This document shows positions 1 to 64,000 of a DNA stretch of 64,000 nt, in pieces. A program made the translations under genes and the position numbers. The DNA comes from Chloropicon primus (Eukaryota > Chlorophyta > Chloropicophyceae > Chloropicales > Chloropicaceae). Each line of letters starts with the position of its first letter. Within the stretch, counting starts at the first letter, position 1. The notes beneath the pieces were generated by a model that was not told where the DNA came from, ran no database searches, and worked only from the letters and a program-made list of their open reading frames with translations. The stretch covers positions 186,001 to 250,000 of the forward strand of contig CP060765.1 of assembly GCA_023205875.1 (NCBI GenBank), given 5' to 3'.

Positions 1-466
1 TCTGGCGAGTTCGAGAGCGAGTGAAGCGGGAGGGATCCGAGCCCGGGACCCTTTCCCTCGCGGCGTTCGCCGTCAAGACTCACGCGCCCGAGCAGGCTTG
101 CTTCCGGTGTGGCGGAGGTCAGCACCTGGTGTTCCTCCGCTTCTGGCCAAAGGCAATGGGCACTGTTCACGCATCATTCTTTATTCTTTACCCCTAGGTT
201 TCGCAATGTTGTACACTTTGTTTCATGTAAAACTTACCGCTCACAAAACCGTCGAGCAAGCGCGAAGCCCCCCCCCCCCATCTCTCCTCTCTCTCTCTCT
301 CCCGCGGGAGTGAAAGTGAGCAAGCGAGGGCTCTTTGGAAAGAGGAAGAAACAATGAACAATGCATCCCTCCGTCCCTCCCAATCCCTCCCAATCTCCCA
401 ATCCTCCCTCCCTCCTGGTCTCCTCCTCCTCCTCTTCTCCTCCAGCAGCAGCAGCAGCTTCGCTTG
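1..466. other. Leader region of the serine-hydrolase gene
   Basis: No gene is supported here. The stretch holds a short C run and CT tract near 270-300, a copy of the recurrent CTTTCGAAAG-type element at 324-345, and pyrimidine-rich sequence with CAG repeats just before the first ATG. Open frames in this stretch are short and biased in composition. Confidence 0.5.
324..345 (-). promoter_or_regulatory. Recurrent CTTTCGAAAG-type element
   Basis: Read on the minus strand this is CTCTTTCCAAAGAGCCCTCG, one mismatch from the palindromic core. It lies about 120 bp before the serine-hydrolase ATG, in reverse orientation relative to that gene, so it may instead serve a gene left of the window. Confidence 0.4.
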
Positions 467-1876
467 ATGAGGAGGACAGGAGGAGACGACGTGGACGCGA
501 TGGACCGCGGCGCCAGCGAGGGGGAGAGAAGCGAAGGCAAGGGCGACGGTCCCTTGAACCGTGCCCTCAATCGTCTCAAGGACGACGCCGCCTTCGACGA
601 CGTTCTCTCCAACCCCAAAGCGTTCCGGTTCCAATGCAGCCTCAAGACCTGCAACGAGGACGAGCACAATCCTCGTGGGATGATGCGTTACGTGTATCGG
701 TCCGATGAGGAGTACTTCTATCCGGCGAGCACAATCAAGGTGTGCGTAGCCGTCGCGGCGCTTCACGTCCTCCGCCGCGTGGTTTTCTCTTCGCCAGGAG
801 GTCTCCTCGGCCAGAGCTTCGGCATCACGACGCCACTCATCTTCCATTACCGAAGGAGGATGGAGGAAGGGAACTCGAGGGAGAAAGACATGGTCTGCAC
901 GATAGGGACGGATTCGACGAACAAGTCACAATGTCGGATCACCCTGGGTCACTTGATTCGTAACGTCTTCCTCGTGTCGAGTAACGGCGCGTTTAACCTG
1001 CTGCTCGACTTTGTGGGAAGGAAGACTCTGCAAAAGTTTCTGTCAAGCAAGTTGGGCTTCCGCCACTTTAGGATCGAGCACTACCTACAGGACTCTGGCT
1101 TTGGTCCCCAGCCAGGTGTGGTGGACGGTCTGCTTGGGGTGGAGGCGACAATGGCGACTGGTCTCGTGGTTGGGCTGCGGTGCGGGGACGCCTTTTGCGA
1201 TGGGATCGACTGCAGAGGCAACGCTTCTTCGCAGTTGGAGGGGGTCGTGGCCCCTCTGTTCGAGGATTGCTTGGTAGGGACCAGGCATGTGAGCACGGCG
1301 GGGGATTGGGATCGCGCTGCGGGGGATCGGGACGACGGGGGGAGGATCGTTCACGACGGTCCCAAGGACTTTAGGGGGAAGAATCAAGCGAGCTTAACAG
1401 AACTGCAGGACTTTCTTTCGCTTGTGGTTCGGCCCGATTTGCACGGCGCAGGGTCAGCCTCGGGTGAGATGCTGTCCTTCCCGGACAGGCTTTGGCTGAT
1501 GGAAGCGATGGCGAAGGGGACGACGGATTCCTTCAACCCCGAGTACCTCGAAGGGGGCGACGGAGAATACTTTTACGAGTGGAACAAATTCTTCCTCCCC
1601 GGTGTGAAGAAGGCGAGGGACTCGAGGGCGTTCAGAATCTACAACAAACTCGGGCAGGCATACGGCTTCAGCCTCGACAACGCTTACGTGTTCGACGTGG
1701 AGACAGGGAAATCCTTCTTCCTCGCAGCGTGCATTTACACGAATGCGAACGGAGTGCTCAACGACGGCGAGGGAAACTACGAGTACGAGCAGATCGCCCA
1801 CCCTTTCCTGGCCAGCCTAGCCGAAGCTTGCTGCCTGGAGCTCGGATTTGTAAACCACGATTCGTCTACGCACTAG
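467..1876 (+). CDS. Class A beta-lactamase-fold serine hydrolase
   Basis: A predicted protein of 469 residues with the three landmarks of class A beta-lactamase/DD-peptidase-fold enzymes in the right order. These are an SxxK nucleophile motif (YPASTIKV, Ser88/Lys91), an SxN-like motif (VSSNGAFN, about 171-173) and a late KxG motif (YNKLG, about 394-396). The family acylates on the serine; members include beta-lactamases and many hydrolases of unknown substrate, so substrate and physiological role cannot be read here. No clear signal peptide follows ATG 467; the start could also be ATG 500, and the upstream open frame has no ATG. The family is mainly bacterial, so ancient lateral transfer is possible, although base composition matches the neighbours. 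Prefoldin 2 follows on the same strand. Confidence 0.72.
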   Translation: MRRTGGDDVDAMDRGASEGERSEGKGDGPLNRALNRLKDDAAFDDVLSNPKAFRFQCSLKTCNEDEHNPRGMMRYVYRSDEEYFYPASTIKVCVAVAALHVLRRVVFSSPGGLLGQSFGITTPLIFHYRRRMEEGNSREKDMVCTIGTDSTNKSQCRITLGHLIRNVFLVSSNGAFNLLLDFVGRKTLQKFLSSKLGFRHFRIEHYLQDSGFGPQPGVVDGLLGVEATMATGLVVGLRCGDAFCDGIDCRGNASSQLEGVVAPLFEDCLVGTRHVSTAGDWDRAAGDRDDGGRIVHDGPKDFRGKNQASLTELQDFLSLVVRPDLHGAGSASGEMLSFPDRLWLMEAMAKGTTDSFNPEYLEGGDGEYFYEWNKFFLPGVKKARDSRAFRIYNKLGQAYGFSLDNAYVFDVETGKSFFLAACIYTNANGVLNDGEGNYEYEQIAHPFLASLAEACCLELGFVNHDSSTH

Positions 1877-2166
1877 ATCTCTCGTGGCATTGCATCACGT
1901 CCCATTCCATCACGCCCTCCATCGTCCATCCTCCTATCCATCCATCACCGCCTTTCTCCTCCTCCATCGTAAATCAAGTGAGGGCTGATTGGAAAGAGCA
2001 AGACAAGCAAGAGGAAGAGACCCTGGCGTAGCACACAGTCCCACACCCCCCGTCTTGCCCCCCTTTCCTCCATCACCCATCACCCATCCGTCCATCATCA
2101 CGCCCTCCATCCATCCCAAGCTCCTGGCTTCCCTCAGCAGCAGCTCTTCATGTTTTCAAAATCGAG

Positions 2167-2217
<51 letters not shown>

Positions 2218-2230
2218 CTACGCGTGAACC
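1877..2230. other. Intergenic region with GA tract
   Basis: It holds CCATC-rich low-complexity sequence, an element copy at 1975-1999 and a long (GA)n tract at about 2165-2213 that ends some 18 bp before the prefoldin 2 ATG. No additional gene is seen. Confidence 0.5.
1975..1999 (-). promoter_or_regulatory. Recurrent CTTTC-type element, reverse orientation
   Basis: The minus strand reads GCTCTTTCCAATCAGCCCTC followed by ACTTG. It matches the CTCTTTC half and the CCCTCACT half of the element but not the central palindrome. It is reversed relative to the downstream prefoldin gene. Confidence 0.3.
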
Positions 2231-2936
2231 ATGTCGAGCAGTGGAGAGCCTAAGAGTGAGCAGGAGGTCGTGCAGAGGTTCGGCGCCATGAGGCAAGAGG
2301 TCCAACAACTTTACCAGAAGTTGAGCGAACTCGACGCCGAGTTGCAGGAACACGAACTCGTCATCAAAGCTATCAGTGGAATGGAAGAGAAGAGAAAATG
2401 TTTCAGACTCGTGGGCGGTGTATTAGTGGAGAGGTGAGTTTCCAGTCGGAACCCAGAAGAAGAAAAACGACGCCAACGCAAATCGAAACCGCCATCAACA
2501 GTTTCGATCAAACAAACAAACGAACAAACAAACAAACAATGAATCCAGGAAAGAGAGAGAGAGAGGGATCGGGAGGGCCAAGATCTGTCTTGTCCACCGA
2601 AAGTTTGTGCCTGCGGTTTGGATGCCGAGAGCGTTTGTCTGACTTGAGTGCTTCCTTTTCTCTTCTTTCGTCGTCATCATCGCCATCGTCGTCGTCGTCG
2701 TCGTCGTCACCTGGTGAAGGACGGTCGGGGAGGTTTTGCCTGCCGTGGCAACGAACAAGCAAGGGATCACTGGAATCAAGGAACAGCTTCAGAAGCAGTT
2801 TGACGCAAGGAAGGAGGAGCTAAAAGCTTTCCAGGACAAGTATAAGATCACTGTGAAGGGTGAGGAGGCTGGCCAGCCAAAGGAGCCGGAAGGAGGGAAG
2901 GCCAACAGCGGAGCGACCCAAGGGATCTTGGCTTGA
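2231..2936 (+). CDS. PFDN2: Prefoldin subunit 2
   Basis: Beta-type subunit of the hexameric prefoldin chaperone, which hands nascent actin and tubulin to the CCT chaperonin. Two exons give 139 residues: 2231-2433 and 2720-2936, joined by a 286-bp GTGAGT..AG intron that contains a (TCG)n run. Splicing restores the family signature RLVGGVLVER + TVGEVLPAV and the C-terminal helix (KEQLQKQFDARKEELKAFQDK); the protein is two coiled-coil helices around a beta-hairpin, as expected. Length is close to that of animal prefoldin 2. An AATAAA-like signal lies near 3010. The leader has a long GA repeat right before the ATG. Confidence 0.93.
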
Positions 2937-3085
2937 GTCTCGAGGGAAAGCGTCTGAGGGGGCGAAGAGAGAAGGACGCCCTTGCTTTCTTTGAGCTTGG
3001 CTGTAAATTTAATAAAAGGATTTTATTTTTATCACAAATCAAAACGGACCTTGGTTGGTTAGTGACGGCGGCGTGATGCCCCAAT

Positions 3086-6058
3086 TCAGCTTTTCAGAAG
3101 CTTGTGCATCCACTGGAGCTCCTCCCCCCCCTTGGTTCCGATGGTGTAGGTGATGTCGTCCGCTGGGATGTTCAAAGCGATTTTTCTGTGCCTGTGCTTG
3201 ACAGCAGGCTCTGCGATGATGAGCTTCATCCGGCTCAACTGAGTCACGCTGTTGCCTATCTCTGCTATTTGAGGGTCCTTGAGGGCGTCCTTGTTCGGAA
3301 GGACCGAAAGGGTTCGCCTGGCCCTCGTGACGAGGCTCTCCATGAGCGTCTCGACAGTGCCAGTCTTCCTGAGCTCCAAGGTCAGGAAGCCCAAGACAAT
3401 TTTGTCCAGCTCGGGCAAAGCTTCCAAAAGCTTCATGTGGCTCGCCCCAAACATCTCCTTGATGGCTCCATCGATGTGCTTGATCGTGACCTTGACCTCA
3501 TCCATCGCATTTTCAGACTCCGCCGTCGTCGTGGTTTTGCTCTGGCATTGCTCACAAGCGATTTCTGCTCCTCTTCTACAAAGCTCCAGCGCCCTTCTGA
3601 CGTCGCCCGACACGGCGGCAACCTTCCTCGCAACGTACTCGACGGCCTGCTTGTCAAAAAGACTCCCGCCCGAGTATCCCTGGAGGTCCTCCAATCGAGA
3701 TCTGATGATGCACTGAATCTGCTGCTGGGAGTAGGGCTGGAACGCGACTCTCTGCAGACCGAGCCTGCTCAACACCCTTGGCAAGAATCTTTCTGGTAGG
3801 TCGATGGTGTTAGCTATCCCAATGACGCTGAGGCAGCTGTCCCTGTGCATGGGCCACTCGAAAATGTTGTAAAGCACGCTTTGGGACCTCGTCACCAGCT
3901 GGTCCATCTCGTCCACCAACAAGATCGTGATAGGCTTTTGTGACTGACTCTTTGACCCCTGGCCCTTTTGGCCGCCCCTAGCTTCCTGGGAGGTGGTGGC
4001 GTCCCTGGAATCTTCGTCAAAGTACATTGCATTCAGTTCCTCCGCCGCCCTGCCTGGGGTCGTCTGCCAGCCCGTGAGCTGCTCCAGCAGGAACGAGTAC
4101 GCGTGCTGTGGCGTGGGAAGGCGCAGCGCATTCAGCTCCACGAATTGGAATGGCGGCACTTCCTGCTTTTCTGCCTTCTTCTTGAATCGCTTCATGACCT
4201 CCAGCACAGTCGCCGTCTTCCCAGTCCCGGGGACCCCGCTGATGTACAGGCACCTTCCTTGCTGTTGCGACATTTTCTTGTTCCCGCCGGAAAGGCAGCC
4301 GTGCACGAATTCCTCGATTTGCTGCATCTCGTCCTCTCTGCAAGGGATGTGCTTTGGCGTTGCACTCAGGGTGAGGGCGGCCCTCGCCCTCTCCAGAGGA
4401 CGCCTGCCTTTCGCGACCTTTCTCAAGATCGAGGGCACCTCCTCGGCACCGAGGGTCGCTATGCCCTTCCCAATCTTACTGTGGGAGGACAGAAGCATGC
4501 CGCCCTGCTCCATCTTTGCCCTGCCCCTGCTGGCCTCGGATTTCCATTTTGGCTGCCCCTTCTTCTTCAGGCGCAAGCCCACCAAGTAATCCTCGTCCCC
4601 TTCATCCTGGCCGCCATCAAAAAAGTTGTCCACCTCAAAGTCAGAGTCTTCCAAATCAGACAGGTTGTACTCCTCCGAATCGTCCTTGGCCGTGGTATGC
4701 CTCTCCTGCTTGTACCACCTCTGGAACCGCTTCCAGGCCGGGTCATAGTTGTACTCGCAGTAGAACACGTCGTCCCCCTCCGCGTCGGCGTTGGAGTACG
4801 CGCTTGGCGTGCAGACTTTGACACCCGTTTTCACCACGCACCGTGCCTCGTTCTCATCAAAGTGGTTGGTTCGGAACACCTCCCTCGCCCCGTGATGCTG
4901 CTGGCGCCCCGTGTGGGTATCCTCGGGGAGGTAGAACCACCTCAACGACATCATCATGACCTCCCCGCCCCCCTGCCCCGCTTTCCCCCTGCCCCTGTCG
5001 TCCGCGCCCTGTTTCTTCTCGTAGTACAGACCCTCGATCTTCACGAGGCCCAAGTGCTTGGCGAAAAAGTACTCCCTCGCAGTGCGAAGCTTGGAGTCCC
5101 CGCCCTCCATCATTGCCCCGCCCTCGCTGCACTGGGGGCACAGCCACTCGCCGGGCGGGATCTCCTTCAGAGGCGGGTCCAGGCACTCCATATGGTATCC
5201 CTTGAGGCACCCGTCGCACTCCAGCGTGACCTTGTCCGTGTGCGCTGAGCCGAGTCCGCAGATCTCGCAAGGATAGTCATCTTCTTCCCTCAGGTCAATC
5301 TCGGCCGTTCCCAGGTCAACGTACACGTGGTCTCCGACCTTCACGGTCATTCCGTTGACCTCCGCTTGCGCCACGTGGCAGCGGCCACCTCGACCCATTC
5401 CCGTTGGCACAGCGCTGCTCTTCGCGCTCAGTGCCTCTGGCTCCGGCTGCTTCCTCGGCCTCCCCCTTCCCCTCTTCGCGGTCGGTGCCTCTGGCTCCGG
5501 CTGCTTCCTCGGCCTCCCCCTCCCCCTCTTCGCGGTCGGTGCCTCTGGCTCCAGCTGCTTCCTCGGCCTCCCCCTTCCCCTCTTCGCGGTCGGTGCCTCT
5601 GGCTCCGGCTGCTTCCTCGGCCTCCCCCTTCCCCTCTTCGCTGTCGTCGTCGTCGCTGGTTCTGGCTCCGGCTGCTTCCTCGGCCTCCCCCTTCCCCTCT
5701 TCGCTGTCGTCGTCGTCGCTGGTTCTGGCTCCGGCTGCTTCCTCGGCCTCCCCCTCCCCCTCTTCGCTGTCGTCGTCGTCGCTGGTTCTGGCTCCGGCTG
5801 CTTCCTCGGCCTCCCCCTACCTCTCCTCGGGGGGGAGGGTTCCGGGACTGGAGTCTCAGCTTCCACCGCGCGTGAGGACGCTGCCCTGGAGCCCCTCCCC
5901 TTCCGGTCCACTTTCGCCTTCGCCTCGAGCATCATTATGGCTTCCGCCACGCTGAGCTTGGCCCCCTTGCTTCCCTTCCGCTGCCGATCCCTCGACGAGG
6001 ACGAGGACGACACCTTCAACCTCTTGCTCTCCTTGTAGACCCTCGTGATGCCACCCAT
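3086..6058 (-). CDS. ORC1: Origin recognition complex subunit 1 with AT-hooks, BAH and PHD
   Basis: Largest ORC subunit and ATPase that marks replication origins and loads MCM with CDC6. It is 990 residues from ATG 6058; the frame continues upstream only through a repeated promoter module that lacks an ATG. Order: basic N-terminus, seven RGRGRPRK AT-hooks (about residues 79-212), a BAH domain interrupted by a C4HC3 PHD finger (CEICGLGS..LECDGC..H..C..WLCPQC, about 263-311), an acidic linker, then the AAA+ core with Walker A GVPGTGKT (about 609) and Walker B ILLVDEMDQ (about 708), and a C-terminal winged helix. BAH with an embedded PHD is the green-plant ORC1 arrangement. The AT-hook array is unusual. 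The gene is intronless and convergent with prefoldin 2. Confidence 0.95.
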   Translation of the reverse strand: MGGITRVYKESKRLKVSSSSSSRDRQRKGSKGAKLSVAEAIMMLEAKAKVDRKGRGSRAASSRAVEAETPVPEPSPPRRGRGRPRKQPEPEPATTTTAKRGRGRPRKQPEPEPATTTTAKRGRGRPRKQPEPEPATTTTAKRGRGRPRKQPEPEAPTAKRGRGRPRKQLEPEAPTAKRGRGRPRKQPEPEAPTAKRGRGRPRKQPEPEALSAKSSAVPTGMGRGGRCHVAQAEVNGMTVKVGDHVYVDLGTAEIDLREEDDYPCEICGLGSAHTDKVTLECDGCLKGYHMECLDPPLKEIPPGEWLCPQCSEGGAMMEGGDSKLRTAREYFFAKHLGLVKIEGLYYEKKQGADDRGRGKAGQGGGEVMMMSLRWFYLPEDTHTGRQQHHGAREVFRTNHFDENEARCVVKTGVKVCTPSAYSNADAEGDDVFYCEYNYDPAWKRFQRWYKQERHTTAKDDSEEYNLSDLEDSDFEVDNFFDGGQDEGDEDYLVGLRLKKKGQPKWKSEASRGRAKMEQGGMLLSSHSKIGKGIATLGAEEVPSILRKVAKGRRPLERARAALTLSATPKHIPCREDEMQQIEEFVHGCLSGGNKKMSQQQGRCLYISGVPGTGKTATVLEVMKRFKKKAEKQEVPPFQFVELNALRLPTPQHAYSFLLEQLTGWQTTPGRAAEELNAMYFDEDSRDATTSQEARGGQKGQGSKSQSQKPITILLVDEMDQLVTRSQSVLYNIFEWPMHRDSCLSVIGIANTIDLPERFLPRVLSRLGLQRVAFQPYSQQQIQCIIRSRLEDLQGYSGGSLFDKQAVEYVARKVAAVSGDVRRALELCRRGAEIACEQCQSKTTTTAESENAMDEVKVTIKHIDGAIKEMFGASHMKLLEALPELDKIVLGFLTLELRKTGTVETLMESLVTRARRTLSVLPNKDALKDPQIAEIGNSVTQLSRMKLIIAEPAVKHRHRKIALNIPADDITYTIGTKGGEELQWMHKLLKS
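5440..5835 (-). repeat. Coding tandem repeat for seven AT-hooks in ORC1
   Basis: In-frame tandem units of about 54-66 bp each encode KRGRGRPRKQPEPE followed by PATTTTA or APTA. Three units are of the longer type and the rest shorter. Units are nearly identical at DNA level, which suggests recent expansion or homogenisation. Confidence 0.85.
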
Positions 6059-6088
6059 GTTGTTGCTGGCGTGGAATGAACTTGGCAA

Positions 6089-6210
6089 GTGAGGTACCGA
6101 TCGAAAGCTCGCGAGAAGGCCTTGCGGTTGGTTCACACCTCGCTCCCTTCCCCTCCCGTCCTCGCACCGCTCTTCCGCCCTTTGTGTTCGATCGCGATCG
6201 CGTCGATCGA
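6089..6210 (-). promoter_or_regulatory. Duplicated promoter module, ORC1 copy
   Basis: On the minus strand it reads AAGGCCTTCTCGCGAGC then TTTCGATCGGTACCTCACT, preceded by a purine-rich arm. The same module, nearly identical over about 110 bp, occurs twice at 25641-25939 before another gene. The GGTACC end lies about 40 bp before the ORC1 ATG. Confidence 0.6.
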
Positions 6211-6466
6211 TCGCGTTGTGTTTGTTCCCCCCGATCGATCGATCGATTTCGTGGTTTTTTTTTTTTTTTTTTTTTTTGGCGGGAACTCAAATGTGTGAGT
6301 ATAGTGTTATAGTTGCGATTAGTCTGAGATGACGGCGGGGAGTGACGAGGCACTACATAACTGAGAGTCAAGGAGCGACGAGGAGAGCGAAAGAGAGCGA
6401 CGTGTTGAGGTGAGTGTTGAAAAAAACGAGTGTTGGAGACGAAGACGAAAGAAAGCGTCTTCGTTT

Positions 6467-6490
6467 TCTCTTTCGAAAGAGCCCTCACTC
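6467..6490 (+). promoter_or_regulatory. Recurrent CTTTCGAAAG element (perfect palindrome)
   Basis: TCTCTTTCGAAAGAGCCCTC followed by ACTC. The 14-bp CTCTTTCGAAAGAG core is a perfect palindrome. It lies about 170 bp upstream of the aspartic protease ATG, in sense orientation. Confidence 0.55.
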
Positions 6491-6657
6491 AAAAAGTTTT
6501 GTTTCCTGTGGAGGAAATGGCTTGAAGGACAAGAACAAAACTGACAACGGAATGACGTTTTGTTTTTTCTTGTGACTTGTGGATGGATGGGTTTGGTTGC
6601 AGAAGAGAGAGAGAGAGAGAGAGAGGGAGAGCGAGAGAGGGGTTGAAGAAGGAGAAG

Positions 6658-8190
6658 ATGAGTCACCGCCGCGATGTTGTCGTGCTTGCGAGTGTCGTGT
6701 TGTGTGGTCTCTTGTGCGGACACGTGAGCGCGACGAGCAACAGGGTGACGTTGAAGCACAAGCCACTTGATGTGGAGAGAATCAGGAGAGGGAAGGTGTT
6801 GAGAGCTGGGCAGCTTGCGAGGAATCACTTCGAGGAGGTGGGATCCCACTTGGGGGACCACAAGGAGGTGATCACCAACTACATGGATGCTCAGTACTAC
6901 GGTGAGATCGCTTTGGGAACGCCGGGACAGAACTTCGAGGTTGTGTTCGACACGGGAAGTTCCAACTTGTGGATCCCTTCGAAGAGTTGCAAGTGGTACA
7001 ACGTGGCTTGCAAGCTTCACAACCAGTACGACAGCACGAAGAGTACGACGTACGTGAAGAACGGAACGGAGTTCGCCATCCAGTACGGGAGCGGGTCGCT
7101 TTCTGGATTTTTGAGCTCGGATACGTGCAGCGTGGCTGACCTTGACATCCAGGGCCAGACGTTTGCTGAGGCCACGAACGAGCCTGGGATCGCGTTTGTG
7201 ATGGGCCGCTTCGATGGAATCTTGGGATTGGCGTTCGAGAGGATTGCTGTGGATGGCGTGGTTCCGGTGTTCTACAACATGATATCTCAGTTCAACATCC
7301 AGCCGTTGTTCTCGGTGTGGTTCAGCCGTACCGCTAACGCCAGCCCAGGCGGAGAGATTGTCTTCGGCGACGTGGATCCAGCTCACTTTGACGGGGACCA
7401 TACCTACGTGCCTGTCACCAGGGAGGCTTACTGGCAGTTCAACGTGGACGCCGCTAGCATTGGAAACGGGGACTTCAACTTCTGCGAGGGAGGGTGCCCA
7501 GCCATCGCCGACACCGGAACTTCCCTCATCGCTGGACCAAGCAAGGAGGTCGCCAAGATCAACAAGATGCTCGGAGCCACCGACGCCTTGGCCGACGAGT
7601 GCAAGCAGTACCTCAGCTCTTACCTCCCCGACCTCCTTAAGAAGGTCGAGAACGCCAGCCCCTTGGAGGTCTGCCAGGACATGCACCTCTGCGACAAGGT
7701 CACTGGCCTGTACAAGATGAAGCAGACCTCTTCCGCCAGGAGATCCCTCTCCTCCGTCCTCGGGGGCAGGAGCGTTGTTGACGAGGAGGAGGCCTCCGAC
7801 GTCTGCCAGTTGTGCCAGATGGCGGCCACCTTTGTCGAGAACTCTCTCCAGAACAACGCGACCGCCGAGTGGGTGGAGAACTTTGTGGAGCACGAGGTCT
7901 GCGACAACCTGCTTCCAGCCTCTGGAGAGGGCGTCGTCGACTGCGACAAGTTGGGAAGCATGCCAAACATCGACTTCTCCATCGGGGGAAGGAACTTCAC
8001 CCTCACCCCAGACCAGTACATCCTCAAGGTCACCACCGCCGGACAGTCCGAGTGCATCAGCGGCTTCATGGGAATTGACCTTCCACCTTCCGCCGGCCCT
8101 CTTTGGATCCTTGGCGACGTTTTCCTTGGTGCCTACCACACCGTGTTCGACTTCCAGAACAAGCGCGTTGGGTTCGCCACCGCCAAGTGA
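6658..8190 (+). CDS. Phytepsin-type aspartic protease with plant-specific insert
   Basis: A 510-residue pepsin-family (A1) endoprotease, probably vacuolar/lysosomal like phytepsin and cathepsin D. A hydrophobic N-terminal signal (about residues 7-26) and a short propeptide precede the mature enzyme. The two catalytic aspartates are in FDTGSS (Asp98) and ADTGTS (Asp285). Between the C-terminal lobe segments lies a saposin-like plant-specific insert (about 300-420) with the Cys pattern ECKQYL..CQDMHLC and CQLCQMA..CDNLL, known in plant relatives to bind membranes and act in vacuolar sorting. The C-terminus WILGDVFLGAYHTVFD is canonical. The gene is intronless and divergent from ORC1; the leader carries a GA tract and a palindromic element. 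Confidence 0.95.
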   Translation: MSHRRDVVVLASVVLCGLLCGHVSATSNRVTLKHKPLDVERIRRGKVLRAGQLARNHFEEVGSHLGDHKEVITNYMDAQYYGEIALGTPGQNFEVVFDTGSSNLWIPSKSCKWYNVACKLHNQYDSTKSTTYVKNGTEFAIQYGSGSLSGFLSSDTCSVADLDIQGQTFAEATNEPGIAFVMGRFDGILGLAFERIAVDGVVPVFYNMISQFNIQPLFSVWFSRTANASPGGEIVFGDVDPAHFDGDHTYVPVTREAYWQFNVDAASIGNGDFNFCEGGCPAIADTGTSLIAGPSKEVAKINKMLGATDALADECKQYLSSYLPDLLKKVENASPLEVCQDMHLCDKVTGLYKMKQTSSARRSLSSVLGGRSVVDEEEASDVCQLCQMAATFVENSLQNNATAEWVENFVEHEVCDNLLPASGEGVVDCDKLGSMPNIDFSIGGRNFTLTPDQYILKVTTAGQSECISGFMGIDLPPSAGPLWILGDVFLGAYHTVFDFQNKRVGFATAK

Positions 8191-8379
8191 ATGGGGAGAT
8201 GAAACATGGGAAGCTGGCTTGCTCGCGCGCGCTTCTTTTTGGTATTACACATTGTCGTGGGCTTATTTTAAACGAGTGACCGACGAGCGTTTACCAATCT
8301 TCTTGTAGTAAAAGTGAATACGTAAATCAACGTACACAAAACGGAGAGCAGAGGAGCTTCCGGGGGCCTCCTCAGAAGG

Positions 8380-8960
8380 TCACGCGCGAACCAGAGATTT
8401 GCCCAAAATATCGTCCACGAGAGTCTTGTTCCTCTGCCACAAGTCGTCCAACAGTCTATGACAACCGAGGGGCGCTCTCATCACGTCACAGGCAGGCACC
8501 TGGCCCTTGTCCTCGCCCTTGACCTTCTTCTTCTGCTCCGTCGTCGTGGCCTTGTTCCTCGAGTAGTCAAAAATCGTGTACCCACGAATCGCTTCAGCTC
8601 TCACCATTTGTTCCCAACCAAGTTCTGTCCTCGTTGCCCCCAAACAATCGATTGTTCGATCAACCAGCCAACCAACCGATCTCTCCCTCCTCTCTCAAGC
8701 AACAACTGCACCTTTTCACCACCCTTGAGCGTCTCGAAAGGCAGCAGCTTTCCTCTGATGGTCCCCGTGCACGACAATCCTGGGAGTTCCAATCCAAAAA
8801 GGTGAAACCTTTGTTCCGTTCGACGTACTCTGGTGTGAAATATACCCTCCAAACCCCCTTGGTCGACAACTCTCTCGTACTAGTGGCATCGCATCCATCA
8901 AGGCCTCCAAGGCCTGCTGGTTTTTGTCTCCCCTCAACCTCCGCGTCCTTCACCGAACGT
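8380..8960 (-). CDS. Possible minus-strand gene, structure unresolved
   Basis: I do not recognise this. The best-looking end is a frame stopping at 8380 that contains GYTIFDYSRNK and LDDLWQRNKTLVDDILGKS (first ATG near 8607). Further upstream another minus frame reads RFHLFGLELPGLSCTGTIRG and KLLPFETLKGGEKVQLLLE, which looks like real beta-rich protein. The two segments are in different frames and a plausible GT..AG junction can be imagined but not fixed. A weak element-like sequence (CATCGAAAGACG, minus strand) lies near 8960. It may be an intron-containing short gene or a decayed one. Confidence 0.3.
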
Positions 8961-9110
8961 CTTTCGATGAAGGAAGAGGAGACGAGATGAAACGAACATC
9001 GAAACGAGGGCGGACGAGGTGAGTGAGGAGGCGAGGTTTCGAGGGGCGTGTGCGACGAGACAGAGAGAGATGAGTGGAAGAGGCGGGTGACAAGAGGAAG
9101 AGTCACGCCT

Positions 9111-9141
9111 TGATCTTTCGAAAGACGCCTCGCTCGAGGAG
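9111..9141 (+). promoter_or_regulatory. Recurrent CTTTCGAAAG element, distal VPS4 copy
   Basis: TTGATCTTTCGAAAGACGCC (from 9110) followed by TCGCTCGAGGAG. Sense orientation, about 480 bp before the VPS4 ATG. Confidence 0.45.
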
Positions 9142-9290
9142 AATGGCGTGATGTGAAGGAATTGGGGACTAAAAACGTTTGGCTTTCTTTTTGATTTGGG
9201 GCTTCAAGTAGAGGTGAGTTTGGCGAGGCTCTGGCGTGAACCTTCGCGGGATAGGAGGGGTTTGCAGGTTGCAGACAGAATCTTCGTGTC

Positions 9291-9323
9291 TTGATCTTTC
9301 GACAGAGCCCTTGCTCGAGAGAG
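9291..9323 (+). promoter_or_regulatory. Recurrent CTTTCGAcAG element, proximal VPS4 copy
   Basis: TTGATCTTTCGACAGAGCCC followed by TTGCTCGAGAGAG. Sense orientation, about 300 bp before the VPS4 ATG. Confidence 0.5.
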
Positions 9324-9594
9324 TCTTCGGCGTATTGAGGAAGTTAGAACTGAAGCAAGTTTGTTGTTGCCTTTCCTCTGCCCCCTGACGAGCAGAAGGT
9401 TTGCCTGAGGGGACTGGGGCGAGAGCGAGGGGCGAGGGACGGAAGGAAAGGGTCTAGGCAGGAGGTCGAGAGTCTTCGGCGGGAGCTGCTTGGTACTTGG
9501 TGCGATCCCCTGTGTTGGATTGGTCCCTCTACTCTCTCTATATTTATTCTTCTGTGTGGTTTGGGTTGGGGCTCTCCTCGAGTGATCGGTCAGG

Positions 9595-10893
9595 ATGTAC
9601 ACGAACTTTAAGGACAAGGCGATCGAATTCGTCAAGGAGGCGGTGACGGAGGACACGGCGGGGAACTACGAGAAGGCTCTGTCGCTGTACATCAACGCCC
9701 TGGAGTACTTCAAGACTCACTTGAAGTACGAGAAGAACCCGCGGGCGAAAGAAGCGATTACGGCCAAGTTCGAGGAGTACTTGAAGCGTGCCGAGGAGGT
9801 TCGAAAGATGCTGGACAACCAGCAGAGCAACGGAGGGAACCAGGCCATGGGGATGCAGAAGCGGGACGGAAAGGAGAACGGGGGGAAGGACGACTCGGAC
9901 GCGGAGAAGCAGAGGCTGCGCGCCAGCCTGGGGTCCGCCATCGTCATGGACAAGCCCAACATCTCCTGGGACGACGTCGCTGGTCTTGAGCAGGCCAAGG
10001 AGGCCCTCAAGGAGGCCGTCGTTCTGCCCGTGAAGTTTCCTCAGTTCTTCACCGGGAAGAGGAAGCCCTGGAGCGGATTCCTTCTGTATGGCCCGCCGGG
10101 CACGGGCAAGTCCTACCTCGCCAAGGCGGTGGCCACCGAGGCGGACTCCACCTTCTTCTCGGTCTCCTCCAGTGACCTCGTGTCCAAGTGGCTCGGAGAG
10201 AGCGAGAAGCTCGTGGCGAACTTGTTCAACATGGCGAGGGAGAATGCCCCCAGCATCATTTTCATCGATGAGATCGACTCCCTGTGTTCCGCGAGGGGCG
10301 ACAACGAGTCGGAGGCCGCCAGGAGGATCAAGACGGAGTTCCTCGTCCAGATGCAAGGCGTGGGGCACAACTCGGACAGGGTTCTGATCCTTGGTGCGAC
10401 CAACCTGCCCTACAGCCTGGACCAAGCCGTGCGAAGGCGTTTCGACAAGAGGATTTACATCCCTCTGCCGGAGGAGCACGCCAGGGCCACCATGTTCAAA
10501 ATTCATTTGGGCGAGACGCCCAACGACCTGACGGACGCCGACTTCGCGGAGCTCGCGAGGAAGACCGAGGGCCTCAGCGGGAGCGACGTCGCGGTTGTCG
10601 TGAAAGACGTTCTCTTCCAGCCCGTGAGAAGGACTCAGGACGCTACGCATTTCAAGCCAACCGAGAAGCCCGATGGCTCGGCGGGGTGGATCGCCTGCGC
10701 GCCCAGCGACCCCAAGGCGGTGGAGCACACCCTGACGCAGTTCGCCGAGGAGGGGCTGGCGGAGCAGGTCGTCATCCCTCCCATCTGCAAGTCGGACTTT
10801 GACGTCGTCCTGCTCCGTGCCAGGCCGACGGTGAGCTCGGATGACCTCAAGGTTTTCGAGAACTTCACGGAGGAGTTCGGGGAGGAGGGCTAA
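9595..10893 (+). CDS. VPS4: Vacuolar protein sorting-associated protein 4 (ESCRT AAA ATPase)
   Basis: AAA ATPase that disassembles ESCRT-III filaments in multivesicular body formation, abscission and membrane repair. It is 432 residues, the usual length. An N-terminal MIT three-helix domain (about 1-75, YKTHLKYEKNPRAKEAI region) binds ESCRT-III tails. After a charged linker come the AAA core with Walker A GPPGTGKS (about 166), pore-loop residues before KWLGESEK, Walker B IIFIDEID (about 222), arginine-finger region RRRFDKRIYIP, the beta domain and the terminal helix (DLKVFENFTEEFGEEG). The gene is intronless and convergent with the Yippee gene. Confidence 0.97.
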   Translation: MYTNFKDKAIEFVKEAVTEDTAGNYEKALSLYINALEYFKTHLKYEKNPRAKEAITAKFEEYLKRAEEVRKMLDNQQSNGGNQAMGMQKRDGKENGGKDDSDAEKQRLRASLGSAIVMDKPNISWDDVAGLEQAKEALKEAVVLPVKFPQFFTGKRKPWSGFLLYGPPGTGKSYLAKAVATEADSTFFSVSSSDLVSKWLGESEKLVANLFNMARENAPSIIFIDEIDSLCSARGDNESEAARRIKTEFLVQMQGVGHNSDRVLILGATNLPYSLDQAVRRRFDKRIYIPLPEEHARATMFKIHLGETPNDLTDADFAELARKTEGLSGSDVAVVVKDVLFQPVRRTQDATHFKPTEKPDGSAGWIACAPSDPKAVEHTLTQFAEEGLAEQVVIPPICKSDFDVVLLRARPTVSSDDLKVFENFTEEFGEEG

Positions 10894-11149
10894 GTCTGGG
10901 GGGGCAGAGTGGGGCGCGGGGTGCGACCCCGATTCGCCGCACGTCGCTCCCCCGCGGCGGAAAACTGAAGAATACAATATGTTGTAAAATACTGCTACGA
11001 TTTTTAGTTTACTACTGTTGATACACCGTGCCCGTGCGCGCGCCCCGTGCCGCTGATGCTGGTGCGAGGGTTGGGTCAGTCCCTGGGGGGAGGGGGAACA
11101 AAGCTCGAGTTTGCTTGTCAGCGGTTGCGCCGCGCTCCTCCCCGCCCCA

Positions 11150-11488
11150 TCACCAGCTCCCCTCCTTGACCATCTTCGCTTTCTCTATGATGTACTTCCC
11201 CTCCTTGTACTTTTGAGACTCCTCGAAGGCTTGTTCGTACTTCCAGCCCAGCACTTGCTGGCAACACGAGCAGTATATGTCCGCCACCGTGTGCAGGCCC
11301 GTGATCAGAAGCCTGTCCTCCTTGGGCCCAAGGGTCACGTTCACCACGTTGTTGAACAGGTACGCCCTGCCGTGGCGCCCCTGAAACGCTTTGGAGACAA
11401 TCTCGTCGTGGTCGCTTGTGTGACACCTGCAGTTGCTACAGCTGTAGATACGCGGACCATTCAAGTACTGCTTGAATAGACGCCCCAT
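11150..11488 (-). CDS. Yippee-like zinc-binding protein
   Basis: A 112-residue member of the Yippee/YPEL family, small conserved eukaryotic proteins built on a beta-sandwich with one zinc site. Two CxxC knuckles are visible (CSNC near 17-20 and CSCC near 74-77), together with the family core [20 protein letters not shown] and the C-terminal [17 protein letters not shown]. Family members are linked to the cytoskeleton, the cell cycle and, for some, CTLH-type ubiquitin ligase subunits; the specific role here is unknown. The gene is intronless. A GA tract (minus strand, 11590-11626) and an element near 11890 lie upstream. Confidence 0.93.
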
Positions 11489-11590
11489 CCCACCTCACAG
11501 AGCGTCCCAGACGACCTGATGGATGGAAGGCAAAGGAAAAGGCGAGGCAAAGGAAATCAATTCCGATGCGAACACGACCAGGCAATCCCT

Positions 11591-11630
<40 letters not shown>

Positions 11631-11883
11631 CGTTTCGTTTCGTTTTCTTCTCTCGAGGGCCTCGCGCGTCAAACCCTTCGCCTGCCAGACGTCGAGGTGC
11701 GAAGAAGAATCCAAAGCGATCGCGCTCCCGATGCGAAGACCACGAACCGTCTCGTCGACACCCAACGCCCCGTCCCCTCTCGACCTCCCTCCCTTGCTCC
11801 CCTTCGCGAATCGCGTCCCTTCGTCACACCCTCTCCTTCGACCTATTGCCTCCTTTCCCGAGCGCCAAATGACACGACCGAGT

Positions 11884-11907
11884 GCTCGTTCGAAAGATCT
11901 CGAGACG
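11884..11907 (-). promoter_or_regulatory. Recurrent element, CTCGAGATCTTTCGAA form
   Basis: The minus strand reads CGTCTCGAGATCTTTCGAAC. It joins the CTCGAGA and CTTTCGAA halves in the arrangement also seen at 59079 and 25482. It is oriented with the Yippee gene, about 395 bp before its ATG. Confidence 0.45.
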
Positions 11908-12257
11908 TATCTTCCGTTCGTGTCCCCTGTTTCCGCACTCGTCGCCGTCCCCGCCTCCCTCGTCGCGCCAAACTCCTTCCCCTCTCAAGGTCCTCCCCCG
12001 TGGTTGAAAAAAAATATATATTATCAAACGTGGACGAGAGCTCTTGAGGATCAGACCAACAAGAGTTAAAATGTTCTCGCTAAGGCGCAGGGAGAGAGAG
12101 AGAGAGACAGACAGAGAGAGAGGAGAGAGAAGAGGAGGAGGTCCGTGTCACCTATCACGTGGACTTGAAACCTTCTCTCTTTTGGACGCTTCGAAGAGCT
12201 GAATGGATGGATGGAGGCCAGGCCAGGACCCAAGGAGGAGATGGATCGCGATTATTC

Positions 12258-12293
<36 letters not shown>

Positions 12294-12867
12294 CTGTGTG
12301 GTGTGTTTTTTCTCTTTTCTCTTTTGGCTCGCTCGCACGTGCGTGGGGGAGATCAGAGTTTTTTCCTTCGAGGTCAAGCATCGAGGTGGCCTCCTTCCGC
12401 TTCCACGATGTAGGTGGTGGGGTTGATGGACGTGACAGTCGTGGCGGTGGTGACCACCACCATCCCGGTTCGTCTTCATCGTGCTCGACCATCCCCCTGC
12501 ACTGCGCTGGTCCCTCCGAGCAAACAAAAACCAGCAACATCCACCATCACTATGTCTGTCAACACCTTTCAAGTTGCTCTTCGCAGAGAGAAAGTCTTCC
12601 GCCCTTTGGAAGAGCGATGCGATCCTCAGGGCAGGCGGAGGGACAGAGCCTCCCCGTCCCCGTCCCTTCGTCTCGTCTCGTCTCCTTGCGCGAGGATGGT
12701 CTTCTTTTTTCGGCCGGCCGAAAATCCGTTGAAATTTGAAAAAAAGTTCAGAGGGGTCAGAACCCAGGAGCTCGGAGAGGAAGGGGAGGACCATCCTTTG
12801 GTTGAAGCAGAGGCCGAGGCGGTGGGGACCAAGGGCAGAGGGTTGGACCAAGGGAAGAAGCAGGTCT

Positions 12868-12894
12868 TCCTCTTTCGAAAGATCCCTCGGTTGA
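12868..12894 (+). promoter_or_regulatory. Recurrent CTTTCGAAAG element
   Basis: TCCTCTTTCGAAAGATCCCT followed by CGGTTGA. Sense orientation, about 200 bp before the LRR/IQ gene ATG. Confidence 0.5.
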
Positions 12895-13085
12895 CTGGGG
12901 AAGGTTGCTGGAAGAGAGGGCACGAGAAGGGAGAGAGGTTGTGTGCGGAGAAGAGGGCAAAGGCAGGGACCTTGGGAGAGGGAGGCAACAGGAGGAGGAG
13001 GAGGAGCGAGAGGTTTTCGTTGAAAGCGCGTCCAAGATGTTCCAAGATGAGAATCTTTGGCAAGGTTGACGAGGGAGAGTGAGGT

Positions 13086-16000
13086 ATGGACACAACGGGG
13101 GTCGCGGGGGAGGCCTACGAGCCTAGCCCGGAGGACGAGGAGGCCTTCAGACTGGAGTTGGAGGCCCTGGGGGACGCCTCTTGCTCGGACACCGAAAGCG
13201 ATTCGGACGACGAAGGACTGCTCAGGAGATATCAGTTGAATGACGAGAGCAGCAGCGACGAGGGGGACGAGGAGCCGAGCTGCAGCACGGAGTTCAGCGC
13301 CTCGCTGAACAACCTCAGGACGATATTCAAGAAGCGAGAGGAGAAGCTTCACGACTACGAGGATGTCCTGAGCACCCTTTCCGAGAACATTCGGGACTCC
13401 ACGGCCAAGCTGAAGCCGCCGAGGTCGTGCCAGGACGAGGAGGGTGGCGGCGAGGACAAGGAGAACGCCGCTGGCCCGGTAGGTTCGGCGGCGAAGGCCT
13501 TGGAAGCTGGCCAAGGCGCAGAACTCTCCAAGGAGATCATGGAGGAAGCAGCGAGTCGAAACGAGGCTGCGAGGAAGTTCAAGCTCATGGAGCAAGAGAG
13601 GGAGAGGCAGAGGGACAAGCAGAGGCTCGAGCTGGAGAAGAAGGCCGAGGAGGAGCGACTGCAGAGGGAGGAGGAGTCTCGGCTCGAGATGGCCAGGCTC
13701 GAGGAGGAGAGCAGAGCCAGGCTCGAAGCGATTGAGGAAAGCTTCAAGCAAGCGGAGATGGAGTTGGCGCAAGAGGAGGAGAAGGAGAGGGCGGAAGCCG
13801 AGCGGATCGAGAGAGAGGCCCAAAAGCAAATGGAGAACCTGAAGGCTCTCCAAGAGCAGGAAGAGCAGAGGAACAGGGAGAGGCTCCGGCGCCTGGAGAT
13901 GCAGAGGGAGGAGAGAGTGAAAGTAGCCCTGAGCGACTTGCACGACAAGCAGGCGGCTAGGGTCATTCAGAGGCACTACTTTTCTTTCAGAAGGAAAAAG
14001 ACTGCTGCGATTAGGATCCAAAGCTCCTTGCGGAGGAAAAAAGCGATGGTCCGCGCGGAAGAGCTGCGAAGGCTTCGCTCTGCCGCGGTCGTCATCCAGA
14101 AGTGGGCGAGGTGCTTGGCGTGCAAGAGGCTTCTGGACAGAAACAAGAAGGCGAGGGACATCCAAAAGCATTTCCGACGGAGCTCCGCCACGAAGCTTGT
14201 CAAGAGCTTGCTGAAGAGCGTGGTCGCGATTCAAACCTTCTGCAGAATGTGGGTGCAGAGGACGAAGTACTTGCGGGTGACCAGAAGCGTCGTTGCCATT
14301 CAGAGCTACTACAGGATGTCGGTCGAAAGGGAGAGCTTCAGGGCCCAGGGTCGCGCTGCAAAGGTGATAGCAGCTGCCTGGAGGAGGCACATCACAGCCA
14401 AGAAATCTTCCAAGGATTTGATGAACAAGGTCGCCCAAGTTGCGAGAGAGGGCTCGCTCAAAGACATGTACAATATGACGGACTTCCTGACAAGGACGGG
14501 GCAGAACAGCAACTGCCTCATGCAGCAGCTGCAGGGTGGACTGAGCGACAGGTGCAAGGGGCTGACCCACGAGCTCTTCCAGGCAGCGCGCGAATCGCTC
14601 AAGGTTTTCGAGTCGGGAAGGATTCCCAAGATTCCCCAAGTGCAGGGCCACGTGCGATCCGCTGCGGATAGCTTGGGAATGGCATCGACGGTGTCCCGCT
14701 TCGATCGTGCTCACGGTCTCATGAGCTCCCTCAAGGGCTTTCTCGAGAGGTCGAGATCGAGCACGAGCGTGCTGAAGAATGCGAGTAACGCCAAGGACTC
14801 GGGCATGGCCGAGGACTTTGCTTACGCTTGGTCCATGGAAAGAATGCGCAGCGAGTATGAGCGCAAGTGCCTACAGACGATTTTTTGGCCCCAGGCGTAT
14901 GTGATGATGAGCCTCAGGCAAGAGAGCTTCATGCTGAGCTACAACAAGATGGTGGAGAAGAGGAAAGTGCATCCGTTGACCCTAAATGCCAGCCACTACC
15001 CTCAGCTGAATCAGGCCACGAAAAAGAATGACCTGACCGAGGACATGCTGTCGCTCAACTCCCCAGGGATTCACCTGGACGAGGTGAAGGACCTCGATCT
15101 TTCGTTGGAGGGTTTGACTTCCATGAAACAGATCCGGAGATGCAAGAACTTGAGAAAGCTTTGCTTGAACTCGAATTCCATTGCGTCACTTGATGGCATA
15201 CAAGGCTGCTCGCTGCTGGAAGAGCTGAACATGAAAGGCAATGTCCTCAGCACAGTCGGCGAGCTCAAGAATCTTTCGAAGATGAGGTCGTTGCACCTCG
15301 ACGGGAACGCCATATCAGCCGTCGACTTCCTTGGCAGCATGGTGAACCTCCAAGACTTCACAGCAGATGATAACAGAATCGAGGATTTCGTGTGTGCGTC
15401 TGCCTCAAAAGTGGGCCTAAAGTCTCTGAGCTTGGCCGGCAACAGAGTCAAGGAGCTGGGCAGTATCGCCGAATTCGCTCTGCTGCGTGAGTTGAATCTA
15501 TCGAGAAACCAAATCCAGGCTTTTGACGGCATTGAAAGGTGCAGGCAGCTCCGAGTTCTGAATTTGGCGAACAACTACATCTTTGCCCTCCCGAGGGTAG
15601 AGGGGATGAACGCCCTGGAAAATCTCACGGAGCTTAGGCTGTCCAAGAACAGACTGACATCGTTTCCGTTCGCCTGCTTGTCCCTTCCCAAGCTGAGGGC
15701 TTTGCACTTGGATGAGAACGGAATAAAGGAGGTGGAGCCTGTTTTGGGTTGCCCTTTGCTCGAGAAGCTTGAGCTGGCTTTCAACCAAGTGAGTGACGTG
15801 GAGAGCATCTTTGCCTTGTCCTCATGCCAGCGCCTGAAATCCTTGAACTTGTGTGAGAACCCTATCGCGGAGAATAGAGACTTTGACGTGGTCGTCCGAA
15901 GAATACTTCCGTCGCTGCTGGAACTGAACAACGAATCGGTGGTGGGAGAGGGAGAGGTCAAAACCAAATGCACGTTCCACGCCGGCACATCTCTACTGAA

Positions 16001-17561
16001 ATGGAACTGCATACAAAGGCTGAAGCCAGAGCTGCTTCACAACTCTCCGGGCCACCTGCTGAGCGCGAGGGACCAGATGCAGTGCTACCTGTCCGACCAC
16101 ACGCTTGCCGCCACCCACTTGCCCGTTGTTGCTTCTGTTGCGGATATCCAACGGAAGCAGAAGGGCACTTGGATGTCTGCCATCAACGCGCAGTGGAAGG
16201 AGAATACTTTGAACGCATGCAGACTCGTGGACGTGGACGTGGATTGCAAGGACGTGAGCAGGCACCAACGCATTCACACCGAGGATGCTCAGTTCTACAG
16301 CAGACGGAGGGTGATTTTCAGCGAAAAGGCGGTCTTCATCCAGAGGTTTTGGCGAAGGTTTGCCAAGGCAAGGCGCGAGTACAGGGAGAGCTCCCAAGGC
16401 CGCCAAAGGGCGGCTCAGACCATCCAAAGGGGCTTTAGGACTCTGCGATTGAAGAGGTCCTCCGAGTACATCCATGCCAAGGAGGAGCTCCGAAGGTTGA
16501 AGGAGGAAAAGGCCCTCGAAGAGAGTTTGACGAGGCGCAAGGCCGCCCAAAGGATCCAAGCATCTTGGCGTGGTTTCAGGGTGAGGTCGTACATGGCAAA
16601 GGCGAGGGAGCAGTCCAAGTACGTCGAAGACGATGACTTCGAGCTCGAGGACTTTGACGACGACTTTTTGAAGGACTTTGACGCGGAGGCTGACAAATTC
16701 CTCAGCTCGGTCATCACGCCGAGCCGAGGTGTCTCGGAGACTCCCGCGGGCTACGGCATTCAGGATCCAGGGTCCAGCAGCGTTTCGTACAGGCCCTCTC
16801 CCGCGGCGTACCACGAGGTTCCAGAGATTGTTGAGGAGGAGGGGTCTGCAGACAGGACGCCGGTTCCGTCGTCGTCCAACAGCCCGTACGTTACGAACAG
16901 CCCTGCGCAACAAACTTCAGGGAAAAGGGGAATTTTCAAACCGCCTGTGCTCTCACAGCAGACGAGCTCGTCGTTCTCGCCTTCTCCCTCCAAGCTCCAC
17001 GCCTCTGAGAGCACACTAAGCGTGCACGAAGAGAAGCAGAAGGCCAAGATGGAAAAGATAGCGAACGAGTGGGGCTTCAAAGACCAGGCAACGGCTGCTC
17101 TGTTCATGAAAAAGAGGAACAAGATGGTAAAGCAACAAAAGAAGAGGAAGAAGCAAGAGAAGCTCAGGGACCCATCGGTGCGGTACCAGAAATTCAAAGA
17201 AAGCAGCAGCAGGCACGAGCCTATCACTCGTAGCCCAAACACGCATCATCGAAATGGAAAGGCCCTGTCGCTCGCCAAGACTCGCATCCAGGCCTTGCCT
17301 TCGAGAGAGGGCGCCAGAGGAAGCCTGGAGAGGGAGAGCAGCAGGGCTCAGCCTTCCGCGGAGAACTCGAGGGCTCGCGTGGGCCAGCGCCCCCTGCCGA
17401 ACGAGCAGGACGACGTTTCCGTCTCGACGATCTCGATGGGAAGTGATGAAGTTCACGGCACCCCCTCGATGGACCCCCACCGCATCGCCTTGGAGTACCT
17501 GCGAGGGGACGGCTCCAGCATCCAAGCGCACGGCACCATGGTGAACAATTGGTCCCTGTAA
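13086..17561 (+). CDS. LRRIQ1: Leucine-rich-repeat and IQ-motif protein, LRRIQ1 type
   Basis: A 1491-residue intronless protein with the order seen in LRRIQ1. It has an acidic N-terminus, a long charged coiled coil (about 150-290) and a first block of IQ motifs (AARVIQRHYFSFRRKK and at least four more to about 460). A block of roughly ten leucine-rich repeats follows (about 655-950, LRKLCLNSNSIASLDGIQGC and following). A second IQ block comes next (KAVFIQRFWRRFAKARREY, TIQRGFRTLRLKR, RIQASWRGFRVRSY), then a C-terminal helix EWGFKDQATAALFMKKRNKM. That last segment resembles the LRRIQ1 tail. IQ motifs bind calmodulin or EF-hand proteins. LRRIQ1-type proteins are associated with cilia, which fits the dynein and ODAD3 genes in this window. 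Orthology is inferred from architecture. Confidence 0.8.
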   Translation: MDTTGVAGEAYEPSPEDEEAFRLELEALGDASCSDTESDSDDEGLLRRYQLNDESSSDEGDEEPSCSTEFSASLNNLRTIFKKREEKLHDYEDVLSTLSENIRDSTAKLKPPRSCQDEEGGGEDKENAAGPVGSAAKALEAGQGAELSKEIMEEAASRNEAARKFKLMEQERERQRDKQRLELEKKAEEERLQREEESRLEMARLEEESRARLEAIEESFKQAEMELAQEEEKERAEAERIEREAQKQMENLKALQEQEEQRNRERLRRLEMQREERVKVALSDLHDKQAARVIQRHYFSFRRKKTAAIRIQSSLRRKKAMVRAEELRRLRSAAVVIQKWARCLACKRLLDRNKKARDIQKHFRRSSATKLVKSLLKSVVAIQTFCRMWVQRTKYLRVTRSVVAIQSYYRMSVERESFRAQGRAAKVIAAAWRRHITAKKSSKDLMNKVAQVAREGSLKDMYNMTDFLTRTGQNSNCLMQQLQGGLSDRCKGLTHELFQAARESLKVFESGRIPKIPQVQGHVRSAADSLGMASTVSRFDRAHGLMSSLKGFLERSRSSTSVLKNASNAKDSGMAEDFAYAWSMERMRSEYERKCLQTIFWPQAYVMMSLRQESFMLSYNKMVEKRKVHPLTLNASHYPQLNQATKKNDLTEDMLSLNSPGIHLDEVKDLDLSLEGLTSMKQIRRCKNLRKLCLNSNSIASLDGIQGCSLLEELNMKGNVLSTVGELKNLSKMRSLHLDGNAISAVDFLGSMVNLQDFTADDNRIEDFVCASASKVGLKSLSLAGNRVKELGSIAEFALLRELNLSRNQIQAFDGIERCRQLRVLNLANNYIFALPRVEGMNALENLTELRLSKNRLTSFPFACLSLPKLRALHLDENGIKEVEPVLGCPLLEKLELAFNQVSDVESIFALSSCQRLKSLNLCENPIAENRDFDVVVRRILPSLLELNNESVVGEGEVKTKCTFHAGTSLLKWNCIQRLKPELLHNSPGHLLSARDQMQCYLSDHTLAATHLPVVASVADIQRKQKGTWMSAINAQWKENTLNACRLVDVDVDCKDVSRHQRIHTEDAQFYSRRRVIFSEKAVFIQRFWRRFAKARREYRESSQGRQRAAQTIQRGFRTLRLKRSSEYIHAKEELRRLKEEKALEESLTRRKAAQRIQASWRGFRVRSYMAKAREQSKYVEDDDFELEDFDDDFLKDFDAEADKFLSSVITPSRGVSETPAGYGIQDPGSSSVSYRPSPAAYHEVPEIVEEEGSADRTPVPSSSNSPYVTNSPAQQTSGKRGIFKPPVLSQQTSSSFSPSPSKLHASESTLSVHEEKQKAKMEKIANEWGFKDQATAALFMKKRNKMVKQQKKRKKQEKLRDPSVRYQKFKESSSRHEPITRSPNTHHRNGKALSLAKTRIQALPSREGARGSLERESSRAQPSAENSRARVGQRPLPNEQDDVSVSTISMGSDEVHGTPSMDPHRIALEYLRGDGSSIQAHGTMVNNWSL

Positions 17562-17649
17562 GAAAAGGATAACTTGTACAACAATGAGACATTTTGAATC
17601 GATTCGATTGTAATATAGAGGAAAACAAACGAAAGCCAACAATCTGTCC

Positions 17650-19344
17650 CTAATAGCTCTTTGCGAAGATGGCCACCTCCTTGGCCTCCGCCTGGGTCAT
17701 GAAGCACTGCCCGTCCCCAGCTGGCTGCTCAAAGGGGAAACACCGCAGAGTAGCCCCGGTCTCCTCTTTGATCTTCTCCTCCAGCTCATCCGAGCCCACC
17801 CAATAACCCCTGGCCCACTTGCCCTCCTCCACGGCAGCCTTGAGCTCCTCGTATGTGGCGACGTCCACAATGTTGCTGTCCCTGAACTGCTTCGCTTCCT
17901 CGAGCATGCCGTCTTGGATGCTGGCGAGGGTTGACTTCACAAGATTTGCCAGTGATTCTGACTCCACGGGCACTCCGAACGTTTTGCCATCCTTGCCAGG
18001 CTTGTCCCTCCTCGCGACGACACAGGAGTTCGTCTCCAGGTCTCTGGCACCAATTTCGATTCTCACGGGGACTCCTTTCATCTCCCAGTAGTTGAATTTC
18101 CAGCCAGGGCTCTTGCCCGTTGAAGAGTCTACCTTGCACCTGATGCCGCTCGCCTGGAGAGCGTCGTGAACTTCCTGTGCACAAGCGTTCACGGCTTTCA
18201 ACTGGTCCTCCTTCTTCCCTATGGGCAGGATGACGACCTGAATCGGGGCGAGGAAAGGAGGGAGCTTCAAGCCCTTGTCGTCGCCGTGGCTCATGATGAT
18301 CCCCCCGACCATTCTGGTGCTCACGCCCCAAGAGGTCTGGTGGACGTGCTTCAACTCTCCGTCCTGGTCCAGGTACTTGATGTCAAAAGCTTTCGCAAAG
18401 TTTTGCCCCAGGTTGTGGGACGTGCCCGCCTGGAGTGCCCTCTTGTCCCCCATCATGGCCTCGATGGTGTAAGTGCAGTCGGCGCCAGCAAAGCTCTCGA
18501 TCTTGCTCTTCCTCCCCGTCACCACTGGCATCGCCGCCATCTTCGTCGCGAACTCCTCGTACATTCTGATCATCCTCACGGTCTCTTCCTCGGCTTCCTC
18601 CGCCGTGCTGTGGGCCGTGTGCCCCTCCTGCCACAGGAACTCCAAAGTCCGCACAAAGGGCCTCGTTCTCATCTCCCAGCGGGTCACGTTGCACCACTGG
18701 TTCACGAGGAGCGGCAAGTCCCTGTACGATTTAACCCACTGCGAGAACATGTGGTTAACCATGGTCTCACTCGTTGGCCGCATCACGAGAGGCTCCTCCA
18801 GCTCCTTCCCTCCTCCCTGGGTGACCAAAGCGAGCTCGGGCGAGAAGCCCTCCACGTGGTTGGACTCCTTCTCAATGAACGAGTACGGGATCAGCTGCGG
18901 GAAGTAACAATTCTGGTGGCCCGTCCTCTTGAACTCAGTGTCCAGCCAAGACTGCACCTGCTCCCAGATGGCATACCCGTACGGCCTTATCACCATCGTC
19001 CCCCTCACTGGACCGTAGTCCGCAAGCTCCGCCGCTTTCAGCACGTCTAGGTACCACTTTCCGAAGTCCTCGCTCCTCGGCGTCACGCCCTCCTCGTGCC
19101 CCTTCCCTCCCTTGTGCTTCTGCCCCTTCCCTCCCTTTTGCACGTCAACCTTCGTCGAGGCAGCACTCGTGAATCGGAATCGGAATGGAGCACTTGAGAC
19201 ACTTGGCCTCCTCCGCCTCGTGTTGCGAGACAGGGAGCCTCCAAAGAGAGGAGCGCCGATGCTGGCGGAAGGAACTCGCGGTGACATCAGTCCGATGCCT
19301 CCCTGGCACCTCAGCCTCGCTCTTGCCGCACAGAAAGGACGCAT
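17650..19344 (-). CDS. Prolyl-tRNA synthetase, probably organellar
   Basis: Class II aminoacyl-tRNA synthetase that charges tRNA-Pro. It is 564 residues from ATG 19344. The catalytic core begins near residue 85 (RSEDFGKWYLDVLKAAELAD) and includes the active-site segment RPTSETMV, motif 2 RWEMRTRPFVRTLEFLWQEG, the motif 3 region TSWGVSTRMVGGIIMSHGDD, an anticodon-binding domain and the C-terminal extension ending KSY. This is the archaeal/eukaryotic-type ProRS without the fused EPRS part. The Arg/Ser-rich N-terminus (MRPFCAARARLRC..) looks like a plastid and/or mitochondrial transit peptide, as in the dual-targeted plant enzyme. It is convergent with the LRR/IQ gene. Confidence 0.93.
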   Translation of the reverse strand: MRPFCAARARLRCQGGIGLMSPRVPSASIGAPLFGGSLSRNTRRRRPSVSSAPFRFRFTSAASTKVDVQKGGKGQKHKGGKGHEEGVTPRSEDFGKWYLDVLKAAELADYGPVRGTMVIRPYGYAIWEQVQSWLDTEFKRTGHQNCYFPQLIPYSFIEKESNHVEGFSPELALVTQGGGKELEEPLVMRPTSETMVNHMFSQWVKSYRDLPLLVNQWCNVTRWEMRTRPFVRTLEFLWQEGHTAHSTAEEAEEETVRMIRMYEEFATKMAAMPVVTGRKSKIESFAGADCTYTIEAMMGDKRALQAGTSHNLGQNFAKAFDIKYLDQDGELKHVHQTSWGVSTRMVGGIIMSHGDDKGLKLPPFLAPIQVVILPIGKKEDQLKAVNACAQEVHDALQASGIRCKVDSSTGKSPGWKFNYWEMKGVPVRIEIGARDLETNSCVVARRDKPGKDGKTFGVPVESESLANLVKSTLASIQDGMLEEAKQFRDSNIVDVATYEELKAAVEEGKWARGYWVGSDELEEKIKEETGATLRCFPFEQPAGDGQCFMTQAEAKEVAIFAKSY

Positions 19345-20213
19345 GACACTTTGAATGATAAAACTAATGCCAAGGGAGAGCAACGTCGTTTCAGTGTCTC
19401 AAAACTTCATCCGAGCGGCATTCTCTTCGAGTGAAAGGTCTATCGAAAGACAACGATGCGAGGATTCCGATCCAAGCGCCACTTCTCCTCGCCTCACGAC
19501 GAAGCGGTCAACGTCGAGGCCCTCTTCCGTCACAGAACTCACCTTCGCCCTGCCCACCACAAGTGAGCTCCATCAATCTGATCCAAAAGGAAGGAAAAGT
19601 CTGGAAGAGAAGGAGGAAGGTGATGATGATGGATGATGGAGACGAAGAGGAGAGGATGGAGGCAAGGGATGGTGGTGGAGGCAGGTGGTGCGGGGGGCTC
19701 CTTGATCTCTTCGGCTTCCTCCTCGCCATGCTCTCTATCTCTTCCCAAAGACCCATCACTTGATGATGGACATAGAGTCACAACTTTCAGAGGACCTTGA
19801 AGAAGGTGGTGCCTTGCGTGGTTGTCCTCAAGGTGACGGATCAGGAGGAGGAGAAGGAGAACAGGTGATGATTGAGACGAGAAGAGAGAAGTGTAAAGTA
19901 ATGAGAGGGGGTTGGGAGGAGGGTCGCAGAATTTTCTTCTTCTTCTTTGCCTTTGCCTTTGTGGCAAGTCTTCGAACTGCTTGCTGGACCTTTGGCGTTT
20001 GGCGCTTGGAGGGTGAGTGTGAGGCGCGTGTCCCTCACTCGAATAGCAGGACGCGTGCCCGAGAGAAGAAAGAGCTGTCGATGAAGAACTACCGAAAGCA
20101 ACTTCAAACGTTTTTGTTTCATCGATTCACAAGTGTGACGTCGTCGTTTGGTTTACAGAATTCCATCCATCCTTACCAAGAGTGAGGACTTGTTCACTTG
20201 ACCCAGACTCTCT
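19345..20213. other. Intergenic region upstream of ProRS
   Basis: About 870 bp. It holds the ProRS element at 19423-19452, GGAGGA/GATGAT-rich low-complexity sequence and a short TTCTTC run near 19935. I see no supported gene; open frames here look like composition artefacts. Confidence 0.45.
19423..19452 (-). promoter_or_regulatory. Recurrent CTTTCGATAG element
   Basis: The minus strand reads TTGTCTTTCGATAGACCTTT followed by CACTCGAAGAG. It is in sense orientation for ProRS, about 80-110 bp before its ATG. Confidence 0.5.
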
Positions 20214-20942
20214 TTAAGTTCTGTTGGTCTCCTCCATGGGAACCATGGCAGCCCCGCCAAAAGTTCCGTTCTCCTCGTCGGCTTGGGTCCTCATGGCGCT
20301 TCCTGGCTGGCCATTACCCGAGATCATCTTCTGCTTGGCGACCAAGAGGCCCTTCTCCGCTTGGAGGCCCGCCAGAGTCATCGAGTCGCCGTAGTAAAAG
20401 CACGCGAAGCAGGTACCAAGGAAACCCATGACGCCGCCAGCCACGATGAAGCCCTCCACGATGACCTCGTAAGTGTTCTCGATCTCCTTTGGGCAATCGT
20501 GGTTGAGCTCCCTGACGGCTCCAAAGTACAAGCAGCAAACGCCAAAGGCAAAGAAGACCCAGCCGAGCATAAGCCACAAGCCAGCGTTAAAGGTCTTCAG
20601 TCCGTAACGCATGCAGAAGACGGCGTTGCAGCATTCGTTTGGCCCCGAGATCACCATGGTGAAGGCGGCGACGATGAGGAGCAAGGCCACAACCGCCCAA
20701 GTTCCTGCTCCACTGCTATCAATCTTCCCGTCACAGAATTTCAAGTGGTCTGCCTCGGAGTACACCTTGGACTCTCCCACGATGGAGAACACAAGGCCGA
20801 GGAGGGCCATGAAGGTGGCCAGGTACTGGAGCCTGCGCCTCGGCCTGATGTCGAAAGAGGCGCTCACGTCAGCGAGTTCCTTGAGCTCCGCCTCGCTCAA
20901 CCCGCCGGTAAGCTCGTCCCCATGCCACTGCTGAAACTGCAT
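20214..20942 (-). CDS. Four-helix integral membrane protein, function unknown
   Basis: I do not recognise the family. The 242-residue protein has four hydrophobic segments: YLATFMALLGLVFSIVG (about 40-56), AVVALLLIVAAFTMVI, GLWLMLGWVFFAFGVCCLYFG and VEGFIVAGGVMGFLGTCFACFYYG, with both ends hydrophilic. A loop after the second helix has GPNECCNAVFCMRYG, and the loop between helices three and four has a conserved-looking NHDCPKEIENTY, giving a tetraspan topology. ATG 20942 is the first ATG; the open frame upstream lacks one. A CTTTCGAAAG element lies about 160 bp upstream. Confidence 0.75.
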   Translation of the reverse strand: MQFQQWHGDELTGGLSEAELKELADVSASFDIRPRRRLQYLATFMALLGLVFSIVGESKVYSEADHLKFCDGKIDSSGAGTWAVVALLLIVAAFTMVISGPNECCNAVFCMRYGLKTFNAGLWLMLGWVFFAFGVCCLYFGAVRELNHDCPKEIENTYEVIVEGFIVAGGVMGFLGTCFACFYYGDSMTLAGLQAEKGLLVAKQKMISGNGQPGSAMRTQADEENGTFGGAAMVPMEETNRT

Positions 20943-21726
20943 CTTTGGAAAGGAAAAAAAGTTTTTGCGAGAACTTTTGCCAGGAATCCCTTTGGACAAT
21001 CAATGCAATCAAAAACCAAAAATAACGCAACCAAAACCCAAAAACGAGTCCCAGCCAAGGTCCTCTCTCTCTCCTTCTGTTCTCGCCCCCTTGGAGAAGC
21101 TTTCGAAAGGCTACTGGACCCTCTGCTTTGGTCGTCTCCTCCCTGGAGAGGAATATTCCACACAAGACGTTACCCAAGACAAAACACCACAACATGCGAA
21201 AACAACTGTGGGACTCGCTTTTGGGGGGTCCCACAAGAACGTCTGCGGTAGAACGGGAACAAAGAGTTGTGCCGCCGAGTGTTTTCTCCCACAAGTCGCG
21301 TTTTCTACTCTTTTCATCCTGTCATTCATTCTGTCCCTGAAGGGTTCGAGAATAACCGAGTAAAGCAGGATCAGGGGTCATCCTCATGCATGCATGAAGA
21401 CCTCTTGCCTCCGTTGTTGACTTGATCATCTGCCACCATGCTCCTCCTCCTTCATCGATGTTCTCTCTCTCTCTCTCTCTCTCTTTGTCGTCTCTCTCTT
21501 TGTCTCTCCTTCCGGCTGAACCTCCTCCTCCTCCTCAAAAGAAGAACACAGACAGAGAGGAGGCTTCATCTTCGAGCCCCCTGCCATGCATGAAGCCAAG
21601 TCCTCCATCCACCACCTTTCACCATCAGGGTCGCTCGACAAAAAGGTGCGTGACACGTCTAGATTAAACAAGCAGAAAGGATCTTATCATTCTTTCTCCC
21701 TCTTTCACCCTGATGGCACCCTACTG
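20943..21726. other. Intergenic region between tetraspan and vasohibin genes
   Basis: It contains the tetraspan gene's element (21092-21113), a CT tract at about 21061 and another at 21462-21483. No gene is seen. Confidence 0.5.
21092..21113 (-). promoter_or_regulatory. Recurrent CTTTCGAAAG element
   Basis: The minus strand reads AGCCTTTCGAAAGCTTCTCC. The 10-bp core palindrome is intact, the flanks less so. It is in sense orientation for the tetraspan membrane protein gene. Confidence 0.45.
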
Positions 21727-22796
21727 TTACTTTGCCTTCTCCTTCTTCTCCGGGGGTTCCTGCTCCGGGGAGCCACCGCCCTCGTCCTTCTGAATCCCTG
21801 GCTGAACGAGCCACTTGGAGAAGAGCCTCTTGCTGTTGCTGATGTCGCTCTCCAGGCTCTTCGTCATGCGCTGCCAAGAGCTGCCCCGGAAGCAAAAGTA
21901 CCTCCAGCAGATGGGCGAGTAGGAGAACTCGTCGCTCGGTACGGGAAGCCCGACCCAAATCTTCAAGACTTGCTGGTAAAGATCCTCGTAAGCCGACTTG
22001 AACTCCTCGAGGAGATCCGTCATGCTCTCGTACTTGAGGTCCTTGTACATCAAGTTGCTCTTCCTGCTCAGGCCGATCGCGCCGTACTTCCCGCTCGGGA
22101 TGTGGTGAACCGCGAGGATGATGTGACGATACACTTTGCCACCAAACTTCGACTTGAAGCTCACGGGTATCCTCTCGATGTCGTCCATCTTGTTCGTCAG
22201 GTACATCCCCAGAAACACCGCCTCCAGGCACTTGATCGGCAAGCAGTCCCTGAGAATCTTCTTCGCCGTGTCCATCACCCTCGAGTAAGGTCGAGCCTTG
22301 GACAAGTTGAAGTAGTTCTGGTTGGTGTGGTTGTACTCGAGCTTGTTGATGAACTGCTGGATCATCTTGATCCGGCTTCCGATGGGAACGTTCTCGATGT
22401 TCAGGGGAGCTGTTGGCCTCTCCGGTATCGAAAACTCGAGGCAAACTTCCTGGTGAGTCCTCAAAATGGTATTCTGTCGTGTGCAGAGAAGAAGAAGAGC
22501 AACAACAACAAGGAGGGGAGGTGGAGTCAGAATTCTGAATCTCTTTTGGACGATGAAGATGTGTCCGTGACCCAAATCCCTGAAGGATCACTCACCAGGC
22601 ACTCTATCTCCTCCTCCGACAAGGGCCTCGTCCTATTGCTCAGACATTTTACCACATGTCTGCACTCCTGGAGGTCGTGGAGGGCCACAGTCGCTGGGTC
22701 AGGGCACTCCTCGAAGGAACTGGATGACGACGAGGCCGAGGCTGCCGAGTTCGCCCTCTGCTCGCAGATCATGAGCCTCGCCCCTTCCCCAATCAT
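21727..22796 (-). CDS. Vasohibin-like tubulin tyrosine carboxypeptidase
   Basis: Vasohibins remove the C-terminal tyrosine of alpha-tubulin. Exon 1 is 22796 to about 22595 (67 codons) and exon 2 about 22473-21727; the 121-bp GTGAGT..AG intron joins EECL to NTILRTHQEV in frame, giving about 315 residues. The fold signature is clear: QQFINKLEYNHT, then the catalytic cysteine in LPIKCLEAVFLGMYLTN (about Cys149), the histidine in YRHIILAVHH (about His184) and the serine in GAIGLSRKSNLMYK (about Ser203). Cys-to-His spacing equals that of human VASH1; His-to-Ser is two residues longer. The C-terminus is Lys/Glu-rich. The first exon is a Ser-rich, probably disordered leader. No SVBP cofactor is visible nearby. 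Confidence 0.9.
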
Positions 22797-23436
22797 GACT
22801 CCTCAAAAGGGAAACTGATTGGAAATCTAAATCTCTGAAACTTCTCTCTATCTCTCTATCCAATGGATTCTTGCTCTTGATTGGATTGTTTTCCGGTCTG
22901 CTCTCGAGCCAAGCGCCTCGAGAAGTCACGCAGGCATCGCTCCTGGTCCGATGTCCTGCACGTCCCCCCCCCTGTGCCCTCCTGCCTCGCACCGAACTGC
23001 GTCCTACTCTCTCTCTCCCCTCCCCTCCCCTCTGTTCCCTGTCCATGGGACCCACGCACCTTACCGTTCGGACTTCACATTTGAAATACTGAACTTTTCC
23101 AAAACTCTACAATGAAATCTCCTGATGCACGAAACACGAACTCTTCGCGATCTTTAGCACGACCTCGACTTAGTGTTGAATTTGGTGTTGTGGTCTTAGA
23201 CTTTTCCGAAAGTGAAATTTGAGGATTGACAAGGGGTCAAAGGGGTAGGGGGGAAGGGGGAGCAATAAGCAATAGCATACATACCTCCATCCATTGGCGA
23301 GGGACACCCTTTTTTGGAAGAGAGGAGGGACAGGAGGAGGCCAAGATTGGTTGAGCAAGTCAAGTCCTCAAGTGTTTGAAGAGTTTTTTTCTTTTCTTTT
23401 CTTTTTGTGTGTTTATTGGTTGGACTCTCCTGGGGT
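22797..23436. other. Divergent region, vasohibin / coiled-coil gene
   Basis: It has GATAGAGAGA-type sequence (minus strand) just upstream of vasohibin, an AT-richer patch at 23080-23240 and T-rich sequence before ATG 23437. There is no clear copy of the CTTTCGAAAG element and no gene. Confidence 0.45.
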
Positions 23437-25329
23437 ATGACTGAGAAGTCAGTCCTCCTGTCTTCTGTCAATATGATGAAGCACTCGAGCAGGAAGACGT
23501 CCATCACGGAGAACTACAACAAGTATCAGCAAAGCAAGACGGACGAGAAGAAGAAGGGAAGGAAGAGGCACGAGAGCAAGAATGACAGCGAGCTGAGGAA
23601 GCTGAAGAAGGAGAACGCGAGGCTGCAAGAGGAGCTGAGCATGACCCAGCAGACGCCCAGGGAGGAGGTGACTTGCAAGGATGAGATCGTGGACGCGAGG
23701 AAGAGGGTCGTTCAGCTTCGGCTGAACTTCAACTCGATTGTCTCGGAAAGGAAGCTGAAGGACAAGCAGCTGATCAACTTGACGGACAAGGTCCACACCA
23801 TCAACATGGAGCTGGGAGAGAACGAGGGCAAGGGGTCTAGTGCTGTGAACTCTCCCGCTTCCTCGCTCAAGTCCCTGACCAAGATGACAGCTACCGTGCA
23901 GGAAGAGCACGAGAGGCTCAAGGGGAGGCTGGTCCAGACGAACAACAGCATCATGGAATCGGAGTGCTACGAGCTGATGCTTCAGTACAGGAAGAAGCAG
24001 TATATGCTGACGCAGAACGGTATGGAGTCTCAGTACTTGAACCTGAGGCAGCAGCTGAATATCTTGGAGAAGCAGCACCACGAGATTGAGCTGAACGTGA
24101 GGACGCTGGAGCATGGCGAGATAACGGCGGTGGTGAAGGCGGAGGACATCATGAGGGACATCAAGAAGTACGAGAAGCAGAGGGTGGAGCTCAAGGTCCA
24201 GCAGAAGACCAAGAAGGACAAGCAGACGAGGATGCAAGAGTACATGCATGAAAGGGAACGCAATCGCCAGAACCTGAAGAAGGAGATGAGCGGGGACGCT
24301 TACCAGGCCTCGAACCAAGAGAACTCCGTCGCCGCGACGGAGAGCATGGACTTCATCGATGCCCTGTTTGAGAAGTTCATGGATACTCTGGTGGAGAGGA
24401 TAGGCGTGGGGAACAACCTTGCGGCGGTGTTGCACAAGCTTGAGAACATGAACGACACTCAGGAGGAGGTTCAGAACCGGAAAGTGGAGACGGAGATCAG
24501 GCTGCAGATCCTCGAGAAGGAGAAGGCCCAGCTCGAGCAGCAGCTCCAGGAGATTGCTGTGAACGGCACAGACTTTTCGTTCAGGAGGCACGAGATCGAC
24601 GAGATCGAGGAGAAGACGCACAAGAGAGAGAAGAGACTCAAGTACCTCTTGGGGCAATTAGACAAGACGGGAAAGCAGATCGCGGGATTGCAGATTGGAA
24701 TCGACTCGATACTGAACAAACTAGATTATTTGAAGGTGAAGGCTCCCGCGGACCAGCAGAAGGTCGAGGTGAAGGCCGACAAGAGCGGAGTCCCGGGCAT
24801 TCAGTCCATGACGGGAGCTGATGCGCACAAGGGCGAGGCCGACAAGCACAATGTGGAGGACCACGAGGACCCCCTCCTTCGGCAACTCGAGCTCGTGGAG
24901 CAGAAGTTGAACAGGATAGTGGATGCCCTCGCCGTCTCTCACATCAGCAAGGCCGCGGGGGATAGCCAGGAGGGGGAGGCCGAGGGAGTGCAGAGCATGA
25001 GCTGGCTTTCCTCTGACTTGCAGAAGCTTGGGATGGACATGCCTCAGCAAGGGCAATATAACCTTAGAGTCAACTTGACCACCCCAACAAATGCTTTGCC
25101 TTCCGCGCCTAGCAGCGCCGGTGCATTTGACGCAGAGGCGCTGTCAGACGACAGCTTAGAGCTTCCGGAGAACGTGCCAGTGAAGAAGAAACCGATAAGG
25201 CAGTCTGCGAGCTCCAAGGCTGCTGCAGCGAAGAGGAGAAACAAGAGCAAGTCGGCCATCATTCCGCCGTCTAAACCTAAGCCTCCGAGAGCGAAGCAGG
25301 GCAGCATGTTCGCAGGTAGAGATAGGTAA
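23437..25329 (+). CDS. Long coiled-coil protein, possibly axonemal (CCDC/ODA-docking type)
   Basis: A 630-residue, intronless, almost continuous coiled coil from about 50 to 450, with a Gly/Ala/Ser-rich basic tail. Segments such as KRVVQLRLNFNSIVSERKLK and NILEKQHHEIELNVRTLEHG, and the glutamate/lysine heptads that follow, resemble the CCDC63/CCDC114/CCDC183 group of outer-arm-dynein-associated proteins, but coiled-coil similarity is weak evidence and I cannot assign an ortholog. The basic tail (KKKPIRQSASSKAAAAKRRN) could bind microtubules. The start is the first ATG; upstream codons in frame are non-ATG. It is divergent from vasohibin. Confidence 0.7.
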   Translation: MTEKSVLLSSVNMMKHSSRKTSITENYNKYQQSKTDEKKKGRKRHESKNDSELRKLKKENARLQEELSMTQQTPREEVTCKDEIVDARKRVVQLRLNFNSIVSERKLKDKQLINLTDKVHTINMELGENEGKGSSAVNSPASSLKSLTKMTATVQEEHERLKGRLVQTNNSIMESECYELMLQYRKKQYMLTQNGMESQYLNLRQQLNILEKQHHEIELNVRTLEHGEITAVVKAEDIMRDIKKYEKQRVELKVQQKTKKDKQTRMQEYMHERERNRQNLKKEMSGDAYQASNQENSVAATESMDFIDALFEKFMDTLVERIGVGNNLAAVLHKLENMNDTQEEVQNRKVETEIRLQILEKEKAQLEQQLQEIAVNGTDFSFRRHEIDEIEEKTHKREKRLKYLLGQLDKTGKQIAGLQIGIDSILNKLDYLKVKAPADQQKVEVKADKSGVPGIQSMTGADAHKGEADKHNVEDHEDPLLRQLELVEQKLNRIVDALAVSHISKAAGDSQEGEAEGVQSMSWLSSDLQKLGMDMPQQGQYNLRVNLTTPTNALPSAPSSAGAFDAEALSDDSLELPENVPVKKKPIRQSASSKAAAAKRRNKSKSAIIPPSKPKPPRAKQGSMFAGRDR

Positions 25330-25481
25330 ATTCTTCTTTGGACATCGTCAGAAGAACTTTGTCTTGGGAAAGCACTGTCCAACTGTAACAGCAAATCAAA
25401 TGAAACGAGAACACGTTGTTTTGCTTGGCCGTTTTCTGCTTCTTGGCAGGCTGGCCGGTCTCATCTTTCTCAGCATGATGT

Positions 25482-25505
25482 CCCATCGAAAGGTCTCGAG
25501 ACATA
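25482..25505 (-). promoter_or_regulatory. Recurrent element, CTCGAGACCTTTCGATGG form
   Basis: The minus strand reads TGTCTCGAGACCTTTCGATG followed by GGACATC. It points away from the downstream plus-strand gene and toward no annotated gene, unless the tiny basic minus-strand frame beginning near 25478 is real. Confidence 0.4.
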
Positions 25506-25640
25506 GATTCCTTTCCCACTCTCCTCCTCCGCCATCTTCGCCGTCCTCTCCCTCGTACCGCATCGTCATCAAAACGCACTCCACCTCCTCGGTCCTTTCC
25601 CGCCCAATTTTTTTTTCATGCCGTAGGGGGAAGAAGCGCG

Positions 25641-25762
25641 AATCGATCGCGATCGCACAAACGCAAAGGGCGGGAGAGAGGTGCGAGGACGGGAGGGGAG
25701 GGAGCGAGGTGTGAACCAACCGCAAGGCCTTCTCGCGAGCTTTCGATCGGTACCTCACTTGC
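25641..25762 (+). promoter_or_regulatory. Duplicated promoter module, distal copy
   Basis: ATCGATCGCGATCG patch, purine-rich arm, then AAGGCCTTCTCGCGAGC and TTTCGATCGGTACCTCACTT. It is near-identical to the ORC1 upstream module, including the CGATCG patch, and is in sense orientation for the gene at 25995. Confidence 0.6.
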
Positions 25763-25840
25763 TGGGATTGCGCTTGCGGTTTCATTGTTGGTACGAAGGA
25801 AGGAGAACTGGATCGTTCGCGGAGAGAGCGGAACGCGAAC

Positions 25841-25939
25841 GCCGAGGGCGGAAGAGAGGTTCGAGAACGGGAGGGGAAGGGAGCGAGGTGTGGACCAAGC
25901 GCAAGGCCTTCTCGCGAGCTTTCGATCGGTACCTCACTC
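25841..25939 (+). promoter_or_regulatory. Duplicated promoter module, proximal copy
   Basis: A second copy of the module, slightly more diverged in the purine-rich arm but with an identical AAGGCCTTCTCGCGAGC / TTTCGATCGGTACCTCACT core. Its GGTACC lies about 65 bp before ATG 25995. Confidence 0.6.
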
Positions 25940-25994
25940 GACCCATTTGGCTCTGCGGTTGGAGTGGTGTCGTCCAGTTGGCATGGATTGATTG

Positions 25995-28584
25995 ATGATG
26001 GCGGAGAGGGTGATGATGGCGAGGACGGTCGAGCCTGGGAGGTTGAATGGGAGGCGGCAGGCGTTGGCGAGAATGGGAGCGACTGCGAAGGGAACGGTGG
26101 GCCTCCCAGTCGGTTTGCCGTTTGCCCTCCACCTTGAGAGGAGGGGGCAGCGGCCTGCGGGAGGCGGGAGTGCTGGACGGTTGGGCGACGCCAAGGCGAG
26201 AGGAGGAGGCACGAGACGGCGCGGGGACGTCGTTCGCATGAGGAGTGGGAGCTGGGACGAGGAGGAGTACGAGGCGGCTGGGGACGGGGAGAGGAAGGGC
26301 TTTCGGCTTGACTCGTGGGCTCTGGGAGGCACGGTCGCCTCCACTTGCGCCGTGGCCTTCATCGGAGTGGCCGAGGCGCCGGTTTACTTGCTTGCGCTGC
26401 CGGTTCTCCTTCCCATGGTGGCCCTGATATCCTACAGGGAGAGGACGAGGCGCAAGCACAAGGAGGAGCTCTCCCTCGCCCTGAGATCTCAGCAGCAGGT
26501 GAACACACAGGTCAACTACATCCTTGGCCAGTCGTCGGCGAGCTCAAGCAACCTGGTGGAGTCCGTCGCAAACCTCTCCGCGATGCTCGAGAGGGTGGAA
26601 GACAGGCTCGCCGCCTCATCAGAACAGGCGCAGGAGACGCAGGAGGCGGTGAAGAAGTCCTTCAGCCAACTCATGAAGATGAATCAGTCCGCCACGAACC
26701 ATGTGCTGAAAGAGCAAGCGAAGAACATGCGTGAGATCGTTGCGGAGGAAGTGAGTTACGGGGTGAATCAGGTCAAGGAAGGGGAGGAGGCCGCCTCGAA
26801 CTTCCTTGAAGTGAACTTGCTTGACGTGAAGAGGGAGCTGAGCGAGCTCGAGAGCATCCAGACGGACTTGCTTAGGTTGGTCGAGAATGTTTACGACGAG
26901 GCGAGAGCGTCGTCCACGAGTGCCCGGGGGGACTCAGGGGACGAAGAGTGGCTGAAGGACGAGCTGAGCGCGATGAAGGACAACATCGTCATCGACGTGG
27001 AGGACATTCTGGCTAGGCAGAACGAAGAGAAAGAGGTTGGAGAACTTGGGGCTGCCGCGGACAACAGCGCCGGCATCTTGCAGCTGGAAGAGAAGCTCGC
27101 GGAGATCAGGCAAGTCGCGGAGCAGAATCAGAAGAGCATTCAGGACGTCCAGGATGCCCTGTACTCGTCCGCGGGGCAGGTTCGAGCTGAGGCGGAGTCT
27201 GAAATTATTTTGGACGAGGTGAGAGGCGTGTCGACAACAGTAGAAACTCTCGCCGACTCGCTTGAGGCTGTTCAGACTCTTCCTAGCGTGGTCGACAGCA
27301 TCAAGGAAGACGTCAGGGACGCCATACGGGAACTGGCCGACTTGAATTTAGCGGGCAGCGGCGCGGTGACCCAGAACCAGGTGAATGCGAGCTACACTTC
27401 GACTTCGGTGTATACCTCTGCGGCGTTCGAGGGCCTGGAGAGAAAGATCGATGAAGTGGCGAGGGCCACGGAGGTGATTGAGAGCCTCGCCTCGCAATTC
27501 AAGGATCTAGCGCCCTCTGGCTCCGCTGAGAGCCGGGGCGCTCTCCCTGAGGCAGGGGGCACTCCCACCGTGCAGGAGGCGCTCGAGGAGGGAGCCTCGA
27601 GTGACGGCAACCCAAGCTGGCTTGAGTACGATCCGAGCGAGGTCGAGGGAGCCGAGAAGGTGCTGAGCACTAACGCCCAAGCAAGGGCGAGCACGTCGGG
27701 GGAAGGGGGGCCAGAGGAGCCTGCAAAGGAACCAGAGGCGTCGCGAGGACGAGGTGGAGAAGATGATGAACCGGTCGCCGCCGATCTCGACATCAGGATT
27801 GAGGAGGAGGAGGCAGGGGAGGAGGCAGTGGAAGAGGCAGAGGAAGAGGCAGGGGAGGAGGCAGCGGACTCGCCGTCCGTGGAAAAGCTTCTGGGGGAGG
27901 GGCTGGCTTTGCTGAGGAGGGGGAGGGAAGAGGCGAGCGAGGGAGAGGCGGAGGGCCTCTTCTCTCAGGCCCTGGAGTACTTTGACAGGGCGGCCGAGCT
28001 CAATCCAGAGTCCGTGACCGCCTACGGGAACAAGGGGAACACCCTGCTCTGCTCGGCGAGGCAGAAGATGAGAGTGCTCAGCACTTTCGCGAAGGAGGCG
28101 AGGGACAGCCCTTTCATGAGCGAGGAGTCCATCAAGATGTCCCAGGACCTCAAGAGGCGGACGGGGGAGATTCTCGTTCAGTCCGGGAGGTGCTACAGGA
28201 CGGTTCTTTCCCTGGACCCCAGGGACGCGAGGGCGCTGGTCAACTGGGGGAGCGCCCTCTGCCTCAGGGCCAAGCTGATAGAGGTCGAGGACGCGGACAG
28301 CGCCGTGGACTTGTACGACGCTGCGATCGAGAAATTTGCGGTGAGTAGCAGCCTTGAGTCGTTCTTCGAGGGGGGCGGGACTTGGATCGACCTCTTGTCG
28401 CCCGCTGAGCGGTCCACTGGCTTTCGCATGTACTGACTCGTCACTTCTTGCCCGTGTTTTCCATGCGTGCGTGCGTGTGACCCTTTTCTCGCAGGCGTCT
28501 CTGCAGCTCGACCCAAACATGGCGGAGGGGGAGAGGCTGCTGAACAGGGCGCAGCAGAGCTTGGACGACCTCTTGGGGTACTAG
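25995..28584 (+). CDS. Membrane-anchored coiled-coil and TPR protein, possibly plastid-targeted
   Basis: Family not recognised. Exon 1 is 25995-28340 and exon 2 28495-28584, with a 154-bp GTGAGT..GCAG intron, giving 811 residues. The Arg/Ala/Gly-rich N-terminus, poor in acidic residues, looks like an organelle transit peptide. One or two hydrophobic segments follow (VASTCAVAFIGVAEAPVYLL and LPVLLPMVALISY, about 112-145). Then come a long acidic coiled-coil region (about 155-515), an acidic linker (EEEAGEEAVEEAEEEAGEE) and two or three TPR-like helical pairs (YFDRAAELNPESVTAYGNKG, VLSLDPRDARALVNWGSALC, and ASLQLDPNMAEG in exon 2). That exon 2 completes a TPR supports the intron. A scaffold at an organelle membrane is an inference. 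Confidence 0.75.
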
Positions 28585-28696
28585 GACACGATCGTGAGCG
28601 TCCCATTAAACTTTTGCGCAATGGAACAATCAATCAACCACTGACGAGCTCAATGAGGAGGATTCCAACGCCGCCACCGCCAACAACAACGACAAC

Positions 28697-29071
28697 ATGA
28701 AGACGACAAGTTCTCCCTCTCCCTATGCTTTGGATTTGAGAGATGCTCTCGAGTCCGGCCTGATGACGGAGGAGGGGTACGCCGAAGCCGTGCAGGAGGC
28801 CCAGCGTTATGACAGCAAGTCACTGGAGAAGAGAGATCGCGGACTACAACGAGGCGTTGAGGATCATCTTTGCGGACGCATCTCTTATGCTGAGCGACAA
28901 GGAACAATGTATTGTGAAGAGAGAGTACCTGGAAGAGTTCGGGCTCTGCAAAGCTCCTCGTCCTCCGTCGTCCTCCGTCGTCGAAGAGAACACGAAGCAA
29001 GACGGGCTAACGCCAAGGAAGACCAGCAAGAGCGACATGAAGAAGTTGTTGATCCACGAGACGCATCGTAA
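28697..29071 (+). pseudogene. Small gene with apparent reading-frame break
   Basis: From ATG 28697 the frame gives a convincing start (LRDALESGLMTEEGYAEAVQ). At about 28825-28850 good protein character passes to the +1 frame (REIADYNEALRIIFADASLM and then SDKEQCIVKREYLEEFGL), while the original frame becomes Arg-rich filler up to its stop at 29071. The switch falls in a GAGAAGAGAGA stretch, so a one-base insertion, a sequencing error or two overlapping frames are all possible; no usable GT..AG intron spans it. The family is unknown. It sits between the TPR gene and dynein on the same strand. Confidence 0.4.
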
Positions 29072-29637
29072 CCGTCGTCATCTTTCTCCTGTACTGTACT
29101 ATCACAATCACACCATGCTTTTTGTAAATTTTGACCAAAGGAGAAATTCAAACAGAACTCGTCCAACGCTTCACTTTTCCGCAACAGTGAATCCACACTA
29201 TTCGCAACATTCCCGTCAACAATGGGGCGCCCCATACTTTCCAAGAATTCTCGGTCGAGTTCGACATTTCCCGAGTAGTTTTAGCCGTGTTGAGGCCAAC
29301 ATTTCCATTTCCGTCGCTGTGGGGAGTGACCGAATTTCGTAATTCTTCCTTCCTCCTCTTCCTGACTCTTTGCGATCGATCGATCGTACACGAGCAGAAG
29401 CGGAGGGCGGAAGGCGAGGAGAGGACACCGCAAGGCGGGAGTGATCGTGGTGACGGGATGAGGACGTGAGGAATTGGATTGCATCGCGATCGTTGACCTC
29501 TCGCTCCATCTTGTGGAAAAAATATTTTTACAAACATACAAACACAAGCGAAGGGGACGCGTTGTCGTGTCCAGTGCATTCATTCCCCTTTCGCTGGGGC
29601 CTTCACTGAGGAGTGAGCGAGGCATTGTCATTGGGTT
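29072..29637. other. Upstream region of the dynein gene
   Basis: No gene is supported apart from the tail of the +1 frame of the small locus (open to 29342). It contains an element-like sequence at 29583-29610. Confidence 0.45.
29583..29610 (+). promoter_or_regulatory. Recurrent element, diverged dynein copy
   Basis: CCCCTTTCGCTGGGGCCTTC followed by ACTGAG. It keeps CTTTCG and the CCTTCACT half but not the central palindrome. Sense orientation, about 30-55 bp before the dynein ATG. Confidence 0.35.
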
Positions 29638-32600
29638 ATGATAGACCCCATCATAAAGGTGAGAGTCCCGAAGACTCTGGAGAGGAAGGAGGTGCAGCGC
29701 TTGGTGAACACCGAGAGTGGGAGTTATGAAATTCACCAGGCTGGGTTCGGAAGGTCTTCCTTCGAGGTTTCCCCTTCCAAGGCGAATGGTCACGGCAACG
29801 GCAACGGGAGCGTGGCCAACTTCCCGAGCCCCTTCGCCTCTCCCAAGACCAAGACGGGTGGCAAGCGCAAGCACAAGAGGATCGACGGACCGCAGGAGAT
29901 AATCTCTCGGAACGGCAGCTTTCCTCCGAGAGCCTTCCAGACGCCCAAGTACTCCAAGGAGGAGGGAGGCTCGACTTTGAGCACCGCGACGAGCTTGCAG
30001 GTCCCTGCCGAGGAGATCGAGCTGGAGGGAGTGTCCCAGACGACGGTGAAGCGAAGGAGGATGAAGATCCCCTTGGAGAAGTTCGACGACCCGGCTCTGG
30101 AGGTCCTCAGGCCGAGCATAACGGAGTGGCTGGAGCAGAACAAGGGGAAGGAGGGCCTCGGGGCCAAGGCAAAGTCCAAGTATTACGACAACGACGGGAC
30201 CTTCTGCTGGGCAGACTGCACCGTCACGGGCTACGACGAGGAGACTTGCCTGTTCACAATTGTGTGGGACAGCAGCGGGATTAAAAAGAAGGTGAGGAGG
30301 TTCAACCTCATCTTCGAGGAGGAGGACGTCGTTCACTTCAAGAAGAGGATTCGCCTGGCAAAGGAGCTGGAGGCGGAGCTGGGCAGCAGGATGAGGATTC
30401 AGGACCTCATCTCTTCCCAGGAGTTCATGAACAGCGAGATGATCGATGACAACTTCAAGCAGATGATCCTGGAGAAGTATGACATCCCGCAGGCGACTAC
30501 CTTCCCGAGGGTCGCGGACTTGTTCTTCCAAGAATCCAGAGACATCTACAAGCACGCCATGAAGACGGCTGTCTTCAAGTACCTGCTCCCGGAGGAGGTC
30601 GACCAGCAGCAGGAGATGGAGGACAGGGAGAGCATCAACCTGAACCACTTGCTGCACGAGGACCAGGTCCCGGTCCAGGGTTGCGTCCCACTCCACCTCT
30701 TGCACGTGGAGGACGGCAAGGAAGCGATATTCAGGGACGGGGACGACGAGGTTGTTGAGAGCAACCCCCTCCCCCTGGAAAGCTTTGACGACCAGCTTTT
30801 CACGATTAGCAGCGCCCTCGGACTGGCCCAGGACGACATCTTGTCCTGCCTCCAGCAGTTCTACCACGAGCTGGACGTGAAGGACCAGATTCTGGTGACG
30901 CAGTACGACGAGATGCTCCTGGAAGCTCCGTTTGACTTGCAGCACTTTGACACCTTGCAGAGCCGCCACATGAACGACATGGCGGACACCTTGAGGCACG
31001 ACTGGGTGCTGAGAGTGGCCACCAAAGTGGAGGACATTCCGTACATCTCAGGGACGATCGATGACCAGCTGTTCGTGAGGACGGTGAAGAGGATCTCCTT
31101 GCTTATGGCGGACAGCCTTAGGACGAGCGCCCTCCAGTCGCTGACCGCGTACATGAACACCTGGAAGAACTATGACCTTGACTTTGAGCTCCTGAGTGAG
31201 GGCGTGAAAGACAAGGACAGCATCGGTTTGGTGCCTCTGTTCAAGATGGAGATGACGATCAGCGAAAAGGGGCACTTTGAGCTTCCTTTGGATGACCTCA
31301 AGGACAAAATCCTGAGTTTCTACGACGAGATCATTTCTTGCGTGAACGGAATCGACGACATCGGCTCCAAGATCACCATCCTGGACGTGCCGGAGAAGCA
31401 CATGGAGACCATCTCTCACGACGAGGCCAGGGTGATCGAGACCCGAAATGCCATCGCCAAGATCATCGAGAAGAACTTGAAGGGTCCAAGGGAGCTTCTG
31501 GATTCTTTCAACGGGTTCGAGGACTTGGCGACCGCGGAAGTGCAGAGCCACATTGAGACGTGGAAGACCAACCCCTTGTCCTTAAGCGACTGCCAGGAGG
31601 AGGTGAAGAAATTCCTGGACCTGAAAAAGAGTATCGAGGAGAAGTGCGAGAACCAGACCCTGTTCCCCATGATTGTGGTGAACTCCGCGGAAGCGAAGAA
31701 TTTCCTTGAGGACAAAGCGCTGGAGCTGAGATCCGCTTTGCTTAGGCTCACCTGCGACAACTGGTGCACGTCGAACGAAACCATTTGCAAAAGATACGAT
31801 GCCTTGAAGGAGAGGATGGCGTCCAGCCCAGACACCACGGAGGAGTTGGACGAGCTCCGAAGGTTCTTTGACGCCAGTAAAAACGAGCTGGAGGAGCTCG
31901 AGGCTGACATCAGTGCCAGCACGGACTTGTACCAGGTTTTCAACGAGAGCCGCTTCACCCTAACCGAGCAGGAGCACGACCTTTACTGGGACGTCTTCGG
32001 ATGGCCAAAGAAGCTCGCTTCGGTCGTGCAGCAGGGTGAGATCAACTTGAACGAGAAGACTGAGAAGTTCAAGCAAGAGCTCCTTGACAACCGGGCCAAG
32101 CTCGTGGAAGACGTTGGGCAGATTGGCAAGGACGTCGATGAGTTCATTCAGCTCGGCGAGATCGAGCTCGTCGAGGAGAGGGTCGTCTCCGTCTCAGAGA
32201 TTGAGAGCAAGTTGAAGCAGGCGCAGCAGCTCGCGGAGGTGTACAGGAACCACGAGTCCATCTTCGGAATGCCTGAGCAGGATCTCCCAGAGCTGGACCG
32301 CCTTGTCCGCACCTTCGAGCCTTACTGCAACCTGTGGAAGATTTGTGGTGACTTCACGAACCACCTCCCCGAGTGGACGGACGGGCCATTCACTGAGCTC
32401 GACCCTGAGAGCCTCACAAATAGCATTGAGAACTGGATCAGGGCTTTGGCCAAGGTTCAAAAGGTTCTCAGCGAAAGGGCCGCGGAGGCTTGCAAGATTC
32501 TGAACGAGAGGTTGAACAAGTTCCAGGAATACTTGCCGCTCATTGCCGCGCTGAGAAACCCTGGATTGAGAGAGAGGCACTGGAAGAGAATGTCCAAGGA

Positions 32601-35600
32601 TTTGGGATTCCCTGTCAAGGTCGACGTCTCTTTCAGTCTTTCGAGGGCACTGCAGCTGCAGCTCCTTGAGCACATGGAGGTCATCGAAGAGATATCTGAG
32701 TACGCCTCCAAGGAGTACTCCCTTGAGAAGACCTTGGACAAGATGCAGCACGAGTGGAGCGGGGTCAACTTCGACAGAATGGATTGGAGGGATACAGGAA
32801 CGACTATCCTGCGCGGAATTGATGACATCCAAGCCATTCTTGATGACCAGGTCGTGAAGACGCAAGCCATGAGAGCTTCCCCTTACATCGGTGCCTTTGA
32901 GGAGAGGGTCAAGCTGTGGGAGAAGAGGCTGAACAACGTGCAGGAGACCATCGACGAGTGGCTCAAGTGCCAACAGCAGTGGCTGTACTTGGAGCCTATC
33001 TTCGGCAGCGATGACATCATGCAGCAGATGCCTAACGAGGGCAGAAAGTTCAAGACCGTAGACGCGACGTGGAGAAAGACCATGGAGAAGGTCGAGAAGA
33101 ACAGCGAGGTCTTGACCGTTTGCAGCGACGACGAGCTGCTGAAGAACTTGATCGACGCGAACAAGCTCCTGGACGCCGTCCAGAAGGGATTGAACGACTA
33201 TCTTGAGACAAAGAGGCTCGCTTTCCCGAGGTTCTACTTCCTTTCCAACGAGGAGCTGCTCGAGATCTTGTCGGAGACGAAGGACCCGCTTCGCGTTCAG
33301 CCTTTCTTGAAGAAGATTTTCGAGGGCATCAACAAGATCCACTTCGAGGAGGATCTCACTGTCACCGCCATGATCTCGGCCGAGGGGGAACAGGTCAAAC
33401 TGAAGGACACCTTCAACCCAAGCAGCGCGGGCGGAAACGTGGAGAGGTGGCTGATCGACTTGGAGGCCTCCATGAGGGCGAGCGTGAAGCACGTGACCAA
33501 GCAAAGCTTCGACGCCTATGCCACGACGGACCGTAACAAGTGGGTCATTGATTGGCCTGGCCAGGTCGTCATCTGCGTGGACTCCTTGTACTGGACGGAT
33601 GAGACCGAGGAAGCAATTTCCGACGGCAAGCTCCCAGAGTACGCTCTCAAGTGCACGGCGCAGCTCAAGGATATTGTCGACAAGGTCAGGGGCAAGCTGA
33701 CCAAGCTGGAGAGGAAGACGCTCTCTTCCTTGATCGTCATCGATGTCCATGCCCGTGACACCATCGCCAGGCTCGCTGACCTCAACATCATGGCCGTCTC
33801 GGACTTTGAATGGCAGTCCCAGCTCAGATACGAGTGGGACGGCGCCGATGTGCTGGTGCGCATGATTAATGCCCAGCTCTACTATGGCTACGAGTACCTC
33901 GGCCTCCCAAGCAGGCTGGTGATTACGCCCCTCACGGATCGGTGTTACCGTACCCTGATGGGTGCTCTGCACTTGGACCTCGGAGGAGCCCCAGAGGGAC
34001 CTGCGGGAACTGGCAAGACGGAGACCACCAAAGATTTGGCCAAGGCTATCGCGATGCAGTGTGTTGTCTTCAACTGCTCTGATGGACTGGATTACCTCGC
34101 CATGGGTAAATTCTTCAAGGGTTTGGCATCCAGTGGTGCCTGGAGTTGCTTCGATGAGTTCAACCGTATCGACTTGGAAGTGCTCAGTGTCATTGCTCAG
34201 CAGATCTTAACGATTCAGAGGGCAAAGGCTGCCGATGCCAAGTCCTTCGAATTCGAGGGCACGAGGTTGCAGCTCAGAAAGACGTGCAACTGCTTCATTA
34301 CGATGAACCCTGGTTACGCTGGCCGTTCGGAGCTGCCTGACAACCTCAAGGCCCTCTTCAGAACGGTGGCGATGATGGTTCCCGACTACGCTCTGATCGC
34401 GGAGATCATGCTTTACAGCAGTGGATATCTTGAGGCCAGGAGCCTTGCGAGGAAGCTGGTCGCGACCTACAAGCTTTGCAGCGAGCAGCTCAGTAGTCAG
34501 ACTCACTACGATTACGGTATGAGAGCGGTCATGTCCGTGCTGAGAGCTGCGGCTGCGATTAAGCAGAAGCAGCCGGACGAGGACGAGAACATCCTCATGC
34601 TTGTCTCTCTCAAGGATGTGAACTTGCCAAAGTTCCTGTCCCCGGATATCCCGCTCTTCAACGGTATCCTGAGCGATCTGTTCCCTGGTGTGGTCCTTCC
34701 GGATCCAGACTACGAGCTTCTCGGCAGGGCCGTCCGGGACAACTGTGCCAAGCTCAAGGTGCAGCCCACGAAGGTCCTGATGGAAAAGATTTTCCAGCTC
34801 TACGAGATGATTCTCGTGAGGCACGGACTCATGCTTGTGGGTTACAGTTACGGCGCGAAGACGACTGCGTACCGTGTGCTTCAGGGAGCTCTGGGAGATC
34901 TCAAGGAGCGCGACGAGCTGGGAGAGAACAAAACCATTGTTCGTGTCATGAACCCCAAGAGCATTTACATTGGTCAGCTTTATGGCCAGTTCGACCCCGT
35001 GAGCCACGAGTGGAAGGATGGCATCTTGGCAAAGATCTACCGTGAGTGCGCCGTGGACACTGCGCCTGACAGAAAGTGGGTCCTTTTCGACGGCCCCGTC
35101 GACGCCGTGTGGATCGAAAACATGAACACCGTGCTGGATGACAACAAGAAGCTTTGCCTGATGAGCGGAGAGATCATCCAGATGTCCGCGAGCATGAACA
35201 TGATCTTCGAGGTCCAAGACCTTGCCGTGGCGAGTCCGGCCACCGTGAGTAGGTGCGGCATGGTTTACGTCGAGCCGTCGCAGATCGGGTGGAAGCCCTT
35301 GCAACAGAGCTGGGTGGACACCCTGCCCGAGCAAGTCCTGGCGAAGGAGGATCTGGTCAAGGTGGTGGTGGCCCTGTTCGACTGGATGGTGGACCCCTGC
35401 ATTAGGTTTGTCCGAAGGAACTGCAAGGAAGTTGTCGGAACCGCTAGCATCAACCTGGTCCAGTCCACGATGAGGATGATCTCCAGTCTTTTCTCGAAAC
35501 TGCTTCAGGAGAACCCAAAGGTGGACGTCACGCAAGAAATTGTGGAGAGCATCTTCATGTTCGCCTTGGTTTGGGGCATCGGCGCCTCCATCGACGGAAA

Positions 35601-38600
35601 CGGCAGGTTGCTCTTCGACCCGTTCGTGAAGAAGCTCTTCCAGAAGGAAGTCGACGCTTCGAATGAGAGGAAGGATTACGATCTCGGCGCTGGCCTTGAT
35701 ATCACTTACCCTGACATTGAGATGAAGTCCGCCCTGCCTTTGGAAGACAGCCTCTATGACTACGAGTTCAACTTGGAGCACTTCAAGTGGGTGAATTGGA
35801 TGGGATCCAACTCGAAGCAGGAGATCAAATCTAACGTGCAGTTCCAGGAGATCATCGTCAGGACTGTTGACACCGTGAGGTACGTGTACCTGCTGAAGAC
35901 CCTGATCTCCAACAACATTCACTCACTGGTGGTCGGTCAGACGGGCACTGGTAAGACTGTCTACGTCAAGGAAGTTCTCGGAAAGACGCTCGACAAGGCT
36001 ACCTACCAGAACATCCAGACCTCGTTCAGTGCGAGGACGAACGCCAACCAGATTCAGGACCTCATCGACGGAAAGCTTGACAAGAGAAGGAAGGGCGTCT
36101 TCGGGCCACCGTTCGGGACCAAGTGCGTCATATTCGTAGACGATTTGAACATGCCGCAGCTGGAAGTTTACGGTGCCCAGCCTCCTATCGAGATCTTGAG
36201 ACAGTGGATGGACCACGGCGGGTGGTACGAGCGGTCCGACAACACGTTCAAGTCGCTCGTCGACATCCAATTCGTGGCCGCCATGGGACCCCCAGGCGGT
36301 GGAAGGAACGCCGTGACCCCGAGGTACATGAGGCACTTCAACGTCATCGCGATCTCCGAGTTCTCTGACCAGACCTTCCAGCACATTTACGAAGTCATCG
36401 TGGAGTGGTGGATGATGCGAATCAAGTCAGAGGAGCAGCTCATGGAGAAGATGACCTCCATTGTGAAGGGGACCGTCCGGATTTACAACACCATCAAGGC
36501 GGAGCTGCTTCCGACGCCCTCGAAGAGTCACTACGTGTACAACATGAGAGACCTCTCCAAGGTCTTCCAAGGAATGCAGACCATCAACCACCAGCTGAAG
36601 GATGAGAAGCACCTGTTGAGGCTGTGGACCCACGAGGTTCTCAGGGTGTTTAACGATAGGTTGACGACCAGCGATGACAAGAAGTGGTTCACGAGCCTGA
36701 TGAACCAGGTGATTGAGGAGGAGATCGGGGAGACCTTCTCGAGCATCGTGGACATCGAGGAAGAGACCGATGACCTGCTGAAGGAGGACATGAACCAATT
36801 CCTGTTCTGCAACTTCCTGCAGCAGGGCAAGGATGGAATGCCAAAGTACGAAGAGGTGCTCCGGCGTCCAAAGCTGCTGAGCGTCATCGAGGAGAGCCTC
36901 GGCGATTACAACGCCCAGCACAAGAGCAGAATGAACTTGGTCATGTTCTCGTACGCCGCGGAGCACATCGCGAGGATCAGCAGAATTATCCAGCAGCCCT
37001 ACGGCAACGCCCTCCTCGTCGGTATGGGAGGAAGTGGCCGCCAGAGTCTGACCAGGATCGCGACCTTCATCGCCGACTTCAAGCTGAGGCAGGTCGAGAT
37101 CACGAAGAGTTACGGAACCATCGAGTGGAGGGAGGACCTCAAGGACATCCTGAGGAAGAGTGGAGGCGAGGGATCTCCCACAGTTTTCCTTTTCACGGAC
37201 TCTCAGATCAAGGACGAGTCTTTCATGGAGGACATCAACAACATCCTGAACACGGGCGAGATTCCTGGCCTCTACCCCAAGGACGAGATCATGAGCATCT
37301 TGGAGATGGTCAGGCCGAGGGCCAAGCGCGTGGGCAAGGACAAGAGCGTCGCTGACCTCTACGACTTTTTCGTGGAGCAGTGCAGGTACAACTTGCACAC
37401 CGTGGTCTGCATGAGTCCCGTGGGAGACGCTTTCAGGAGCAGGCTCAGGATGTTCCCCAGTCTTGTGAACTGCTGCACGATCGACTGGTTCTCTGAGTGG
37501 CCCCAGGACGCGCTCAAGAGTGTGGCCACCCAGTTCCTTGGGGAGGTGGACCTGTCCACCCCGGAGCTCCGCGCGGCATGCGAGGACATGTGCATCGAAT
37601 TCCATGTCAAGATTCGCTCCCTTGCCCAAAAGTTCCTGGAGGAGGAGCGCCGTTACTACTACGCCACCCCAACGAGCTACCTCGAGCTCATCAACACCTA
37701 CAAGAAGCTCCTCAAGGCCAAGCGCACTGAGGTCGCGACTGTCAGGGACAGGTATGAGGTCGGCCTCGAGAAGCTTCTCAATGCCGAGGAGAGTGTGAGC
37801 GTGATGAAGGAGGAGCTCATTGCCCTGCAGCCCGTCCTCGTCAAGACGAGTGAGGAGGTCGAGGAGACCCTCAAGGTCGTGGACAAGGAGACTGAGGCCG
37901 CGGAGGCCAAGAGGGAAGTGGTGGAGAAGGAGGAGGCCGTGGCCAACGTGAAAGCGCAGGCTGCCAAAGCCATCAAGGACGAATGCGAGGCTGAGCTCGC
38001 GGAGGCCATTCCCTTGCTGGAGGCTGCCATCTCCGCCCTGAACACGCTTACGAAGAACGACATTACCCTCGTCAAGTCGATGAAGAACCCACCAGTCGCG
38101 ATCAAGACGGTGATGGAGACCGTTTGCATCATGCTTGAGATCAAGCCCAAGCGTATCAACGACCCCAACAACCCCGTGAAGAAGATTGACGACTACTGGT
38201 CGCCAAGTCAGGGAATTTTGGGTGACACGACGTTCCTGGCGACCTTGCAAAAGTACGACAAGGACAACATCAAGCCTGCTATCATCACGAAGATCAGGCC
38301 CTTCCTCGACCGTGAGGATTTCCAGCCCGAGAACGTGAAGAAGGCCGCCAAGGCCGCTTACGGCCTTTGCTGTTGGGTGAGGGCCATGGAGGCGTACGAC
38401 AGGGTCGCCAAGGTCGTGGCTCCAAAGAAGCAGAAGCTCGCGGAGAGTGAAGCCGAGTACGCCCTGCTGAACGAATCGCTCCAGAAGAAGAAGGCCGAGC
38501 TCAAAGAGGTCCAGGACAGGCTCGCCGAGCTGCAGAACAAGCTCCAGGAGCTTCTTGCGAAGAAGAAGCAGCTCGAGATTGACGTGGACAACTGCAAGAA

Positions 38601-41600
38601 GAAGTTGGACAGGGCCGAGAAGCTCATCGGCGGGCTGGGGGGAGAGAAGACGAGGTGGATCGCCGTGGCCGCCAAGCTCAAGGAGGACTTTACGAACCTC
38701 ACGGGAGACGTCCTGCTCTCGAGCAGTTTTGTGGCGTACCTCGGCGCTTTCACGACCGAGTATCGCGAGGACGCCATCAAGGGTTGGGTCAAGCTCTGCA
38801 TCGAGAGAGGAATCCCTTGCTCCGGGAAGGACTTTTCCTTGCTCACTGTTTTGGGAGACCAGGTCCAGATGAGGGAGTGGGCCATCGAGGGCCTGCCTAA
38901 CGATTACCTGTCCATCGAGAACGCCATCATCATGTCCAAGGCCACCCGCTGGCCCCTCATGATCGACCCCCAGGGCCAGGCGAACAAGTGGATCAAGAAC
39001 AAGGAGAAGGCGGCGAGCTTGGAGGTTCTCAAGCTCAATGACAGCGACTACATCAGGAAGCTGGAGAACAGCATCCAGTTCGGCTTCCCTGTGCTCTTGG
39101 AGAACGTCGGAGAGGAGCTCGACGCGACCTTGGAGCCCCTGCTGACGAGGTCCACCTTCAAGCAGGGCGGAAGCATCTGCATCAAGCTCGGTGACTCGGT
39201 CATCGAGTACAACCCCAAGTTCCACTTTTACGTCACGACCAAGCTGAGGAACCCTCATTACTTGCCGGAGATCAGTGTGAAGGTGACGCTTCTGAACTTC
39301 ATGATCACCCAGAAGGGTCTCGAGGATCAGCTCCTGGCCCTCACCGTGTCCATGGAGAGGCCAGAGCTCGAGGAGGAGAAGGTCAAGCTCGTGCTGCAGT
39401 CGGCCGAGAACGCCAGGCAGCTCAAGGAGATCGAGGACAAGATCATCGAGATCTTGAGCAGCAGTGAGGGAAACATCTTGGAGAACGAGACGGCGATCAA
39501 CGTCATCAGTTCCTCCAAGCAGCTGAGTAACGAGATTGACGTCAAGCAGCAGATTGCGAAGAAGACTGAGAAGCAGATCGACGAGGCGAGGCTCGAGTAC
39601 AAGGAGGTCGCCACCTACGCGAGCCACCTCTTCTTCTGCGTCTCCAGCTTGGCCAACCTCGAGCCCATGTACCAGTACTCCTTGCCTTGGTTCATCATGC
39701 TGTTCAAGAACACGATCAAGAACGCCGACAAGCACGACCTACTCGCGGACAGGATCTTGGCCCTGAACGACTACTTCACTGGATCCCTTTTCAGCCAGGT
39801 CTGCAGGAGTCTCTTCGAGAAGGACAAGCTCCTGTTCGCTTTTGCCTTGTGCGTGACCATCTACGGCCACAACAGGGGGGAGATCAGCCTGGACGAGTAC
39901 AGGTTCCTGATCACCGGAGGCGTGGAGATCTCGAGCGGGTACGACGAGCAGGCCGACAAGAAGCCGGAGTGGTTGTCCCGCAAGGCCTGGACCGAGTTCG
40001 TCAAGCTCGCCACGTTTTACGACAAGTACAAGGGCCTCGCCGACCACGTCTCGGACAACAGCGACGGGTGGAAGGTCCTTTGGGACGTCCCGGACCCCAC
40101 CAACACCCCGTTCCCCGCGCCGTGGGAGACCAAGCTGAACACCTTTGAGAAGCTCCTGGTCACCAGGTGCATCAGGCCGGACAAGCTGCCCTTGGCGGTG
40201 CAGAACTTCCTCATGGGAAAGATGGGCCAAAAGTACGTCGAGAGCCCGCCGTTCGACCTGAGCGGCTGCTACAACGACTCCCTCGCCACGGTGCCTTTGG
40301 TCTTCATCCTCAGCCCGGGCAGTGACCCAATGAGCTCCCTGCTGAGCTTTGCGGACGGCCTCAAGACCCCGGTGAGCTCGATCTCCCTGGGCCAGGGTCA
40401 GGGACCCAAAGCCGAGAAGATGATTAAGGACGCCCAGAGCTCCGGCCAGTGGGTCGTGCTGCAGAACTGCCACCTCGCCGTGTCCTGGATGACCAGCTTG
40501 GAGGAGATCTGCGAGAACATCACCATGGAGAACACCAACCCCAACTTTAGGCTGTGGCTCACGTCCTACCCCTCGGAGCACTTCCCGGTGAGCATCCTGC
40601 AGAACAGTGTCAAGATGACCAACGAGCCCCCCAAGGGCCTGAGGGCCAACCTGCTGCAGACGTACAACAGCGACCCCCTGAGCAACCCAAGCTTCTTCGA
40701 GGGTTGCGGGGAGAGGAGCCCCGAGTTCAAGAAGCTGCTCTTCGGCTTGTGCACCTTCCACGCCATCGTGCAGGAGAGGCTGAGCTTCGGCCCCATCGGC
40801 TGGAACGTCAAGTACCAGTTCAGCACCCCAGACTTTGTCATCTCGGTCAGGCAGCTGCAGATGTTCCTGAACGAGTACCCGGAGGACCTCCCCCTGCAGG
40901 CGCTCATCTACTTGACGGGCGAGTGCAACTACGGAGGTAGGGTCACGGACGCCAAGGACAGGAGGACCCTGATGTCCATCCTTGACGTCTTTTACAACTT
41001 TGACGTCTTCAACGACGACTACATGTTCAGCTCGAGCGGGAACTACTACGCGCCCCCCGACGGGGAGTACGAGTCTTACCTCGAGTTCATCAAGAAGCTG
41101 CCGATCACCTCGGCGCCCGAGGCGTTTGGCCTGCACGCGAACGCGGACATCACCAAGGACCAGAAAGAGACGGACTTGTTCCTGAGCTCGCTGGCGATCA
41201 GCCAGAGCACGTCGTCCGGCGGGGCGGACAAGGGCAAGGACGCCGCCCTCAAGGAGATCGTCCAGGTCGTGAAGAACAAGATGCCCGAGCCCTTCGACTT
41301 GGAGTACGCGAACTTCAAGTACCCAGTGGATTACTTGGAGTCCATGAACACGGTGCTCTGCCAAGAGATGGTCAGGTTCAACAGGCTGATCGAGGTGATC
41401 AAGAAGAGCATCGCGGACCTGGCCAAGGCCCTGGAGGGTCTCGTGGTCATGAGCGGCGACCTGGAGGCCCTCGGAAACTCGATGTACGACGGAAAGCTTC
41501 CAGCGCTGTGGGCCGGCAAGTCTTACCCCAGTCTCAAGCCCCTGCCGAGCTACGTGGACGACTTGTGCAAGAGGCTCAAGATGCTCAAGGACTGGCTGGA

Positions 41601-42078
41601 CAACGGACCGCCTCCGGTGTTCTGGATCTCCGGGTTCTACTTCACCCACGCCTTCCTCACGGGCATCAAGCAAAACTTTGCGAGGAGGAACAAGATCCCG
41701 ATCGACACGCTCGGGTTCGACTACACGTGCCAGCCCAGGAAGGAGGTGACCGAGAAGCACGAGGTGGGCGCCTACGTGAACGGCATGTTCCTGGAGGGTG
41801 CCCGGTGGGACTACGACTCGTTCCAGCTGGAGGACTCCCAGCCCAAGGTCTTGTACTCGGAGGCTCCCATGCTCCTGGTGGAGCCCGTGGAGCTGACCAA
41901 GAAGAGGAGCTTCCCCCATTACGAGTGCCCGCTTTACAGGACCACGGAGAGGAAGGGAACCCTGGCCACCACCGGACACTCCACGAACTTTGTCATGGAC
42001 ATCCAGCTGCCGAGCGACAGGCCGCAGGACTACTGGATCCGAGGCGGAGTCGCGCTTTTGCTGGAGCTCTCGGAGTAG
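29638..42078 (+). CDS. Axonemal dynein heavy chain, single-headed inner-arm type (DNAH3/7/12 group)
   Basis: A motor subunit of ciliary inner arms: 4146 residues in one uninterrupted frame. The N-terminal tail (about 1-1380) precedes six AAA modules. P-loops are AAA1 [17 protein letters not shown] (about 1454), a diverged AAA2 GYSYGAKTT (about 1736), AAA3 [13 protein letters not shown] (about 2101) and AAA4 [12 protein letters not shown] (about 2463). The stalk coiled coils flank the microtubule-binding domain ([20 protein letters not shown] on the return helix), followed by [10 protein letters not shown] and AAA5/AAA6. The tail ends [34 protein letters not shown]. Length, AAA1 ([20 protein letters not shown]) and C-terminus match the DNAH3/7/12 group closely. 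Lack of introns over 12.4 kb is notable. It implies that the organism, or a life stage, builds motile cilia. Confidence 0.95.
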   Translation: [4146 protein letters not shown]

Positions 42079-42621
42079 GTAGAAGATTAGGAGGAGGAAG
42101 AGGAGGAGGAGGAGTGATCATAAGGGGGGAGAAGGGGGGGACAACAAACAACAACAAACAAACAATGTGTGTTTTTTTAGTAATATATTCTTATCTACAA
42201 AATCCATCCATCCGTCCGTCGGTCCGTCAATGATAAAGGAAAAAGGTGGCGGTGACGAAGAGAAGAAGGAAGAAGGAAGGTTTAGGTTTGGGTTTGGGTT
42301 TGAGTTGTGTTGCACAACAACAACAACAAGACGAAGAAAAAGCGTTTTTATTGTTTATCTAGTTATCGTACAGGCAGGAGGAAGGATAGATATAGATAGA
42401 GGTGTCTTCCCCCTACCTCATCTCGAAAGAGCGGCTCAACTCGGACGAAGGTGGAATCTTTGCGACCTTGACGCCCACTAGGTGACCGCCCACGACTCGT
42501 CCTCGTCCTCGTCAACTCCGTGTATTCCCAGGAGCTCTAGAGCCCGATTTGTCGATAGAAGTTGGTCTCGATGATATGCTTGTGTTCGCAGATGGCAAGG
42601 ATAGGACAACGTGAGGATCGG
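42079..42621. other. Dynein / IMP1 convergent intergenic region
   Basis: Low-complexity GGAGGA, AACAACAAA and TCCATCCGTCCGTC patches, plus a short TTTAGG/TTTGGG run at 42281-42303. No gene is seen. Confidence 0.45.
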
Positions 42622-43146
42622 TCAAAGGGCGGTCCTGCTGGCGAGGGCCGTGTTCCTCTGTATGGGCCCCGCCTCGCTCACGGGCCACACCTTGAAGAAG
42701 ACCCTCCCCCTCAGAAGGTTGTAGGGCACCGGCCCGTAGTTCCTCGAGTCCGTGGAGTTCCCCAAATTGTCCCCTTGCAGCCACACGTGCCCCTTTGGCA
42801 CCGTCTTCAAGCCCTGGTTCGTCCCGTGCGTCGGTGGGGGACAAGCGTCCCCTTCCAGGGCGAGGAGCCTCTTGCACACCAGCTTCCTCGGCTCGTAGGG
42901 GCACACCGCTATGACGACGTCCCCCCTCTCCAGCGTCTTCAGCTGCCTCGAGACGTGGTCCACCAGCACCACGTCCCCTTCCCTGTTGAACGTCGGTATC
43001 ATGCTCGGCCCCTTGGTGTACGCCACCTCGCAGACATACTCGTGCACCAAGTACAACCCAGCCGCCCACTTGACGAACCCAGCCAAGTCCTTCCGTCCAA
43101 ACTCCGCCAGCGTCCGCAGGAACAAGGAAGGACCAGGAGGAGGCAT
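42622..43146 (-). CDS. IMP1: Mitochondrial inner membrane protease subunit 1 (S26 signal peptidase)
   Basis: Serine/lysine-dyad leader peptidase of the mitochondrial inner membrane that matures intermembrane-space proteins. It is 174 residues, the typical IMP length. A hydrophobic anchor lies at about 22-40. Box B GPSMIPTF carries the nucleophile Ser48; the general base Lys92 is in VCKRLLALEGD; box E is GDNLGNSTDSRNYGPVP (GDN and the SRNYGP motif). The intermediate loop is short, as in mitochondrial rather than plastid or bacterial type I peptidases. IMP1 versus IMP2 is inferred from overall resemblance. The gene is intronless. Confidence 0.9.
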   Translation of the reverse strand: MPPPGPSLFLRTLAEFGRKDLAGFVKWAAGLYLVHEYVCEVAYTKGPSMIPTFNREGDVVLVDHVSRQLKTLERGDVVIAVCPYEPRKLVCKRLLALEGDACPPPTHGTNQGLKTVPKGHVWLQGDNLGNSTDSRNYGPVPYNLLRGRVFFKVWPVSEAGPIQRNTALASRTAL

Positions 43147-43465
43147 GGCCGCCGCGTCCTGCCCTGTCCTGTCCTGTCCTGTCTCTCTAACAAGAGACCA
43201 CGACGACGACGTTGGTGCTGGTAATGGTGCTGGTAATGGTGATGATGAAGATCAACGGAGTGCTAGATAAAAAAAACCTTTGCCCCGAGGAAGGAAAGGC
43301 GAGCTTTGGGTTGACGCTGTCGATGCGGACAGGGAGAGAAAGGAGCGTCCTCGTCCTCGTCCTCGTCCTCGTCGTCGCTCCGGGTGTCAGCTTCTTCTCT
43401 CTCCGCCGTTTTTCTTCGGCGAGTGATGAATGGAGGAGGAGGAGGAGATCAGGAGGATGGATAAC

Positions 43466-43736
43466 TTTCCCAGGAGGAGAGGACCTGCAACTTGGATGGA
43501 GGGGAACCTTGGCTTTGATGCATGGTTTGGTTTGATCGTCTCTTCCACTTTCCCAGGAGGAGAGGACCTGCAACTTGGATGGAGGGGAACCTTGGCTTTG
43601 ATGCATGGTTTGGTTTGATCGTCTCTTCCACTTTCCCAGGAGGAGAGGACCTGCAACTTGGATGGAGGGGAACCTTGGCTTTGATGCATGGTTTGGTTTG
43701 ATCGTCTCTTCCACTTTCCCAGGAGGAGAGGACCTG
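43466..43736. repeat. 83-bp minisatellite, about 3.2 copies
   Basis: Units start at about 43466, 43549, 43632 and 43715 (period 83), each beginning TTTCCCAGGAGGAGAGGACC; the last is partial. Copies are nearly identical, implying recent expansion. Confidence 0.9.
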
Positions 43737-44017
43737 CGGGATGGCGGAAGGAAGGAGTCTTCTTCTTGTTGTTGCTGCTGCTGTTGTTGTTCTTAATGTT
43801 GTTGCTCTTCTTCTCCCATTGTTGCTTGCCGCGTGTTCCGGGAAGAGGGTCTTGGATGCCAAGAGGAAGTTTTCTCGTCGCTCGGTTGCCAGGAGGGAGG
43901 GAGACCCACAACCTTTCTTTCTTTTTCTCTCACAATGTGTTCTACTTTCAGAAAGGACAGGGTTTAGGGAAAAGACGAGAGAGTGAGAGAGAGAAGAGAG
44001 AGAGCCCTCCCTCCATT

Positions 44018-44245
44018 TGATTGGGCGTGACTCAGCACCTCCTGTGTGGCTCCCACGAAACCTTATCGCGTTTCCGACCTCTCGTTGGGCCCTTGTCCTG
44101 ATTGGGCGTGACTCAGCACCTCCTGTGTGGCTCCCACGAAACCTTATCGCGTTTCCGACCTCTCGTTGGGCCCTTGTCCTGATTGGGCGTGACTCAGCAC
44201 CTCCTGTGTGGCTCCCACGAAACCTTATCGCGTTTCTGACCTCTC
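44018..44245. repeat. 81-bp minisatellite, about 2.8 copies
   Basis: Units start at about 44018, 44099 and 44180 (period 81), each beginning TGATTGGGCGTGACTCAGC. The period is 27 codons, so both strands stay open. One difference is visible in the last unit (TTTCTGACC for TTTCCGACC). Confidence 0.9.
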
Positions 44246-44581
44246 GCTTGTCTTGAGCTGTCCGTCTCTCGTCGTCGTCGTATCTCTCCAGAGAGTAGAA
44301 AACCCATCTTCCGTCCTGAGATAAGATATTTCTCACAGACTCTGAGGCGCAGAACGCTCTAAACCTAAATCTTCTGGCCCAGAACGGCCGACATCTCTTT
44401 CCCCACGTGGGGAACCCCTAAGACCCGATTTCTACACGTTTTCGTTTTTTTTTCTTTTTTTCAACCAAATCAGATTCTCTCTCTCTCTCGTTTCGCGTTC
44501 TCGTGACCGGACGACAAAACCCTTGCGAAGGATCGCGACCGAGGACGAGGACTTGACAACAAAGAAAGGAAGAAAGCAACA

Positions 44582-45274
44582 ATGGTGAACGTTCCAGGGA
44601 TTGTTCCGTCCTTCGACGACCTCCTGAGCGCCCCCGCGGTGCCGCAGACGCTCGACGCCTTCGATGCCACCTTGAACAAGAAGAAGTTCCAGGGAGCCTT
44701 GAGGTCCGACAAGAGCAACACTGACCTGAAGCTGAAGAAGAACAAGTTGGTCGACGTCGTGGTGGACTCCTCGACGGCCGCGTACTTGTCCTCCCCCGCG
44801 GACGAGGAGGCCATCGTGCCGGAGTTCAAGGCCCCGGAGCCAAAGCAGGTGGCCCAGCCTCCTCAGGTTCCCGCGGTCCCGACCGACTTGGACTTCCTGG
44901 ACAACATGGACTGGACGAGCCCCTTCGAGCTGGACCTGAGCTTTGACAGCGTGTTCGACGCGTGGGACGACAACAACCTCGCCTTCTCCCCGCCTGCCGA
45001 GCCGCAGGTGGCGCCCGCCGCCTTCGAGAGGAGCCCTCAGACCTCATCCGGCGCGGAGACCACCGCCTCCAGCGACGAGGAGGTCGACGCCTTCACCAGG
45101 AACCGCAGGGCGTGCCTCGAGAGGTACAGGGAGAAGAAGAGGAACAGGAGGTTCAGCAAGAAGGTCAGGTACCACCTGAGGAAGATGAACGCGGACAGGA
45201 GGCCACGCTACAAGGGGAGGTTCATCAAGAAGGGAGAGGTCATCCCCCAGGAGCTTCTCGACAAGCAAAAGTAG
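44582..45274 (+). CDS. CCT-domain protein (CONSTANS/TOC1-type motif)
   Basis: A 230-residue protein whose C-terminus carries a full CCT motif (about 173-215): RRACLERYREKKRNRRFSKK and then VRYHLRKMNADRRPRYKGRF. This motif in green-lineage regulators gives nuclear localisation and HAP/NF-Y-like DNA-complex contacts. No B-box or response-regulator domain is present, so it is a CMF-like stand-alone CCT protein. The N-terminal two thirds are acidic and Pro-rich (DFLDNMDWTSPFELDLSFDS), typical of an activation region. A role in light, circadian or metabolic regulation is an inference from the family. The gene is intronless. Confidence 0.9.
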   Translation: MVNVPGIVPSFDDLLSAPAVPQTLDAFDATLNKKKFQGALRSDKSNTDLKLKKNKLVDVVVDSSTAAYLSSPADEEAIVPEFKAPEPKQVAQPPQVPAVPTDLDFLDNMDWTSPFELDLSFDSVFDAWDDNNLAFSPPAEPQVAPAAFERSPQTSSGAETTASSDEEVDAFTRNRRACLERYREKKRNRRFSKKVRYHLRKMNADRRPRYKGRFIKKGEVIPQELLDKQK

Positions 45275-45561
45275 AAGAACAAGAGCAAGAGCAACACAAG
45301 AGCTTCTTCTTTGTTTTTGTTTTTTATCAAGCCAAGCCAAGCCAAGCCAAGACACGCAACAACATTATTAACCACCACCATAAAACAGTCCTTTTTGTAA
45401 CATACACTTTATTTTTTTCTAAGGACAGACAAGGAGGAGGACGAGGTGACCCCCTCCTCGAGCTGCCTCGGTGCAGGTCTGCGAGGATCCTCGAGGAGGA
45501 TCAGACCGAGGAAGAAGAACGACCCGGTGGTAAGGATCATCTGAGGAGCACGGACGTGATC

Positions 45562-46155
45562 ATGATGGAGGAGACGATGGAGAGCAAGAGGCAGAGGACA
45601 GAGGAAAGGGATACGTTGGAGGTGCTGCCGGGGGTACTGTGGAGCGTCATTGGCAAGCATGTGGCCGACTACGACCGGGTCGCTTTCGGGTTGACCTGCA
45701 AAACGTTCCTCGAGGCGGTGACAATGGCGACGAGCCCCGAGTGGAAGAAGGGAGCGGCGAAAAGGTGGAGCTGGGAAGAGTACTCCGACCACTCGTACGA
45801 CTCTGACCTGCTGCACCTCGCCGCTTTCCAGGGCAGCAAGAAGGTGATCAAGTGGTTGGTGAGTCACGCACGGGGTATTCCTTTGAATATCTGGCGCCTT
45901 GCTCATGGAGTGGTAGCAGCTGCTGCAGGAGGTCATATTGAGTTGCTCGAATGGTTGAACTGAGCGAGGGGTGCGGGTCTGATGAAGAGACTTGTTCTGA
46001 AGTGGGCTCGAGGAGGTGGCCACCTTGACGTTCTCTCGAAGCGGGCTCGAAGCCAGGACCCGCCTTGTGATTGGGACCCAGAGGACTGCATAAGAGCGGC
46101 GGAGAAGTCTTATAACTACCGCCACGTCGTCGATTGGATCAAGGCTAATTCTTAA
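45562..46155 (+). pseudogene. F-box/ankyrin-repeat gene interrupted by an in-frame TGA
   Basis: From ATG 45562 an F-box-like start (EVLPGVLWSVIGKHVADYDRV) and ankyrin helices (LHLAAFQGSKKVIKWLVSHA, GGHIELLEWLN) run to a TGA at 45961-45963. The same frame then continues with clear family sequence (LKWARGGGHLDVL, RSQDPPCDWDPEDC, HVVDWIKANS) to a TAA at 46153-46155. It is closely related in design to the intact gene at 55197. A single in-frame stop plus a short repeat count point to a decaying copy, although a 133-residue truncated protein could still be made. An acidic GAGGAG-rich leader precedes it. Confidence 0.7.
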
Positions 46156-46246
46156 CCAAGAACAATGTCTCACGACGAACCTGTCGTCGACCTTCGCTTC
46201 TGATTCCTGATTCCTCCTCCTTTCTCCTCTTCTCGACCGTCCGTGT

Positions 46247-46642
46247 ATGATTCTCTCACCGAATCTTTCTCTCACGGAGCAAGAAGTTAAAGAGGTGGTG
46301 AGGAAGGGAGAGAGTGGATCCAACGTTGCTAAGATTCACGTGAGCTTACGGGGTGGCCTGACAGAGGAAGACAGGCTCCGGGCCTTTGTTCACGCTCAAG
46401 CTATCAAGCACACCGCTTTCGAGTATTTGAAGGAGAAACGGCGCAAGTTGGACAAGGAAGGTATATCTGACATTGTTGCAGAGGCCAACAAATTCTACGA
46501 GGAGGATGGAACGCACAAAACCTCAGCTTGGAGTCGCTTCTTCCGACAGATCAAGAAGGCCGGCTGGGATGTGAGCAAAGTCTACAATAGAGACCAAGGG
46601 TACAGGGCGGACATCTGTGATCAGGTGGACATGGACGAGTAA
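46247..46642 (+). CDS. Unknown 131-residue helical protein
   Basis: Family not recognised. ATG-to-stop frame, mostly alpha-helical and charged: LTEQEVKEVVRKGESGSNVA, RLRAFVHAQAIKHTAFEYLK and SAWSRFFRQIKKAGWDVSKV. No signal peptide or membrane segment. Its last codons and stop lie inside a 116-bp direct repeat whose second copy is at 47269-47384, so the locus was disturbed by a duplication or insertion right at the gene's end. It starts about 90 bp after the F-box/ankyrin remnant. Codon use is less GC-biased than that of neighbouring housekeeping genes, by eye. Confidence 0.5.
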   Translation: MILSPNLSLTEQEVKEVVRKGESGSNVAKIHVSLRGGLTEEDRLRAFVHAQAIKHTAFEYLKEKRRKLDKEGISDIVAEANKFYEEDGTHKTSAWSRFFRQIKKAGWDVSKVYNRDQGYRADICDQVDMDE

Positions 46643-46724
46643 AGAGTATTTTTGTGAGCTGTATATATTACATAAATCAGATAAGATCGTCGAGCCTGCA
46701 CTCCCATCAGCTTGGACCGGCCCG
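46609..46724. repeat. 116-bp direct repeat, left copy
   Basis: Begins GGACATCTGTGATCAGGTGG and ends CTTGGACCGGCCCG. It overlaps the 3' end and stop codon of the 131-aa gene. It differs from the right copy at one visible position (ATTACATAAA versus ATTACACAAA). Confidence 0.92.
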
Positions 46725-47268
46725 GTATTATGAACAATTTTTTTTTATCCGCTTTTCAGCGGATCAGCGGATTTTAAAAATAAAAAAAAGCGCGCGCACC
46801 GTTGTGATTGTGTCTGCTGTTCTCCATCCGTCTGCGCATCGGCATTGACCACGATATATGAGACATAGTCGTCGCAAGCTGTTGTGTTTGAACCACATGT
46901 CCGTGCAGGCGATTCGATACGAATTGTCACGCGGGCATCCAAATCAATGCCGAAAATGGCTTGTGTATTTGTGTGAACAGTCTGATTCGGCATGATATCT
47001 GCTGTGTGAGGTATCCCCCAAAACATCATATTTGGGTGTTCGTCAACGAATTCATACGGCAGCCGGTACACACTTGACCCTATACGCACACGGGCTTGTG
47101 TATCAGCGAAATGGAGCTGAAGGCGAAATACGGCACCCTTTGAAATCATGTAGTCAGTTGCCGTCACCGCACTCCAATTACCCGTTGACGCATCCATCAC
47201 TTCCCCATGTGACAGAATCGCATTCTGCATCTGAAACGGTACAAAATCTGTGATGTCCTCTATTGTAT
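46725..47268 (-). other. AT-richer insert with virus-like minus-strand frame (fossil)
   Basis: A 544-bp segment lying exactly between two 116-bp direct repeats and differing in composition from its surroundings. The minus strand holds an open frame with beta-rich, Asn/Thr-rich sequence (GIPHTADIMPNQTVHTNTQA, DLDARVTIRIESP) that resembles structural or fibre-like proteins of large DNA viruses or related elements, but I cannot name a family. Its end is followed by an A/T-rich tail with a perfect 7-bp hairpin (ATCCGCT, TTTC loop, AGCGGAT; near 46748-46766), a layout known after genes of some giant viruses. It looks like a partial copy, not a whole element. The near-identity of the flanking repeats suggests a recent event. 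Confidence 0.4.
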
Positions 47269-47384
47269 GGACATCTGTGATCAGGTGGACATGGACGAGT
47301 AAAGAGTATTTTTGTGAGCTGTATATATTACACAAATCAGATAAGATCGTCGAGCCTGCACTCCCATCAGCTTGGACCGGCCCG
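47269..47384. repeat. 116-bp direct repeat, right copy
   Basis: Second copy of the repeat at 46609-46724, offset 660 bp. Here it is separated from the 131-aa gene by the insert. Confidence 0.92.
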
Positions 47385-47717
47385 TCCTCCCTCCCTTGTA
47401 CGTCTGCAATCAATCGAGGAGGGCCCCCTCTCGAGTTGTCCTTTGAGGAGAAAAGAACGTCCTCTCGTTTACGTGGGGGTCTTGGCCTACATATACACCC
47501 CTTGCCGAGTTCTGATGGGATCGGGTATTTTCACGTAGGTATGAACGTATGATGAAAGAGGGAGAGAGTTTGGCCTACATATACCTTTCTTACGCGTAAA
47601 TGAATTGCGAGAGAAAGGGGGGAGGAGCACCTCGGTGCCATGAATTCCCAAGCTCGTACCTTGGTTGGATGTTGGAGTGTTTTGAGTAGGAAAACACATG
47701 TTGTCAAAATTCAACGG

Positions 47718-47761
<44 letters not shown>

Positions 47762-47762
47762 A
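47385..47762. other. Intergenic region before the AP2-like gene
   Basis: It has two short related stretches containing GGCCTACATATAC (about 47485 and 47570) and a long (CT)n tract at 47720-47760. No gene is seen. Confidence 0.4.
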
Positions 47763-48770
47763 AACCGTTCTCTCTCTCCCTCTCCTCTTGAAGCGACCCC
47801 CCCCCCCTTTGTTTCTTGCTCTGTCGGATTTCGAGAACTTCCGCTGAATCTGAATCATAACGGCCCGAGGCAACGAGGAGGGGAACACGAGGGGGACGAG
47901 ACGAGGAGGAGAAAGAAAGGAGGACGGGAGCGCGCGGAGGAGGAAGAGAGGGAGAGGCGGAGGCCCAAACAGAAGGAAGCGTCTTCTCTCGCTCGACGAG
48001 GAGAACGGGAGTTTGTGCCGTTCGGAAGGGATGGTGTTGGTGACGTGGGATACGTCGACGATGGGGAGGGGGAGGCGAGGGGCGACCCCACCGTGGATTC
48101 TCTTGTCAACTCGTGGAAATATTGGAACCCTGAGTTTGGAAAACTGAAGGACCGGCGTCCCAGTTGTAACACGGGCCCCTCCAAGAAAAAAGGAGGACTT
48201 CCTCGGGGAGTGTTGAAGCGTCGTGAAAGGTACCATGCGACGATTTCAGGACTAATGGTTCCGAACGAATTATCGTCATTGGGAACCTTTGACACCAAGG
48301 AAGCAGCCGCGGCGCGATATGGCCTCGCTGCCACCTTGTCTCGCGGGAGATCTGCGACACTGAATTGCAGAGTGGGCGACAAACCACTACCTGACACACT
48401 TCTGAGAGACTTCGCTGCTGTGTTGTTTCCCGGAGAAGCCACGAAATCCAATGGCGAAAGGGACGAGGAAGGACTTGACAAAGTACTTGACGACCTCGCT
48501 GCTGCATTGCCTCACGGGAGAGGCGCAGAACTCAATGGCAAAAGAGACGACAAAATTCTTGACAAGCTGCTTGACGAGTTTGGAAAGAGGACGCCCGGGG
48601 AACGATTTGAAATGGCGAATAAGCTAGTTCCAGGTAAGAAGTGGAAAGGATTTCACCGCCAATATCTTGACCGCATCAATGGCAAAGGGGACAAGAAACA
48701 AAAGAGTCCTGTGTGCGGGAAGAGGAAGGCGAGAAGCGACCCCATCTTAGACTCTCTTGTCCGATCCTAG
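47763..48770 (+). CDS. AP2/ERF-like domain protein, N-terminus undefined
   Basis: The frame is open from 47763 to the stop at 48768-48770, but no ATG precedes the conserved part (first in-frame ATG about 48255, inside the domain). So the start lies in an unseen upstream exon, or the gene is partial. The AP2-like domain spans about 48190-48370: GVLKRRERYHATISGL..., then LGTFDTKEAAAARYGLAA and LSRGRSATLN, matching the YLGTFDTEEEAARAYDxAA..GxxAxxN pattern of DNA-binding AP2 domains. It is followed by degenerate repeats of the domain's last part (FAAVLFPGEATKSN, LAAALPHGRGAELN), each trailed by a DKxLDD helix. The motif DPTVDSLVNSW before the domain recurs at the C-terminus as DPILDSLVRS. Confidence 0.6.
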   Translation, partial: NRSLSPSPLEATPPPFVSCSVGFRELPLNLNHNGPRQRGGEHEGDETRRRKKGGRERAEEEERERRRPKQKEASSLARRGEREFVPFGRDGVGDVGYVDDGEGEARGDPTVDSLVNSWKYWNPEFGKLKDRRPSCNTGPSKKKGGLPRGVLKRRERYHATISGLMVPNELSSLGTFDTKEAAAARYGLAATLSRGRSATLNCRVGDKPLPDTLLRDFAAVLFPGEATKSNGERDEEGLDKVLDDLAAALPHGRGAELNGKRDDKILDKLLDEFGKRTPGERFEMANKLVPGKKWKGFHRQYLDRINGKGDKKQKSPVCGKRKARSDPILDSLVRS

Positions 48771-49225
48771 AGCATTCCTAAGCCGATCCTAATCCTAAGC
48801 CGATCCTAGAGAGCATTCCCAAATTTTGCCTTCTTTGACATCGAAGGGCTCCGCAAATGGCAAAAAAAAAGTGCTTCCAATGAGATTTGAACTCATGACC
48901 TTCACCTCGATGTTTTTCATTCTAACGTCATAGAGCGAAAATACTAAAGTGACGCTACTACCAACTGAGCTATGGAAGCAACAACACATGTTTTCTACTC
49001 GAAATTTTACATATATATAACCCACGCCAAGTTGGGGAAGGGGGGACTCGAAGTAGGTTTCTCTGTCACCCGAAGACGACGACGCCGACGACGCCGACGA
49101 CGCAAGTGAAGTGAAGTGAAGTGAAGTGAAGTGGTTGGCATCCGGTCTTGCCCTCCTCGCGTGCATACGTGATTCCGTGGCCCCTTTCTGCTCGCGTTGC
49201 CACGACGACGACGACGACGCACTCC

Positions 49226-49263
<38 letters not shown>

Positions 49264-49460
49264 CTCTGCGTCGTCTCTCTGCGTCTCTGCCTCCGTCCAA
49301 CCACACAAGGTAAGCTAAGCCCAGCCCGTCCTCCTCGCGACCACCGTGCCTCCATCCCGTCCTCCCTGACTGACTGACACCTCTCTCTCCATCCTCCACC
49401 CTTGTTTTTTTTGTTCGTCATCATCAGAAGAAGAAGAGTAAGCTAATCCCAACCCGTCCG
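48771..49460. other. Region with tRNA-Thr and V-ATPase e leader
   Basis: It holds the tRNA gene (48872-48979), a (GTGAA)n pentamer run near 49107-49131, a GA tract at 49229-49261, and two GTAAGCTAA..CCCGTCC copies (about 49309 and 49438) before the V-ATPase e ATG. The latter could mark a leader intron or a small duplication. Confidence 0.45.
48872..48979 (-). tRNA. tRNA-Thr (AGT) with 35-nt intron
   Basis: On the minus strand the acceptor arms GCTTCCA/TGGAAGC pair, with discriminator A. The D-arm is TAGCTCAGTTGGTAGTAGC. The anticodon stem TCACT pairs with GGTGA around loop TTAGTA.., giving anticodon AGT, and the T-arm is ATGAG-TTCAAAT-CTCAT. A 35-nt intron sits at the canonical site one base 3' of the anticodon, so the 108-nt gene leaves a mature tRNA of about 73 nt. 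It reads ACU-type Thr codons (A34 presumably inosine). CCA is not encoded, as expected for a nuclear gene. Confidence 0.9.
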
Positions 49461-49670
49461 ATGTCTTTCTTCCTTGGGACGTTCTTCTTCGTGCTCCTGG
49501 AGTGCATCTTCGTGGCGTGGGTTCAGCTCCGGCGCACCACCGAGAAGCCTTTGAAGCACACGCTGTACGGCACAGCGGTGTTCTGCTGCTGGATCTCGTG
49601 GGCCATGGTCTACGCCTCGCAGATCCACACCGCGATGTACGTCACGCCGGTGCCCAAGACGCCAGAGTAG
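49461..49670 (+). CDS. V-type proton ATPase subunit e
   Basis: Small membrane subunit of the V-ATPase Vo sector (Vma9/subunit e family), 69 residues with two hydrophobic helices (FLGTFFFVLLECIFVAWVQL and TAVFCCWISWAMVYASQI). The second helix keeps the family pattern CCWxxWAxVYxxQ, followed by a short Pro-rich tail (VTPVPKTPE). It acts in acidification of vacuoles and Golgi-derived compartments. ATG 49461 gives the expected family length. Confidence 0.85.
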   Translation: MSFFLGTFFFVLLECIFVAWVQLRRTTEKPLKHTLYGTAVFCCWISWAMVYASQIHTAMYVTPVPKTPE

Positions 49671-49997
49671 CAACCGGGGCTACCGCGAACTATGTAATCC
49701 TCCTAGTATAACAATATCATCATTAGAGGTAGAAAGCGAGCGAGCCGGTGCCGGGCGAGGACTCACGCGGCATGGCAACTCAAACAACGCACTTGTCCTG
49801 AGCCTAGAGTTCTCCTACTACCCACGCGCCACGCTTCAAGACCTTTCCCCTTGACCAAGAAGAAGTCTCCTCGTATTACCTGGGAGGGGCCTAACTGCCA
49901 GCCACAAAGCTTCTCATCGTCGTAACTGAGCCTGAGGCCGTGCAGTCGCCTGGCACACAGCCCTACGCCAGTTAGAGCTGCCACCACCAGAAACCCC

Positions 49998-50037
<40 letters not shown>

Positions 50038-50321
50038 CTCAATCATTGCCTCCTCCTCCTAACCTCCTCCTGTCCTCAACAACAACAACAACAACAACAA
50101 AGCAAAAGTGTCCTTCCTTCCTTCTTCAAGTCTATTCCTATATCACAAGAGAGAACAGCAACAACCTCCTTACCATACTACGGTATGAACAAACCTCCTA
50201 TTCGTATACGATGCCTGCCTCCTTGCTGCTCCCCATGCTCCTCACCACCACCCTCTATGGTACAGCAACAAGAGCCCCCAGCCCTCTGAACACGGACCCT
50301 TGCCCTCCTCCTCCTCCTCCC
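49671..50321. other. Gap 3' of V-ATPase e
   Basis: 650 bp with no protein gene I can support. 49740-49990 is unique, non-repetitive and stays partly open on the minus strand without an ATG; it could be a 3'UTR, a structured RNA or nothing. A GA tract (50006-50032) and an (AAC)n run (about 50079-50100) follow. Confidence 0.35.
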
Positions 50322-50609
50322 TCAGTCCACCTGCATCTTGAGGGCAGCCTCTGCCATGAGCCTCTCCCTTGCTTTTGCCTTTGACGCGGCGTTCTTGATC
50401 TTGATCCCCTTGACGACGGAGTTCCTCTTGAGCTTAATGCCCCTCTTGCTCTTCCTCTTGACGACCAAAGCACCCAACTTGTTCTTGCGTTCGGTCTGCT
50501 TCTTCCTCTTTTCTGCCTTTTCCTTGCGTTCTTCGGCGAGCTTCTTTTCCCTCTCGGCGTTGAAGGCGTGCTGGTTGCGCCGCGTGCTCAGCTTGTTCTT
50601 CTTCGACAT
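50322..50609 (-). CDS. Small Lys/Arg-rich basic protein, probably nucleolar
   Basis: A 95-residue, highly basic, helical protein (MSKKNKLSTRRNQHAFNAER, then a KKLAEERKEKAEKRKK run). Its more conserved-looking second half is LGALVVKRKSKRGIKLKRNS and ends KARERLMAEAALKMQVD. Composition and size resemble small ribosome-biogenesis factors, but I do not recognise the family. It is divergent from the NEPRO-like gene, 490 bp apart, so the two could share a promoter region. Confidence 0.65.
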   Translation of the reverse strand: MSKKNKLSTRRNQHAFNAEREKKLAEERKEKAEKRKKQTERKNKLGALVVKRKSKRGIKLKRNSVVKGIKIKNAASKAKARERLMAEAALKMQVD

Positions 50610-51037
50610 TGGGTCAACTCCTCGCCTTGCCTCCTCCCTGCACTCCCCTCACCTTGTCCCTCTTCCTCTCTTCCTCTTCGCCGCCTCTGCCTCTCTGCAG
50701 ACTCCAGCTGATCGAGGGTGTGTGTGTGTGTGTGTGTGGCGGTGGGTGATGCTTCCCGGTTCCGGGTTCCTTTCCCTCGTGAGGAAGACCTCCGTCGCTC
50801 TCCGGCGTTTGGACAAGGACCTCCAAGTCGTGGTCGAGATACTGAGTCCCGGTCCTTTGATGGAAAGGAACAAGAACGAGGAAACCATCGACAAGGAACA
50901 ACTCAGCGAGAGGAAGGACTCCGCGAGGGAACACCTCGAACGAGCTCAAGACGCCTGGAGGGGAATCCGCGACAGGGAGACGTACCACAACACCTGACGA
51001 CGGAGGGGACAAACGATAGCCTCGGCCAGCAGCAGCA

Positions 51038-51068
<31 letters not shown>

Positions 51069-51099
51069 CTTCTTCTTCTTCTTCTTCTTCTTCGTTAAG
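50610..51099. other. Divergent region, basic protein / NEPRO-like gene
   Basis: It holds a GT repeat (about 50719-50737) and a long (TTC)n run at 51042-51092 ending a few bases before the NEPRO-like ATG. No CTTTCGAAAG element is evident. Confidence 0.45.
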
Positions 51100-52050
51100 A
51101 TGGCGATGGCAGCAGCAGCGCGAGGTGGTGATGGTTGTGTTCGCTCCTCCTGTCAGGAAGACTTGCTGGTCCTGAGCAAGCTGTTGAGGAAGAACAGGAG
51201 CCAGCATCGGAGGGGTCGCTACTTTAGGGAGCTGGACATGCTAGCTCGGTCGCTCAAGGCGTACCTCGGTCGAGTCACTGCTCTGCAAGGGACCCACAGG
51301 GATGCCCTGCTGGTGAGTTGTGCCCAGCTGGAGCGCCTGGGACTTCTGGTTGCGAGGTGTGCCTCCACGTTGACGTCCCTTCTGGCGAGGACGCACTTCA
51401 TGCCGTTCTCCCTCGTTGCTCTGACCCTTGTGGCGAGGCTAAGGGTCCTCCTGGCGCACGAGCTGTCGGAGAGCGTCCGGTCGTACAACAACAACACCAG
51501 CACTGGCTCTTGTGGCAGAGCCCCGGAGTTCATGCGGTTGAGCTGGACCGAGGCACCGTACCCCAAAGTGTGCTGCCACTTTCCGGAGGACTTCAGGGAC
51601 ACCCAGGTCGAGCGGGAGGAGAGGGACTTGCGAGAAGAGGAGGACGAGCTGTGCGTGATCGACGACAAGTGCCGAGGAGGAGAGGAGGAGGACCTGGGGG
51701 AGGCCCTTGAGCGTCGTAAGAAGAAGGCCAAGATGGAGCCACCAAAACCAGAACCAAAGCTTCCTTCGCCAAAGCTTCCTTCGCGAAAGCCACCCAAGCA
51801 GCAGCCCAAGCAGGAGCCCAAGCAGGAGCTCAAGCCCCTTGATGGCGCTCGCTCGAACGTCGCTTTCGTGGCCGTGGAAGCTTCCTCCTCCAGCAGCATC
51901 AAGAAGAAGAAGAAGCCCAGCAACGCCTGGCGGGCCCTCGTGCCCTTGCAGAAACCTGGTCAGGGCGACGACTCGAAAGCGGCGTCTGAAATCGATGACA
52001 TCTTCAAGCAGCTGTCGTCAAAGAAGAAGAAGAAGAACAAGAAGCTGTAA
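51100..52050 (+). CDS. NEPRO-like (DUF4477) nucleolar protein
   Basis: A 316-residue protein. The N-terminal helical domain (about 16-115) has the NEPRO signature LSKLLRKNRSQHRRGRYFRE then LDMLARSLKAYL. In animals NEPRO/RMP64 associates with RNase MRP and functions in rRNA processing, so the same nucleolar role is inferred. A WTEAPYPKVCC segment, an acidic stretch, a Pro/Lys-rich linker (PKPEPKLPSPKLPSRKPPK) and a C-terminal helix with poly-Lys (EIDDIFKQLSSKKKKKNKKL) follow. The stop codon falls in the first bases of a 341-bp tandem duplication. Confidence 0.72.
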   Translation: MAMAAAARGGDGCVRSSCQEDLLVLSKLLRKNRSQHRRGRYFRELDMLARSLKAYLGRVTALQGTHRDALLVSCAQLERLGLLVARCASTLTSLLARTHFMPFSLVALTLVARLRVLLAHELSESVRSYNNNTSTGSCGRAPEFMRLSWTEAPYPKVCCHFPEDFRDTQVEREERDLREEEDELCVIDDKCRGGEEEDLGEALERRKKKAKMEPPKPEPKLPSPKLPSRKPPKQQPKQEPKQELKPLDGARSNVAFVAVEASSSSSIKKKKKPSNAWRALVPLQKPGQGDDSKAASEIDDIFKQLSSKKKKKNKKL

Positions 52051-52726
52051 AAGGTGCTTGCTTCACCACTCCACACAGAGCTTTGGCTGGACTCGACCTC
52101 CAGGATAGAGGATGGCGATTGGATTGTGCCCCCAAGGTGCCATCCTCTCACGTAAACACCATCTCACAACATTGGGACGACCTCGTGGCGATGATGCAGA
52201 CTTGGGAATGGCGAGGGCCCTGGCAAGGACGGTGGGGACGTCGCAGAGGATTCCGGAGGATTCCGAAGATTTCAAAGTCTCATCGAGGTCCTCTCAAAAT
52301 CCTTTACTTGTTTTATACTACACCACACATATTCTCTTCTTCTGATGATGATGATGATCATCATCATCATCATCATCATCATCATCTGTAAAAGATGCTT
52401 GCTTCACCACTCCACACAGAGCTTTGGCTGGACTCGACCTCCAGGATAGAGGATGGCGATTGGATTGTGCCCCCAAGGTGCCATCCTCTCACGTAAACAC
52501 CATCTCACAACATTGGGACGACCTCGTGGCGATGATGCAGACTTGGGAATGGCGAGGGCCCTGGCAAGGACGGTGGGGACGTCGCAGAGGATTCCGGAGG
52601 ATTCCGAAGATTTCAAAGTCTCATCGAGGTCCTCTCAAAATCCTTTACTTGTTTTATACTACACCACACATATTCTCTTCTTCTGATGATGATCATCATC
52701 ATCATCATCTATAAAACCAGCCCAGC
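52045..52726. repeat. 341-bp tandem duplication, two near-identical copies
   Basis: Copies begin at about 52045 and 52386 (both CTGTAAAAG or CTGTAAAAGATG, then GCTTGCTTCACCACTCC). The first copy starts inside the last codon of the NEPRO-like gene. Both end in GATGAT..CATCAT runs of different length that can fold on themselves. Otherwise only single-base differences are visible. It is too young and too near a 3' end to be a separate gene. Confidence 0.9.
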
Positions 52727-52757
52727 CCAAGCGCTCGGGAACCGCTCCCTCTCACGA

Positions 52758-54314
52758 TCACTTCCTCGACTTTCTCAGCTCCAGCTTCTTCGAGTTGCTT
52801 TTCAGCACCTCCCTATCGAGCAAAGACTCGTTGTCCGAGTTGTCGCTGTCACCTCCGTTGTCCACGACGCCGAGGAAGACCCTCATGTTTCCTGGCCCGG
52901 GGTCCGGCAAGTCCTTGGTGGTTATGGAGGCCTTGGCGGCCTCATCATCCTGGACATACTCCACCGCCTTCATCATCTTGGCCTCCATGAGGATCATCAT
53001 CTCTGAGATCGTGTCGTTCTCTATCGCGTCCATCAGGGTCGCGTTCAGCTGAGTCTGCAGCAAGTTGTCGTCCTTGGATATCTTGATCTCCGCCAGCTTC
53101 TCGAACAGGTGAAGAATTCCCGTCTTGATCTCGATCAGAAGCTTGGCCGATTGCTCGAAGTGGTCCCTCATGAGGATGCACTGATCCTCCTCCTGGTGCA
53201 GAATCTTCTCGAACTGGTCGGCGACCTTGTGGTTGTCACCCGACAGGCTCCCGGTGTACTTCATCTCCTCGAGCCTCGACTTGAGGAGGGCCTTCTCCTC
53301 CAGCTTCTGGTCCACCTTGGCCTGGTTCTCCTTGACGAGCTGCCTGAGGTTCGTCTTCGTCTCGTCCTGGTTCAAGACCTTCTGCACGAGCTCGTTCACC
53401 TCGTAAATTCCCGTGGCCTCCTTGATCTTCTGGAATGCCTCCTCGTACGTCGTCACTTTGTTGCTGATGATCTCGTCCTGCTTCTTCTGCTTGGCTTTCA
53501 CTTGCTTCTGGATCTTCAGGTCGGTATACACCATCTCAGCCTCCTTGGAGATCGCCTCGTACTTTTCCTTCTCCCTCTTTCTAATCTTCGCGTGCAGCTC
53601 CTTCTTCGCTTTCATCTGCTGCTTCCTCTCCTTGAGCTCTCGAAACCTCAGATTCCTTTCGGTGGCCACCTGGTCCGCGATGGAATGAAGCTCCAGCTTC
53701 GCCACCTCTCTGGCATGGTTCGCATCGTGTGACATGAGGACCAACTCGCCCAAGTCCACCTCCCTGTCCCGCAGAGTCTTCTCTATCATGCCCAACTGGT
53801 TGTCGAAACTGACCCGGTCCTCCCTCAGCTTCCCGACAATCTGCTCGTACGTCTTGCGGATGCTGTGAGCCTCGTTGTACTTCACCAAGGCCTTGTCCAG
53901 CCTGTTCTCCAGAAGCCTGATGTAACGCATCTGTGGAGAGTCCTCGTCCGTGGGCCGCACAGCGTCCCTCTGCAAGTCCTTGGTGTTGTCCCTCAGCTTC
54001 TCCAGCTCCCTGGAAAGTTTGAGGACGTCCGTGTGGCACTCATCGTAACGCTTCCTCAGGACCCTCGCGTGGCCCACGAGGTTCTTGTACTCGGCCTCGT
54101 TGGGGTCGCCCTTGCTCACCGACGAGCGAACCTTGGCCAGGTTGTTCCTCAACTTTTTGTTCTCGCTCTTGGCCAGAATCATCGTCTCCTTGTTCTGCTT
54201 GATGGTCCACTGGGAGGCCTCGTAGTGGGCCTTCCTGTCATCCTCCAGCAGAGCATACTTCTGCTGAAGCTCAGCAAGCTTGTCCTCCGCAGAATTCCTT
54301 ATCTTGGTCCTCAT
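52758..54314 (-). CDS. ODAD3: Outer dynein arm docking complex protein ODAD3 (CCDC151/ODA10)
   Basis: A 518-residue coiled-coil protein needed in other organisms to assemble or dock outer dynein arms. Diagnostic segments match CCDC151: LLEDDRKAHYEASQWTIKQN near the N-terminus, YIRLLENRLDKALVKYNEAH with RKTYEQIVGKLREDRVSFDN, AREVAKLELHSIADQVATER, and KIKEATGIYEVNELVQKVLN followed by LEEMKYTGSL. Coiled coil covers almost the whole length; the tail is acidic then basic (LKSNSKKLELRKSRK). The gene is intronless. A perfect CTCTTTCGAAAGAG element lies about 235 bp upstream in sense orientation. Confidence 0.9.
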   Translation of the reverse strand: MRTKIRNSAEDKLAELQQKYALLEDDRKAHYEASQWTIKQNKETMILAKSENKKLRNNLAKVRSSVSKGDPNEAEYKNLVGHARVLRKRYDECHTDVLKLSRELEKLRDNTKDLQRDAVRPTDEDSPQMRYIRLLENRLDKALVKYNEAHSIRKTYEQIVGKLREDRVSFDNQLGMIEKTLRDREVDLGELVLMSHDANHAREVAKLELHSIADQVATERNLRFRELKERKQQMKAKKELHAKIRKREKEKYEAISKEAEMVYTDLKIQKQVKAKQKKQDEIISNKVTTYEEAFQKIKEATGIYEVNELVQKVLNQDETKTNLRQLVKENQAKVDQKLEEKALLKSRLEEMKYTGSLSGDNHKVADQFEKILHQEEDQCILMRDHFEQSAKLLIEIKTGILHLFEKLAEIKISKDDNLLQTQLNATLMDAIENDTISEMMILMEAKMMKAVEYVQDDEAAKASITTKDLPDPGPGNMRVFLGVVDNGGDSDNSDNESLLDREVLKSNSKKLELRKSRK

Positions 54315-55196
54315 CTTGCTTGCTTCAAAACTTCAGGACACAAAGTCAAGCAAAGTCCGTACCAATCCTCCGAGTGACCTCCCCCACCCCCAAAAAAGTC
54401 CAAAGATAAACAAACACCCTCTCGTCACCTTCAAGGCCTCTGGGCCATGGGCACACACCCCTCCCCGTCCTGCTTGGAAAAACCAAAAACACACAAAACT
54501 TTGTTTTCAGCGCTCACCCTTCCCCTGTAGCGAACCAATTCTCTCGAGGGAGGGCTCTTTCGAAAGAGGGTGAGACAATCCTTCGACCTAGAACCCTTCC
54601 CTTGGTCCCACGCCTCATCTTGGACACATTATTCACGACCCAAAACCCTTACCTCTTGTCTCCTTTTGCCTCGAGTGCCGACTCTCTCGTTCTCTCCACC
54701 TCGGGCTTCGGTCAATTCTTTCTCCTCAACAAGGGTTTACTGCACGGATGACCTGGTTTACAATTTTGTAATCCACGTTTCGAATATGTACACTATAATG
54801 AAGTGTTTACACCATTAAATAGACACAAACGGGGGACTTTTTACGAGGCAACCCCCGAACAAAGTAACGCTTGGTTTCGTCACGTCACTCTCGGCTCAGC
54901 GAATGCATGCATAGGGTGGAGCATCGGGCTTTTTCATCGTCTATGCCTCTTGTCTCCGTCACCGGTACTGCACTCAAGCCGCCGCCTGTCACCAACCAGC
55001 AATCAATCGTATTGTCCTTGTCCCTCCTTTCTTCTGTTGTCTGGGACTGTGAGAGCCTCTCACTGAGGTGAGCACCCTTCTTGTTGCATAGGCCCTAGGT
55101 TGCACCTGGGGGAGGGTGTGTGGCTTCCCTTCGGTTCTTCGAGGAAGAGGGGCATTCGGAGCACCTCTCCCCCTCCTCCCCCTCATCGAGACTACA
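54315..55196. other. Divergent region, ODAD3 / F-box-ankyrin gene
   Basis: It contains the ODAD3 element (54541-54570) and an AT-richer stretch around 54750-54850. No gene is supported. Confidence 0.45.
54541..54570 (-). promoter_or_regulatory. Recurrent CTTTCGAAAG element (perfect palindrome)
   Basis: The minus strand reads CCTCTTTCGAAAGAGCCCTC followed by CCTCGAGAG, the best full match in the window: core palindrome, CCCTC and CTCGAGAG. Sense orientation for ODAD3. Confidence 0.6.
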
Positions 55197-56123
55197 ATGG
55201 AGGGCCTGGCACCGCGGTTCGAGCCGAGAGGCGACCGATTGCTGGGGAGCGCAGAGTCTCTGCACCACACAACTGTGGGTGGACTGCCACGGGAGCTGTG
55301 GGTGGAAATTTTTCGCCACCTGCACCGCCCCTACGACGGACTCGCTTTTGGTTTGGCTTGCAGGACGTTTCTCCAGGTGGTGGTCGAGGAAGAGGAAGCG
55401 AGCGCGGCGGTTCTCGAGGGTCGTCGTCGTCCACGCCTTCGCCGACGTCCACTGCTCAGCACAAAGTTGACGAAAGGGAGGCTTTTCGAGCAAGCGCCGT
55501 GCTTCAGCCTGGGATGGTACCGGTGGGTCCTCCAGTCGTTCAAGAGAAAGGTGGGGCGCCCCGGCCGGTGGAGGTATGGCGAGCCCCAGGACCATTTCTA
55601 CGACTACGACTTGGTGCTTGTCGCCTCCATCCAGGGCAGCCTCGAGGCCCTTACCTGGTTGGTGGGCCAAGGGATCAGTTTGGACACCAACGACCGGCGG
55701 TGCAGGAGAGGAGTTGCTGGCGGAGGCCACGTCGAGATGGCGGAATACTTGAAGCGGTCGGGAGAATCACCGCAGGCGGGGCTTCCTTCCTTTTGCAGTG
55801 CAGCTGCAGCCAGCGCAGGCCATGTCGAGGTTCTGAAGTGGCTCAAGAGCAAGGGGTACGAGTTCGACGCATCCACAAGTGCCTGGTCGGTTTATGGAGG
55901 TCACCTTCACGTCCTCAAGTGGCTCAGAAGCCAAGATCCGCCTTGTGATTGGGACGAGTTCACCTGTTCTTGGGCAGCGCTCGGTGGCGACCTTACAATC
56001 CTGCAGTGGGCTCGAGGACAGGACCCTCCTTGCCCTTGGAACATCCAAAAGTGCCTTGAGCTCGCAAGAAGTAACTCCCATTGGCACATCTGGGAATGGA
56101 TCGCATCAGGGACCGCGGAGTGA
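55197..56123 (+). CDS. F-box/ankyrin-repeat protein
   Basis: A 308-residue protein. An F-box-like N-terminus (GLPRELWVEIFRHLHRPYDG, LAFGLACRTFLQVV) is followed by several ankyrin-type helix pairs: GGHVEMAEYLKRSGE, AGHVEVLKWLKSKGYEFDAS, GGHLHVLKWLRSQDPPCDWD and GGDLTILQWARGQDPPCPWN, ending HIWEWIASGTAE. F-box proteins act as substrate receptors of SCF ubiquitin ligases; the ankyrin part would recruit the target, which is unknown. Such proteins form large families in some small algae. A related, interrupted copy is at 45562. ATG 55197 is the first ATG of the frame. Confidence 0.8.
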   Translation: MEGLAPRFEPRGDRLLGSAESLHHTTVGGLPRELWVEIFRHLHRPYDGLAFGLACRTFLQVVVEEEEASAAVLEGRRRPRLRRRPLLSTKLTKGRLFEQAPCFSLGWYRWVLQSFKRKVGRPGRWRYGEPQDHFYDYDLVLVASIQGSLEALTWLVGQGISLDTNDRRCRRGVAGGGHVEMAEYLKRSGESPQAGLPSFCSAAAASAGHVEVLKWLKSKGYEFDASTSAWSVYGGHLHVLKWLRSQDPPCDWDEFTCSWAALGGDLTILQWARGQDPPCPWNIQKCLELARSNSHWHIWEWIASGTAE

Positions 56124-56616
56124 CACAATCAGACTCGTCTCTACTCTATATTGTTTGCCTCACACCGTCGTCGGCGTGCAACCTTTGTAATGTCTAAAAC
56201 TCCTCTCCTGTTCCACCTCTCCCCCCCCAAAAAAGACAAAAGCTTGGCATGAGGCATCAGCAAGCTTGCGTGCACAACCAGATGCAGCGCTAGGGCTGGT
56301 GCCATTGTCCTCCACTGCTGTCTCCCTCCCTTCCCTCCAAGGGAACATGATCTCATCACTCATCACTTTGAAGCAGCTTCGAGCTCCTCCCAGCAGCTGC
56401 TTCAATTGAATTGAATCTGGTCAATCGATCGATCGGTCGAGAGAGAGAGAGAGAGAGGAGCGGCGAGGAGGGCGGAGGTTCGAGGGCGCGTGGACACAGG
56501 AGAGAGGGAGGAGGGTATTCAGTCAGAAGAGTCTTCTCTTCGTCTTTCTGTGGACCCCTCGGTTGAAGGAAACGACGGAGTGGCGAGGATTTCACAAACG
56601 AAAGAGGTGAAGTGTT

Positions 56617-56659
<43 letters not shown>

Positions 56660-56668
56660 TCTTTGCTG
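56124..56668. other. Leader region of the ASH2-like gene
   Basis: It holds GATCGATCG and GA runs (56430-56458), an element at 56540-56568 and a (GA)n tract (about 56619-56657) ending about 12 bp before the ATG. No gene is seen. Confidence 0.45.
56540..56568 (+). promoter_or_regulatory. Recurrent element, diverged copy
   Basis: TCGTCTTTCTGTGGACCCCT followed by CGGTTGAAGG. It retains the GTCTTTC and CCCTCGGTTGA halves. Sense orientation, about 100-130 bp before the ASH2-like ATG. Confidence 0.4.
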
Positions 56669-57859
56669 ATGATGATGGAGGTGGAAGCGGTCGGGATGGA
56701 AGGGAAGGAAGAATCGGGGCCACCGGAAGCAGAGGAACCGATGGAGATCGTCGCCTCGGAGGCGCAACACCCCGGCGTCGTTGGAGGAGGAGGTGAAGTC
56801 GTCGTTGTCCCTGTCGAGGCAGATCAGAAGGAGGGAAACGGCAAGGAGGTGGAGGAGGAGGCCGTGGTGAAGGAGGAGGCGGAGGTGAAGGAGGAGGCGG
56901 AGGTGAAGGAGGACAGCGGGGACGAGGGCGGGATGATCGCCGCCGCGGCGGAGGCGACAGGAAACGCGAAGAAGCGCTCTCTGGAGGAAATCGAGGCGAG
57001 GGCGAGGGGCACGCGTCTCAAGCCGGGCGAGCACTCGGCCGTGTTGGCTGCCTCTGGCGCCTCGGCTGCTCCTGCTGAGAAGTACATTAAGATGAAGCTG
57101 ACGAGCAGCAAGTTCGACATGGCCCCTGGAATGACCGTGAGTGCCGAGGGCACGAGGGTGTCGAGCAGGAAAGGGTTTCGGACGGCCAGGACCAACTTGG
57201 CCATCCCTCACGGGACGTACGCTTGCGAGGTGCACGTGGAAAAGCTCGGCAAGACAGGCCACGCCAGGCTGGGTTTCGGGACCTACCAGAGCGAGCTCCA
57301 AGCTCCGATTGGTTTCGATGAGTTCGGGTTCGGATACAGAGACGTCGACGGAAGCAAAGTTCACAAAGGGGTGAGGTCCGAGTACGGCGAAGGCTACAAG
57401 GAAGGGGATGTCATCGGCATGGTGCTGCACCTGCCCAAGGTGGAGGAAGGGGAGAAGGAGAACAGGGAGGGGGGGTCAATCGAGCAGGTCGCGGGTGGAG
57501 CTGCTTCTGGCCAAAGCGGGACGAATGGCGGGGTTGCACCGAAAGGCGGAACCTCGCTTCCGGCACCCGTGAAAAGGAAAGTGGTGGAGAACAGCAGCAT
57601 CATCTTCTTCAAGAATGGCGTCTGCCAAGGCATAGCTTTCAGGGACTTTCTCGACGGTGGGTCAGTGGGCTACTACCCCTGTGCCTCCCTCTACACCATG
57701 CCAGAGGAGGAAGCCTCCGTGCGGTTCAACTTTGGAGAAACTGATTTGGTTCACAACTACGCCGAGAAGCTGCGACAGGAGGCCAACCTCCTGGACGTGG
57801 CCAAGGAAGTGCAGCCCATGTCCAACCACGAACTCAAGGTGGTGAAGATTCACCGGTAG
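56669..57859 (+). CDS. ASH2/TRAUCO-type COMPASS subunit (SPRY domain)
   Basis: A 396-residue subunit of histone H3K4 methyltransferase complexes (ASH2L in animals, TRAUCO in plants), acting in the nucleus. After an acidic Val/Glu-rich N-terminus (VVKEEAEVKEEAEVKED) the SPRY domain starts near 148: KLTSSKFDMAPGMTVSAEGT, then HGTYACEVHVEKLGKTGHAR, APIGFDEFGFGYRDVDGSK and EGYKEGDVIGMVLHLPK. It resumes with SSIIFFKNGVCQGIAFRDF and VRFNFGETDLVHNY. A Gly/Ser-rich insert of about 50 residues splits the domain at the usual variable loop. The C-terminal PMSNHELKVVKIHR corresponds to the DPY30-binding region. The start is the first ATG; upstream codons are GA-repeat. Confidence 0.9.
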   Translation: MMMEVEAVGMEGKEESGPPEAEEPMEIVASEAQHPGVVGGGGEVVVVPVEADQKEGNGKEVEEEAVVKEEAEVKEEAEVKEDSGDEGGMIAAAAEATGNAKKRSLEEIEARARGTRLKPGEHSAVLAASGASAAPAEKYIKMKLTSSKFDMAPGMTVSAEGTRVSSRKGFRTARTNLAIPHGTYACEVHVEKLGKTGHARLGFGTYQSELQAPIGFDEFGFGYRDVDGSKVHKGVRSEYGEGYKEGDVIGMVLHLPKVEEGEKENREGGSIEQVAGGAASGQSGTNGGVAPKGGTSLPAPVKRKVVENSSIIFFKNGVCQGIAFRDFLDGGSVGYYPCASLYTMPEEEASVRFNFGETDLVHNYAEKLRQEANLLDVAKEVQPMSNHELKVVKIHR

Positions 57860-57919
57860 CGAGCAGTGTGGCCTGGGCAGAAAAAATAATATAAACGCGA
57901 AAAGATTTTTCTGTAGACC

Positions 57920-58989
57920 TAAAATATTTCGGAGAGAGCATCCTTGAACGAAGTCGGGTGGAGCCCAAAGGTCTGTCGCAGCAGATGGACATCCATGGAA
58001 GCGTCCAGGGGGGATTTCACGTGGCTCGGCCTGTCCGCTTCGAGCACAGAATCGATGCCATAGCCCCTGTGTGTACAGAGAGCCTGGGGAGGAAAGAAGT
58101 GAGAACGGGGTCAGAAGGAGGGGAGCGTTGATCTGGGGCAATCTTGCGACCCGACCCACCTTCGCCATATCAGCCCTCGAGAGCCTTTCTGGGCCCCCGA
58201 GATTATAGATGTTCGCCACTCTGGCAGGAGCTTGAAGATAGAGAAGGCCAGGAGGTCATCAAATCGCGCAAAGAGACAGTCAGTCCAATTCTCTGACTGA
58301 TGGAGACCTCCAAGCTCACCTGTCACGCCGTTTTCGATTCTCGCGATGATGATCCTAACTAGCTTCACTATGTCCATGACGTAGACGGGAGACCTGAACT
58401 CGTTACCAAAAAAATCGACCTTCTCCCCGGCGCCGAGCGCCTCATCCATCCACTGCAGGAAGAGGTTCCTCCCAACTTCCTTCCCCCTCCCGTAAATGAT
58501 GCTGCTCCGAAATATGGCGTGGTTTGGGTAGCGGGACACGATGAAGTCCTCCGCTTCCTTCTTGGTCTCGCCATAAGCGTTGACAGGCCCCGGCTCGTCC
58601 GCTTCCGTGTAGAACGACCGAGACCCGTCGTACACGTGGTCGGTGCTGAGGTGTATCAGGAAGGGCCTTCCTTCGCACCGAGACAACAGGCAATCGTTAA
58701 CGAGAGTGGTCGGAACGTTCACAGATCTCGACCTCTCCCTCTCCTCCTCGCACACCATCGGCTGCGAAATCGCGGCGCAGTTGACAACCACTTGGGGCTC
58801 CCCAAAGTCCGAAACCATGTCTTCCAAGCCCTCCCCGGTGCAAAAGTCCACTTTATACTTGCTCCCGCCCATCGATTCGACAACCTTGCCGCCTGTGTTG
58901 TACGTGAATCCAACTTGGTGCTCCCGCGACAGCGCTTCTACGAGGTACTGACCCAAGTACCCCGAACCACCCGCCACCAGAACCTTCAT
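57920..58989 (-). CDS. RmlD/MAT2B-like NAD(P)-dependent reductase (extended SDR)
   Basis: Extended short-chain dehydrogenase of the dTDP-4-dehydrorhamnose reductase / MAT2B group; it could be a sugar-nucleotide reductase or the regulatory beta subunit of methionine adenosyltransferase, which cannot be told apart here. Three exons (58989-58320, 58230-58160 and about 58083-57920; introns of about 89 and 76 bp, GTGAGC..AG and GTGGGT..CAG) encode about 301 residues. The Rossmann motif GGSGYLGQYL is at the start, catalytic S/T and YxxxK appear as HLSTDHVYDG and YGETKKEAE, and splicing joins NGVTA to PARVANIYNLGGPERLSRAD, the family's late motif, followed by GIDSVLEADRPSHVKSPLDA. Unspliced, the frame runs into non-homologous sequence. 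Confidence 0.85.
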
Positions 58990-59078
58990 CCCGCCTGCTT
59001 CAGTCCTTCCCTCACCACGAATCAATCAATCTCACTCAAACGGCGTCCCCTCGGTCAATCCTTTGGCGATGCCGTCAA

Positions 59079-59110
59079 CCAAGGTACCAATGGAAAGATC
59101 TCGAGACGCA
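59079..59110 (-). promoter_or_regulatory. Recurrent element, GGTACC form (proximal)
   Basis: The minus strand reads GCGTCTCGAGATCTTTCCAT followed by TGGTACCTTGG. It shares CTCGAGA/CTTTC order with 11884 and the GGTACC end with the ORC1 module. Sense orientation, about 100 bp before the reductase ATG. Confidence 0.5.
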
Positions 59111-59249
59111 CTCTCGTCCGGTACCCTTGTCTTGCGCTGCCTCTGTCGTCCTCGTCGCCACCGTCCTCACGAACGCCTTCCCTCACCACGAATCAATCAA
59201 TCTCACTCAAACGGCGTCCCCTCGGTCAATCCTTTGGCGATGCCGTCAA

Positions 59250-59281
59250 CCAAGGTACCAATGGAAAGATCTCGAGACGCA
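59250..59281 (-). promoter_or_regulatory. Recurrent element, GGTACC form (distal, duplicated)
   Basis: Second copy of the element at 59079, 171 bp further from the reductase gene, generated by the tandem duplication. Confidence 0.45.
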
Positions 59282-59332
59282 CTCTCGTGCGGTACCCTTG
59301 TCTTGCGCTTCCTCTGTCGTCCTCGTCGTTAA

Positions 59333-59625
59333 ATTCCTCTTTGATTGCGCTTGAGTCCTGGCCGCCTGTTTCTGTTGACTTTTTCTTCGTTCCCCTCCCC
59401 AGGACAAAAAATTAACACCCGAGCACGAAGGTTGAAGCGCAAGAGGACGGAGACATTGGCACGTTTGAGGCCACGGGAGACGATCCCACGACGAGTACGA
59501 GGTCTAAGGACGAACATCCTCTGTTTTTCTTTGCTTTCCTTGGGAACAGTTGGTCTCACAACAAGTGCGGACTTCCTCCTTTGAGAACGTTTGAAAGGTT
59601 TTGTGTTGGGGCCAAACCAAACAAG
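59333..59625. other. Leader of the four-exon gene
   Basis: No gene, repeat or clear element is seen between the 171-bp duplication and ATG 59626. Confidence 0.4.
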
Positions 59626-59793
59626 ATGCCTCGGATGGCATGTAACCAGCACATGCCTGCTCCCATGGGCACGAGGAAGCACCTGAACTACCTCATTTAC
59701 GACTATAACAAGGTTGGTGGTGCTCGGCCTCGGTCATCCTAAGCTGCTCTTGCACGGCAATTGACCCAAGAACTTCTTCTCTCTCTCTGTCTG

Positions 59794-59832
<39 letters not shown>

Positions 59833-60370
59833 CGAGAAGTCCAGAAGTGACCGAGAACTTTGAGGACACGATGGACGAGACTCTCGAGTCCGGGGTGGAC
59901 GAACTCGTGGATCCAACGACCCCAAAGCAGAAGCCTTGGACCATGCCGTACTGGCAGGTGAGTGGGAGAGAGTTGGCGATAGGATAGCGGGGAAAGAGCA
60001 CAAAGTGGAACTGACTATAGTTTTATCGGTTATCCCGTCTTGGTTTTCTTCCTTGCTTGACGACGCCAAGGGAGGGGAGCACGCCCACGAGCTGTCTGGA
60101 TTGGTCAGCAACAGGCGAACCCCCAGTGGCAACTTTTTGAACAAGTCAAACCCATCCCTGTGGAGCAAGACGAAACCCGAGTCGTAAGTGGTGAAAGGGC
60201 GCGTTCGTCGACCCAAGCCTAGGCCCTGGTGCTGACGCCATCCATCTCCTCCTCCTCCTCCTCCTCCTTCTTCTTCTCGCCGCGACAGGGATTACAGCAA
60301 GTCAGGCTCCCTGAAGGAGAGCATCACGCTGGAGGCTCTGAGGACGATCAGGAAGAGCCCAAAAAAGTAA
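59626..60370 (+). CDS. Four-exon gene for a 135-residue protein of unknown function
   Basis: Family not recognised. Proposed exons are 59626-59712, 59832-59957, 60071-60183 and 60289-60370, all with GT..AG borders and matching phases. Intron 1 ends in a (TG)n tract followed by CAG. The product begins MPRMACNQHMPAPMGTRKHL and NYLIYDYNK, continues RSPEVTENFEDTMDETLESG and QKPWTMPYWQ, then HELSGLVSNRRTPSGNFLNK, and ends LKESITLEALRTIRKSPKK. Short Tyr/Trp/Pro-rich, basic, loop-like proteins of this kind are often microtubule inner proteins in cilia, but that is only a suggestion from composition and neighbours. The third acceptor (60070) is the least certain border. Confidence 0.6.
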
Positions 60371-60463
60371 AGGCAACGAGAGGGGCGTCGTGTTCCCAGG
60401 CACAAAGCGCCGCTAAAATGTAATTACAAACTTTGAATCAAGTCGGTCGGTTGTCTTCTTGCT

Positions 60464-61411
60464 TTAACTGATAAGGTTGCCAGCCATGTTGATGTGAGCT
60501 GGGTCCGAGATGTGAGCCATGAGGTTCTCAATGGGGCCCCCTCCAACGAGCACGGCCTGAGCTCCGTAGCCGAACATGGCAAGCATAGCCATCCGTCCGT
60601 GCTTGATCTCCCTGATCTTCATCTCGTCCAGCGACTCCGGCGTCCTGTGGTTCCTGAACATGCACTTCTCCCCACCGAAGTCCATGAAGTTGAAGATTGG
60701 GCCACCGGGGTAGTTTGGGTCACCGGTGCCCTTGAAGGCGCCCTCGAACCCGAGGAAGTACTGCTCGCTCATGCAGCCCGGCTTCTTGAAGTCCTGAAGC
60801 CTCCTGAGCTCGGCGAACTGGAGCATAAAGATCTGCGCGAGGAAGACGGTGTAGTTGTCCGACCAGTAGTGGAAGCCCTCGGAGAGTGGGCCGATGACGC
60901 CGGCCTTGTACCAGATGATCCCGGTGGACTCTGGGATGATGTGGCATGCGGCGAGGAACTCTGGGGCGATGCACCCGGCGGCACCCAGCATGGCCCACCT
61001 TCCGTGGATGATCTCCGCGTTCCTGAGCCAGTCCTGGTTCACTACCCCGCCCTCGCCCTCCGGGTCGTAGACTCCGAGGGGGTCAAAGCCGTAGTCTCCC
61101 GCGAGGGAGCCGTCGAGGTAAGACAGGGACTGCTCGCTGCCGAACCAGATTCCAGTCTTCTTGACGCCGTTGACCTTCCTGAGCCCCTTCTGCTCGGCCT
61201 CCACAATGGCGGGGACCTTTGGGGGTTTGAATCCCCAGCGGGTGTCCTCAGGCTCCACGTACTTTGCGACCTTCTTCTCCTCCTGCACCGCTGGGACGGC
61301 CTCCTCCTCCGTCGCCGCTCTTGGTGCTCTCAACACCCTCCTCGCCGACACTCCTGGCAAGCTTGGGCGAACCCCAAGGCCCTTGTTCGACGTCATAGCA
61401 ACTCTCTGCAT
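60464..61411 (-). CDS. LHCA3: Photosystem I light-harvesting chlorophyll a/b protein, Lhca3 type
   Basis: A 315-residue thylakoid antenna protein preceded by a transit peptide of about 45 residues (MQRVAMTSNKGLGVRPSLPG). The three-helix LHC fold is complete: helix B region WLRNAEIIHGRWAMLGAAGC with its chlorophyll-binding E..H..R, the middle helix with FAELRRLQDFKKPG, and helix A REIKHGRMAMLAMFGYGAQA. Distinctive features shared with plant Lhca3 are SLSYLDGSLAGDYGFDPLG, YWSDNYTVFLAQ and the luminal MSEQYFLGFEGAFKGTGDPN with YPGGP. The gene is intronless and convergent with the four-exon gene. Elements lie at 61551 and 61751 upstream. It fixes the organism as green-lineage. Confidence 0.95.
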   Translation of the reverse strand: MQRVAMTSNKGLGVRPSLPGVSARRVLRAPRAATEEEAVPAVQEEKKVAKYVEPEDTRWGFKPPKVPAIVEAEQKGLRKVNGVKKTGIWFGSEQSLSYLDGSLAGDYGFDPLGVYDPEGEGGVVNQDWLRNAEIIHGRWAMLGAAGCIAPEFLAACHIIPESTGIIWYKAGVIGPLSEGFHYWSDNYTVFLAQIFMLQFAELRRLQDFKKPGCMSEQYFLGFEGAFKGTGDPNYPGGPIFNFMDFGGEKCMFRNHRTPESLDEMKIREIKHGRMAMLAMFGYGAQAVLVGGGPIENLMAHISDPAHINMAGNLIS

Positions 61412-61550
61412 CGTGCTGCGCTTCTAGAAGCCTCTTCCTACCCAAATCAAATCAAATCACACAGAGAGGCATGGCACGGCATGGCATGAAAACACGTCAG
61501 TGGGTGTCCAGAGGAAAAGAAAAAATCTTCGCCACGTCGAGGCCAAGCAC

Positions 61551-61576
61551 GTGCGAGGGCTCTGGAGAAAGAGGAG
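61551..61576 (-). promoter_or_regulatory. Recurrent element, LHCA3 proximal copy
   Basis: The minus strand reads CTCCTCTTTCTCCAGAGCCC followed by TCGCAC. It retains CTCTTTC, AGAGCCCTCG. Sense orientation, about 140-165 bp before the LHCA3 ATG. Confidence 0.45.
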
Positions 61577-61750
61577 GGCGAGAGGGTTCCACCGGTGGAA
61601 GAAGTTAAAACCCTTCGCACGAGGAGACAGACCCTCCTCCTCGTCAACTTCCCACCTCCTCTCTCTCTCTCTCTCTCTGTCTTGGAGCAAAACCAAATCC
61701 ACAACAGAGAGAGAGGAGAGGCAAAAGCGTGGGTCGAAATGGGTCGGAAT

Positions 61751-61775
61751 GGGGGTCTTTGGAAAGAGCGTGAGG
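61751..61775 (-). promoter_or_regulatory. Recurrent element, LHCA3 distal copy
   Basis: The minus strand reads CGCTCTTTCCAAAGACCCCC. One mismatch in the central palindrome. Sense orientation, about 350 bp upstream. Confidence 0.4.
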
Positions 61776-62054
61776 AGGCGGATCGATCTGTTTGCCGTTT
61801 GACCGCCTCCGTCGTCGTCCTCGTGTCAAGAAACCCGCTCGAAACTCACCTCTTCTCGTCAGTCGCCCGCAGAACGCAAGGAGTCGATCTGAGATCTAGA
61901 TCTCAAAAATGCTCTCTTCGTCTAAGAAGGGATTTCTACACGGAGGGACAAGACGATTCACTTCAAATTTGAAATAATAGATATTTCCAAAACTCGAATC
62001 TGTAGGTTTCCCCTTGTAAGGGCGAGATTCCCTAAATTGAAATCTTCCATTGGC

Positions 62055-62426
62055 CAATCGACAACCGATTCACCTTATCTTTGGGAGAAGGAACGTTGGT
62101 GACACCTGAGAGGGGACCCTGGACACTCCCCTAGACCTTGGCCTTGGAGGAGGATGTCCAGGAGGAGGATGGATCCATACCACCACCATGATCATCTGAT
62201 CCCAGTCGCCCCGCCTCTCCCTCTTTGGTCTTCCTTCAATCCAATTGACAACCGATTCACCTTATCTTTGGGAGAAGGAACGTTGGTGACACCTGAGAGG
62301 GGACCCTGGACACTCCCCTAGACCTTGGCCTTGGAGGAGGATGTCCAGGAGGAGGATGGATCCATACCACCACCATGATCATCTGATCCCAGTCACCCCG
62401 CCTCTCCCTCTTTGGTCTTCCTTCAT
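62055..62426. repeat. 187-bp tandem duplication, two copies
   Basis: Offset 187 bp (CAACCGATTCACCTTATC at 62062 and 62249). The copies are almost identical through CTCTTTGGTCTTCCTTC. The second copy ends about 40 bp before the stop codon of the INSIG-like gene, whose 3' region it extends. Confidence 0.9.
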
Positions 62427-62465
62427 CGTCCGGGCACATCAGTGTTCCACCACTGCGTACTCCGG

Positions 62466-63380
62466 TCACGTCAGAGCGACGGGCGACTTGGAACCCCCCC
62501 CCCCGCCCTCGTCCTCGTCGTCGTCCTTCCTCCCGTCCTTCCGGTCCTGCAGGCAGGCCGCGAGGGAGAAGAGGAAAGGGTGGTAGAACACGTAGCACAT
62601 CGGCACCCAGCTTGGGAAGCCGGAGAACGCGGGGTGCTGCACGATCCCGTTGCCGACGCTCGAGCCCGGCGCGAGGAAAGTGTCAGCCCTCGGGTAGGAC
62701 CAGAGGTGGAGCTGGCCGATCAGGAGGCACTCGATCAGGGGGGCCGCGACTCCCGCAAAGACGCTGAGGCCCAGGGACTTGAGGGAGTTCACCCTGTCCT
62801 CCCGCTTGCTGCCCTTCCCCGCGAGACGCTTGTCGAACGAAAGCCAGTTGGCGCAAGCGAGCAGGGCCAAGACGGCCCTGATGGTCTTGTAGGGCACGTA
62901 GTTCTCGTACAGGATCGCGCTCACCTGGAGGAGCATCCCGAGGACGGCGAACCTGACGAGGACCTCGCTCGGCCTCGTGACCCCATCCCCATCCCCCCGG
63001 CAGAGGAGGAGGTAAAGGCCCCCGTCACACGCGTAGAACGCCGCGAGTAGGGCCGGGACCCACACGCTCGTCTGGGCCCCCATGGGGAGGGCGACGCCGC
63101 CCGCAGCCGGGTTGTACGTGAGCACGCCGGCCCTCCCGTGGATGAGATCGAGCGCAGTGCCGACGGTGGCCCCGAACACCGCCAAACCGCCGAGAGGGAG
63201 GCGCTTCAGCCTCGCCGCACCGAGGGAGGGAGAGGTCTCCCCCTCCTGACCTCCCCCGCCACCCCTGGCCGCCCCAGCCACAGATCCCCGCCATCGACCC
63301 CTAGCCCTCCCGATCTTCACCACCGCACCCCTCCGCCCCGGACCTCTACTGAGTACTGACCCGGTCCCACCCTGCAGCAT
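62466..63380 (-). CDS. Multi-pass membrane protein, INSIG-like
   Basis: A 304-residue protein with about six hydrophobic segments: LGGLAVFGATVGTALDLI, VWVPALLAAFYACDGGLYLL, VLVRFAVLGMLLQVSAILYE, IRAVLALLACANWLSF, LGLSVFAGVAAPLIECLLIG and WVPMCYVFYHPFLFSLAAC. The order and spacing (short loops, an SFDKR after the fourth helix like the TFDRS of insulin-induced gene proteins) suggest the INSIG family, ER proteins that regulate sterol sensing, but identity is weak and plant-type relatives have no proven role. The Gly/Arg-rich N-terminus could also be an organelle transit peptide. ATG 63380 is the first ATG in frame. The C-terminus is acidic and Gly-rich. Confidence 0.5.
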   Translation of the reverse strand: MLQGGTGSVLSRGPGRRGAVVKIGRARGRWRGSVAGAARGGGGGQEGETSPSLGAARLKRLPLGGLAVFGATVGTALDLIHGRAGVLTYNPAAGGVALPMGAQTSVWVPALLAAFYACDGGLYLLLCRGDGDGVTRPSEVLVRFAVLGMLLQVSAILYENYVPYKTIRAVLALLACANWLSFDKRLAGKGSKREDRVNSLKSLGLSVFAGVAAPLIECLLIGQLHLWSYPRADTFLAPGSSVGNGIVQHPAFSGFPSWVPMCYVFYHPFLFSLAACLQDRKDGRKDDDEDEGGGGGSKSPVALT

Positions 63381-64000
63381 GACAAAACAAAAACACGATA
63401 AGTTTCTCTTCCTGGCGTCGATGCGGCCAACGAAGGGTTCAACGGAGTGCTTTCGATAAGCACATCTTTCGTGCGTTTCGTTCACCTCCACACCCCGTCC
63501 TCCTCGACGCCCGTGGCAAGGGCTTGGTTCCCAAGGCCGTCCTCCCCTCCTCGTCGTAGATCGAGCGTCACAAGTTCAGTCGCCTCCAAGTCAATCCTCC
63601 ACCAAATGGCGCAAACTTGGTATCGACAGAAAGATCAGAGAGAGAACTATCGCGATCTTGGGCGCCCGCGCCTGTCATCCCACCACCCGAACCTCTGCCC
63701 GTCCTTTTCGTGGTCGCCGCTCTGTTGCCGTTACACGCCTACCCCGCGTCAAGTGTACACTTTGTGTACACCCGTTTCTCACCCCCGGTGGTCAAAGGCA
63801 GAGGCCGTTGATCCCAAGGAAAGGAAATCAAGGTGGAGTGAGGTGGAGGCCTAGGAGCACGACAGGGAGGCCAAGAACACGCAGGTTCCGGGGTCGAAGG
63901 CGTGGCCTGGAAGAAGCAGAAGCAGACTAGAGTGGTGGAGAACCGAAAATTCGATCCAGCTTTGCTTTTGGTTTCGCTTGTTGGGGTCAAAGGTGAGGTG
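63381..64000. other. Upstream region at the right edge
   Basis: It contains an element-like sequence at 63617-63644 for the INSIG-like gene. No gene is supported to the end of the window. Confidence 0.4.
63617..63644 (-). promoter_or_regulatory. Recurrent element, diverged GGTACC form
   Basis: The minus strand reads CTCTCTGATCTTTCTGTCGA followed by TACCAAG. It resembles the CTCGAGATCTTTC..GGTACC form. Sense orientation, about 240-265 bp before the INSIG-like ATG. Confidence 0.35.

Follow-up and report, generated by a model that had tools for sequence, protein, structure and literature searches.

A long, gene-oriented DNA element with regular spacing near promoters of Chloropicon primus, and its possible link to the first nucleosome

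The genome of Chloropicon primus RCC138, a tiny marine green alga, contains about 4,700 copies (extrapolated from 260 kb) of an asymmetric element of ~75 bp with the consensus GGAAGCGTCGTCTCGTGATCTTTCGAAAGAGCCCTCGCTCGAAAGGAATGGCGCCCTGGTGAGGATTTGA. The evidence below supports a general, gene-oriented and promoter-proximal element. What might it do? The reading that we prefer, with a probability of roughly 0.47, sees it as an orientation-specific cis element that works at the DNA level and belongs to the first nucleosome-sized territory 3' of the promoter; this is suggested by sequence comparisons.

The consensus alignment has an information content of 53.5 bits. The motif CTTTC in the left half is 98–99% invariant whereas the matching bases of the right half are 55–94% conserved, so the palindrome that was central to the original prediction is not a conserved feature. 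The element had also been drawn too short (26 bp), and its spacing and splicing rules were overlooked. The five palindromic cores CTTTCGAAAG are indeed present, at 6470, 9115, 12872, 21100 and 54557 of the window (the whole 64-kb stretch of DNA that was analysed), but the one at 21100 scores less than 4 bits on our PWM. The estimate of about 20 sites was close: a 54-column PWM finds 21 in the window at 4 bits or more. Chance as the origin of such matches is excluded. At 5 bits or more the PWM, whose training set included the very copies scored, among others, found 69 non-overlapping sites (71 raw) in 260 kb and none on either strand of the reversed sequence; at 0 bits or more the counts were 79 and 3. 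HMM matches at E ≤ 0.1 numbered 66, and 0 in the reversed sequence, and a 23-mer with up to three mismatches matched 518 times genome-wide against 0 for the reversed pattern.

Both the non-coding location and the gene-directed orientation that had been predicted were recovered among 62 HMM copies in C12:1-260000: 57 lie outside predicted ORFs, though these make up 68% of the sequence, and in 54 the asymmetric side points toward an ORF on the same strand (the other eight face an ORF on the opposite strand). The statement that most genes have the element was too broad, a same-strand copy being present within 500 bp upstream of 36 of the 115 predicted ORFs. The genes concerned are functionally unrelated, as had been noted, for the Pfam domains behind the copies are varied (nine of ten window ORFs had a Pfam match) and include PHD/BAH/AAA, aspartyl protease, VPS4, ProRS, ODAD1-like coiled coil, SPRY and RmlD/epimerase products. 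We take the PHD/BAH/AAA protein (ORF 3086-6058) to be ORC1-like; the name 'ASH2-like' for the SPRY protein comes from the original prediction.

Neighboring copies keep preferred distances. Between tandem copies the distance is 180.5 ± 4.7 bp (74 distinct pairs among 100 listed of 111 places; searched range 163–193 bp), and ~180 bases is a typical nucleosome spacing. Head-to-head copies mostly keep 250–281 bp, and copies that converge are very rare overall. Among the 62 HMM copies of C12:1-260000, all 12 same-strand pairs closer than 1 kb are spaced 171–191 bp, head-to-head copies are 253–281 bp apart in nine pairs and then 346, 371 bp or more, and there are no convergent pairs. Genome-wide, 111 same-strand pairs of matches fall at 163–193 bp against 8 in the reversed-pattern control, with no excess at 78–108 bp (1, control 2), 132–162 bp (3, control 5) or 194–224 bp (12, control 14); as both strands were counted, each perfect palindrome enters twice. 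Genome-wide, head-to-head pairs number 21 at 250–280 bp against 1 in the control, and 3 (control 2) and 7 (control 3) in the adjoining ranges of 219–249 and 281–311 bp. Whole arrays occur at some loci, for instance with gaps of 176/260/177 bp (L082) and 177/266/179 bp (L077). For 25 measurable tandem pairs, the two units agree at only 25–40 positions of their downstream 85-bp flanks. The 47 copies that have an ORF within 500 bp form 11 tandem pairs and 4 head-to-head pairs in the preferred ranges. When placed at random but anchored to genes (two sets, 2,000 draws each), they formed on average 0.9–1.2 tandem pairs (maximum 4–7) and 0.55–0.59 head-to-head pairs (maximum 4–6). Since the observed 4 lies within the extreme of these draws, it is the genome-wide counts that carry the head-to-head rule.

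The copies in the window are as follows (core centres follow the strand in brackets; detection was by HMM and PWM unless given, and products are named from Pfam). The copies at 6053..6127 (minus, 6103), 45 bp upstream of the ATG of the PHD/BAH/AAA gene, and at 6450..6524 (plus, 6474), 109 bp upstream of ORF 6583-8190 (aspartyl protease), stand head-to-head at 371 bp. The VPS4 gene has a tandem pair, of which the upstream member, 9095..9169 (plus, 9119; HMM), is preceded at 100 bp by a 5' splice-like site and the downstream member, 9276..9350 (plus, 9300; HMM), follows 181 bp later. Next come 11842..11916 (minus, 11892) and 12852..12926 (plus, 12876), the latter 210 bp upstream of ORF 13086-17561 (LRR/IQ protein). 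The copy at 19395..19469 (minus, 19445; HMM), 101 bp upstream of ORF 17650-19344 (ProRS), has a weak head-to-head partner 300 bp away at 19721..19795 (plus, 19745; PWM 7.3 bits). Another weak copy, 25438..25512 (minus, 25488; PWM 6.7 bits), is head-to-head at 256 bp with the upstream member of a tandem pair belonging to ORF 25995-28436; the members, 25720..25794 (plus, 25744) and 25899..25973 (plus, 25923), are 179 bp apart, and since the units look near-identical by eye they probably arose by recent tandem duplication. At 54512..54586 (minus, 54562; HMM) a copy lies 248 bp upstream of ORF 52758-54314 (ODAD1-like). The copy 121 bp upstream of ORF 56669-57859 (SPRY), at 56524..56598 (plus, 56548), is 109 bp from a weak one at 56389..56463 (minus, 56439; PWM 13.8 bits), which is off the spacing rule. 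ORF 58111-58989 (RmlD/epimerase) has a tandem pair with a downstream member at 59043..59117 (minus, 59093) and, 171 bp from it, an upstream member at 59214..59288 (minus, 59264), the units again near-identical by eye. The copy at 61712..61786 (minus, 61762; PWM 19.8 bits) is 195 bp from a weak one on the same strand at 61517..61591 (minus, 61567; PWM 10.3 bits), and the last weak copy is at 63579..63653 (minus, 63629; PWM 13.1 bits). Three sites had been listed as exceptions to the orientation rule: the 25488 copy; 288..362 (minus, 338; HMM, PWM 33.7 bits), which points left to the 3' end of the adjoining gene; and 1942..2016 (minus, 1992; HMM, PWM 15.1 bits), which is 116 bp past the end of ORF 467-1876 and faces that ORF.

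Where does the element lie relative to the start of transcription? Of 136 leading copies, 38 (~28%; controls 0, 1, 4 and 4) have a 5' splice-like site 70–112 bp upstream. Within just the contiguous 260 kb the figure is 12 of 46 leading copies (controls 0, 1, 2 and 1), and at loci picked without regard to splicing it is 21 of 60 (controls 0, 0, 2 and 2). Branch-point words (p = 1e-9) and T-rich tracts (p = 7e-12) co-occur with these donors, usually 3' of the element. In the window, donor-like sites and rule-chosen acceptors flank the copies at 9300 (86 bp upstream, 96 bp downstream), 19445 (97 and 97 bp) and 54562 (90 and 90 bp). The 9300 copy would thus sit in a 182-bp 5' intron, a length that is not independent, as acceptors were picked by our own rule in a limited zone. 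If the donors are real, transcription of those genes must start 5' of the element, which would then be part of a 5' intron. A promoter-like composition signature, namely an AT peak and a change to a purine-rich coding strand, is found ~110–140 bp 5' of the element. The purine switch (-140 to -110) and the AT maximum (-130 bin) appear in both the spliced (33) and unspliced (92) classes; the maximum is modest (0.51–0.57) and, in 20-bp bins, broad outside head-to-head promoters. Upstream ATGs are depleted weakly and unevenly. Together, donors and composition make the element look downstream of the start site, which we infer to be ~110–130 bp upstream of it.

The element is therefore probably not a core promoter, although it had been proposed as a core-promoter or initiation element. 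One could still imagine a core promoter that spans the start site, perhaps with the TC[A/G] ~12 bp past the core centre as initiator, tandem copies then being twin starts one nucleosome apart. Such an element would be oriented and gene-proximal, the footprint of TFIID is similar in length to ~75 bp, and in a few genes the predicted ATG follows within 45–60 bp, so that, if these ATGs are right, transcription there can start no further downstream. This view is improbable given the donors upstream of the 38 leading copies and, for unspliced genes, the composition boundary common to both classes; moreover, spliced single copies have no second copy upstream that could act as promoter (0 of 13 above 0 bits). 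An RNA-level element of the 5' leader or first intron, serving splicing, export or translation, is a still poorer candidate. The element is strand-specific and apparently transcribed, but there is no consensus fold and there are no compensatory changes of note (in a low-powered test, real and shuffled alignments both giving zero), splice signals surround it in some genes only, and the 180-bp and mirror 250–281-bp spacings across promoters have no evident RNA reason. An Rfam search of the 64-kb window matched only a tRNA, away from the element.

A further possibility is that the ~182-bp module acts, or once acted, as a copying unit of the introner kind, perhaps old mobile introns inserting in nucleosome linkers; copies would have landed or duplicated just 3' of promoters, most now being without splice sites and the core retained or exapted. 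We consider this origin unlikely, though several facts fit it. Where spliced, the module has roughly the length of one unit, and tandem units can meet in an AG|GT junction. The element's 53.5 bits are far beyond the need of a simple site, the addressing of ~4,700 sites requiring by arithmetic ~13 bits. Dispersed copies share the upstream flank in 27 of 176 rows and the downstream flank in 19 of 176 (one pair being a single site fetched twice), and two near-unit-size patches are not visibly gene-wide: 178 bp in L074/L081 (86.5%) and 120 bp (93%; -96 to +19) in the window copies 6103/25744. Paralogous genes also differ by one unit: L032 and C12:31591, which have a single copy each, can be aligned to either copy of the tandem locus L056, at offsets near 0 and near 183 bp. 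In Micromonas pusilla, introners with a linker bias are described (PMC9860276); its text portrays intron-sized units tied to nucleosome spacing, and Chloropicon has some unit-sized copying, but most Chloropicon copies share the core only, are mostly unspliced and have a position bound to the promoter. Among the copies followed, the minority with shared flanks appear to be mostly paralogous genes. For C12:31591, L032, L053, L056, L061, L066 and, in part, L079 and L086, the similarity spans hundreds of bases and continues for several hundred bp downstream, as it should in paralogs that carry their own 5' regions. For most copies the flanks are near random: among 151 copies (after removing 22 with cores at least 80% alike) the 60 most similar pairs had flank identities of 0.46/0.38 against 0.42/0.36 in random pairs. 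Finally, 98 of 136 leading copies have no donor, and the gene-directed orientation and fixed promoter distance also count against this origin.

On the first-nucleosome reading, a sequence-specific protein, or two, would read the element and set or mark the +1 (and +2) nucleosome, and the bound factor may support initiation upstream. The 180-bp step would be the nucleosome repeat, and the 250–281-bp head-to-head step would reflect two +1 nucleosomes with some 100–135 bp free of nucleosomes between them. That only some genes apparently splice the stretch out suggests that it is read as DNA and not as mature mRNA. Besides the spacings, donors and composition, the low flank similarity of tandem units and the one-unit difference between paralogs speak for this reading. 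Several observations count against this reading. One ordinary factor does not explain 53.5 bits where ~13 would do; around the element, 10-bp AT-dinucleotide periodicity does not exceed that found in other places; the element is AT-richer than its flanks, as would befit a linker more than a dyad; and pairs at 109, 346 and 371 bp break the rule. Also on this side are the presence of copies at only 36 of 115 ORFs, the 8 of 62 facing an opposite-strand ORF, and the duplication of some copies as part of a larger stretch. A bolder form, which we put forward more tentatively, is that the element is a 75-bp oriented tag with a dedicated reader factor, placed once per nucleosome (+1, sometimes +2) after thousands of promoters, and that gain and loss between paralogs, as well as 5' intron birth, proceed by this same nucleosome-sized unit.

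How does this compare with known systems? The yeast general regulatory factors Reb1, Abf1 and Rap1 bind ~10-bp sites that lie upstream of the start, within the nucleosome-free region. By analogy, the many promoter sites and the nucleosome phasing seen there make a possible parallel, but the Chloropicon element is ~75 bp and apparently downstream of the start. Introns are reportedly gained by tandem duplication of AGGT-containing DNA; adjacent AG|GT junctions, unit-length introns at part of the loci and paralogs one unit apart recall this, whereas none of 13 spliced single copies tested had a trace of a second unit upstream. The Arabidopsis intron-mediated enhancement motif TTNGATYTG, as presented in PMC6760150, acts from transcribed DNA 3' of the start, in intron or exon, independently of splicing and only near the promoter. 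The Chloropicon element may be alike in position, apparently lying in transcribed DNA 3' of the start with or without splicing. It differs in being ~75 bp long, usually in one or two copies with a fixed ~180-bp step, whereas TTNGATYTG has 9 bp and was assayed as several copies together (PMC6760150). In prasinophytes, PMC12695648 (which cites Huff and Zilberman 2014) describes post-TSS nucleosomes and linker 6mA/5mC phasing. Both cases would concern nucleosome-scale order of the first nucleosomes after the start in small green algae, but the order in that account is seen as base modification, without a long conserved sequence; its main text does not name Chloropicon.

If our reading is true, one could ask directly which of the two, DNA sequence or promoter machinery, sets the +1 nucleosome. 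Should the 180-bp step be the nucleosome repeat, the first post-promoter nucleosomes would carry a long, sequence-specific and directional signal, a way of positioning nucleosomes that to our knowledge is not seen in other genomes. Promoter architecture may also be tied to intron birth, given that the spliced stretch and the spacing unit are of about equal length. In practical terms, the element would give a rule by which 5' ends can be located and expression constructs designed in this alga, which is of ecological importance and whose chromatin layout would be as if written into the DNA sequence.

An iterated profile HMM seeded with the motif of the original prediction gave 59 hits at E≤0.01 in the first 260 kb of contig C12 (C12:1-260000), against no hit even at E≤0.1 when that sequence was reversed; the 65 hits at E≤0.05 became 62 copies once those within 40 bp of a better hit were removed. 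A PWM of 54 columns, built from 173 distinct copies, those scored here among them, found 69 non-overlapping sites of at least 5 bits on the two strands of the same 260 kb and 0 in the reversed sequence, which extrapolates to about 4,700 copies in the genome. Genome-wide searches covered 17,584,162 bp in 20 contigs, where a 23-mer with up to three mismatches had 518 matches and its reversed pattern none. Detailed work was done on C12:1-260000, which contains the window (C12:186001-250000), and on loci elsewhere in the same genome. These comprised 8 + 20 loci out of 60 listed exact strong matches, plus 40 more picked for strong paired cores by tandem and head-to-head searches, samples that are unsuited to estimating copy or pair frequency. 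At two loci, L062 and L069, the HMM failed to find the expected partner copy. The element was not found in collections of viral contigs or of other genome contigs.

Relative to the core centre, conservation spans about -23 to +50 and amounts to 53.5 bits. The element had been predicted to be palindromic, but its two half sites differ, with 98–99% invariance on the left and only loose conservation on the right. This unequal constraint rules out the palindrome as the functional unit and points to an asymmetric conserved entity. An RNA hairpin was rejected as well, since no noteworthy compensatory change was seen; alifold gave zero for real and shuffled alignments alike and was hence uninformative.

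Although ORFs (gene models picked by a simple hexamer score) make up 68% of C12:1-260000, 57 of the 62 copies lie outside them. The next ORF is on the copy's own strand in 54 cases and on the other in 8, and where an ATG lies within 500 bp (47 copies) its median distance from the element is 143 bp. A same-strand copy occurs within 500 bp upstream of 36 of 115 ORFs, as against 14 with an opposite-strand copy in that zone and 5 with a same-strand copy within 500 bp past the 3' end. The window genes that follow copies have mixed functions (10 tested of 36 ORFs of at least 200 aa). A minority of copies point at the 3' end of an adjacent gene (window 338, 1992 and 25488; C12 76558, 126866 and 149448). 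Several of these lie about 115–160 or 315–320 bp from the stop, several resemble CTTTCCAA...CCCTCACTTGA, and they may be part of antisense or bidirectional promoters. By eye, many copies have at +24 to +36 an ATG followed within 3–5 codons by TGA, a possible minimal upstream reading frame. Two other features of the window are an ORF at 467-1873 that matches Beta-lactamase2 (PF13354), in an algal nuclear genome, and a minus-strand tRNA gene at 48872-48979, of which 108 bases matched a 71-position model and which probably contains an intron.

Spacing between copies is strongly patterned. The 62 HMM copies include 12 same-strand pairs under 1 kb, each with a spacing of 171–191 bp. Nine head-to-head pairs are at 253–281 bp and others at 346 and 371 bp; a further head-to-head class in the 260 kb, at 438–468 bp, is roughly the sum of the tandem and head-to-head steps. 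Convergent pairs are absent within 1 kb among HMM copies, and PWM sites at 60–580 bp include three such pairs if ≥0 bits is accepted but none if ≥5 bits is required. Genome-wide, same-strand pairs of strong cores (reversed-pattern control in brackets) number 1 (2) at 78–108 bp, 3 (5) at 132–162 bp, 111 (8) at 163–193 bp and 12 (14) at 194–224 bp, the tandem searches counting perfect-palindrome cores on both strands. Head-to-head pairs number 3 (2) at 219–249 bp, 21 (1) at 250–280 bp and 7 (3) at 281–311 bp. The tandem step averages 180.5 bp (SD 4.7, range 165–193 within the 163–193 searched; 74 distinct pairs from 100 of the 111 places). Complete arrays occur, for example with gaps of 176/260/177 at locus L082, and one pair in the window breaks the spacing, at 109 bp. 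When only the 47 copies that have an ORF within 500 bp are considered, the preferred ranges hold 11 pairs in tandem and 4 head to head; positions drawn at random relative to those ORFs gave a tandem mean of about 1 (maximum 7) and a head-to-head mean of 0.6 (maximum 6). By this gene-anchored test alone, the tandem spacing is therefore clear and the head-to-head spacing is not. Apparently recent tandem duplications with a 171–180-bp unit, in up to three copies, are seen at L029 and at window 25744/25923 and 59093/59264.

Splice-like signals flank a fraction of the copies. A donor matrix written by hand from the general MAG|GTRAGT consensus predicts a 5' splice-like site at -112 to -70 in 38 of 136 leading copies, compared with 0, 1, 4 and 4 in four control zones of equal width. 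The contiguous 260 kb alone gives 12 of 46 (controls 0, 1, 2, 1), and the 40 paired-core loci give 21 of 60 (controls 0, 0, 2, 2). Downstream of the element, a branch-point-like word is present in 27 of the 38 copies with a donor versus 15 of the 98 without, and a T-rich tract in 32 versus 20, the word, the T-rich rule and their zones having been set after the sequences were inspected. With the acceptor taken as the first [TCA]AG past the most T-rich 20 bp starting at +50 to +119 (found in 38 of 41), the predicted introns straddle the element with a median length of 182.5 bp, a value limited by the rule and only weakly independent. Downstream tandem copies repeat the donor position in 8 of 38 cases, at -88 to -80. 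Are spliced single copies remnants of tandem pairs? No relict upstream copy was found behind any of 13, and this idea was dropped. Where tandem units meet at C12 152442 and 145567, an acceptor-like end runs directly into a donor (CAG|GTAAGT), which would make a zero-length exon resembling a recursive splice site.

Where would transcription start? Composition around leading copies switches from pyrimidine- to purine-rich between -140 and -110 and is most AT-rich in the -130 bin. Both hold for spliced (33) and for unspliced (92) copies, two classes that leave out 11 of the 136. The purine switch is present in head-to-head and in other promoters separately; those other promoters have a broad AT peak. 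The composition boundary is as far from the element as half the usual head-to-head spacing (about 131 bp), and together these suggest a promoter midpoint about 130 bp upstream, from which the element would be transcribed. That the element is itself a core promoter or initiator spanning the start site thus seems improbable. ATG depletion near the element is too weak to help place the start site, and a 10-bp periodicity of AT dinucleotides is no stronger around the element than elsewhere. A TATA box was sought and rejected: none of 76 leading copies has TATAAA anywhere from -300 to +200. The words CGATCG and GATCGCGATC are over-represented at about -120 to -80, near the putative promoter, and may be a second promoter motif.

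Another explanation is that a module of about 182 bp is, or was, a dispersed copying unit like an introner. Some units have indeed been copied. Flanks are held in common with a dispersed copy in 27 of 176 rows upstream and 19 of 176 downstream, with all rows kept and one site present twice (L005 and L069); a separate flank comparison left out 22 of 173 copies at least 80% alike in the core. Among 12 copies followed, the sharers are mostly paralogous genes. A related set on several chromosomes (C12:31591, L032, L053, L056, L061, L066 and partly L079 and L086) stays similar for hundreds of bases, far into the downstream sequence, and several of its alignments end upstream between about -90 and -180. 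Single-copy paralogs can be aligned to either copy of a tandem member, with an offset close to 0 in one case and close to 183 bp in the other, which indicates that one unit was gained or lost between relatives. Likeness confined to a patch is seen for L074/L081 (178 bp) and window 6103/25744 (120 bp). The paralogs L032 and C12:31591, compared with L056, L053, L061 and L066, carry one or two units each, and several of the alignments end upstream near -126 to -145, close to the putative start site, as would those of a retrocopied transcript. We nevertheless consider dispersed copying an unlikely explanation.

Beyond the observed sequence, orientation, spacing and splice-signal position, our leading interpretation, with a probability of roughly 0.47, is an oriented DNA-level element in the first nucleosome-sized territory downstream of the promoter. 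The 180-bp step would be the nucleosome repeat, the element would mark the territory of the +1 and sometimes the +2 nucleosome, and a protein would read it as DNA. A reading as DNA is favoured by two observations: splicing apparently removes the element in some genes while others retain it, and tandem spacing is conserved in 25 pairs of units whose flanks are not. If the element lay at the dyad, with +1 dyads 262 bp apart, a plausible gap of about 115 bp would remain; placement in the linker would suit an element that is, as found, AT-richer than its flanks. A search for a candidate multi-finger reader gave at least five C2H2 matches in at least three places; three of the matches share a frame. 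There was also one MT-A70 match, with no tie to the element.

The main texts of two Chloropicon genome papers (one of them PMC12301720) contain neither "promoter" nor "palindrome". The first uses "motif" a single time, for protein motifs; the second (PMC12301720) does not use it, nor does it mention UTR, transcription start or nucleosome, but it refers to existing RNA-seq of C. primus. No element of this form appeared among the titles listed for Chloropicon, prasinophyte core promoters, Ostreococcus nucleosome or promoter motifs, the core sequence, linker methylation or nucleosome-repeat motifs. Nearest in behaviour among the listed literature is the Arabidopsis TTNGATYTG motif, which acts downstream and independently of splicing (PMC6760150). 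Nearest in setting is the phasing of nucleosomes after the transcription start in prasinophytes (PMC12695648). More tentatively, the element may be an oriented tag, one per nucleosome (+1, sometimes +2), and the same unit may be what is gained or lost between paralogs and in the birth of 5' introns.
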